Shown here one piece after another: positions 1 through 36,041 of a stretch of DNA of 36,041 nucleotides. The first letter of the stretch is position 1. Every line of letters starts with the position of its first letter. Origin of the DNA: Acidobacteriota bacterium (lineage in GTDB: Bacteria > Acidobacteriota > Terriglobia > Bryobacterales > Bryobacteraceae); contig JANXMS010000404.1 of assembly GCA_025354525.1 (NCBI GenBank), forward strand, positions 1 through 36,041, given 5' to 3'. The translations under genes were made by a program, and so were the position numbers. Under the pieces are notes generated by a model. It searched no databases and had not been told where the DNA came from. It saw only the letters and a program-made list of their open reading frames with translations.

Positions 1-609
1 AATGTCGGAGAAGCGCCCGGGCGGGTTTGGCCACCAGGTTCCAGGACGTGCGGCTTGCCAAGAATGGCTAGAACGTGTGGAATGTATGCGGCGGACCAGC
101 TCGCGACTTAATGGGGCGAACTTGCGAGCCCTTAAGCGCGACGCTCATCCGGTATGCTCTTCAGGCGGCTTTAACCGTGCCCTGCGGCTTTCAGTCGCAA
201 CTTAACTTGAAGCGGTGAGCATGGGCAGAATCTAGTTGAAGGAGGAAGGTCAACCGGGTCCGGTGAGGGCAACCGTACTGAAGCGCAAGGTGTAGCCGCG
301 AGGTGAGGCTGAAAGAAGCGCGTAGCAAACTGTCGACCGTATGGCAGTGAGGTCGGCTGGCCAACAACAGCGAAGCCCAAAACTCATCAAGACGCACTAG
401 GTAAAGCCAAGCCGAGAGGCAAGGAGCAGTCAGCAGAAGCCGTAGTAGCGAAGCAGGCCGGTAACGCGGCTGGAGCGAAGGGCTGAAAAGCCAGAGAAAT
501 AACTGAGATCCGGCGAAATATTTAAAATTCGAATCCAGGGCGCAACAACAACGGTAGCTAACCCAGCGGAGAAACAAGTCAGATATTGCGGACTTTCAGA
601 AAGAGAGCG

Positions 610-964
610 ATGTGCGAGACATTAAGGGAAGAGGCCGTGCGGGAAGAGAACGTCCGTACAGCATGGGAGACGGTTGGGACCGCATGATGCGAGGTTGGTG
701 GAGATAGTACCGGCTGACCAAGGATCGCAGGCCGATCTTCGAACTGGAGCCTCGGATACGTCGGCATATCCGGAAATGTTCCTGGCAACGGCGGCATCCA
801 CCCCGAGGCTGGCAACGGGCGATGAGGCAACTGGGAGTGCCTCCCAAGACGCTGAAGATCGCGCACAGTCTTCGAGACGCGATGGCACCTTGAATCCTGT
901 TTTGAGAAAGGCTCCGCTCAGCCGGCACGGCTTACTCATGCCATCCGAACTCGCGGTGACTTAA
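610..964 (+). pseudogene. Group II intron reverse transcriptase/maturase remnant
   Basis: Three pieces of one protein are seen in three frames. From ATG 610, about 25 codons (MCETLREEAVREENVRTAWE) resemble the N-terminus of intron-encoded proteins and stop at 685. Frame 684-890 then reads GWWR-stop-YRLTKDRRPIFELEPRIRR followed by HIRKCSW and a basic stretch, the usual maturase-domain C-terminal pattern (a W/YFRL motif, then IRRxIR). After a frameshift near 890 the frame ending at the 962-964 stop gives LSRHGLLMPSELAVT, the typical C-terminal tail. The whole RT palm with its YADD motif is missing, so an internal deletion of roughly 300 codons lies near 685-700. The stop sits 15 nt before domain V. 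Confidence 0.82.
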
Positions 965-979
965 CGTTTGCCGGATTCA

Positions 980-1056
980 ACCGCCGGATGCGGAAGACCG
1001 CATGTCCCGTGGTGTGGGAGGGTGGCCGGGCCAAAATCCCGGTCACTCCACCCGAT
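980..1056 (+). ncRNA. Group II intron domains V and VI
   Basis: Domain V is 980-1013, exactly 34 nt: ACCGCCGGA pairs with TCCCGTGGT around an ATGCGG/CCGCAT upper stem. One C-C mismatch (985 with 1008) breaks the lower stem, consistent with decay. Domain VI is 1014-1056, with GTGGCCGGG/CCCGGTCAC as its main stem and an A in TCCACC as the likely branch point. The end CCCGAT fits the conserved AY 3' terminus of group II introns. Confidence 0.8.
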
Positions 1057-1057
1057 T

Positions 1058-1279
1058 TTAACTGGCCTTCTTGACGATGGGAGCTTTCTTGAGACTGGAG
1101 GGGTCAAGGATGCCGCGCATGCGGGACACCAGCGACTTGCCGAGGCTAATTTCGGCGGGCTTGGCTTTGTGGCCAGGCATTTTAGGGTCAATGAACTCAC
1201 GGCGGAAGAGTTGATCGGAAGTTAGAGCGATCAACAACTGGAGTTCTTCGGTAGTGAGTTGGATGTTAGTACTGGTCAT
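1058..1279 (-). CDS. Small hypothetical protein (73 aa)
   Basis: This is a 73-residue protein of unrecognised family with a lysine-rich C-terminus ending KKAPIVKKAS and no membrane segment or signal peptide. Its ATG overlaps the stop of the upstream gene as ATGA (1276-1279), so the two are probably translationally coupled. Its TAA stop lies immediately against the 3' end of the group II intron remnant, so the intron may have cut off a longer ancestral C-terminus or simply landed at the stop. The coupling supports it as a real gene; the function is unknown. Confidence 0.6.
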   Translation of the reverse strand: MTSTNIQLTTEELQLLIALTSDQLFRREFIDPKMPGHKAKPAEISLGKSLVSRMRGILDPSSLKKAPIVKKAS

Positions 1280-1581
1280 GAGGGAGTTCGGTTAGCCTTT
1301 ATCAATTGATAGCGCGAGTCACGGAAGATCATTTGCCGGACCTGATCGCTTAGTTCCTGCCACTCTCGGATGAAGTAGCCGGCTTCGCGTCGGGCGAGAA
1401 CGGTGGTGCGATGCTCGTCGAGCAAAGCGAGGACGGCGAGTGTGTCGGCCTGTTTGGGACCGAATTGTCGCGCAGCAACAGTCTGAAACGCGAGCGAGAC
1501 GCGATCAAACTCCGCTTCGACTTGGAGAATGATCTGCTGAGCCCACTCGATTTGATTGGGCGTTCCGGTAAGTTCATCCAT
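1276..1581 (-). CDS. Hypothetical protein (101 aa)
   Basis: The reading frame is open from 1725, but the composition becomes protein-like only from the ATG at 1579-1581 (MDELTGTPNQIEWAQQII), which gives 101 residues and has a weak purine-rich stretch (AGAGAG) upstream. The protein is soluble and helix-rich, with a conserved-looking end (REWQELSDQVRQMIF then a basic tail). I recognise no named domain. The 4-nt ATGA overlap with the following 73-aa gene points to a two-gene unit. A longer form starting at 1725 (149 aa) cannot be excluded. Confidence 0.55.
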   Translation of the reverse strand: MDELTGTPNQIEWAQQIILQVEAEFDRVSLAFQTVAARQFGPKQADTLAVLALLDEHRTTVLARREAGYFIREWQELSDQVRQMIFRDSRYQLIKANRTPS

Positions 1582-1925
1582 CACTCTCTGCGGGGAACTC
1601 TCGGCAGAGGTAACGCGGGATTCGGTTATGGCGGCCTCCTCTGGAACGTCCGGACGAGCCAATCTTAAGTTCGGATGAGACCACCCGACCCTTACTATGA
1701 TGAGTGATTGTACCGCAGTTGTCAAGCGCCCTGGGTCGCGGCTCCAAATAACCAGGACGGTGCGAGGTGGACGGGAGCCGACTGACTTAGTACGGGTAAC
1801 AACTTAATGATAGCGGTCGCCAGCTTACACGTTCCCTAAGTTGATCGATCATTAAGATCGGTGACAGAATGCTGTTCGGCCAGATCGCAGACTTGATCGT
1901 TCGACTGAGGAGAACGGAGAACATC
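1582..1925. other. Intergenic region, no gene seen
   Basis: No convincing coding sequence is visible between the small-protein pair and the end of the winged-helix/PD40 gene. It contains a perfect 9-bp inverted repeat, CTTAATGAT (1803-1811) and ATCATTAAG (1848-1856), 36 bp apart and lacking a T-run, so its role is unclear. It may hold the promoter of the small-protein pair. Confidence 0.4.
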
Positions 1926-4142
1926 CTACTGGTGAGGCTGAGTCGGCGACCGCAGGGCGGCTTCCCAGTTCTGGACGACGACGATCGACGGGCCTTCGAT
2001 AACGGTATTCACGATGGGGATGGCAAAACGCTGGCCGTCGGGGGAGACGTCGAAGCCGACGACGGAGTGGGCGGCGGCGAAGGCGGCGGGGCTGATTGCA
2101 AAGAGGGGCTGGGAAGGGCCGAACTTGGGAACGGGCCCCAGGGTGACGGCAATGGCTTGGATGCGGCCATCGAAACCGAGATAGAAGAGCTCGCGACCGT
2201 CTCGACGCCAGCGGACGGCGCGGGCACCCCGGTCGGAGGCGCGATGGCGGGGGCCGACCAAGCGGGGGGATTCGGCGGCTTGAAACGCTTGCAGATAGAG
2301 TTCAGAGCGGCCGGATTCGTTCGACGTGAAGGCGAGCCATTTTGCATCGGGCGAGAATACGGCGTTGGCTTCGTGGAAACGAGTGGCCAGCAGAGGGAAG
2401 ATTTTGCCATTTTGTTGGAGATCGGCCAGCAAGACATCGCCTTGTGTTTCGTTCGCAAAACGAGGAATGCCGGTGTTGGCAAAGGCGATGTAGCGACCGT
2501 CCGGGGACCAGTCCGTCGGCGTTTGAAAGCCGCCGGAGGGGAGGAGTTCGGTGGGCTCCGATTCCGTTATGCCGCGAACAGCGAGACGGGGCGGCAGGCC
2601 ATCGAATGCATACAAATGAGCGATCCGCTTGCTGTCCGGCGACCAAACCGGGGCATCGCGCACCCCAGGGGCGAGGGTAATCTGGCGGCCGGTATTGGAC
2701 TTGGTATCGTAAATCCAAAGGTCCTGCGCGGCGCGCTCGACGTCAAAGACGGCGAGCGAAAACGACTTGCCATCCGGGGAGAGGCGTCCGGATTTTACGG
2801 AAGCGTCGGCGGGGCCGATGGGAAAAAGCGGGCGGCCTTGGCGATCGACCCAAGTGAGTTGCGAGCGTGCGGCGAGGCGGACATAGGCGAGTGTCCCTTG
2901 GTCAGAGACGGAGAAATCGGCGGCACCGGAGGGGAGAAAGGAGTAGACCTTGCTCGCGATGGCGACGGCTTCGCCGGAGAGGCGGAGGGAGCGCGGATCA
3001 AAGGGATGGGCGAGGAGGGTGCCGGCGCGGACATAGAGGAGATAGCCGGTTTGCGGGGAGAGGCTGGAGGCGGTGTAGGCGACGCGAGAATCGGATTCGA
3101 ACAACCGGGTCGGCGTGCCACCGGCGAGGGGGCGGACCATGGCGCGATGTCGACTGACGTTCGGATCCCATTTGGCGTAGAGAATGTTTTCGCCTCCCGG
3201 CAGAATTTGAGGCCAAGGGAGCGCGTCTTTGGAGAGTTCAGGGGTGCCGCCAGAGGGCGAGCCGAAGTAGCTGCCATGGTTGGTGGACAGGATGAGTCGG
3301 TCGGGCCGGAGCCAGGCGCCGGAGAAGAGGTACGGCGGAGCTTCGCCGAGCGTGATCTGGGGAGAGTTGTCGAGTGCGATGCGGCGGAGTTGGCCCTGAA
3401 CGGTAGCGAAGAGAGAGCGGCCATCGGGGGGCCAGAAAACGGTGTGGGTGCCGACGGTTTCTGGGAGCAGGCGGGGTTCGAGCCCGTTGAGGTCGCGTAC
3501 AAAAAGGCTCGAAGCGCCGGAGGAGTCGGCGGCCGCGAAGGCGAGACGGGTGCCGTCTGGCGAGAGAGCAAAGGTTTGGCGGCTTACCCCGCTTTCGAAA
3601 TTGAACCCGGCCGGGGGGAAGACGGCGAAGCGGGCGGGTTGGAGGGGGGTGGAGGAGGCAGGTTGGCGGCGGCCGAGGAGGAACCCAACGAAGACAGCCA
3701 CGACCAGAGCGGCGGCGGCGAGGGCGACCAATTGGAGTGAAAGGCGGCGAGGGAGGAACCGGGAGAGGGTGGTGGTGAAAACGAGAACCGGCTTGGGGGG
3801 TGCGGAGGGAACGAGAGGAGCGATGAAGCGGTAACCGCGACCGGGCAAAGTTTCGATGTAGCGGGGCTCATCGGCAGAGTCAGAGAGGGCTTGGCGAAGT
3901 TTGTTTACGGCGGCGTTGAGGCCTTGGTCGAAATCGACGTGGGTGGAGTCGGCCCAGAGTTGGCGTTGGAGGGATTCGCGGCTGACGACTTCGCCGGGTT
4001 GCCGGAGCAGGGCGGAGAGGATTTGGAGGGGCTGTCCGGCGAGTCGAATCCGGTGGCCGTGCTTGCGGAGTTCACCAGCAGCGGCGTTGAATTCGTAGGG
4101 TCCGAATGCAAGACGAGGGGGGGGCTCGGGAAGCGGACGCAT
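1926..4142 (-). CDS. CadC-like winged-helix protein with TolB/PD40 propeller
   Basis: A 738-residue membrane-anchored regulator. Residues about 12-108 form an OmpR/PhoB-type winged-helix DNA-binding domain (GYRF at 103-106 is the typical wing end). A proline-rich linker leads to one transmembrane helix at about 136-157, so the DNA-binding domain is cytoplasmic and the rest periplasmic. The remainder carries repeated PD40/TolB-type blades with SPDG motifs (FALSPDGTRLAF, RLSPDGKSF, WSPDGRYIAF, FSPDAKWLAF). This architecture is very common in Acidobacteriota; ligands are unknown. It is divergent from the ScyD-like gene, with 124 bp between their starts, so it might regulate that gene. Start chosen at ATG 4140-4142, just before the winged-helix domain. 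Confidence 0.88.
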   Translation of the reverse strand: MRPLPEPPPRLAFGPYEFNAAAGELRKHGHRIRLAGQPLQILSALLRQPGEVVSRESLQRQLWADSTHVDFDQGLNAAVNKLRQALSDSADEPRYIETLPGRGYRFIAPLVPSAPPKPVLVFTTTLSRFLPRRLSLQLVALAAAALVVAVFVGFLLGRRQPASSTPLQPARFAVFPPAGFNFESGVSRQTFALSPDGTRLAFAAADSSGASSLFVRDLNGLEPRLLPETVGTHTVFWPPDGRSLFATVQGQLRRIALDNSPQITLGEAPPYLFSGAWLRPDRLILSTNHGSYFGSPSGGTPELSKDALPWPQILPGGENILYAKWDPNVSRHRAMVRPLAGGTPTRLFESDSRVAYTASSLSPQTGYLLYVRAGTLLAHPFDPRSLRLSGEAVAIASKVYSFLPSGAADFSVSDQGTLAYVRLAARSQLTWVDRQGRPLFPIGPADASVKSGRLSPDGKSFSLAVFDVERAAQDLWIYDTKSNTGRQITLAPGVRDAPVWSPDSKRIAHLYAFDGLPPRLAVRGITESEPTELLPSGGFQTPTDWSPDGRYIAFANTGIPRFANETQGDVLLADLQQNGKIFPLLATRFHEANAVFSPDAKWLAFTSNESGRSELYLQAFQAAESPRLVGPRHRASDRGARAVRWRRDGRELFYLGFDGRIQAIAVTLGPVPKFGPSQPLFAISPAAFAAAHSVVGFDVSPDGQRFAIPIVNTVIEGPSIVVVQNWEAALRSPTQPHQ

Positions 4143-4266
4143 AGCTGGGATGTTACCAGAAATGAGTGAGGCCGGTAACTCCCTTTATTTCAACTATTTG
4201 GGCGATGAGACGGAAAATAGGCGATTTGCAGGAGTCAACCTCGAAAGTTTTCACTAGACTGCGGCA

Positions 4267-5397
4267 ATGTTGACCAAATCCATCTTTACGATTTTGCTGG
4301 TGACGGCACCGGTCTGGTGCCAGCCTCAAGTAATTGCGACCGGACTGCCTGGAGCGCAGAAGTTGATCCTTACTGGGCGAGGTAACTTTCTGGTTTCGGA
4401 GCCGGCACCGGTGCCGAACTCGGGCAGGGTTTCGTTCGTGACGCGAACCGGAACGAGGCGGAGTTTAATTGAAGGTTTGCCTTCCGGAATTGACGTGACC
4501 TTGGCCGGAGCAAGCGGCCCGAGTGCGATGGCGTTGCGGGATCGGACGCTCTACCTGTTGATCGGAGCGGGCGATTCCGAACGCAGCGGACCGCCTCCGA
4601 CATCAATGCTAAATCCGGCGGGCGTGACTTCGCCACTGTTCTGTTCGATTTTGGAACTTCGGTTCAGCCAGGATATCGACACGTTGGCCGGCACGTTTCG
4701 GCTGACGATGCCGCAGCAGCAGGCGATGGCCGATGGCGCTGAGGTGACGCTAAGCGACGGCAGCGGTGGGACGGCGCAGGCATCGGTATTGACGCGGTTC
4801 CCGATCGTGGAACCGGCACCGGGGGCGTTGTACAAGTTTTCGAACCCGTGGGGATTGGCGCTGACGGCGGACGGCAAGACGCTTTACGCCATGGATGCGT
4901 CGGTAAACTCGGTGGCGAAGGTGGATACGGCGACGGGCAAATGGCGGCGGTTCGTGCGTTTCCCGGGGGTGCCGAACGGGACGCCGGTCGGGCCTCCCGT
5001 GGTCGATGCCGTGCCGACCAGCATCCGCCTTTATGGGGACCAGCTTCTTGTGAGTTTCTTGACGGGATTTCCGTTTGTGCCGGGGAATGCGCGTGTGCTG
5101 GCGGTGAACCCGGAGCCGGGGACGACGGAGCCGTTTATCTTCGGCTTGACGTCGGCGATAGACGTGTTTTGGCGGGAGATGCCGACGGGCTTGTCGGAGT
5201 TTTACGTGATCGAGTTTAGCGCCAACCAATCGGCGAATCCGGCGCCTCCGGGGCGGCTCTTGCGCTTTGACCAGACGGGAATGCAGGTGGTGGCGGCACC
5301 GTTGATCACACCGGTGAGCATGGCGTATGACGCGGCGACGAAGGAGCTATTCGTGCTCGAATTACGCGGGCAGATTTTGCGGCTGCAACTGCCGTAA
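4267..5397 (+). CDS. ScyD/ScyE family secreted beta-propeller protein
   Basis: A 376-residue protein with an N-terminal signal peptide (hydrophobic stretch about 4-16, likely cleavage near the Q of WCQPQ). The body resembles the ScyD/ScyE family of exported propeller proteins, named from the cyanobacterial scytonemin cluster: the GLPGAQKL opening, NPWGLALTADGKTLYAMDAS, and a C-terminal PPGRLLRFDQTG block are typical NHL/SMP30-like blades. No catalytic residues can be assigned, and no scytonemin genes are nearby, so the name indicates family only. It is divergently oriented from the winged-helix regulator. A degenerate copy of its own 3' part follows directly downstream. Confidence 0.75.
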   Translation: MLTKSIFTILLVTAPVWCQPQVIATGLPGAQKLILTGRGNFLVSEPAPVPNSGRVSFVTRTGTRRSLIEGLPSGIDVTLAGASGPSAMALRDRTLYLLIGAGDSERSGPPPTSMLNPAGVTSPLFCSILELRFSQDIDTLAGTFRLTMPQQQAMADGAEVTLSDGSGGTAQASVLTRFPIVEPAPGALYKFSNPWGLALTADGKTLYAMDASVNSVAKVDTATGKWRRFVRFPGVPNGTPVGPPVVDAVPTSIRLYGDQLLVSFLTGFPFVPGNARVLAVNPEPGTTEPFIFGLTSAIDVFWREMPTGLSEFYVIEFSANQSANPAPPGRLLRFDQTGMQVVAAPLITPVSMAYDAATKELFVLELRGQILRLQLP

Positions 5398-5403
5398 GGG
5401 CTT

Positions 5404-5468
5404 ATGCCGGTTTGTCGGAGTTTTACGGGATCGAGTTGCTTCCGAGGCGGCTAGTTCGCTTCAACGTC
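5404..5468 (+). repeat. Degenerate copy of the ScyD-like gene 3' part
   Basis: Six bases after the ScyD-like stop the sequence repeats part of that gene. TTGTCGGAGTTTTACG plus GATCGAGTT (5412-5437) matches 5191-5216 with one mismatch. After a deletion of about 28 bases, TCCGAGGCGGCT then TTCGCTT matches the gene's TCCGGGGCGGCT and TGCGCTT near 5247-5270. The right edge is uncertain because from 5451 the minus-strand Kelch remnant can be read. Confidence 0.75.
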
Positions 5469-6443
5469 GTCAAGGAGGATGGCCGCGATGGCGGTGCGGG
5501 CGGCGGTAAGCGGCCCCGCGTTTAACACCTGATTCTCGGCCGGATCAACGAGTTCTGTCGTGGCGAGAGGAACGCCGGTGGCTCAGCCGCCTGGGAGGAG
5601 GACCGTGCCGTTGCAATTGAAGAGTAGGTTGGCGTGGCCCTGCCGCGGTTGTTTCAAGGTGGCCGAGAGCGTTCTGAAGGTGGCCGACTCTGGATCGAAG
5701 ACCTCGAGCGTGTTGAGGTCAGCCGCGCCGGAGGAGCCACCGGCGAGCAGAACGCGGCCGTCGAGGAGCCGAGTGGCCGAGTGGGTGGCGCGGGGCCCAG
5801 TGAGCGCCGGGCCGGCCTGTACGGTGTCGGTGGCGGGATCAAAGATTTCGGTGGAACTGAGGCGAGAAGGGTGAGGGTGAAGTTTTCGCGGCGGAAGAGC
5901 AGGATCGCCGGCAGGGTGGCTATTCCAGTGGAGTTGGCGTCGAAAGTTTCGAGCACTGTGGAGCCGCCTCCGGCGATCAGAACCCGGCCATCGGGCAGGC
6001 GGAGCGCGACCGTGCCGCCGATGCGTTCGACGAGGCTATCGATGGGCGTCCAACAGTCCGACGAGGGTTTCGTACAAGGCGATGCCTATAGCACGTCTTG
6101 ACCTAACAGAGGGCAAATTCGCGACGTCTGAAGAGATCCGGAGCAATGTCGGGAGAGAGGAAGCGGGAGAGAGAATCGTCGAGATCGACGACAAGCGCAT
6201 GCATTGACGGGGCCTGTAGTTCGGGTTTACAGAACGCCTCCATTAAGGCGGGTATCGCTCTAGCGCCTTGCCCCCGGCGACGAGAAGAGTTCCACGTTGT
6301 CGAGCGGATCAGGACCGAGGCCGCCGATGACGAGAGGCTTCCGAGCGGGGTTGCGTGAGGAGAGCCGTGCCGCGGCAGGTCCAATCTTGCGCTTGCGCCA
6401 AAGCAGTGAATAAGAGGAGCGGAATGGTGGAGTTTCGCCGCAT
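5451..6443 (-). pseudogene. Kelch-repeat secreted protein, degraded
   Basis: On the minus strand a Kelch-type (galactose-oxidase-like) propeller protein can be read across several frames. It starts at ATG 6441-6443, 11 bases after the tetR stop, with a signal peptide (MRRNSTIPLLLFTALAQA). The frame then shifts to VIGGLGPDPLDNVELFSSPG. Further on come DGRVLIAGGGSTVLETFD, a frameshift near 5870, then STEIFDPATDTVQAGPAL, DGRVLLAGGSSGAADLNTLE, GTVLLPGG followed by an in-frame TGA, and ATTELVDPAENQVLNAG up to a TAG at 5451-5453. The D-G-R-V-L-x-A-G-G and E-x-F-D-P motifs are diagnostic Kelch signatures. At least two frameshifts and two internal stops make it a pseudogene. It was probably cotranscribed with tetR. 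Confidence 0.8.
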
Positions 6444-6454
6444 GAAACGCGGAA

Positions 6455-7075
6455 TTATTTGCGGCGTCGGGATGGAGTGGTGGACGGCGAGGCGATTCCC
6501 TTCCAGATCAGTCCGACGACTTCGCGAGCGAAATCGGGCGGGACGGTGGAGGTGGCCAAGTAGCGAGCGTAGAAGGCGCCGACGAGCATGTTCACGGCGC
6601 AATCGAGGTTGACCGCTGGACGGAGTTCTTTCCGTTTTTTGGCGCGGAGTAGGATGGCGTGGAGCATTCCCCGGCGGGTGGCGACGAGGCGCGCGCGGAA
6701 GAGGGCAAGCAGTTCCGGAGTATGAGCTTCTTCGGCCAGAACCGTGCCGATGAGCGACATTCCGTTCGGCCGGAGCAGCGAAGTGGAGAAGTTTTCCAGG
6801 GTGCGCGTGAGGTCGCCGACGGTCGAGCCGGTATCGACGGGAGGCTCAGCGAATTGAAGCGTGTTGAGGGCGGCGGTGGCGAGGTCGGCTTTGGAGGACC
6901 AGCGGCGGTAGATGGTGGGTTTGCTTGTCCCCGATTCGGCGGCGACGGCGTCGAGAGACATGCGAGAGTAGCCTTGTTCGGCGAGGAGGCGGAGGGCGGC
7001 TTGGAGAATACGAACTTCCGTTTCGGCGTCGCGAGGGCGACCGGGGGCGCGGGTGGGAGCGATTATTGAATCCAA
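6455..7075 (-). CDS. TetR/AcrR family transcriptional regulator
   Basis: A 206-residue TetR-type repressor. Residues about 20-66 hold the TetR_N helix-turn-helix: ILQAALRLLAEQGYSRMSLD, then AESGTSKPTIYRRWSSKADL, with YRRW as the recognition-helix end. The C-terminal ligand domain is helical; its ligand is unknown. The start is a TTG at 7073-7075, since no ATG lies between there and the HTH. It diverges from the NADPH:F420-reductase-like pseudogene; a 17-bp palindrome between them is the likely operator for both. The Kelch pseudogene follows directly downstream. The frame is intact although both neighbours are broken. Confidence 0.9.
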   Translation of the reverse strand: MDSIIAPTRAPGRPRDAETEVRILQAALRLLAEQGYSRMSLDAVAAESGTSKPTIYRRWSSKADLATAALNTLQFAEPPVDTGSTVGDLTRTLENFSTSLLRPNGMSLIGTVLAEEAHTPELLALFRARLVATRRGMLHAILLRAKKRKELRPAVNLDCAVNMLVGAFYARYLATSTVPPDFAREVVGLIWKGIASPSTTPSRRRK

Positions 7076-7084
7076 GGTTCAATC

Positions 7085-7112
7085 TTGACAATCTGAATGG
7101 ATACGATACAGT
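7085..7112 (+). promoter_or_regulatory. Putative sigma-70 promoter of the divergent target gene
   Basis: A perfect -35 TTGACA (7085-7090) is followed after 16 bp by TACAGT (7107-7112, 4 of 6 consensus bases). The -10 lies inside the palindromic operator, so bound repressor would block it. A Shine-Dalgarno-like GAGAAGGAG follows at 7122-7130, just before the remnant start codon of the reductase-like pseudogene. Confidence 0.6.
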
Positions 7113-7118
7113 ATCGTA
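7102..7118. promoter_or_regulatory. Palindromic TetR operator
   Basis: TACGATACAGTATCGTA is a perfect 8+1+8 palindrome in the divergent promoter region, the usual size and place of a TetR-family operator. It overlaps the plus-strand -10 and lies 26 bp upstream of the tetR start, so autoregulation is likely. An outer 10-bp inverted repeat, CCAAGGTTCA (7072-7081) and TGAACCTTGG (7136-7145), frames the region and overlaps both gene starts. Confidence 0.75.
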
Positions 7119-7134
7119 ATTGAGAAGGAGAAGT

Positions 7135-8059
7135 CTGAACCTTGGGATTATTGTTGGTGGCGCGTTGGGTGCGCGTTGAGTATCAGGTGGTTTTTGCTTA
7201 GCGCCATCCGGGGTCGGCGGAGATGAGAGCGCTGGTGGAGAAGGCGGGTCTGAACGCGCGGGCCGGAATTTCGGAAGAGGCGATGGCGGCAAGCAATGTG
7301 CTGCTGTTGGCGACGCCGTGGCCGGCGACGCAGGCGGTGGTCGGAGGGTTGGGAGCGCTGGACGGAAAAATCCTGGTTGATGCGACGAGTCCAATCCTGC
7401 CCCGGGTGGCGGGTTTGGAGTTCGTGAATACGACGTCCGGAGCCGAGCAGGTGGCCAGATGGGCTTTGGAGGCCCAGGTGGTGAAGGCGTTCCATACGAT
7501 TGGGTTCGACGTGATGGAGAACCCGGCTTTTGATGGCCATTTACCGGCCAACCGTTACCTGTTTCGCTCCTGCGGCCCACCGGGCAGACGCTCCCAGGAT
7601 TTCACACATCTCGGCCATTCTCCCGCATCCGATTCCACCGCGCAAAGTCGTGGTTCATTCCTTGGAATTTATGGCGGGGGAGGCCGGTGTCGGGTCACAA
7701 AACCCGCCAGCACCCCTGGTTTCTCCCGGGAATTTGTGCCATCTTTTGACTCGCCTGAACCAGATTGGCCAGCCGCGGATTGAACTCCATGACCGTCTAA
7801 GCCCAACAAAAACACCCGGCTGGAAAAAACAAAGCACGGACTTCGACATTGGCCGGTAAAGCGTTCAGGCGGCGACATTGTTTTATTTCGGAGACGACAA
7901 GGCAGCTAAGCAGGAGGTGAGGCAGTTAGCCACGGAATTGGGTTTTTCGGTCCGTTGATCCGGGCGCGGGTGCTGGAGCCATTCGCGATGATATGGATCA
8001 CTTTGGCGATGGTCGAGGTCTATGGGAGAGAGCTCGGATTGTCGTTACCGCTTCGGTAG
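7135..8059 (+). pseudogene. NADPH:F420 reductase-like oxidoreductase, disrupted
   Basis: Fragments in several frames reconstruct an NADP-binding protein of the NADPH-dependent F420 reductase type. The 5' part reads NLGIIVGGALGAR, a degraded Rossmann glycine motif whose start codon position now holds CTG (7135). A frameshift and a TAG at 7199 follow, giving EYQVVFA-stop-RHPGSAEM. An intact stretch 7202-7543 includes SNVLLLATPWPATQAVVGGL, KILVDATSP and EAQVVKAFHTIGF, all typical of the family. A 313-bp inverted-repeat element then interrupts it. After the element come FYFGDDKAAKQEVRQLATEL and, after another frameshift, RARVLEPFAMIWITLAMVE and the end at TAG 8057-8059. The divergent TetR was presumably its repressor. 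Confidence 0.82.
7544..7856. mobile_element. Small inverted-repeat element (MITE-like)
   Basis: Terminal inverted repeats CCGGCCAA (7544-7551) and TTGGCCGG (7849-7856) extend to 12 bp when flanking TTTA and TAAA are counted. If a TA target duplication is assumed, as in Tc1/mariner/IS630-type insertion, the element is 313 bp. Removing it with one TA joins the two halves of the oxidoreductase so that reading continues from GHL into KRSGGDIVL before the next frameshift. No transposase frame is recognisable inside, so it would be non-autonomous. The alternative, chance repeats at a deletion/insertion scar, is less likely because the ends coincide with the break in homology. Confidence 0.65.
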
Positions 8060-8066
8060 CGCGGAG

Positions 8067-8987
8067 TCAGGCCGGAGTGCAGCCGTCGAGGACGCCCGGT
8101 TCGACGCGGTTGCGGCCGTTGTGTTTGGCACGATAGAGCGCCTCGTCGGCAGCCCGGAGCAACGTTTCGGCCTCGACGTTGGGGCAGAAGGTGGCGTAAC
8201 CCAAACTTGCCGTGACGGTAAGCAAAGTGGTGCCAGAGGCGACTGGTTCGGCCCCGATGGCACTGCGAACGCGTTCCGCCAAAGCGGCCAAGTCCGCCGC
8301 AGCTCTGGGAGCCACGATCAGGAACTCTTCGCCCCCGTAGCGCCCGACGGCATCCTCTTCGTCGAGCACGTTTTGAATGCGCTCCGATGCTCCGATCAGG
8401 ACCGCGTCACCGGCGGCGTGACCATAAACATCGTTGACCAGCTTAAACTTATCGAGGTCGAGCATGATGACCCCGAGCGGAGAACGGAACTCCTCGGCGA
8501 TCTTCATCTGGTCGGCTAGGATTTCCCTGATGCGTGCGCGGTTTTTGAGGCCGGTCAGGGTGTCGTGAGTGGCCTGTTTGCGCAGCGCTTCGCGGGCCGA
8601 GAGCAACTCATCCTGAAGTTCGACGATCCGGCGTCCGGCGCGGAGGCGAACCCGCAGTTCTTGTTGATCGAACGGTTTGACGACGTAGTCATCGGCACCC
8701 GCCGTCATGCCTTCAATTACGTCTTCCTTCTGTGTCCGCCCGGTGAGCAGAAGAATATAGATGTAGGCATCGCCACCCTTTTGCCGAACCATTTCACAGA
8801 CTTGGGGGCCGGTGAGCCCAGGCATCATCCAATCTAAGACGGCCAACCGAGGAGCATCCGGCTGCCTCAGTACTTCCCAAGCTTGAGTACCATCAGAGGC
8901 GGAGACCACCTCATACCCCCATTTCTTCACCATGCTACTCAGCAGGTGGCGGGAAACGTTACTGTCGTCGGCAACAAGGATCTTCAT
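8067..8987 (-). CDS. Response regulator with GGDEF diguanylate cyclase output
   Basis: A 306-residue protein from ATG 8985-8987 (a TTG six bases upstream would add two residues). Counting from that TTG, the receiver domain spans about 3-122, with acidic pair D9/D10, phosphoacceptor D54, T84 and K106. A short helical linker (about 123-142) leads to the GGDEF domain from about 143: HDTLTGLKNR, DLDKFKLVND and the active-site GGEEF at 220-224, so it should make cyclic di-GMP from GTP when phosphorylated, like PleD/WspR. The inhibitory I-site position holds DEED rather than RxxD, suggesting no product feedback at that site. No cognate kinase is adjacent. Confidence 0.92.
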   Translation of the reverse strand: MKILVADDSNVSRHLLSSMVKKWGYEVVSASDGTQAWEVLRQPDAPRLAVLDWMMPGLTGPQVCEMVRQKGGDAYIYILLLTGRTQKEDVIEGMTAGADDYVVKPFDQQELRVRLRAGRRIVELQDELLSAREALRKQATHDTLTGLKNRARIREILADQMKIAEEFRSPLGVIMLDLDKFKLVNDVYGHAAGDAVLIGASERIQNVLDEEDAVGRYGGEEFLIVAPRAAADLAALAERVRSAIGAEPVASGTTLLTVTASLGYATFCPNVEAETLLRAADEALYRAKHNGRNRVEPGVLDGCTPA

Positions 8988-9420
8988 GCTCAAAGAGGTA
9001 AGAAAAAGGACTCGATCGGAGGTCTTATCGGCAGAATTGAAAAATATTTAGTTTCGAGTGCTCAGTACGCCGCAGACAGGCGGGGTCAATTCGGATTGCT
9101 GTTTCATGATAACCGACAAACTGGTGGTTGCTACTCAAAGTCTCTTTGTTTTCTTTCTAGCCGACGCACTTTTGCAGGACATCGAGCACACGGCATCTAG
9201 CCCCTCCGGAGTGCTATCGGCGAAATCGCGGGCTCGCATTAGCGCCGGGCCGCAAGAAATCACAATTTTCGATATTTCCCAAGTAGACTTCTCAGGTGGC
9301 GCGAGGGTTTTACAAAAAGCGCGTTTTTTCGATTCGACGAAGGCGGCATGGTATCTTGAAAAAGACGGCGGCGAGGTCTCGCATCGAACCGTCGGCAAGA
9401 GGAAGGATTCAAGAAAGCCC
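8988..9420. other. Upstream region of the GGDEF gene and clpP
   Basis: These 433 bases separate the divergent response-regulator gene and clpP. The clpP frame happens to stay open upstream as far as 9058, but the encoded sequence has no recognisable domain and true ClpP proteins begin near [13 protein letters not shown], so I read it as noncoding leader. It is richer in A and T than its surroundings, as expected for promoters; no clear -35/-10 pair was identified. A purine-rich AAGAGGAAGGA at 9398-9408 may serve as the clpP ribosome-binding site. Confidence 0.5.
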
Positions 9421-10029
9421 ATGGAAAACTCCGTTTTAATCCCGATGGTGGTGGAGCAGAACTCGCGCGGCGAACGTGCCTACGATATCTATTCGCGCCT
9501 GCTTAAAGAAAACATCATTTTTCTCGGGACGCCAATCGACGACAATGTCGCCAACCTAACCATCGCCCAGATTTTATTCCTGGCCGCGGAAGACCCGGAG
9601 CGGGACATTTCGATCTACATCAACTCCCCTGGTGGATCGATTACGGCTGGTTTAGCCATTCTCGATACGATGAACCTGGTTCAACCCGACATTGTTACTT
9701 ACTGCGTGGGACAAGCGGCATCCATGGCCGCCGTGCTGTTGGCTTGCGGCGCGAAGGGCAAGCGTTACTCCCTGCCGAATTCCCGAATTTTGATCCACCA
9801 GCCGTCGATGCACGGCTTGGCCGGACAAGCCACCGACATCGATATTTACGCTCGTGAAATTCTGAAAATGCGGGAGTCGCTGAATCAGATTTTGGCGACC
9901 GCCACCGGCCAGACCACTGAGAAGATCGCCCGTGATGTGGATCGCGACTACATCATGCGTCCCGAAGAAGCGATCAAGTACGGGATGATCGACCGCGTCA
10001 TCTCAAACAGCAAGGACATGGCGAAGTAA
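9421..10029 (+). CDS. clpP: ATP-dependent Clp protease proteolytic subunit
   Basis: A 202-residue serine protease that forms the double-heptamer chamber working with ClpX or ClpA-type unfoldases in the cytoplasm. The catalytic serine is S101 in [12 protein letters not shown] and the histidine is H126 in [12 protein letters not shown]; the catalytic aspartate lies in the RDVDRD stretch (171-176). [12 protein letters not shown] (69-80) is the oxyanion-forming strand typical of the family. Length matches bacterial ClpP. The start is ATG 9421, where homology begins and a purine-rich AGGAAGGA lies upstream. The usual neighbours tig and clpX are absent; instead an APC permease begins directly at the stop codon. 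Confidence 0.97.
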
Positions 10030-11232
10030 GTGCGCCCGGGCGGCGACCTGCGCAGGTCCCTCGGGCCGGCGCAGGTAGTTGCAGCCGGGGTTTCGTGTAT
10101 TGTGGGCGCGGGAATTTATCTCTCGCTCGGCGACTTGGTGGCCCCGTTGGGGCCATTTGTCGTTTTTGCCTTTGTCTTGGCGGGCTTGGCCTGTGGGCTG
10201 ACGGCGTTGAGCTACGCTCGGTTCGCGTCGCGTTTCCCAGAGGCCGGCAGCGCCTTTTCCTACGTCCGGCAAGGCTATGGGTTGAGGGCGGGATGGATGA
10301 CGGGATGGGCGCTGGTCCTGGAATACACCGTCGGCGCGGGGGCTGTTGTGGGCCTTTGGAGCTACTTGATTGAGAAAGAGTTAGGGTGGCCGCAGCCGAT
10401 CGTGATTCTGATTTCGATGACAGTGGTGACGGGACTGGTGATAGCGGGCGTCGAGCTTTGGAGCTGGATAACGTTGTCGTTGGTCGTATTGAAAGTTGGT
10501 ACTCTACTGCTTTTTTGCGCACTGGCGGCGGTTGGCCCGGCGGCGGACGGTCCTCTCAGCTACGGCTTCACGCCGGGCGAGTTCCTACGCGTCGCCGGGA
10601 TGGCGATATTTTCATTTCTCGGCTTTGAAAGCGTGTCTACTTTGGCTCAGGAAACGCGAAATCCGAAGCGGGATATGCCGGTCGGCATCCTGGGTTCGCT
10701 CCTGCTCGCCACGCTGCTCTACGTGGCCGTGGCGGGCCTGTACGTGCGGGTAACCCCGCAAGCCGATTGGGGGTCGGCCAACCCGCTGGCCGGGGCGCTA
10801 TGCCGCCTGGGATACGCCGGGCTTCGACCGGTCGTCACCGGCAGCGTCGTCGTCGGACTATCGACGGTCGCGATGGCGATGGTCGTCGGGCAGACCCGAA
10901 TCCTGTATGCTATGGCGCGGGCGGGTTTGGGTCCGGCTGCGTTTGGCGAGGTCCATCCGCGATTCGGCACGCCGTGGAAGGGCACCCTCGCCGTCGCGTT
11001 CGCGGTTACCGGCCTGGCATTGGCCGCGCCGGGAAACTTACTCTACCGTGTCGCTATTGTCGGGACTTTGAGTGTATTTACGGCCGTGGCGCTGGCGGGT
11101 GCAAGCCGTTGGCTGGCGTGGCCGGCGGCGGCGATCAACTTGGCACTGATGGCAGGCTTAGGATGGGAAGCCTGGACGGCGACGGCAATCTGGATGGGCA
11201 TAGGCTGGTTCACTTACAAGGAACAACGATGA
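10030..11232 (+). CDS. APC superfamily amino acid/polyamine permease
   Basis: A 400-residue integral membrane transporter. The N-terminus (LRRSLGPAQVVAAGVSCIVG then AGIYLSLG) carries the conserved APC first-helix motif with the helix-breaking GAGIY that forms the substrate site. About 11-12 hydrophobic segments follow; FSFLGFESVSTLAQETRNP is the typical TM6 motif. It is somewhat shorter than the common 430-500 residues. The substrate cannot be told from sequence. The GTG start follows the clpP TAA with no gap, and its own TGA overlaps the next ATG as ATGA (11229-11232). Coupling with a sugar-acid dehydratase-like enzyme suggests the two may serve one catabolic task. Confidence 0.88.
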   Translation: MRPGGDLRRSLGPAQVVAAGVSCIVGAGIYLSLGDLVAPLGPFVVFAFVLAGLACGLTALSYARFASRFPEAGSAFSYVRQGYGLRAGWMTGWALVLEYTVGAGAVVGLWSYLIEKELGWPQPIVILISMTVVTGLVIAGVELWSWITLSLVVLKVGTLLLFCALAAVGPAADGPLSYGFTPGEFLRVAGMAIFSFLGFESVSTLAQETRNPKRDMPVGILGSLLLATLLYVAVAGLYVRVTPQADWGSANPLAGALCRLGYAGLRPVVTGSVVVGLSTVAMAMVVGQTRILYAMARAGLGPAAFGEVHPRFGTPWKGTLAVAFAVTGLALAAPGNLLYRVAIVGTLSVFTAVALAGASRWLAWPAAAINLALMAGLGWEAWTATAIWMGIGWFTYKEQR

Positions 11233-12392
11233 AGATTACACGCATTTTGACTAAGGTCGTCCATGCGCGAATGCGGAACTGGATATTCGTGAAAGTAGAG
11301 ACCGATCAAGCGGGGCTTTACGGGTGGGGCGAAGCGACACTTGAATGGAAGACCAAGAGTGTCGTAGGTGCCGTCGAGGACCTGGCTGTGCTGTTGATCG
11401 GGCAGGATCCACGGCGCATTGAGCACCTTTGGCAGATCATGCACCGCCAGTATTTTTGGCGCGGCGGGATTATCAACTACACCGCTATCAGCGGCATCGA
11501 CCAAGCGTTGTGGGATATCAAGGGCAAGGAGCTAGGCCGGCCCGTACATGAGTTACTCGGCGGCCCGGTCCGCGATACATTGCGTTTCTATGACCATCTG
11601 GGCGGCGGCAAGATGGAAGATATCTACGGTGCCTCCGATCCGGGCTACTTCGCCGAACGAATCCTGATGTCGATGGAGGAGGGATTTACCGCCGTGAAAT
11701 CCATGCCGATCCCGATTTCCGATCCTATTGAACGGGCCGGAACGTTAAAGCGGGCCGCGAAGTGCGTCGAAGCAATGCGCCTAGCCGCGGGGGATGACGT
11801 CGACATCATGCTCGACCTCCATGCGCGCACGACCCCGGCGGCGGCCATTCAATTCGGGATGATGCTGGTGGACTACAACCTGTATTGGTATGAGGAGCCG
11901 TGTTGGCCGGAGTCAATCGACGGTCTGGCGGAGGTCGCCCGAGCGCTTCCCTTCCCCATCGCCACGGGCGAACGGCTGGTGGGTCGATGGGAATATCGGG
12001 AGTTGTTCGAAAAACGCGCCTGCGCGATTGTGCAGCCCGATTGCTCGCACTGCGGAGGCATTACCGAGGTCCGTAAGATCGCTGCCATGGCGGAAACGTA
12101 CTTGATGTCGGTGGCGTGTCATAACCCGCAGGGCCCGATTTCAACCGCGGCTTGCACCCACGTCGCCTTCGCGACGCCGAACTATCTGATTCAAGAGGTT
12201 GTCCGCAAAGACGTGCCTTGGCGTGCAGAAGTTGTCACCGGGCAGATCCCAATTGTAAACGGCCAAGCGGTGCCTCCGACTGCTCCCGGCTTGGGCATCG
12301 ATATCAACGAAGCGGCAGCCGACCGTCACCCGTGGGAGCCTGAGGTAACAATGAACTTCTTCCGCCGAGACGGCAGCGTCGCCGACTGGTAA
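11229..12392 (+). CDS. Enolase-superfamily dehydratase, D-galactonate dehydratase-like
   Basis: A 387-residue mandelate racemase/muconate lactonizing enzyme family protein. The Mg ligands are D196 (LDLHAR), E222 (YEEP) and E248 (TGERL); the acid/base residues are H198 and H298 (ACHNPQGP). All five sit exactly 13 residues after those I recall for E. coli DgoD (D183, H185, E209, E235, H285), supporting the galactonate dehydratase subgroup, which removes water from an aldonic acid to give a 2-keto-3-deoxy acid. The exact sugar acid is uncertain, as this subgroup contains several specificities. It is translationally coupled (ATGA) to the upstream permease, and a strong hairpin terminator follows. 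Confidence 0.85.
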   Translation: MKITRILTKVVHARMRNWIFVKVETDQAGLYGWGEATLEWKTKSVVGAVEDLAVLLIGQDPRRIEHLWQIMHRQYFWRGGIINYTAISGIDQALWDIKGKELGRPVHELLGGPVRDTLRFYDHLGGGKMEDIYGASDPGYFAERILMSMEEGFTAVKSMPIPISDPIERAGTLKRAAKCVEAMRLAAGDDVDIMLDLHARTTPAAAIQFGMMLVDYNLYWYEEPCWPESIDGLAEVARALPFPIATGERLVGRWEYRELFEKRACAIVQPDCSHCGGITEVRKIAAMAETYLMSVACHNPQGPISTAACTHVAFATPNYLIQEVVRKDVPWRAEVVTGQIPIVNGQAVPPTAPGLGIDINEAAADRHPWEPEVTMNFFRRDGSVADW

Positions 12393-12399
12393 TCGGAAT

Positions 12400-12431
12400 A
12401 GACGCGGCCCTGATACTCCAGGGCCGCGTCT
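12400..12431. terminator. Hairpin terminator between convergent genes
   Basis: A perfect 13-bp stem, AGACGCGGCCCTG and CAGGGCCGCGTCT, encloses the loop ATACTC. It lies between the stop codons of the dehydratase-like gene (plus) and the RRM gene (minus) and could end transcription from both sides. The T-tract on the plus strand is weak (TCTTCAT). Confidence 0.75.
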
Positions 12432-12442
12432 TCATCGCAAGA

Positions 12443-12886
12443 CTACCAGCGACCGCCGCCGCCGCCGCCCTTACCACCGCGACCGCCACCACCACCGCCG
12501 CGACCACCACCACCACCGCCGCCAAAGCCGCCGCCCTTACCGCGACCACCGCCGCCACCACCACCACCACCGAACCCGCCACCACCGCCACCACCGGACG
12601 GACGAAAGCCGCCGCCACCGCCGCCGCCAGGGCCGCGCTCTTCCCGAGGACGGGCTTCTTCCACTTTCATCGGACGGCCGCCGAGATCGTAACCATTGAG
12701 GGCCATGACCGCAGCATCACCTTCCGCATCATTAGGCATTTCCACAAAGCCAATGCCGCGCATCTGCCCGGTATCACGATCCCGCAACAAATGAACGCGA
12801 TCCACCGCGCCGTACTGGCCAAACATCTGCAGCAATTCATCATCGCGAACGTCGTAGGGCAGGTTGCCTACAAAAATATTCTTCAT
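12443..12886 (-). CDS. RRM RNA-binding protein with glycine-rich tail
   Basis: A 147-residue protein. Residues 1-80 form one RNA-recognition motif: RNP2 IFVGNL (4-9) and RNP1 RGIGFVEM (43-50) carry the aromatic residues that stack on RNA. From about residue 86 the tail is almost all glycine with scattered R, K, F and S, ending GGGGGGRW. This is the architecture of bacterial glycine-rich RNA-binding proteins (cyanobacterial Rbp type), often cold- or stress-linked, thought to act as RNA chaperones. A good AAGGAG ribosome-binding site precedes the start. It lies downstream of and in the same direction as the TonB receptor, with 121 bp between. Confidence 0.93.
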   Translation of the reverse strand: MKNIFVGNLPYDVRDDELLQMFGQYGAVDRVHLLRDRDTGQMRGIGFVEMPNDAEGDAAVMALNGYDLGGRPMKVEEARPREERGPGGGGGGGFRPSGGGGGGGFGGGGGGGGGRGKGGGFGGGGGGGRGGGGGGRGGKGGGGGGRW

Positions 12887-13007
12887 CGATCAAGATCTCC
12901 TTACCTAGCAAATCCAATATTCCGCGCAAGAAAGACCCACTACCAATGAAGAACGCAAGACTGACTCCGCGCGAACCGGCTGCCCTTATAGCATAACCCG
13001 AACCGGA

Positions 13008-16000
13008 CTAGAAGAGAAGTTTAATTCCTAGTTGCAAATGGCGCGGAGCCTGCGCCGAGAGTACACGACCGAAGGTACCGGAACCGAAAACCGAGTCAGG
13101 TAAGTCGAAATTTGCCCGGTTAGCTACATTGAATGCCTCCGCCCGAAACTGTAAATTTATACGCTCGGAAAGTGCCATATTCTTGGTCACCGATACGTCA
13201 AGATTAGCGAGACCCGGGCCGGTTAGAATATTGCGCCCGGAGTTGCCAAAAGTCCCGAAAGGCTGGAGGGCAAAAGCCGAAGTATCAAACCAACGTTCCG
13301 GAACGGGGTTAGCCAGCTTGCCATCGGCAAGGCGATTCGGGCGATCATTAGCACCAAAACCGAAGCTCGTACGGCCGGTATTGGAGCGGTCGAGATCCGG
13401 TAGCAATGAGACACCAAAGGGCCGGCCGGATTGGAAGGTCCAGATACCGTTGGTCTGCCAACCGCCCAGCCAGCGATGACCCTTTCCAAACGGTAGGTCA
13501 TAGACATAGGCGAGCGACAAACGCTGACGGACATCGAAGCTCGACCGAGCCCGCTCCAGCCGCCAGTTGTTGGAATCCATCGGGAAGTTCGGATCTGCCG
13601 CGGTCGAGAAAAAATTCGATGCGTCGTCAATCGACTTTGCAAGCGCATAGCTGCCCAGCAGAGTAAGGCCGCGCGAGACCCGCTGTTCGAATCGAGCCTG
13701 GAGCGAATGGTAATTGGAGTTACTTCGCGATTCGATTGCGGTTATATCCCCGTAGAACGGATTCGGACGGAGGTTTTGCTGACTGGCATTCGCGTTGGCC
13801 TGATTGATATCCCGCCCCGAATGGAGCTTCGTACCCTTCGTCCCCACATAGCCGACTTCGAGCACTCGCCCGGTGCCGAATTGACGTTGCAGGTTCAGGC
13901 TCCAGTTCTGCATGTAGGCGGTGCGCAAATTGCGTTGATAGGTAACCGCTGATGGAGGCAGAGCCAAAGGAAAATTGGCCGGGAAGGGGTCGTGGAGCAG
14001 AAGGTTATACTGCTCGAAGGTAAAGTAAGTGCCGACGTTGTAATACGGAGGATTGAAATAGATGCCTTCACCGGGCGCCAGCGGGGCCTGATCGTAGTAA
14101 ATTCCGTAACCAGCCCGCAGCACCGTTTTGTCATTCAGCGAGTAAGCGAGACCAACCCGGGGAGCGAAATTATTCCGGTCGGGAAGGAAGGCTCCGCGCG
14201 GGATGCCGTTCGTGCCGAGCTGGTTCAGTTGGCCGTTCGTCAGGTTGTAGATCGACGCTCGATCCGCCGCATCGACCGGCGGCGTCGCGAACTCATAACG
14301 GACGCCCAAATTGAGCGTCAGCTTGGGGCTGACCTTCCACGTATCCTGGGCGAAAAACGAAGACGACTTGGACCGCAGCCGTTGATTATTTGTGCCCCGG
14401 GCGACGGCTGAAACGCTGACGAGCCCTTGCATCATCTCCGCCAAAGCGTTGCCAGTGAATCCGACAAACGACAAGAGACCTCGCGAAAGAACGTTGCGAT
14501 AAGCGTTCTGTTGCTGGATCCGGTAGTCAAACCCAAACTTAAAAAGATGACGGTTGCGGGTCCAGGTGACTTGATCAACGACTTGGTAGGAGTTGGTAAC
14601 GCCACGTTGGGGGTTGTTGTATTCGTCGCCGATGGCACCGAACCCGGCGATGGAGATGAAGCTGAGGCCGGTGTTGATCGGATTCGGCGACACGACGGGC
14701 AGCCCAACGCGCTGGTTCAAATTGGCGGCCTGCTGTTCCTGCATGACGCCCAGAGCAACCCGGTTGAACCCAAGTCGAAGTTCGTTCAAAAGATTCGGCC
14801 GAAACGCGTGCACCTCAGAGATCATCAGGTTCTGACCACGGCGGGCGTTGCGCGACCCGTAGCCAGGCAGCGGTGAAAACGAGGCACCGGCGAAAGGTTC
14901 CAGAAAGTCGCGATCGGCGAACGAGTAGCGCGCCGAAAGGTCTGAGTTGCGGGCTAGACGATGGTCGAACTTCAGGTCAAAGGATTGGTTGGAGTCGCGA
15001 GCGATGGGCGCGGACGCAAAATTCTGGCTGGGATCGGCCCGGTTGGGCAACGGGTATAACGCGGCGATACCGCGGGCGATGGGGTGCTGCCGCTCGATAG
15101 GAATCCGGTTGCCGGGGAAGGGGCGCTGGGTGAAGAGGTCGATGGGCGGGGTGCGGGGGTCGGACTGTGAAAAGTCGCCGACGCGCTCCAGTGCAGTCGG
15201 AACGCGCGTGGACCGCGAGATGCCTTCGCGACCGAGACGCGATTCGAAGTCGGCAAAAAGGAAGGAACGATTTTTGACGATGGGCCCGCCGAAGGCGGTG
15301 CCGAACTGGTTCCGTTGATATCGCGGATCTGGCCCGGCGGGGGCAAAAAAGTTCCGCGCATCCATGGCCTGATTGCGGAAAAACTCGTAGGCGGAACCGT
15401 GCAGCGCGTTCGTGCCGGACTTCAGCACGACGTTCACTTGGCCCCCAGCGTTACGGGCGAAGGCCGCATCGTAGCTTCCGGTCAAAACTTCGAACTCGCG
15501 GATGGCATCCACCGAAGGGGTCACGCCAACCCCGTTTAGCTTCGGGTCGCCGTTGTAAACGCCATCCAAGGTGAAGCCGTTGGCGGAATCTCGAGCGCCG
15601 TTTGAGTTGAAAGTGAAGTCGCCCCGCACGGTGCCGGACGAGCCTTGCGCCGGCAGGGTGATCCCAGGGACGAGCAGTGCAAGAGATTGGAAGTTACGGC
15701 CATCCAGGGGCAGCGCGACGATCTGCCGATTTTCGATCGTGGTGCCCAGCGATTGGGTGTCGGTCTTCAGGGACTCGGTGGGGGCGTTGACTTCGATTAC
15801 CTCGGCTCTGTCGCCGGGTTGGATCAACATCTCAAGACGCTGCTCCTGGTTTACGCGAAGGGTGACGGTCGAAGAGGTGCGGCGAAAGCCGGGAGAATCA
15901 ATCGTAACTTTGTACTCGCCAGGCGGGAGAAGGGCTAAGGAAAAAGCTCCTGCGGCATCTGTCCGGGCGGTCCAAGTGCGGCCCGTCGCAACTTGGGTCA

Positions 16001-16133
16001 CGACGAGGTTGGCGTCTCGGACGATGGCCTTTGACCCATCGCGCACCGAAACGTTCAGTAGGCCGCGCAGAGTTTGGCCGGGAAGGAGAGAGAGGAAGAA
16101 AAACAGCAGAACCACGAAGCGAATCATCTTCAT
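13008..16133 (-). CDS. Oar-like TonB-dependent outer membrane receptor
   Basis: A 1041-residue outer membrane protein. The frame stays open up to 16328, but the signal peptide MKMIRFVVLLFFFLSLLPGQ fixes the start at ATG 16131-16133. Next comes a carboxypeptidase-regulatory-like domain (about 20-105; GVF/AGAFSLALLPPGEYKVTI pattern), then a TonB plug (ESLKTDTQSLGTTIENRQI, SYDAAFARNAGGQVNVVLKS), then a long beta-barrel ending in phenylalanine (LQLGIKLLF), the usual barrel sorting signal. Such Oar-type receptors are expanded in Acidobacteriota and probably import plant or microbial oligosaccharides; the ligand here is unknown. The start is only 16 bp from that of the divergent PQQ-like gene. Confidence 0.92.
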   Translation of the reverse strand: MKMIRFVVLLFFFLSLLPGQTLRGLLNVSVRDGSKAIVRDANLVVTQVATGRTWTARTDAAGAFSLALLPPGEYKVTIDSPGFRRTSSTVTLRVNQEQRLEMLIQPGDRAEVIEVNAPTESLKTDTQSLGTTIENRQIVALPLDGRNFQSLALLVPGITLPAQGSSGTVRGDFTFNSNGARDSANGFTLDGVYNGDPKLNGVGVTPSVDAIREFEVLTGSYDAAFARNAGGQVNVVLKSGTNALHGSAYEFFRNQAMDARNFFAPAGPDPRYQRNQFGTAFGGPIVKNRSFLFADFESRLGREGISRSTRVPTALERVGDFSQSDPRTPPIDLFTQRPFPGNRIPIERQHPIARGIAALYPLPNRADPSQNFASAPIARDSNQSFDLKFDHRLARNSDLSARYSFADRDFLEPFAGASFSPLPGYGSRNARRGQNLMISEVHAFRPNLLNELRLGFNRVALGVMQEQQAANLNQRVGLPVVSPNPINTGLSFISIAGFGAIGDEYNNPQRGVTNSYQVVDQVTWTRNRHLFKFGFDYRIQQQNAYRNVLSRGLLSFVGFTGNALAEMMQGLVSVSAVARGTNNQRLRSKSSSFFAQDTWKVSPKLTLNLGVRYEFATPPVDAADRASIYNLTNGQLNQLGTNGIPRGAFLPDRNNFAPRVGLAYSLNDKTVLRAGYGIYYDQAPLAPGEGIYFNPPYYNVGTYFTFEQYNLLLHDPFPANFPLALPPSAVTYQRNLRTAYMQNWSLNLQRQFGTGRVLEVGYVGTKGTKLHSGRDINQANANASQQNLRPNPFYGDITAIESRSNSNYHSLQARFEQRVSRGLTLLGSYALAKSIDDASNFFSTAADPNFPMDSNNWRLERARSSFDVRQRLSLAYVYDLPFGKGHRWLGGWQTNGIWTFQSGRPFGVSLLPDLDRSNTGRTSFGFGANDRPNRLADGKLANPVPERWFDTSAFALQPFGTFGNSGRNILTGPGLANLDVSVTKNMALSERINLQFRAEAFNVANRANFDLPDSVFGSGTFGRVLSAQAPRHLQLGIKLLF

Positions 16134-16149
16134 AGGATACTGGATCCCG

Positions 16150-17322
16150 ATGAGACGATACGCATTTTTTGCCGTGATTGCCTGTTTACAAGGGGCGGAC
16201 TGGCCGCAACACCTCGGCCCGAACCGGAACGGAGTGGCCAATGAGGGCGATTTCGCCCCAACCGGCAAGATCGTTTGGAGCCGCGAAGTGGGGGCGGGAT
16301 TCGCGGCACCGGTGGTGAGCGAGGGCAAGGTTTATCTTTACCATCGCGTCGGAAACGACGAAATCTGCGAAGCGATGGAGGCTGACACCGGAAAAACCCG
16401 CTGGAAGACAGCCGTGCCGACGAACTACCGCGACGATTTCGGCTTCGACGAAGGGCCCCGCGCTGCACCGGTAGTGGCCGGAGGGCGGGTCTTCGTCCAC
16501 GGTGCCCACGGAGTTCTCACCGCCATGGACGCCGCGACCGGCAAGGCGCTCTGGCAGATTTCGACCATGACCGTCTTCGGGGTTGAGAAGCAGTTCTTCG
16601 GGCAAGCATCGTCCCCGCTCGTGATGGGGGATAGGGTGCTATTGCAGATTGGTGGGAAGGCGGGGATTGCGGCCTTCGACGTCGCGACCGGCAAACAACT
16701 ATGGACAGCGACGACAGACGAGGCCGGCCATGCGAGCCCGGTTCCGTATAAGAATGGCGAAGCGGTGTTCTTCACGCGGACGGGCCTCGTGGTGCTCGAT
16801 ACCGCGTCGGGAAAAGTGCGCGGACAGATGCGTTGGCGGGCGCGATCGAACACGACGGTGAACGCGGCGACGCCGGTGGTGGCCGGAGACCAAGTGTTTG
16901 TAACGTCGAGCTACGACGTCGGTGCGGCGCTGGTCGACTTAACGAAGACCCCGTTGAAACCCATCTGGAGCGGTGATGAGTCTTTAAGTGCTCACTACGC
17001 TACGCCGGTACTTAAAGACGGCTTTCTGTATGGGTTTCATGGGCGACAGGAGATGGGGCCGGAGCTTCGGTGTATTGAGATGAAGAACGGAAACGTGAAG
17101 TGGAACACGATGAAGTTCGGGACCGGGACGGTGTTGCTGGCAGGAACGAAGTTAGTGGTGATGCGAGAAAAGGGCGACCTGCTGATTGCCGAGGCGAGCC
17201 CGAAGGGATACAAGAAGTTGAACGAGTTCAAGATTTTGGATGGGACGGTGCGGGCGGCTCCGGCTCTGGCGAACGGGACGTTGTTTGTGCGGAACGAGCG
17301 GAAGTTAGTGGCTGTGCGGTAA
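16150..17322 (+). CDS. Secreted PQQ-like (BamB-type) beta-propeller protein
   Basis: A 390-residue protein with a short signal peptide (MRRYAFFAVIACLQGADWPQ) and the WPQ-x-L-GPNRNGV entry typical of PQQ-like propellers, followed by repeated blades (AMEADTGKTRWKT, AMDAATGKALWQI, AFDVATGKQLWTA, VLDTASGKVRGQM). Each blade ends in the tryptophan-docking pattern of quinoprotein dehydrogenases, but the catalytic residues of a true PQQ dehydrogenase are not apparent, so a structural or binding role is as likely. It is divergent from the Oar-like receptor with 16 bp between start codons, hinting at a shared role at the envelope. Confidence 0.88.
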   Translation: MRRYAFFAVIACLQGADWPQHLGPNRNGVANEGDFAPTGKIVWSREVGAGFAAPVVSEGKVYLYHRVGNDEICEAMEADTGKTRWKTAVPTNYRDDFGFDEGPRAAPVVAGGRVFVHGAHGVLTAMDAATGKALWQISTMTVFGVEKQFFGQASSPLVMGDRVLLQIGGKAGIAAFDVATGKQLWTATTDEAGHASPVPYKNGEAVFFTRTGLVVLDTASGKVRGQMRWRARSNTTVNAATPVVAGDQVFVTSSYDVGAALVDLTKTPLKPIWSGDESLSAHYATPVLKDGFLYGFHGRQEMGPELRCIEMKNGNVKWNTMKFGTGTVLLAGTKLVVMREKGDLLIAEASPKGYKKLNEFKILDGTVRAAPALANGTLFVRNERKLVAVR

Positions 17323-17439
17323 CTCTTCCTTAGAGCAAGGCGCGGTCCTGCGCGGCTGAGTCGCGTCAGCTCTTCCGCCCACGCGAATGAAGCAAGCTGA
17401 GCCCCAGATTCACAGCGCCTGCGAACTGAAGGGCCGGAA

Positions 17440-17815
17440 TCAGCATGGCTTCTTCAAAAGGAACAAACACGGGAATGGCGTCAACCGACGATCTTCGACC
17501 AGAACGAACCCAGGCCAGGCGGCGAACCACGTTCGCCGATTGAAAAAGTGAAACGCGCCGGGCCCGTAGAGGAGCAAGTTCGACAGGTCCCTGAGGTATT
17601 CAAGGACGAGGAGTCGGCCACCGGGGCGAAGCGTTCGCAAGGCTTCGGCGAACAACGCTTGGCGACCGTCAGTGTGACGGATTTCGTGGTCGGCGAACAG
17701 GAACGTCACCGCATCGAGAGAGGCATCGGGATAGGGCCAATGGCGATAGTCGAGCGGGTCCGCCCCGGCGGTTCGGGCACGCGCGATGGAAGCCTCCGTC
17801 ATTTCCGTACCCTAC
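17440..17815 (-). pseudogene. SAM-dependent methyltransferase, 5'-truncated
   Basis: About 120 codons match the C-terminal two-thirds of a class I methyltransferase: PDASLDAVTFLFADHEIRH (post-II), then QALFAEALRTLRPGGRLLVL (motif III), and a long C-terminal FFNRRTWF segment ending FPCLFLLKKPC. The SAM-binding motif I (normally a GxGxG) is missing because the sequence changes at about 17815 into a fragment of another gene. It cannot bind SAM normally and is treated as a remnant. Confidence 0.7.
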
Positions 17816-17819
17816 GGTA

Positions 17820-17953
17820 GCGACCAACGCAACGGCGAGAAATGCAAAGCCGTTCCATTCGTCCAATCGCTTCGGCAAAGCATAGGTGAGCAGGAGTGCG
17901 TGGCGAAAAGTAGCCTTGACGGGGAACGGATGTCGGTGGAGCCGATAAAGCAT
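17820..17953 (-). pseudogene. DUF2071-like fragment
   Basis: Read in a different frame from the methyltransferase piece, RLHRHPFPVKATFRHALLLT then YALP, and after a gap NGFAFLAVALVAT, match the conserved start of DUF2071 proteins as I remember them (PFPVKA-x-FRH, TYALP, GFAFLAVALV). The segment between, usually about LLPPGLELDT, is largely deleted. It joins the methyltransferase fragment head-to-tail, giving a chimeric scar rather than a functional gene. Confidence 0.6.
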
Positions 17954-18158
17954 AGTCCGCTGCTGTCCCTAAGCGAACTCCAGTTGTTGAACATGTTCAA
18001 CTTTCGCGACGGGAGACTGATTTTGAAGACTCCGTCTTCGCAGAGCGCTTGGGTATCGTTCCAAAATGGAAATTCGAGTGTAAGCCGATTGAGCGGGGAA
18101 ACCGGTTGGAAAGGCTTGGAACTAGCTCGACCAGCGGGGCTGACTATGGTGAGGGTTA

Positions 18159-18475
18159 CTAACGGCATGGGGCCGAGTGCCGGATGGTCGAGTGGAATCG
18201 AGCCCAGTAGGTCGTGTTAAGTTCTATGAAATTCTTGATGCTCGTCAGGAGGCTCGAAAGGACTTGCTTTCCTTCCGCGGAGAGGCGGTTCTGAAGTTCG
18301 ACGATACGGTCCTGGTTGGTCGCGCGAGAGAAGTGCTGGGCATCCGCGGCACCGAAGGAATTCTGTTTACGGTGGCTGGCTCGGTAGCGAGGGCGAAGAG
18401 CGCCTGATAGGCCATCGAATCGGTCTGTGCATGGGCCAAGCCTCCAAACATAAGGAGCAACAGGAGCGTTCGCAT
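18159..18475 (-). pseudogene. Small secreted protein, single frameshift
   Basis: The start at 18473-18475 encodes a clear signal peptide, MRTLLLLLMFGGLAHA, then QTDSMAYQALFALATEPATV. Near 18360 a one-base shift moves the protein-like sequence to another frame: NSFGAADAQHFSRATNQDRI, then VELQNRLSAEGKQVLSSLLT, continuing to a TAG at 18159-18161. Neither frame alone is convincing, together they give a plausible protein of about 105 residues. No family was recognised. It could be a pseudogene or a sequencing error. It diverges from the CehA-like gene, whose start is 46 bp away. Confidence 0.55.
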
Positions 18476-18521
18476 GATGGGCCGAGTGAAGCGTTTAATT
18501 TTCGGATAGGATAGGGGCGCT

Positions 18522-20672
18522 ATGCGACTTTGCCTCGGACTTGTATTGACGCTCGCCTTGCAGGCTGAGCTTTTGCCGATCGTGGAGCGGGTGGAACGAC
18601 AACCGCTGGCGGCGCAGGTGGAACGCGTTGCGCAAGCGCTGGAGTTGACCGGCGAACCGCTGGCCGCGGCCGAACGAGCGGAACTCGCAACCGCCTCCGT
18701 CGTGCGCATTCAAGAGCTTCTTGATCGGCACTGCCTCGTCGGGCTGGAGATCAACCCGGAAGCGCGGGTGAAGGTTCAACAGGGGCAGGCCAAGGCCGAG
18801 CTGATCGAACAGGGGTGGCGGACGTTCCTCGTCAAGGTGCACAATCAGGCCGGGTTGACCGCGGCCGTCGGCGTCGATTCGCCGAACGCGGGACCGATGC
18901 AGAACCAGGCAGCGGCGACCGGGGCGCGCCGTTGGATGGAGATTCAAAGCTACACGCGGCAGCCGATCAAAATGCATCTCTCTGGCTTGGAGGTCGAGTA
19001 TCGGCTGGTGCAGATCTATGCCCGAGAAGCTGGCCAGCGCGAGGGCAAGCTGGCTTTCGATGTCGGCCAGGGGACGCAGGATCTTGGGTTTCGCAGCGAA
19101 GTGGACGTGCTATTTCGGATTACCCCAGCCGCCAAATTGACGCTGCGCGTGAAGGATTTCGACGGGAGACCGACCACCGCCTCGTTCCTGGTTCGCGATG
19201 AGAAGGGGCGGGTATATCCATCGCAAGCGAAGCGCAAGGCGCCGGATTTCTTCTTTCATCCGCAGGTGTACCGAGCCGATGGCGAGACGCTGGCGCTGCC
19301 GCCGGGCCGCTATACGATTGAATGTTCGCGCGGACCGGAGTACAAAAAGATTCTGCGCACCGTGACGATGGATCGTGTGGATCGGACGGAAGCCTTTGGA
19401 CTCGAACGCTGGATCGACCCGGCGAAACTAGGCTGGATTTCGGGCGATCATCATATTCATGCCGCCGGCTGCTCGCACTACGAACGCCCCACCGAAGGCG
19501 TCTATCCGCAGGACATGATGCGGCACGTCTTGGGCGAGGATTTGAAAATCGGCAGCGTGCTGACTTGGGGCCCCGGTTGGTACTTTCAGAAGACGTTCTT
19601 CGAAGGCAAGGACAACAAGCTGTCGACCGCCGAAAACAAGATGCGGTACGATGTCGAAATTTCCGGCCATCCGTCCAGCCACACGGGCCATCTGGTGCTG
19701 CTCGGCGTGAAGGAGCAGGACTACCCCGGCACGCAGCGTTTAGAGGATTGGCCGACGTGGGGACTGCCGATTTTGAAATGGGCGAAGCAGCAAGGGGCGG
19801 TAACCGGGTTTGCCCACAGCGGCTGGGGACTCGAGATGCCCAAGGACGAACTGCTCTCTTACGACCACCCCCGTTTCGATGGCATCGGTGCCAACGAGTA
19901 CGTCGTCAGCGTCACCCACGATGCGGTTGATTTCATCTCAACGGTCGATACCCCGTGGCCCTGGGAACTCAATATCTGGTACCACACCCTGAACGCCGGG
20001 TACCGCACGCGAATCAGTGGCGAGACAGATTTCCCCTGCATTTACGATACTAAAGTCGGTCTCGGCCGCAGCTATGTCCGCCAGCCGAAGCCCGATTATG
20101 GCGACTGGATCGCTGGCATCAAGGAAGGCCGGAACTACGTCTCGGACGGCAAAAGCCACTTGATCGATTTCCGCGTGAACGGCGTCGAGATGGGCAAGGG
20201 CGACGTGAAGTTAGCCAAGGCCGGGGCGGTCACCGCGACCGTACAGGTAGCGGCCCTGCTCGGCGAAGTCCCGGAATCGAAGCGAATCGCTAACAAAAAG
20301 CCCTACTGGGATGTCGAACAGGCGCGCGTCGGAACGAGCCGAAAGGTGCCCGTCGAGCTGATCGTCAACGGGGTCGCGGTGGAGCGGCAAGAGGTAGAAG
20401 CCAACGGAACGATGCGCGAACTGAAGTTCTCGACGACCCTTGACCGAAGCTCCTGGGTAGCCATTCGTGTCTTGCCGAGTTCCCATACGAACCCCGTCTG
20501 GGTAACCGTTGGCGATGCGCCCGTCCGCGAGCGGCGCAGCATCGAGTGGTGCCTGAAAGCGGTCGACCTGTGCGAACAACAGAAGACCGGTCGCGTGAGA
20601 CTGGAAGAGCGCGGCGAGATGGCGCGGGCCTACGAGTACGCTCGGCAACAGTATCGGCAACGGCTCCGCTAA
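18522..20672 (+). CDS. CehA/McbA-family metallohydrolase (PHP fold)
   Basis: A 716-residue secreted protein with a short signal peptide (1-15). The N-terminal half has beta-rich, probably carbohydrate-module-like segments. The PHP-type metal site begins with SGDHHIHAAGCSHY (307-320; H310, H311 and H313 as ligands), continues with SGHPSSHTGHLVLLG, GFAHSGWGLE (H432) and SGETDFPC (D503), the pattern of CehA/McbA proteins, which include the carbaryl hydrolases of carbamate degraders. Most relatives have unknown substrates, so pesticide hydrolysis must not be assumed. A purine-rich GGATAGGATAGGGG precedes the ATG. Its stop overlaps the convergent nitroreductase stop by 3 nt. Confidence 0.85.
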   Translation: MRLCLGLVLTLALQAELLPIVERVERQPLAAQVERVAQALELTGEPLAAAERAELATASVVRIQELLDRHCLVGLEINPEARVKVQQGQAKAELIEQGWRTFLVKVHNQAGLTAAVGVDSPNAGPMQNQAAATGARRWMEIQSYTRQPIKMHLSGLEVEYRLVQIYAREAGQREGKLAFDVGQGTQDLGFRSEVDVLFRITPAAKLTLRVKDFDGRPTTASFLVRDEKGRVYPSQAKRKAPDFFFHPQVYRADGETLALPPGRYTIECSRGPEYKKILRTVTMDRVDRTEAFGLERWIDPAKLGWISGDHHIHAAGCSHYERPTEGVYPQDMMRHVLGEDLKIGSVLTWGPGWYFQKTFFEGKDNKLSTAENKMRYDVEISGHPSSHTGHLVLLGVKEQDYPGTQRLEDWPTWGLPILKWAKQQGAVTGFAHSGWGLEMPKDELLSYDHPRFDGIGANEYVVSVTHDAVDFISTVDTPWPWELNIWYHTLNAGYRTRISGETDFPCIYDTKVGLGRSYVRQPKPDYGDWIAGIKEGRNYVSDGKSHLIDFRVNGVEMGKGDVKLAKAGAVTATVQVAALLGEVPESKRIANKKPYWDVEQARVGTSRKVPVELIVNGVAVERQEVEANGTMRELKFSTTLDRSSWVAIRVLPSSHTNPVWVTVGDAPVRERRSIEWCLKAVDLCEQQKTGRVRLEERGEMARAYEYARQQYRQRLR

Positions 20673-21325
20673 AGCACCGTCAGCACATCGGCGAGCGACT
20701 TCTTTCTCAAAACAGGCACCTGCGCATCGGCCGCCGGGTAGCCCACCGGAATGAGCAAGAACGGGCGTTCGTTCGTCGGCCGATTCAAGATGCGGCCCAG
20801 GAAACCCATCGGGCTCGGCGTATGCATTAGCGTCGCCAGGCCGGCCAGATGAAGCGCCGCCAGCAGAAACCCCGTCGCGATCCCAACGGATTCCTGCACA
20901 TAGTAGTGCTTAATCTTGCGGTCTTCCTCGCGCCCGTAGTTCACGCTAAAAACCACGATCAGATACGGCACCGTCTCCAGAAAAGGCTTCCGCCAATCGG
21001 TCCCGAACGGCTGCAGCACCTCGATCCACTCATCCGGGAATCGGCCCTCATAATTCGCCTTTTCCTCGGCCTCAGCCGCCACCCGAATCTCGCGTTTCAG
21101 TACGGGATCAGCGACCACGACAAACTGCCACGGCTGTTGATTAGCCCCGCTTGGTGCGGTCGCGGCGGCTCGTACGGCGGCCTCAATCAACGCGAGCGGA
21201 ACCGCCTCGTCCGAGAAGTCGCGCACCGTTCGCCGCGACTTCATCCGCTCAAGAAAGGCGTCGGCGGAGGAGGATTGCTCCTCCGCCGAAAGGCGCGAAA
21301 AAGAGAGAGGTTCAAAGGGAGGCAA
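20669..21325 (-). CDS. Nitroreductase-family flavoprotein
   Basis: A 218-residue FMN-dependent oxidoreductase. The FMN-binding motif SRRTVRDFSDEAVP (about 30-43) and APSGANQQPWQFVVV (about 57-71) are characteristic; the C-terminal GLATLMHTPSPMGFLGRIL and the FLLIPVGYP strand fit the nitroreductase fold, closest in feel to the BluB/iodotyrosine deiodinase-like branch. The physiological substrate is unknown. Its start overlaps the stop of the EF-hand propeller gene by 14 nt, making it the last gene of the minus-strand operon. An internal ATG at 21242-21244 is an alternative start that would begin just before the FMN motif. Confidence 0.9.
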   Translation of the reverse strand: MPPFEPLSFSRLSAEEQSSSADAFLERMKSRRTVRDFSDEAVPLALIEAAVRAAATAPSGANQQPWQFVVVADPVLKREIRVAAEAEEKANYEGRFPDEWIEVLQPFGTDWRKPFLETVPYLIVVFSVNYGREEDRKIKHYYVQESVGIATGFLLAALHLAGLATLMHTPSPMGFLGRILNRPTNERPFLLIPVGYPAADAQVPVLRKKSLADVLTVL

Positions 21326-22694
21326 AGCAGTAAAGATGGTTGCGCGTGCGCAAATAGATGCGGCCGTCCACCAGCGCCGGCGTCGAGAAAACGTCTTCTT
21401 CCATATCGTTGACCCCGACGATTTCCCATTCCCCGGCTGCCTTCAAAACCACCACCTTCCCCGCCCCGCTGATCACGTAAACCTTCCCGTCTCCAGCCAC
21501 CGGAGAAGCCCAATATTGCTCCAGCGCTCCGGTTAACCGACCCTGCTTCAGGACATCGCCGGACTTCGGATTCAGCGTCGTCAACACCCCACCATCCTTT
21601 ACAATCCAGAGCACACCGCCGTAATGCAGCGGAGCCGCCGTATTCGGCAGCGACTTCGAATGTCGCCACAACACATGCGACTTCGAAACGTCGCCCCGAC
21701 CACCCAGCCGCACCGCCACCAGCGCGTTCCGCGTTTGCTTCAACATCCGGTAGAAGCCCCATTCCCGCGCGTCCATAAACCCGTCGTGGTCTAAATCAAA
21801 CTGCGTGAATCCGCCCTGCTTGATGCCCATGGTCAGCGCTTCAGCCGCGTCGAGCTTGCCGTTGTTATCCTTATCGCTCGAAGACTGCACTTGGTCAAAC
21901 TCGGGGACCTCGGGCATCGGACCATCCCCCCCCGTCTCCCAAGAACTCTGGTACATAATGCCGTCCACAACGATCGCCGGGCTCTTCGACTGCCACGACA
22001 TGCCCCCGAACCACCAGAGCTTTTCTCCCGTTGCAAAGTTATAAGCCACCGTCAAGTAAGAGCCCGGAATGATCATCTCCACGGGCCCCTGCTTCGGCCG
22101 ATAGAACGTCGGAATGCTGTAACCCCGAGTAACCTCCGGGCGCTCCACCTTGTACTTCACCTTCCCGGTCTTCGCGTCCGCCGCCACCAGAAACGAGTCC
22201 GTATCCTGATCACAAATCAGCACGACGGTTCCGTCCATGACGATCGGCGACGAGCCGTGGCCGTTGGGATTGTTGAACGGGCCCAGCGGCATCTGCCAAA
22301 GCGGCTTGCCTTCCACGGTATACGCCAGCAGGCCGAAATCCCCGAAAAACGCGAACACCCGTTGGCCGTCCGACGCCGGCGACGGCGACGCGGCCGTGTT
22401 CGTTTTTTGAAAACTTTCCTTGCGAGGCCGCGGTGCCTCTTGCCGCCAAAGTTCTTTGCCGGTGTCGCGGGCCAACGCTATTGTGAACAGCTTTTCGCCC
22501 TCGACGGCGGTGACGAAAATCCGGCCACCGACCACGATCGGCGACGAGTGACCGGGACCTAACGGCACCTGCCAAACGACATTTTTCTTCGGCCCAAACT
22601 CTGTCGGAAGCTTATGCCCTTCACTGATCCCTAGCGCATCGGGACCCCTGAATTGAGGCCATCCCGCGAACGCAAGCAGCAGAAGCCACGTCAT
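21312..22694 (-). CDS. PQQ-like propeller protein with paired EF-hands (copy 1)
   Basis: A 460-residue exported protein: very short signal peptide (MTWLLLLAFA), entry motif GWPQFRGPDALG, then PQQ-like blades (ALARDTGKELW, AADAKTGKVKY, NFATGEKLWWFGG, TLNPKSGDVLKQG). Two EF-hand loops are inserted between blades: D274-x-D-x-N-G-K-L-D-x-x-E285 and D300-x-D-x-D-G-F-M-D-x-x-E311, both complete for Ca2+ (or another hard cation). The ATG overlaps the stop of its paralogue by 4 nt (22691-22694). Related to the preceding gene over its whole length, so the pair arose by tandem duplication. Function unknown; an extracytoplasmic scaffold or dehydrogenase-like role is possible. Confidence 0.9.
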   Translation of the reverse strand: MTWLLLLAFAGWPQFRGPDALGISEGHKLPTEFGPKKNVVWQVPLGPGHSSPIVVGGRIFVTAVEGEKLFTIALARDTGKELWRQEAPRPRKESFQKTNTAASPSPASDGQRVFAFFGDFGLLAYTVEGKPLWQMPLGPFNNPNGHGSSPIVMDGTVVLICDQDTDSFLVAADAKTGKVKYKVERPEVTRGYSIPTFYRPKQGPVEMIIPGSYLTVAYNFATGEKLWWFGGMSWQSKSPAIVVDGIMYQSSWETGGDGPMPEVPEFDQVQSSSDKDNNGKLDAAEALTMGIKQGGFTQFDLDHDGFMDAREWGFYRMLKQTRNALVAVRLGGRGDVSKSHVLWRHSKSLPNTAAPLHYGGVLWIVKDGGVLTTLNPKSGDVLKQGRLTGALEQYWASPVAGDGKVYVISGAGKVVVLKAAGEWEIVGVNDMEEDVFSTPALVDGRIYLRTRNHLYCFASL

Positions 22695-24100
22695 TTCGAC
22701 TCCTTCGCGAAACAGTAAAGATGCTCATGCGTGCGCAGAAAAATGCGCCCGTCGACGAACGCTGGCGTCGCATTCACGCCCTCGTTCATCGTGTTGATTT
22801 GCAACACCTGCCAATCGGCCCCCGTCTGCACCACGGCCACCTTCCCTTCGTGGGAGATCGCATATAATTTTTCGCCCGCAATCACCGGCGAAGCGTAGTA
22901 ATCGCCGGGCGCACCCGTCAGCCGACCTTGCTTCAACACGTCTCCCGTCTTCGCGTCGAGCGCCGTCAAAATCCCGCTCTCCTTCACCAAATACAGGATG
23001 CCGTTATGCAAAACGGGCGACGGAACATTCGGCAGCGACTTGTAATAGCGCCACAGCAAATTGGTCTGCGTCATGTCACCCTTACCGCCCAACTTGATGG
23101 CCGAAACAGAGTTCACCGCCTGACGCCGCGTCTGGTACATCCGCCAATCCCGATCTTCCATGAAGCCGGTCCGATCCAGGTCCATCGCCGTCCACTCTTT
23201 CGTCAGCCGTGGATCGGTGATCTCAGCCTGAGCAAGCTTGCCGTCTTTGTTCGTATCCCACTTCGCCAGAGCCTCGGCGAACGGCGGAACCTCCTCCTGC
23301 TGACCAGTGTCAGAGTTCCCCGCCCAGCCAAGAACATAAACGACGCCATCCCCCAGAACCGGCGTAGGCTTCAACTGCCACGTCAATCCGCCCACCCACC
23401 AGATCGGTTCCCCCGTCGCGACCGAGTAAGAAACGAGCTGATAGCTGCCCGCGACAAGCACCTCTTGCGTCCCGCTTAGCACCGGCGTCGAAAAGCCGCG
23501 CGCCACATCAGGCCGATCCCGCCGCCACTTCTGCTTACCCGTATCCTTGTTCACGCCCAGGAAAAACGAGGCACTCTCGGCATCGCAGAGCATCAACAGC
23601 GTATCGCCGGAAAGGACGGGCGAAGCACCCATGCCGAATGGATTGTTGAACGGGCCCAGCGGCATGCGCCACCGTTCTTTGCCCGCCGCATCATATGAAA
23701 TCAGGCCGAATTCCGTGAAGAACGCGTAAACGTTCTGACCATCGGTCACCGCGCTCGGGCTCGCCGACGAATTCTGCTTGTGGAACTCCCCCTGCCGAGC
23801 GCGCGGCAAAGCCCGTCGCCAACGTTCGGCACCGGATTTGCGGTCGAGTGAAATGATATATAGCGATTTATCGTCGTAGCCGGTTAGGAAAATCTGCGTT
23901 TTCGAGAACACCGGCGAACTATGGCCCAGCGGCAGCGGCGTCTTCCACGCCATGTTCTGACCCGGCCCGAACGCCAGCGGAAGGTTGGCTTCGTTCGAAA
24001 CCCCGGTCGAGTTTACGCCACGAAATTGGGGCCACTCATCCGCCGCAAACAGCGGGACAAGAGTACAGAAACAAAATGCAATACGCCACATATGCTGCAT
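22691..24100 (-). CDS. PQQ-like propeller protein with paired EF-hands (copy 2)
   Basis: A 469-residue paralogue of the following gene with a clearer signal peptide (MQHMWRIAFCFCTLVPLFAA) and the same WPQFRGVNSTGVSN entry and blade pattern. EF-hand 1 is D282-x-N-x-D-G-K-L-A-x-x-E293 (one ligand replaced by alanine); EF-hand 2, D307-x-D-x-T-G-F-M-E-x-x-D318, has T at position 5 and D at 12, so metal binding may be weaker than in copy 1. It begins 12 bases after the TonB receptor stop and overlaps copy 1 by ATGA, so all three should be cotranscribed. Confidence 0.9.
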   Translation of the reverse strand: MQHMWRIAFCFCTLVPLFAADEWPQFRGVNSTGVSNEANLPLAFGPGQNMAWKTPLPLGHSSPVFSKTQIFLTGYDDKSLYIISLDRKSGAERWRRALPRARQGEFHKQNSSASPSAVTDGQNVYAFFTEFGLISYDAAGKERWRMPLGPFNNPFGMGASPVLSGDTLLMLCDAESASFFLGVNKDTGKQKWRRDRPDVARGFSTPVLSGTQEVLVAGSYQLVSYSVATGEPIWWVGGLTWQLKPTPVLGDGVVYVLGWAGNSDTGQQEEVPPFAEALAKWDTNKDGKLAQAEITDPRLTKEWTAMDLDRTGFMEDRDWRMYQTRRQAVNSVSAIKLGGKGDMTQTNLLWRYYKSLPNVPSPVLHNGILYLVKESGILTALDAKTGDVLKQGRLTGAPGDYYASPVIAGEKLYAISHEGKVAVVQTGADWQVLQINTMNEGVNATPAFVDGRIFLRTHEHLYCFAKESK

Positions 24101-24112
24101 ATGATATCGAAA

Positions 24113-26551
24113 TTAGAACGTCAGGCGGGCACCCAGCGAGGCGTTAAACCCAGGGGCATCAATGCCGGAGCCGTGAATTCGAAAGTTGCGATCCGCTAAG
24201 TTTGACAGCCCGCCGTAGATCGTCCACCGCTCCCCCACCGGCATCATCCCCCGTAGTTCCGCCGTTGCCCAGCCCGGCGTATTGCTATATAGCGGTATGC
24301 GCACCGAGTCGGCCACGCCGGGCAGCACCCGGTTCTGGATCTGCAGTAAGGTCTCGCCGATTCGCGGCGCCCGCGCCCCGTTGAAGAAATCCGCGATGTC
24401 GCTCCTCCGACGAGAAGCGCCGATCCGTTCATCGTCGATGTCGCCGCCGTTCAACCGTTCCTGCGCCCCGCTCGCCCGCACCACCCCTTCCACCCACCAG
24501 CGGCGCCCGAAGCGTAGCGCAACCTCTCCCTGCTGCGGCGGAAGCCTCCGAATATGGCGATTGGGATACAGGTCCCGCCCGAGCAAATAAGAGTAGTTCG
24601 CCGTCAACCGCCATCGCGAACTGAGGTCGCTCCGCCACAAATTCTCGACGCCCCAGTACCGCGCCGCGCCGTCGTTCACAAACGCCTTGACCGCCCGCGG
24701 ATCAAAGCCCGTCGCCACCGTCACCACGCCCTGGCCCCGCTGGGCAGCCGTCGGCGCAATCGCTGTAACCGCAATCCCGGCTAGCGCCGTAGGCACCGCG
24801 TTGGCCGGAAACAGCAGCGTCCGGCGACTAATCGGATCTGCCAACGCGGCGTCGAAAAACTGTACCCGCCCGCTGTGCCGCGCTGTTCGCCATTGCATAC
24901 CCGCCTCAAGATTCCGCAGCGTTTCAACGCCTAACGGGCGCGCCGCCGACCCCTTCGAAAGAGCCCCTTCCCCAGCCGAGTCCGCCAACAGCGGGCGAGC
25001 CGCCAACGCTTCGACTACGGGGATCTCATAGCCGAGATCGTTCAAGCCAATCGAACCGAGGTCGTTCAAATTCGGTGCGCGGAAGCCGCGACTGCCCGTC
25101 AAATGCAGGCCTAATGAGGGCGTGAGGCGATAGGACAACGACCCATGTCCGGTCCAGTCGGCGAACGTCAGGGTCGAATAGTTGATCCGCGTAAACCGCA
25201 AGCCATAGCCAAGCCGAAGGCGGGCCGGAAGCTCCGTCATTCCCTGAACAAACGCCCCCCCGCTCCGATAAGCCGAGTCATCCGGGTACAGCGGACGCAC
25301 CGAAACATGGTTCACCGTTCGCCGCGAACGAACCCGTTCCTCATAAACCTCGCCGCCGAAAGTGACCAGCGTATGCGAGCCTACATGCGTCACCCCCTGG
25401 CCCGAGTAGCCGTAGGCATTCACTCGATTGAACTCCCGCGTCACCGAGTCCGTGCTCCGCAGGTTCTGCCGCACCCCGCCGTCCCTCTGCGAGTTCACCG
25501 AAACTCGGGCCGAGAGCGAATCAAACGGGCCAACCTGAAGCTTCTCGTAGCGGAGATAGGCAAGGTCCACGCGTTGCGGTGCCAACTTGCTCGTCAGCCG
25601 ACCAAGGCCTCCCCAAAGATCTTTGTAATTGCGAACCCCCCACAGCTCTCCGCGCTGATACCACCCCGTCAGCGTTTGCGTCGCCGAAGGCCGATAAGCA
25701 ACCTTCGCGTGGGTGCCTGCCTGGCTGTACGCCGTATCCCGCAACCGTCCACCAAGCACGCTCTTCACCTGCTCTCGATCAAACCCATAAAGCCGTGTCA
25801 GCACATTGTGCGAGTCATAACCACCACCAGCCCGCACGTCATTGTGGCGACTCCCGGCCCCGCCCAGCAGAACAAAACCTTTCGCCGAGCTATGCGCAAT
25901 CTCCCCCGCGACCCCTCCGCTGAGGTCCGCGGAATGGCCATCCAAATTCACTCGCCCGGCCCAGCGAGGAACGTCCGTAAACCGGCTCGGACGAGAAAGC
26001 ACCTGAATCGTTCCGCCCAAGCCGTCCGAGCCATACTGCGTCCCGCTCGGGCCCAGCATCGCCTCGACGTGGTCGGCTTGGCTCGGTTCCAGATAGGCGA
26101 GATATTGATTCGGGCCGCTCCGGAACGTGGCGTTGTTAAACCGAACCCCGTCAACCAAGTTCAACACTTGATACCCGGTCAGCCCGCGCAAAAACGGTGA
26201 CACTTGGCCCGGCCCCGTCTGCTGCAAATGAACATTCGGCTGCGCCTCCAAGGCGTGCGCCACCGTTGGACGCGTCCTTTCTCCAGTGAAATTCACTTGC
26301 GGCGAATCGGCCGCATCCACCGCCGCCCCGCGAATCGCCGTCACCGTTACCCGCGACGCCGGCACCGTGCGAGCGTCCACCGGCGCCTCCGCGAAGACAT
26401 ACTCTCCCGCCGCATTGGTCGTCGTCTCGGCCAGAATCGCCCCCGTCCGCGACGTCAGCAAAACCCGTGTAAAAGGTGCGTCCACCAGCTTCCCGCGAAG
26501 TTCCCCCGCGAACATCGGCAGGGCCAGCGCGGCCAGCAGAAAAAAGCGCAT
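24113..26551 (-). CDS. TonB-dependent outer membrane receptor
   Basis: An 812-residue receptor from ATG 26549-26551 (signal peptide MRFFLLAALALPMFAGEL); a GTG at 26566 would add five residues. A short carboxypeptidase-like domain (about 15-90) precedes a canonical plug: NVHLQQTGPGQVSPFLRGLT, NLVDGVRFNNATFR, and GPSGTQYGSDGLGGTIQVLS, the last being the conserved receptor motif. The barrel ends ASLGARLTF with a terminal phenylalanine. It resembles siderophore/haem-type receptors more than Oar-type ones. Position between a membrane-anchored propeller gene and two EF-hand propeller genes suggests a shared uptake or cell-surface task; the ligand is unknown. Confidence 0.92.
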   Translation of the reverse strand: MRFFLLAALALPMFAGELRGKLVDAPFTRVLLTSRTGAILAETTTNAAGEYVFAEAPVDARTVPASRVTVTAIRGAAVDAADSPQVNFTGERTRPTVAHALEAQPNVHLQQTGPGQVSPFLRGLTGYQVLNLVDGVRFNNATFRSGPNQYLAYLEPSQADHVEAMLGPSGTQYGSDGLGGTIQVLSRPSRFTDVPRWAGRVNLDGHSADLSGGVAGEIAHSSAKGFVLLGGAGSRHNDVRAGGGYDSHNVLTRLYGFDREQVKSVLGGRLRDTAYSQAGTHAKVAYRPSATQTLTGWYQRGELWGVRNYKDLWGGLGRLTSKLAPQRVDLAYLRYEKLQVGPFDSLSARVSVNSQRDGGVRQNLRSTDSVTREFNRVNAYGYSGQGVTHVGSHTLVTFGGEVYEERVRSRRTVNHVSVRPLYPDDSAYRSGGAFVQGMTELPARLRLGYGLRFTRINYSTLTFADWTGHGSLSYRLTPSLGLHLTGSRGFRAPNLNDLGSIGLNDLGYEIPVVEALAARPLLADSAGEGALSKGSAARPLGVETLRNLEAGMQWRTARHSGRVQFFDAALADPISRRTLLFPANAVPTALAGIAVTAIAPTAAQRGQGVVTVATGFDPRAVKAFVNDGAARYWGVENLWRSDLSSRWRLTANYSYLLGRDLYPNRHIRRLPPQQGEVALRFGRRWWVEGVVRASGAQERLNGGDIDDERIGASRRRSDIADFFNGARAPRIGETLLQIQNRVLPGVADSVRIPLYSNTPGWATAELRGMMPVGERWTIYGGLSNLADRNFRIHGSGIDAPGFNASLGARLTF

Positions 26552-26586
26552 ACGACTCAGTATCACCTATCGATGTTGCAGCATCG

Positions 26587-27972
26587 TTACGGTGCCGAAA
26601 GCTGAAAAGCGGCCATTTCTCGCGTGTTCCGCACAAAAAGCCGTCCGTCCGCAATCGCCGGTACGTTCCAGGTTTTCCCGTCGATCGCCGTAAAACGCGC
26701 CACCTCTTCGTGGCCCGCTGGCGTGGCCTTGACCAAGGCAACATCACCCTGCTCCGTGGTCACAATCAGGTGTCCGTCAGCCAGAAGCAGTTGGCCATAG
26801 CCATACCGTCCGCCCTTCCATTGTTGCTCGCCCGTCTTCACATCCACGCAGGCCAGAATCGCATCGTCCAAGCCATACAGAAACCCCTCATGAAAAATGG
26901 CCGTCGAGAATTTTGTCTTCATTTTTTTGTTCTGCCAAATGGTCTTCGTAGACCCGTCCATCGCCACTTCCACCAGCGCCGTCCCGTGGTCGTAGCCCGA
27001 AGCAATCACAAACTGATTCGGCCCGGTCACAATCGGCGACGAACTATTGATGTCGTATTCCGTCTTCCACGGATACTCCCACAGCAGCTTGCCATCGGCG
27101 GGATGCAAGCCGACAACCCGTGTAGCCGTCGCCGTCATCACCTGGCGCTGCCCATTCAGCGTCGCCAAAATCGGCGAGGCATAAGCGGCCTTCTCACTCA
27201 GCGCCCCCCAAACCTTCGCCCCCGTCAGTTTGTTATAGGCCACAATGCTTTTCCCCTGCGGCCCGCCCGGTTGCACAATCACCAAATCTTCCACGATCAA
27301 TGGCGACGCCGACATCGCCCACGCCAAATTTTCCGCGTTGTTGTCGCTCAAAATCTTTTTTGTCCAAATCACTTTCCCGGTCTTCGCATCCAGAACAACC
27401 AAGTGACCCTCCGCTCCCAATGAATACACCTTTCCGTCATGCCACGTGGGAGTCGCCCGCGGTCCCGGCCCCCCCAGTGACTCCTGAAAATTCGCGTCGT
27501 ACCGATGCGTCCAAATCTCCCGCCCTGTGGCCACGTCGTAGGCCGCTACCACCTCTTGCGCCTTCCGCTGTTCAATCGTAAACGCTAACCCATGGGCGAT
27601 CACGAAACTCGCCCAGCCCCCGCCAATAGGCTGCTTCCAAAGCTCTTTCAGCTTCCCGCCCGGCCACGCCGTCAGGATCTTCGTCTGGCGATCAATCCCA
27701 TCGCGAAGCGGTCCTCGAAAGTCCGTCCAATACGGTGCCTTCGCTTCCGTCGTCGGTACTACCACGACGGGCGCTGGCGGCACCGCGGCCCGACTCTCCT
27801 CCACTTTCTTGTAGTGAGTTTCCGGCTCGTCAAACTTCACTCGGGACGGCACCCCACCCCCGTCCATGTCCACCCGCGCGCCGAACACGCCGAACAGTAA
27901 AGCAGCCACGCCAGCAACGCCGGCGAGGGCGAAAAGTGTCGGTCGAAAAATCCGCGTCATCCGTGAGACCAT
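26587..27972 (-). CDS. Membrane-anchored PQQ-like propeller protein
   Basis: A 461-residue protein with an N-terminal hydrophobic segment (about 9-32, FRPTLFALAGVAGVAALLFG), acting as a signal anchor, then a proline-rich linker and PQQ-like blades beginning YWTDFRGPLRDGI (AYDVATGREIWTH, VLDAKTGKVIWTK, VGLHPADGKLLWE, CVDVKTGEQQWKG). It is related to the propeller gene next to the Oar-like receptor rather than to the EF-hand pair, and has no EF-hands. Start placed at ATG 27970-27972; ATG 27958-27960 is equally possible. Only 18 bp separate it from the divergent acyl-activating gene. It is the first gene of the minus-strand operon; the TonB receptor starts 35 bp downstream. Confidence 0.87.
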   Translation of the reverse strand: MVSRMTRIFRPTLFALAGVAGVAALLFGVFGARVDMDGGGVPSRVKFDEPETHYKKVEESRAAVPPAPVVVVPTTEAKAPYWTDFRGPLRDGIDRQTKILTAWPGGKLKELWKQPIGGGWASFVIAHGLAFTIEQRKAQEVVAAYDVATGREIWTHRYDANFQESLGGPGPRATPTWHDGKVYSLGAEGHLVVLDAKTGKVIWTKKILSDNNAENLAWAMSASPLIVEDLVIVQPGGPQGKSIVAYNKLTGAKVWGALSEKAAYASPILATLNGQRQVMTATATRVVGLHPADGKLLWEYPWKTEYDINSSSPIVTGPNQFVIASGYDHGTALVEVAMDGSTKTIWQNKKMKTKFSTAIFHEGFLYGLDDAILACVDVKTGEQQWKGGRYGYGQLLLADGHLIVTTEQGDVALVKATPAGHEEVARFTAIDGKTWNVPAIADGRLFVRNTREMAAFQLSAP

Positions 27973-27990
27973 CTCATCAGAATAAGATAG

Positions 27991-29088
27991 ATGGTAATGA
28001 GCACCGCGACCCAACCCGATCTTTTTGCAAGAGTGAATGCGAACAAGGAACGCCTAGACGCCCATGTCCGCGAAATCGTCCAATGGCATTTCAACCCTGA
28101 AACAGGTTGCCCGTTCTGGCTGAACTGGGCCCAGGAAGCCGGTTGGGACCCCCGCAAGGAAGTCAGTTCCTACGAAGATCTTGCGAAATTCGGAAACTTC
28201 TCCGACGATGAGCTCCGCGGCGGACCCGTCCGTCGCTGGATTCCGAAGGGCCTAGCCCATCGCCCCGCCTATGTCTTCGAAACCGGCGGATCCACCGGCC
28301 TTCCCAAGTCCCGCGTCCAGATGGACGACTTCCGGATCGACTACGAAAATTTCTCGGAAACTCTCCCCGACGAGTCGTTCCCCAAAGGCTCCGACTGGCT
28401 CATGCTCGGACCCAGCGGCCCCCGCCGCCTCCGCCTCGCCGTCGAACATCTCGCCCAACATCGCGGCGGCATCGCCTTCTCCGTCGACCTCGATCCCCGC
28501 TGGGTCATCAAACTCATCAAACGCGGCCAACTGCAGGAAGCTGAACTCTACAAGCAGCACTGCGTCGATCAAGCCCTCACCATCCTTCGCTCGCACGAAG
28601 TGAAGTGCATGTTCACCACGCCCAAACTCCTCGAAGCTCTCTGCGAAAAGATCAATCTCGAGAAGGTCGGCGTTAAAGGCGTCTTCTGTGGAGGCACCGA
28701 AATGACCCCGCAATTCCACCGCTTCGCCGTCGAAGAGTTACTCGGACCGAACGTATATTTCGCCCCCACCTACGGCAACACTCTGATGGGTCTCGCCACC
28801 CACCGTGCCCCCGAGCCTAAGGACAATTGGGCCATCATTTACTACCCGCCCTGCCCCCGTGCCCTGCTCGAAGTCGTCGATTTCGACGACGCCACCAAGG
28901 TCGTCGGCTACGGCGAAACCGGCCGCGTCCGCCTCACCACGCTCACGAAGGAAACCTTCATCCCCCGCTTCCTCGAACGCGACGAATGCGAACGCGAAGC
29001 GCCTTGCGATCAGTACCCCTGGGACGGTGTCCGCAACGTTCGCCCCTTCTCGCGCTTCCAAAAGTCGGTCGTTGAAGGGGTCTACTAA
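27991..29088 (+). CDS. EhpF/LuxE-like acyl-adenylating enzyme
   Basis: A 365-residue ANL-superfamily protein lacking the usual C-terminal subdomain, the size of LuxE (acyl-protein synthetase) and EhpF (griseoluteate-activating enzyme). FETGGSTGLPKSRV (96-109) is the phosphate-binding loop; GGTEMT (234-239), APTYGNTLMG (258-267) and GYGETGRVRL (306-315) correspond to the acyl- and AMP-binding motifs. By family it adenylates a carboxylic acid, handing the acyl group to a partner. The next gene, an aldehyde dehydrogenase-type reductase three bases downstream, is the expected partner. The acid substrate cannot be inferred. A second ATG at 27997 would shorten it by two residues. Confidence 0.75.
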   Translation: MVMSTATQPDLFARVNANKERLDAHVREIVQWHFNPETGCPFWLNWAQEAGWDPRKEVSSYEDLAKFGNFSDDELRGGPVRRWIPKGLAHRPAYVFETGGSTGLPKSRVQMDDFRIDYENFSETLPDESFPKGSDWLMLGPSGPRRLRLAVEHLAQHRGGIAFSVDLDPRWVIKLIKRGQLQEAELYKQHCVDQALTILRSHEVKCMFTTPKLLEALCEKINLEKVGVKGVFCGGTEMTPQFHRFAVEELLGPNVYFAPTYGNTLMGLATHRAPEPKDNWAIIYYPPCPRALLEVVDFDDATKVVGYGETGRVRLTTLTKETFIPRFLERDECEREAPCDQYPWDGVRNVRPFSRFQKSVVEGVY

Positions 29089-29091
29089 CCC

Positions 29092-30507
29092 ATGCTCCAC
29101 CTCCCCATCCTGCGGTACGGCAAGCCCTACCGCAGCGTCGACGTCTCCACCGCAATCCACTATCGCACCCGCCAGCCCTACGTCGAAATCAGCCAGGCGA
29201 ACGTCGGGCTCATCCGACGAGACCTGCTGCAACAGCACGAAGCCGCCGCGATTCTCCAAGGCTTCACAACGCGCGAATTAATCGTCATGGCCGGCAAAGC
29301 CAGCGGCTATTTCCTTAACGATGACCTCCCGCAATCCCCGCAGGAATTCGTCGAATCCGTCTCCGCCACCACCGGACTACCCTGGGTCATGGTCCGCCGC
29401 AACATGGACAAAATCGCCGGTGTCCTCGCCTCCATGGAAACGGTGCTCATGGGCCTCACCCGCCTCCCCGCTCTCGACATGCTCGATACCGGCCGAGGCG
29501 AAATGGACGGCCGCGCTCTCAGCTTTTTCCCCCGCGGCAATTCAATGGGCGTCATCCTCCCGTCGAACTCCCCCGGCGTGCATTCGCTTTGGGCCCCGGC
29601 CATCGCCCTGAAAACGCCGCTCATCCTTAAGCCCGGCAGCTCCGAACCCTGGACGCCTTACCGCATCATCCAGGCATACATCAAAGCCGGCGTGCCTGCC
29701 GAAGTCTTCGGCTACTACCCCACCAGCCACGCCGGCGGCGCGGAAGTTCTCCGCGGCACCGGTCGCGGCATGCTCTTCGGCGATGTCGCCGCCGCGAAAG
29801 CTTGGAGCGGCGATCCCCGCATCGAAATCCACGGCCCTGGCTATTCCAAAATCATCCTGGCTGACGACGGCGCTGCGAACTGGGACAAGTATCTGGACCT
29901 TATGGTTGACTCCGTGGCCAACAACTCCGGTCGCTCTTGCGTCAACTGCTCCAGCATCTGGACCACCGGCAACGGGCGCGAATTGGCCCAAGCCCTAGCC
30001 GAACGTTTAGCCAAAATCAAGCCCACCTCCGAAGAGGATCCTCACGCCGCCGTCGCCCCGCTCGCCAACCCCGACGTCGCCAAACGCATCAGCGCCATGG
30101 TCGATAGCGAGCTCGACGCCGATGCCGAAGACCTCTGCGCCAAGGTGCGTGGCAGCGAACGCGTGGCCGTCTATGAGGGCTGCACCTACCTGCTCCCCTC
30201 GGTCATTCATGTTTCCTCCAAAGAGCATGCCATGGCCAACCGCGAGTTCGGCTACCCTCACGTCAGCGTCGTCCAAGTGGAGCCGCACGAACTTCCGCAC
30301 TGCCTCGGGCCCACGCTCGTCTGCACGGCACTTACCAACGACACCAAACTCCACCAGCGTCTGCTTGCCAACCCCCACATCGGCCGACTGAATCTGGGGG
30401 CCATCTCCACTATGAAGATCTCCTGGGATCAACCCCACGAAGGCAATCTGTTCGACCACCTGTACTCGCGCCGAGCCTTCCAAGCGGTGCCCGAACTGGT
30501 GGGCTAG
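29092..30507 (+). CDS. Aldehyde dehydrogenase-superfamily acyl reductase (EhpG/LuxC-like)
   Basis: A 471-residue ALDH-fold enzyme. VILPSNSPGVHSLW (154-167) and LILKPGSSEPWTP (177-189, K180) form the nucleotide-binding region; NNSGRSCVNCSSIW (277-290) holds the catalytic cysteine, most likely C283. ALDH-type reductases paired with an acyl-adenylating gene (LuxC with LuxE, EhpG with EhpF) work in the reductive direction, turning an activated acid into an aldehyde with NAD(P)H. Direction and cofactor here are inferred from that context. It lies three bases after the adenylating gene, and the next start codon follows directly on its stop. Confidence 0.8.
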   Translation: MLHLPILRYGKPYRSVDVSTAIHYRTRQPYVEISQANVGLIRRDLLQQHEAAAILQGFTTRELIVMAGKASGYFLNDDLPQSPQEFVESVSATTGLPWVMVRRNMDKIAGVLASMETVLMGLTRLPALDMLDTGRGEMDGRALSFFPRGNSMGVILPSNSPGVHSLWAPAIALKTPLILKPGSSEPWTPYRIIQAYIKAGVPAEVFGYYPTSHAGGAEVLRGTGRGMLFGDVAAAKAWSGDPRIEIHGPGYSKIILADDGAANWDKYLDLMVDSVANNSGRSCVNCSSIWTTGNGRELAQALAERLAKIKPTSEEDPHAAVAPLANPDVAKRISAMVDSELDADAEDLCAKVRGSERVAVYEGCTYLLPSVIHVSSKEHAMANREFGYPHVSVVQVEPHELPHCLGPTLVCTALTNDTKLHQRLLANPHIGRLNLGAISTMKISWDQPHEGNLFDHLYSRRAFQAVPELVG

Positions 30508-31743
30508 TTGAAAATCGTTTACATCACAGCAGGGGCCGCCAATATGTACTGCGGCTCCTGCATGAGGGACAACGCCCTGGCAGGTTCGCTGAAGGCCAGC
30601 GGCCACGATGTAGTCCTCGTCCCCGTCTACACCCCCACCCTCACCGACGAAGCCAACCACAGCCTCAACCGAGTTTTCTTCGGCGGCGTCAGCGTCTATC
30701 TCCAGCAAAAATCCGCTCTCTTCCGCCACACCCCCAAGTTCCTCGACAAACTCTGGGACTCCAACGCCGCTCTCCGCTTGGCATCCCAACGCTCCGTCGG
30801 AGTAAATCCGAAATTCCTCGGCGAAATGACCGTCTCCATGCTCGAAGGCGAGCACGGCCCCATCAAAAAAGAGTTTGAAAAACTCTGCGATTGGCTCGCT
30901 ACAGAGCCGACACCCGACGTCATCAGCCTCCCTTTCGCTCTCCTCATCTCCTTCGCCGAACCCATGAAGCGGGTCACCGGAGCCCCCGTTGTCCTTACCC
31001 TCCAAGGCGAAGACCTGTTCCTCGACGGCCTCGCCGAACCGTGGCGTTCGCGCAGCATGGATCTCATCCGCACCAACATCAAACACGTCGACGCCTTCCT
31101 GGCGACCTCCGAATACTACGCCCAGTACATGACCGATTATTTCGGCCTTCCCGCCGACAAGGTCCACGTCGTCCCCCTCGGCATCAACTTCGAAGGCCTC
31201 GCCCCGGCCCCCAAATCCCACACCGGTTTCCGCGTCGGTTTCTTCGCCCGCATCGCCCCCGAAAAAGGCCTCCACAACCTCGTCGAAGCCGTTCAAATGC
31301 TCGACGGCGTCGAACTCCACGTCGCCGGCTACAACCTCCCCGAACACCGCGATTATCTCGCCAAATACGCCCCGTTCATCCACTATCACGGCTCGCCAGA
31401 CCGCGAAGGCAAAGCCCGTTTCCTCCAAAGTGTTGACGTCCTCTCCGTCCCCACGGACTACGTCGAACCCAAAGGCTTCTCCATCCTCGAAGCCTGGGCC
31501 TGCGGCCTTCCCGTCATCCAACCCGCTCACGGAGCCTTCCCCGAAATGATCGCCAAAACCGGCGGCGGCCTGCTCGTTCAGCCCGGCAACGCCGCCGAAC
31601 TAGCCGCCGCCATTGCCACACTTCGCGACGATTCCGCCCTCCGCCATCGCCTCGCCGCCCGCGGCCTGGCCGGCGTCCATCAGCATTACTCCATGGACGC
31701 CATGACGCAGGCCGCGCTCTCCGTTTACCATAGAGTCGCGTGA
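30508..31743 (+). CDS. GT4 glycosyltransferase with N-terminal CGSC motif
   Basis: A 411-residue retaining GT-B glycosyltransferase. The donor-binding half shows FFARIAPEKGLHNLVEAV (245-262; R248, K253) and VEPKGFSILEAWACGLPV (319-336; E320, E328), the classical GT4 E-x7-E motif. The N-terminus has an unusual MYCGSCMRDNALAG (13-26) in the acceptor domain, with a CxxC pair also seen, from memory, in a widespread but uncharacterised GT4 subgroup. It starts with TTG directly at the previous stop, and its TGA overlaps the ABC gene's GTG. In context it may glycosylate the product of the two preceding enzymes. Confidence 0.88.
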   Translation: MKIVYITAGAANMYCGSCMRDNALAGSLKASGHDVVLVPVYTPTLTDEANHSLNRVFFGGVSVYLQQKSALFRHTPKFLDKLWDSNAALRLASQRSVGVNPKFLGEMTVSMLEGEHGPIKKEFEKLCDWLATEPTPDVISLPFALLISFAEPMKRVTGAPVVLTLQGEDLFLDGLAEPWRSRSMDLIRTNIKHVDAFLATSEYYAQYMTDYFGLPADKVHVVPLGINFEGLAPAPKSHTGFRVGFFARIAPEKGLHNLVEAVQMLDGVELHVAGYNLPEHRDYLAKYAPFIHYHGSPDREGKARFLQSVDVLSVPTDYVEPKGFSILEAWACGLPVIQPAHGAFPEMIAKTGGGLLVQPGNAAELAAAIATLRDDSALRHRLAARGLAGVHQHYSMDAMTQAALSVYHRVA

Positions 31744-32408
31744 TCAATCTCACTCAAATCGCCAAGGCCTACTCCACCGCCGCCGGTCAGTTGCCCGTCC
31801 TTGAAGCCGTCGACCTGATGATCGTCCCCGATGATCGCGTCTCCATCGTCGGCCCCTCCGGCAGCGGCAAGAGCACGTTGCTCCACATCCTCGGCCTTCT
31901 CGACACCCCCACCTCCGGCACCATGGAGTTCGATGGCCAGTGGCCCCTCGAACTCAGCGAAGCCGCCCAAGCCCGCTTTCGCAACGAGAAAATCGGATTC
32001 ATTTTTCAAGACCACTGCCTGCTCCCCCAGTGCACCGTTCTCGAAAACGTCCTCGCCCCCACGCTCGTCGGCAAGCCCGATCCCTCCGCCAAAGATCGTG
32101 CGCGAGAACTCCTCCGCCGCGTCGGCCTCACCTCGCGCCTCCAACACCGCCCGGCCGAACTTTCCGGCGGAGAAAAGCAGCGCGTCGCCATCGCCCGAGC
32201 CTTGATCCGAAAGCCCCAACTCCTCCTTTGCGATGAACCCACCGGCAACCTCGACGAACAAACCGCCGCCGAAGTCGTTGACCTCCTCATCGAACTCCAG
32301 GACGAAGCCGGCAACATCATCGTCATCGTGACCCACAGCAAAATCCTCGCCCAGCGTATGGACCGTCAGTTCGCGATGGTCAACCGCCGCCTCGAAGAAG
32401 CCCTCTAA
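31740..32408 (+). CDS. ABC transporter ATP-binding protein (LolD/MacB type)
   Basis: A 222-residue ATPase with all motifs: Walker A GPSGSGKST (38-46), Q-loop Q90, signature LSGGE (141-145), Walker B LLLCDE (161-166), D-loop, and H-loop H199. Size and sequence match the LolD/MacB/FtsE branch that powers FtsX-fold permeases, here the 1008-residue protein downstream. It starts with GTG overlapping the glycosyltransferase stop (GTGA). Its own TAA overlaps the next ATG as TAATG; that ATG begins a decayed copy of this gene's 3' part, not the permease. Confidence 0.93.
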   Translation: MINLTQIAKAYSTAAGQLPVLEAVDLMIVPDDRVSIVGPSGSGKSTLLHILGLLDTPTSGTMEFDGQWPLELSEAAQARFRNEKIGFIFQDHCLLPQCTVLENVLAPTLVGKPDPSAKDRARELLRRVGLTSRLQHRPAELSGGEKQRVAIARALIRKPQLLLCDEPTGNLDEQTAAEVVDLLIELQDEAGNIIVIVTHSKILAQRMDRQFAMVNRRLEEAL

Positions 32409-32423
32409 TGCTCCGAAATCTCC
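32367..32423 (+). repeat. 57-bp direct repeat, left copy
   Basis: Identical to 32609-32665. It spans the last 13 codons of the ATPase, its stop and the first five codons (MLRNL) of the following frame. The 242-bp offset equals the size of the inserted partial duplicate, showing that the duplication included the gene junction. Confidence 0.9.
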
Positions 32424-32650
32424 GCAAGCCCACCCCCGCCGCCAAAGTTAGCGCCCAGGGTCTCCTCCGACGCGCCGGCCTATCCAGCGGAAAAGAGCAG
32501 CCCGTCGCCATCGCCCGAGTCTTGACCCGAAAGCCCCAACTCCTCCTCTGCGAGGAACCCACCGACATCGTCACCCACCGCAAGACCCTCCACCAGAAGA
32601 TCGCCCCCCAGTTCGCGATGGTCAACCGCCGCCTCGAAGAAGCCCTCTAA
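32408..32650 (+). pseudogene. 80-codon decayed partial duplicate of the ABC ATPase
   Basis: An intact 80-codon frame that is visibly a shrunken copy of the ATPase 3' half. QGLLRRAGL matches ELLRRVGL; LSSGKEQPVAIARVLTRKPQ matches the signature region; LLLCEEPT matches Walker B but with the Mg-coordinating D replaced by E; DIVTHRKTL matches the H-loop; QFAMVNRRLEEAL is identical to the ATPase end. Walker A is absent and about 60 codons are deleted, so it cannot hydrolyse ATP. It begins with MLRNL, also the start of the permease. TAATG overlaps at both ends keep the three frames coupled. It could be translated as a small protein, but no function is suggested by the sequence. Confidence 0.85.
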
Positions 32651-32665
32651 TGCTCCGAAATCTCC
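32609..32665 (+). repeat. 57-bp direct repeat, right copy
   Basis: Second identical copy. It ends the 80-codon remnant and begins the permease gene. Perfect identity here contrasts with heavy change in the rest of the duplicate, so either conversion or selection on the junction and the permease start has kept this part. Confidence 0.9.
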
Positions 32666-35600
32666 AATGGTTCTGGCGAACGAATTTAGCCGTAGTCTTC
32701 GGCGTGGCGGTCGCCGTTTCGGTGATGATCGGCTCACAAATCGTCGGCGACTCCGTGCAAGCTTCCCTCCGCGAACTCGCCCTCGCCCGCCTCGGCCGCG
32801 TCGATTCCGCTGTCGTCGCCGCTCTGCCCTTCACGGAAGCCCTCCCCGACCGCTTGGCCAAAAAGACCCGCGCCATGGCCCCCGTGCTCCACTTCGCTGG
32901 CATCGTCAAACACCAGGGCTCCAACAAGTCAGCCGCCAAAGTGCTCATCTACGGCGTCGACCAACGCTACTGGCGCCTCCAAGGAATCACCGCCGAGCCG
33001 CTCGCGGAACGCGACGCCATCATCAGCGAAGCCCTCGCCAAAGAGTTCGGCGCGAACGCTAACGACGGCATCCTCGTCCGCATCGAAAAGCCCAGCGAAA
33101 TCCCCCAGGAATCGCTCCACGGCCGCCGCGAAGGCTCCGTCCGCACCGTCCGTTTCCGCGTCAAAAAAACGCTCCCCGGCGGCTTCGCCCTCGAACCCCA
33201 ACAAGGCGAACTCCGCGTCGTCTACGTCGCCCTCTCGACTCTTCAAAAGGAGCTCGACCAAGCCGAAAAAGCCAACGTTCTCCTCGTCTCTGGCCCTGCC
33301 ATTACAAACGAAGAACTCCGCGACGGCCTCCGCATGGAAGACCTCGGCATGAAGCTACGCCCCGTCCCCGGGGGCATGCAACTCGAAAGCGGTGCCGGCC
33401 TTCTCCGCGACGACCAAGTCGCCCGCGTCTCCGAAACCGCCGCCAAACTCGGCCTCCGCTCGGAACCCCTGCTCACTTACCTCGCGAACAACATGAAGAT
33501 CGGCAACCGCGAGGTCCCCTACTCCCTCGTCACCGCCACCCCCGAAGTCACCGAAGGCATCCGCCTCAACACGTGGACCATGCAGCAAACCGGCGCCAAG
33601 CCCGGCGACAAACTGCAAATGGAATACTACCTTTGGCGTCAGGAAGGCAACCTCGATACCGCCTCTGCGCTGTTCACCGTCGCCGGCGCCACCGCTCTCG
33701 GAGACCGCATCATGGCCCCCGACTACCCCGGCATCAGCGACGCCGACAACGTCAGCGACTGGGACCCGCCCTTCCCCATGAACCTCGACAAAATTCGCCC
33801 CGTCGACGAGAAGTATTGGGCCGACTATCGCACCACCCCCAAGGCCTTTGTCTCCATTGCCGACGGCCAGCGCCTCTGGGGCTCCCGCTTCGGCAAAGTC
33901 TCCTCCGTCCGCCTCTATCCCGGTAACAAAGAACAAGCCTGGATCGCCGCCTTCCTCCCCAGCGTCGACCTCTCCAAGGACGGCCTAACGATCCTCCCCC
34001 TCCGCGACCAAGCCCTCGCCGCCTCCGCTGGCAGCACCGATTTCGCCATGTATTTCGGCATGTTCAGCAGCTTCGTCATGGGCTCGGCGTTCCTACTAAC
34101 GGCCCTCTTCTTCCGCCTCGGCATTGAACAGCGGCTCCGCGAAATCGGCCTCTTTCTCGCCATCGGCTACTCCCGCCGCGATGTCCGCCGCATGTTCGTC
34201 CGCGAAGGCTTGGCCCTCGGCCTCGTCGGCACCGTCGTCGGTTGCGTCGGTGCCTGGCTCTATTCCAGCGGCCTCCTCTACGGCCTCCGCCACTGGTGGA
34301 ACGACGCCGTCGGAACCCATTCCCTGCAGCTTCACTTATCTCCGACCGCCCTCCGCGGAGCCCTCTTCCCAGGCATCATCGTCAGCGTCCTCGTCGTCGT
34401 CATCACCCTCCGCCGCCTCCGCGGCCTCTCCCCGTGGGACCTCCTCGCCGGTCGCCAAATTGACGATCTGCCCCACACCGCTGTCCGCCTTCGCTGGCTC
34501 GCCATCGGCTTCCTCGCCGCCGGCCTAGCCCTCGCCGGAGCCTCCGCCGCCGGTCGCATCGCCCCCGAAGGCGGCTTCTTCGGCGCCGGCTTCCTCCTTC
34601 TCATTGGAGGCGCCTTGGGCAGCCGCGCACTCCTCGAAGCCGGCCTCGGCGGCGAGTTCAATTCCCTCGCCCGCCTCGCCTGGGCCAACGCCGGCCAACG
34701 GCCCACTCGGTCCATGATGACCATCGCCCTCATCGCCTTCGCCACCTTCCTGCTCATCTCCCTCGAAGCCTTCCGCCACCCGCCCGCCTCGTCCCTCGCC
34801 TTCAACAAATACGCTTATCTGGGCGAAAGCCAATCGCCACTCTACGAAAAACTCGACGGTGCCGTCATGCTCCGCGTCCGACCAGGCGAAGACGCAAGCT
34901 GCCTCAATCTCTACGCCCCCACCCGCCCCAAGGTTGTCGCCCTCCCCCCCGGCCTCGTCCCCGCTCTCGACGCCCCCCTTGCTGACGGCGCAATCCCCGC
35001 CGCCGCCGACGCCAACTCCCTCCAGTACATTCTCCACAAGGCCATCGGCGACGAAATGACCCTCGACGGCGGAGCCCGGATTCGCTTCGTGGCCACTCTC
35101 CCCGGCAGCGTCTTCCAAAGCGAAGTGCTTATCGGCGAAGCCCAGTTCCTCCGCGCCTTCCCCGCCGAACAAGGCTTCCGGATGATGCTCTTCGAAAAAG
35201 CACCCAACGAAAACGTCGAAGAACTTTTCTCCGACTCCGGCCTCGACGTCATGACCGTCTCCGAAAAACTAGCCCAGTTCCTCCGCGTCGAACATGCCTA
35301 CCTTTCAACTTTTCAAGCCCTCGGTGCTCTTGGGCTAATTCTCGGTACCTTCGGCCTCAGCGCCGTCCTGCTGCGCAACGTCCTCGAACGCCGGAAGGAA
35401 CTCGCCCTGCTCCGCGCCGTCGGCTTCACCGGCTCCGAAGTCGCTCAAGTCATCGTCCTCGAAAACCTGCTCCTGCTGGCATTCGGCCTGGCCGTCGGCA
35501 CCCTCTGCGCCCTCGTCGCCGTAGCCCCCTCCCTGCTCGAACGCGGCCAACTCCCCCCGCTTTTTCCCATGTTCGGACTCCTCGCCTCCGTCGCCCTCAC

Positions 35601-35676
35601 CGGCCTCCTCGCCTCCGTCCTCGCCACCCGCGCCGCCCTCCGAGCACCCCTGCTCGCCTCGCTGCGATCAGAGTAA
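32650..35676 (+). CDS. Large FtsX-type ABC transporter permease
   Basis: A 1008-residue membrane protein of the MacB/LolCE-like FtsX superfamily with two FtsX cores. An N-terminal helix (about 11-32) is followed by a large extracytoplasmic domain; then a membrane cluster at about 470-600 (FVMGSAFLLTALFF; the coupling motif LREIGLFLAIGYSRRDVRRM), more helices to about 690, a second periplasmic domain, and a final FtsX core from about 890 (LERRKELALLRAVGFTGSEV). The EIGLFLAIG and ELALLRAVG coupling helices contact the ATPase. It probably exports or extracts a lipid- or peptide-linked substrate. ATG overlaps the preceding TAA (TAATG). Degenerate copies of its 3' end follow. Confidence 0.92.
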   Translation: MLRNLQWFWRTNLAVVFGVAVAVSVMIGSQIVGDSVQASLRELALARLGRVDSAVVAALPFTEALPDRLAKKTRAMAPVLHFAGIVKHQGSNKSAAKVLIYGVDQRYWRLQGITAEPLAERDAIISEALAKEFGANANDGILVRIEKPSEIPQESLHGRREGSVRTVRFRVKKTLPGGFALEPQQGELRVVYVALSTLQKELDQAEKANVLLVSGPAITNEELRDGLRMEDLGMKLRPVPGGMQLESGAGLLRDDQVARVSETAAKLGLRSEPLLTYLANNMKIGNREVPYSLVTATPEVTEGIRLNTWTMQQTGAKPGDKLQMEYYLWRQEGNLDTASALFTVAGATALGDRIMAPDYPGISDADNVSDWDPPFPMNLDKIRPVDEKYWADYRTTPKAFVSIADGQRLWGSRFGKVSSVRLYPGNKEQAWIAAFLPSVDLSKDGLTILPLRDQALAASAGSTDFAMYFGMFSSFVMGSAFLLTALFFRLGIEQRLREIGLFLAIGYSRRDVRRMFVREGLALGLVGTVVGCVGAWLYSSGLLYGLRHWWNDAVGTHSLQLHLSPTALRGALFPGIIVSVLVVVITLRRLRGLSPWDLLAGRQIDDLPHTAVRLRWLAIGFLAAGLALAGASAAGRIAPEGGFFGAGFLLLIGGALGSRALLEAGLGGEFNSLARLAWANAGQRPTRSMMTIALIAFATFLLISLEAFRHPPASSLAFNKYAYLGESQSPLYEKLDGAVMLRVRPGEDASCLNLYAPTRPKVVALPPGLVPALDAPLADGAIPAAADANSLQYILHKAIGDEMTLDGGARIRFVATLPGSVFQSEVLIGEAQFLRAFPAEQGFRMMLFEKAPNENVEELFSDSGLDVMTVSEKLAQFLRVEHAYLSTFQALGALGLILGTFGLSAVLLRNVLERRKELALLRAVGFTGSEVAQVIVLENLLLLAFGLAVGTLCALVAVAPSLLERGQLPPLFPMFGLLASVALTGLLASVLATRAALRAPLLASLRSE

Positions 35677-35806
35677 TGCGCCCTCGTCGCCGTAGCTCCC
35701 TCGCTGCTCCATCGCGGCCACCTCTCGGCCTCGTCGAAACCGTCGCCCTCGCGCCACCCGCGCCCCTCTCCGAGCACCCCTGCTCGCCTCCCTGCGATCA
35801 GAGTAA
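35677..35806 (+). repeat. Degenerate copy 1 of the permease 3' end
   Basis: Begins directly after the permease stop. TGCGCCCTCGTCGCCGTAGC matches the gene from 35506; the end (CGAGCACCCCTGCTCGCCTC, then CTGCGATCAGAGTAA) matches the last codons and stop. About 40 bases of the original are deleted in the middle. As at the ATPase, the preceding stop forms TAATG, which here opens a 49-codon frame with no recognisable product. Confidence 0.88.
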
Positions 35807-35934
35807 TGCCCCCTCGTCGCCGTAGCTCCCTCGCTATTTGATCGCGGCCACTGCTCGGCCTCGTCGAAACCGTCGTCCTCGCCACCCGCGCCGCCTTCCG
35901 AGCACCCCTCCTCGCCTCCCTAGGATCAGAGTAA
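35807..35934 (+). repeat. Degenerate copy 2 of the permease 3' end
   Basis: A second unit of 128 bp, again from TGCCCCCTCGTCGCCGTAGC to GGATCAGAGTAA. It resembles copy 1 more than the gene, sharing the same central deletion and the GGCCTCGTCGAAACCGTCG segment, so it arose from copy 1 or with it. Confidence 0.88.
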
Positions 35935-36041
35935 TACGAAACCCTCTGCCCCCTCGTCGCCGTCGCTCCTTCGCTGCTCCATCGCGGCCACTCCTCGGCC
36001 TCGTCGCAACCGTCGCCCTCGCCACCCCTGCCGCCCTCCGA
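35935..36041 (+). repeat. Degenerate copy 3 of the permease 3' end (partial)
   Basis: After about six unrelated bases, ACCCTCTGCCCCCTCGTCGC resumes the unit slightly further upstream in the gene (from about 35499), and it continues to the window edge with the shared CTCGGCCTCGTCGCAACCGT segment. The array therefore extends beyond the window. Confidence 0.85.

Follow-up and report, generated by a model that had tools for sequence, protein, structure and literature searches.

Short-junction tandem duplications, or illegitimate recombination, place copies head to tail in direct orientation with no long homology on either side, and are known mainly as rare or selected events. In diversity-generating retroelements (DGRs), the template lies near the 3′ end of its gene. 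Bacterial minisatellites (VNTR) form head-to-tail arrays of locus-specific units, many of them intergenic; in one tabulation of variable E. coli loci, the minisatellite label is carried by 18 of 1,037 and by 17 of 539, a measure that differs from the one used here (PMC2884548). Mycobacterial interspersed repetitive units (MIRU) are ORF-bearing inserts with a stop/start overlap with the next gene; an excerpt describing them calls them apparently mobile and repetitive genome-wide, gives a spacing of −4 nt, and holds that coupling to the next gene likely limits the impact of the insert (PMC12548453). The acidobacterium Candidatus Solibacter usitatus Ellin6076 carries 8.7-fold more repeats than Ellin345, mostly under 50–100 nt, and the section on repeats in that account describes no gene-tail tandem copies (PMC3174227).

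The window studied here, 36,041 bp in length, is the whole of contig C632 (JANXMS010000404.1) in a draft assembly of an Acidobacteriota bacterium (GCA_025354525.1, hereafter G000). An initial annotation of the window had claimed that three of its genes are each followed by a shortened copy of their own 3′ part, here called an echo. It had proposed a recurring process in this genome, either local tandem duplication followed by deletion or repair-associated copying, and had found no named process to match.

Three echoes in one window

All three echoes are real copies present in the sequence. The first parent gene is an ORF at 4267–5397 on the plus strand that encodes a ScyD/ScyE family protein (NCBIfam NF033206, E 2.6e-35). 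Its echo had been placed at 5404–5468; the clear part, on the plus strand, is 5409–5437, which matches gene segment 5188–5216 at 27 of 29 nt and is short yet beyond chance, with a local score of 48 against a maximum of 34 among 3000 random 100-bp pieces. A weaker tail of matches seems, from the sequence, to run on to about 5463. The source lies ~180–210 nt upstream of the stop, and the echo is thus a copy from the 3′ part of the gene in which the stop is not included. The ortholog in the relative G006 (90% amino acid identity) has no echo, though the sequence that follows that gene is not the counterpart of the one in G000.

The second parent gene, an ABC transporter ATPase (31740–32408, plus strand; Pfam ABC_tran), supplied a source unit of 353 bp at 32071–32423 that runs from the 3′ part of the gene through its stop to nt 16 of the permease gene that follows. 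The echo, previously set at 32408–32650, shifts slightly to 32424–32665 on the plus strand. It is a decayed single tandem copy of 242 bp, shortened by in-frame losses of 33 and 78 nt; it stays in the parent frame throughout and open for 80 codons, and aligns with its source in two 106-nt blocks of 84–86% identity. The outcome is a duplication-made 80-aa ORF at 32408–32650 (plus strand), which overlaps the stop of the ATPase gene at one end and the start of the permease gene at the other, with TAATG in both places, and has a weak ABC_tran match to the same region as the parent. Mismatches by codon position are 6/12/9; with no third-position bias among them, nothing points to selection on the peptide. 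The final 57 nt of the copy equal the source exactly, while the other aligned bases differ at 37 of 185 positions. Within this stretch, the first 37 nt are also identical in G006 and 18 nt in G012. At the 3′ end of the ATPase gene itself (32367–32403), 37 nt are identical between G000 and G006 despite a ~30% third-position difference in the gene, perhaps through nucleotide-level constraint from permease start signals. We infer that the signals for starting permease translation lie in the 57-nt stretch, in which case either copy could count as the original there; recent gene conversion is an alternative account. In G006, G012, G017 and G010, the permease gene follows the ATPase gene directly, with no insert.

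The third parent gene, an FtsX/MacB-type permease (32650–35676, plus strand; Pfam FtsX, MacB_PCD), is followed at once by an array of shortened copies of its 3′ end (35677–36041, plus strand), for which three or more units had been proposed. The window holds three, of which the last is truncated where the contig ends. The source unit, 35506–35676, measures 171 bp, the array period is ~130–140, and the 130-nt units show 72–92% identity. As the initial annotation had it, both ABC units contain the stop codon, and internal segments have been lost from the copies of both. The units (353 and 171 bp) begin within the parent gene and end at or just past the stop. Two losses are common to all permease copies that reach that far, which indicates that an already shortened copy was amplified. 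The contig stops inside the array, which resumes on contig C131 with about three more units and then the native downstream gene, on our reading cytochrome-c-like from its CxxCH motif. On C131 the array end is GATCAGAGTAA-GCTGGTTCTATG, and the same junction stands directly after the permease, as GATCGGAGTAA, in G006 and G012, whose permeases are 92% and 90% identical to that of G000. The permease runs straight into the cytochrome-c-like gene with no insert in G006, G012 and G017. A whole-genome search with the array matched C632 and C131 only, and thus revealed no dispersed family.

Three further echo loci, outside the window, agree with this picture. L078 and L081 have no insert in G006, G012, G017 and G001, and L072 has none in G006 and G012. 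Orthologous loci, which the initial annotation had proposed to compare, therefore lack the copies at all six places tested. At the locus matching L072, G006 does carry a separate array, ~800 bp ahead of the gene on its upstream side, and TRF lists the same array. Contig C300 of G006 (L132, L195) carries a diverged tandem array at about 4248–4683 (73–75%, period about 152); G006 is the closest relative, and the process is thus not wholly private to G000. Judged from these sequence comparisons, the ancestral state is the one with no insert, and the echoes are tandem duplications made in place.

Copies of gene ends across the genome

The G000 sample comprised 1,046,807 bp in 92 contigs or joined stretches, 14% of the 7.32-Mb, 633-contig draft assembly. 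For genes with full flanks, the last 300 bp of each CDS were compared with the next 500 bp at a score of at least 50; the test covered the flanks of genes. The 3′ end was copied downstream at 19 of 519 genes, against none of 2030 shuffled pairs at the same score. It was copied upstream at 2/519, and the 5′ end upstream at 5/519, a count less certain than the 3′ counts since gene starts are approximate. With the same-genus relatives G006, G017 and G009 pooled, the respective figures are 1/327, 3/327 and 0/327, so only the downstream 3′ class (and the 5′ class) is raised in G000. The predicted excess of downstream 3′-end copies is thus borne out in this sample, and together with the absence of copies from relatives at the tested places it upholds a recurring process of local tandem duplication and deletion in this genome. 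Some of the 19 genes share one duplication; when these were merged, by reading of the table, 14 distinct loci (3′) stood against 5 (5′; p = 0.064). An E-value version of the test gave 18 versus 5 of 523 genes (3′ versus 5′).

Not every array lies at a gene end. From 56 array loci we removed 11 that share sequence elsewhere in the sample (six families, grouped by eye), leaving 45 locus-unique arrays, with uniqueness judged within the 14% sample. Since one of them (L005:10409–10800) is the other half of the permease array of the window, these represent 44 distinct loci, from which we extrapolate an estimate of ~300 for the whole genome. Among the 45, L014 and L065:186–777 resemble long-established pairs of paralogs, and C425:14188–15947 is a whole-gene tandem array. 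Copies touch a 3′ end only in 18, a 5′ end only in 5 (p = 0.011), both in 7 and neither in 15. The gene-3′-end pattern seen in the window holds in part: 3′ exceeds 5′ at genes with known flanks, but the arrays are wider than gene tails, as 15 of the 45 show.

Arrays are also denser in G000 than in its relatives. TRF arrays with a period of at least 40 and not inside one gene number 30 in 1,046,807 bp of G000 versus 2 in 637,703 bp of the relatives (p = 7e-5), the latter made up of 1 in 247 kb (G006), 0 in 220 kb (G017) and 1 in 171 kb (G009). Without 7 dispersed-family arrays, and with the split permease array counted once, the figures are 22 versus 2 (p = 0.002, ratio 6.7). BLAST-based clusters in the first 820 kb, at 5.6 per 100 kb versus 0.8, 0.9 and 1.8 in the relatives, show a smaller contrast than TRF. 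Local repeats in the 820 kb, intragenic ones counted, are 105 direct and 1 inverted, and the offset between copies is 94–548 bp (5th to 95th percentile).

With dispersed families included, arrays occupy 9 of 84 convergent, 12 of 400 codirectional and 1 of 100 divergent intergenic regions; by a hand count of locus-unique arrays, the numbers become 9/84, 10/400 and 0/100 (convergent versus divergent, p = 0.0007). At contig ends, where the outer neighbour is unknown, the 3′ preference is not seen: arrays lie beyond 15 of 92 3′ ends and 15 of 60 5′ ends with dispersed families included, and beyond 11/92 and 12/60 without them (p = 0.25). One array counted beyond a 5′ end is in fact the permease array. 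Local repeats lie near 22 of 151 contig ends versus 4.7% of random windows.

Dispersed repeats occur, in the sample, at 49 of 178 contig ends versus 1.3% of interior windows, which explains part of the fragmentation of the G000 assembly. The F1 family, ~220 bp long and containing an internal repeat of 67 bp, is found at 6087–6263 of the window and at L078:1–508, as well as at contig ends of L070, L098, L163, L008 and L108; its matches in 15 other sample stretches are mostly 87–96% identical (one 70%) and often at contig ends. Family F2 occupies 1–195 and 393–483 of the window, which starts within an F2 copy, and L165:462–1059, L112:7592–8078 and L015:14323–14838. Both L165 and the window have group II intron D1–D4 domains a short way downstream of F2. 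On the minus strand at 12443–12886 the window also has an ORF with a long low-complexity ACC/GCC run, glycine-rich by reading. Intragenic tandem repeats at L057:9149–9768 (period 261 nt, reaching the contig end) and at 4095–4319 of C400 (L016; period 108 nt, a low-complexity run) both have periods that are multiples of three.

Decay and origin of the copies

In 25 alignments of parent CDSs with their 3′ copies, some sharing a locus, mismatches by codon position were 76/942, 70/942 and 131/952 (8.1, 7.4 and 13.8%); between the permease orthologs of G000 and G006 they were 0.065/0.026/0.397. We fitted a model of one constrained and one neutral copy, with time and echo rate as unknowns, to three numbers. 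It predicts a position-1 mismatch of 0.0810 (observed, 0.0807) and an echo rate of 0.070 against a parent position-3 share of 0.068, although the bootstrap of the echo/parent rate ratio is wide (0.55–2.27) and calibration comes from one gene pair. The fitted t of 0.17 (bootstrap 0.09–0.26), for which third positions are partly saturated and the calibrating gene pair is the same, would place mean copy age at roughly one third of the branch that follows the divergence from G006. Of 30 indels in 3′ copies, 23 break the frame. The codon-position fit thus indicates free decay of the copies, at a rate close to the near-synonymous one of their parents, and error-prone copying is therefore not needed; the repair-associated copying of the initial annotation is not supported.

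We consider it likely that the echoes arose in this lineage through local tandem duplications that recur, with neutral decay following and selection filtering the survivors; direct orientation, local origin and decay all fit tandem duplication. A segment is duplicated head to tail in place and, where the unit spans the stop of a gene, leaves the gene intact with a truncated 3′ copy behind it. Substitutions and deletions then erode the copy neutrally, and re-amplification of a copy that has already been shortened can yield an array. The duplication itself may be RecA-independent, by replication slippage or by illegitimate joining with little homology. Classical slippage usually leaves junction microhomology. 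In present-day sequence, in which the copies have since diverged, both window junctions have 0 nt of it, which fits end joining or eroded slippage. Junctions elsewhere are mostly blurred by extra bases or later deletions; that of L020 has 3 extra bases and no homology. A defect in flap processing or in mismatch repair was rejected as a cause: no such lesion was found, PolA 5′–3′ exonuclease and MutS domains lying in open frames, an observation of domain presence, which does not prove function. Survivors would pile up on the 3′ sides of genes because a duplication in that position leaves promoters and reading frames unharmed, and we favour this filter as the source of the 3′ bias. At the ABC locus, the copy carries the stop/start overlap along, and the permease probably keeps its translational coupling through the 80-codon relic ORF.

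The strongest competitor places the bias in mutation itself. Duplication would prefer transcript ends or convergent gene junctions, such as places at which positive supercoiling, stalled forks or gyrase breaks accumulate; such sites would be hot spots of blunt tandem duplication, and the genome would grow by decaying gene tails. The gradient from convergent through codirectional to divergent regions and the 19 versus 5 genes speak for this, as does the point that 5′ ends should also remain intact after tandem duplication, so that only mild selection against 5′ copies would be expected. Indeed, since tandem duplication leaves each gene its own flank, selection alone may not suffice to explain the absence of locus-unique arrays from 100 divergent pairs. 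However, selection predicts the same gradient, many arrays touch no gene end or only a 5′ end, and there is no excess beyond 3′ contig ends. On balance we regard a 3′-directed mechanism as rather unlikely, and prefer tandem duplication filtered by selection.

The other accounts are far less probable. That the echoes are assembly artefacts or concatenated strain alleles might be suspected in so fragmented a draft, with its surplus of local repeats near contig ends, yet native flanks bound the permease array on both contigs. Strain alleles are rejected by the codon-position mismatches: the model expects 37/15/225 where 76/70/131 were observed (chi2 288), and most indels are frameshifts. We hold an artefact to be very improbable. 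We give marginally less credence still to two further readings. In one, reverse transcriptase copied mRNA 3′ ends, or the echo served a DGR as template repeat; the position of DGR templates and the group II intron domains in this genome would suit it. Changes at A, however, do not exceed those at T (2.24 versus 2.26 relative to base content, 67 alignments), reverse transcriptase genes are not enriched (2 matches, one below cut-off, versus 0–8 in relatives), divergence agrees with the neutral clock with no excess, and units extend across an operon junction as well as over opposing genes; we therefore rejected it. In the other, copies are kept for function, as relay ORFs for translational coupling or as terminator modules. 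The ATPase echo is what recommends this, with its open frame, in-frame losses, TAATG at both ends and unchanged last 57 nt amid otherwise diverged sequence, but its mismatches lack a third-position bias, indels elsewhere mostly break the frame, and the tested copies are missing from relatives.

Comparison with known systems

Contrary to the initial view that no named process matches, tandem duplication and decay account for the anatomy of the echoes. Among the titles and abstract openings listed by full-text literature searches, none was seen to describe genome-wide gene-tail tandem copies in a bacterium, which is not proof of absence, as subscription papers lay outside the search. Here one lineage has gathered local tandem duplications ~nine times more densely, by TRF, than three same-genus relatives (~seven times without dispersed families). 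Each array has a built-in clock, an intact source beside a free copy, from which the rate, decay and deletion of bacterial non-coding DNA become measurable, and the contrast between convergent and divergent regions makes mutation bias versus selection testable. The same duplications account for some of the fragmentation of this draft genome and for the origin of small relic ORFs such as 32408–32650.

Like minisatellites, the echoes are head-to-tail arrays of locus-specific units, but their units are long, strongly diverged, in many cases derived from gene tails, and dense in one genome. The ATPase echo resembles a MIRU in bearing an ORF with a stop/start overlap; in contrast to MIRU, its unit copies the adjacent gene and the overlap is 1 nt, and the permease array, with matches confined to its own two contigs, does not belong to a dispersed family of related units. 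Short-junction duplications share the direct head-to-tail arrangement without long flanking homology, whereas here an estimated hundreds, by extrapolation, lie in one genome. G000 and Ellin6076 are both repeat-rich acidobacteria, and the echoes of G000 are gene-tail tandem copies. The nearest known things are thus minisatellites and MIRU-like relay ORFs; neither, as described in the excerpts cited, gives locus-unique gene-tail arrays this dense, and what we see, with few such copies in the sampled relatives, appears to be tandem duplication of the ordinary sort that is unusually intense here, not a new kind of element.
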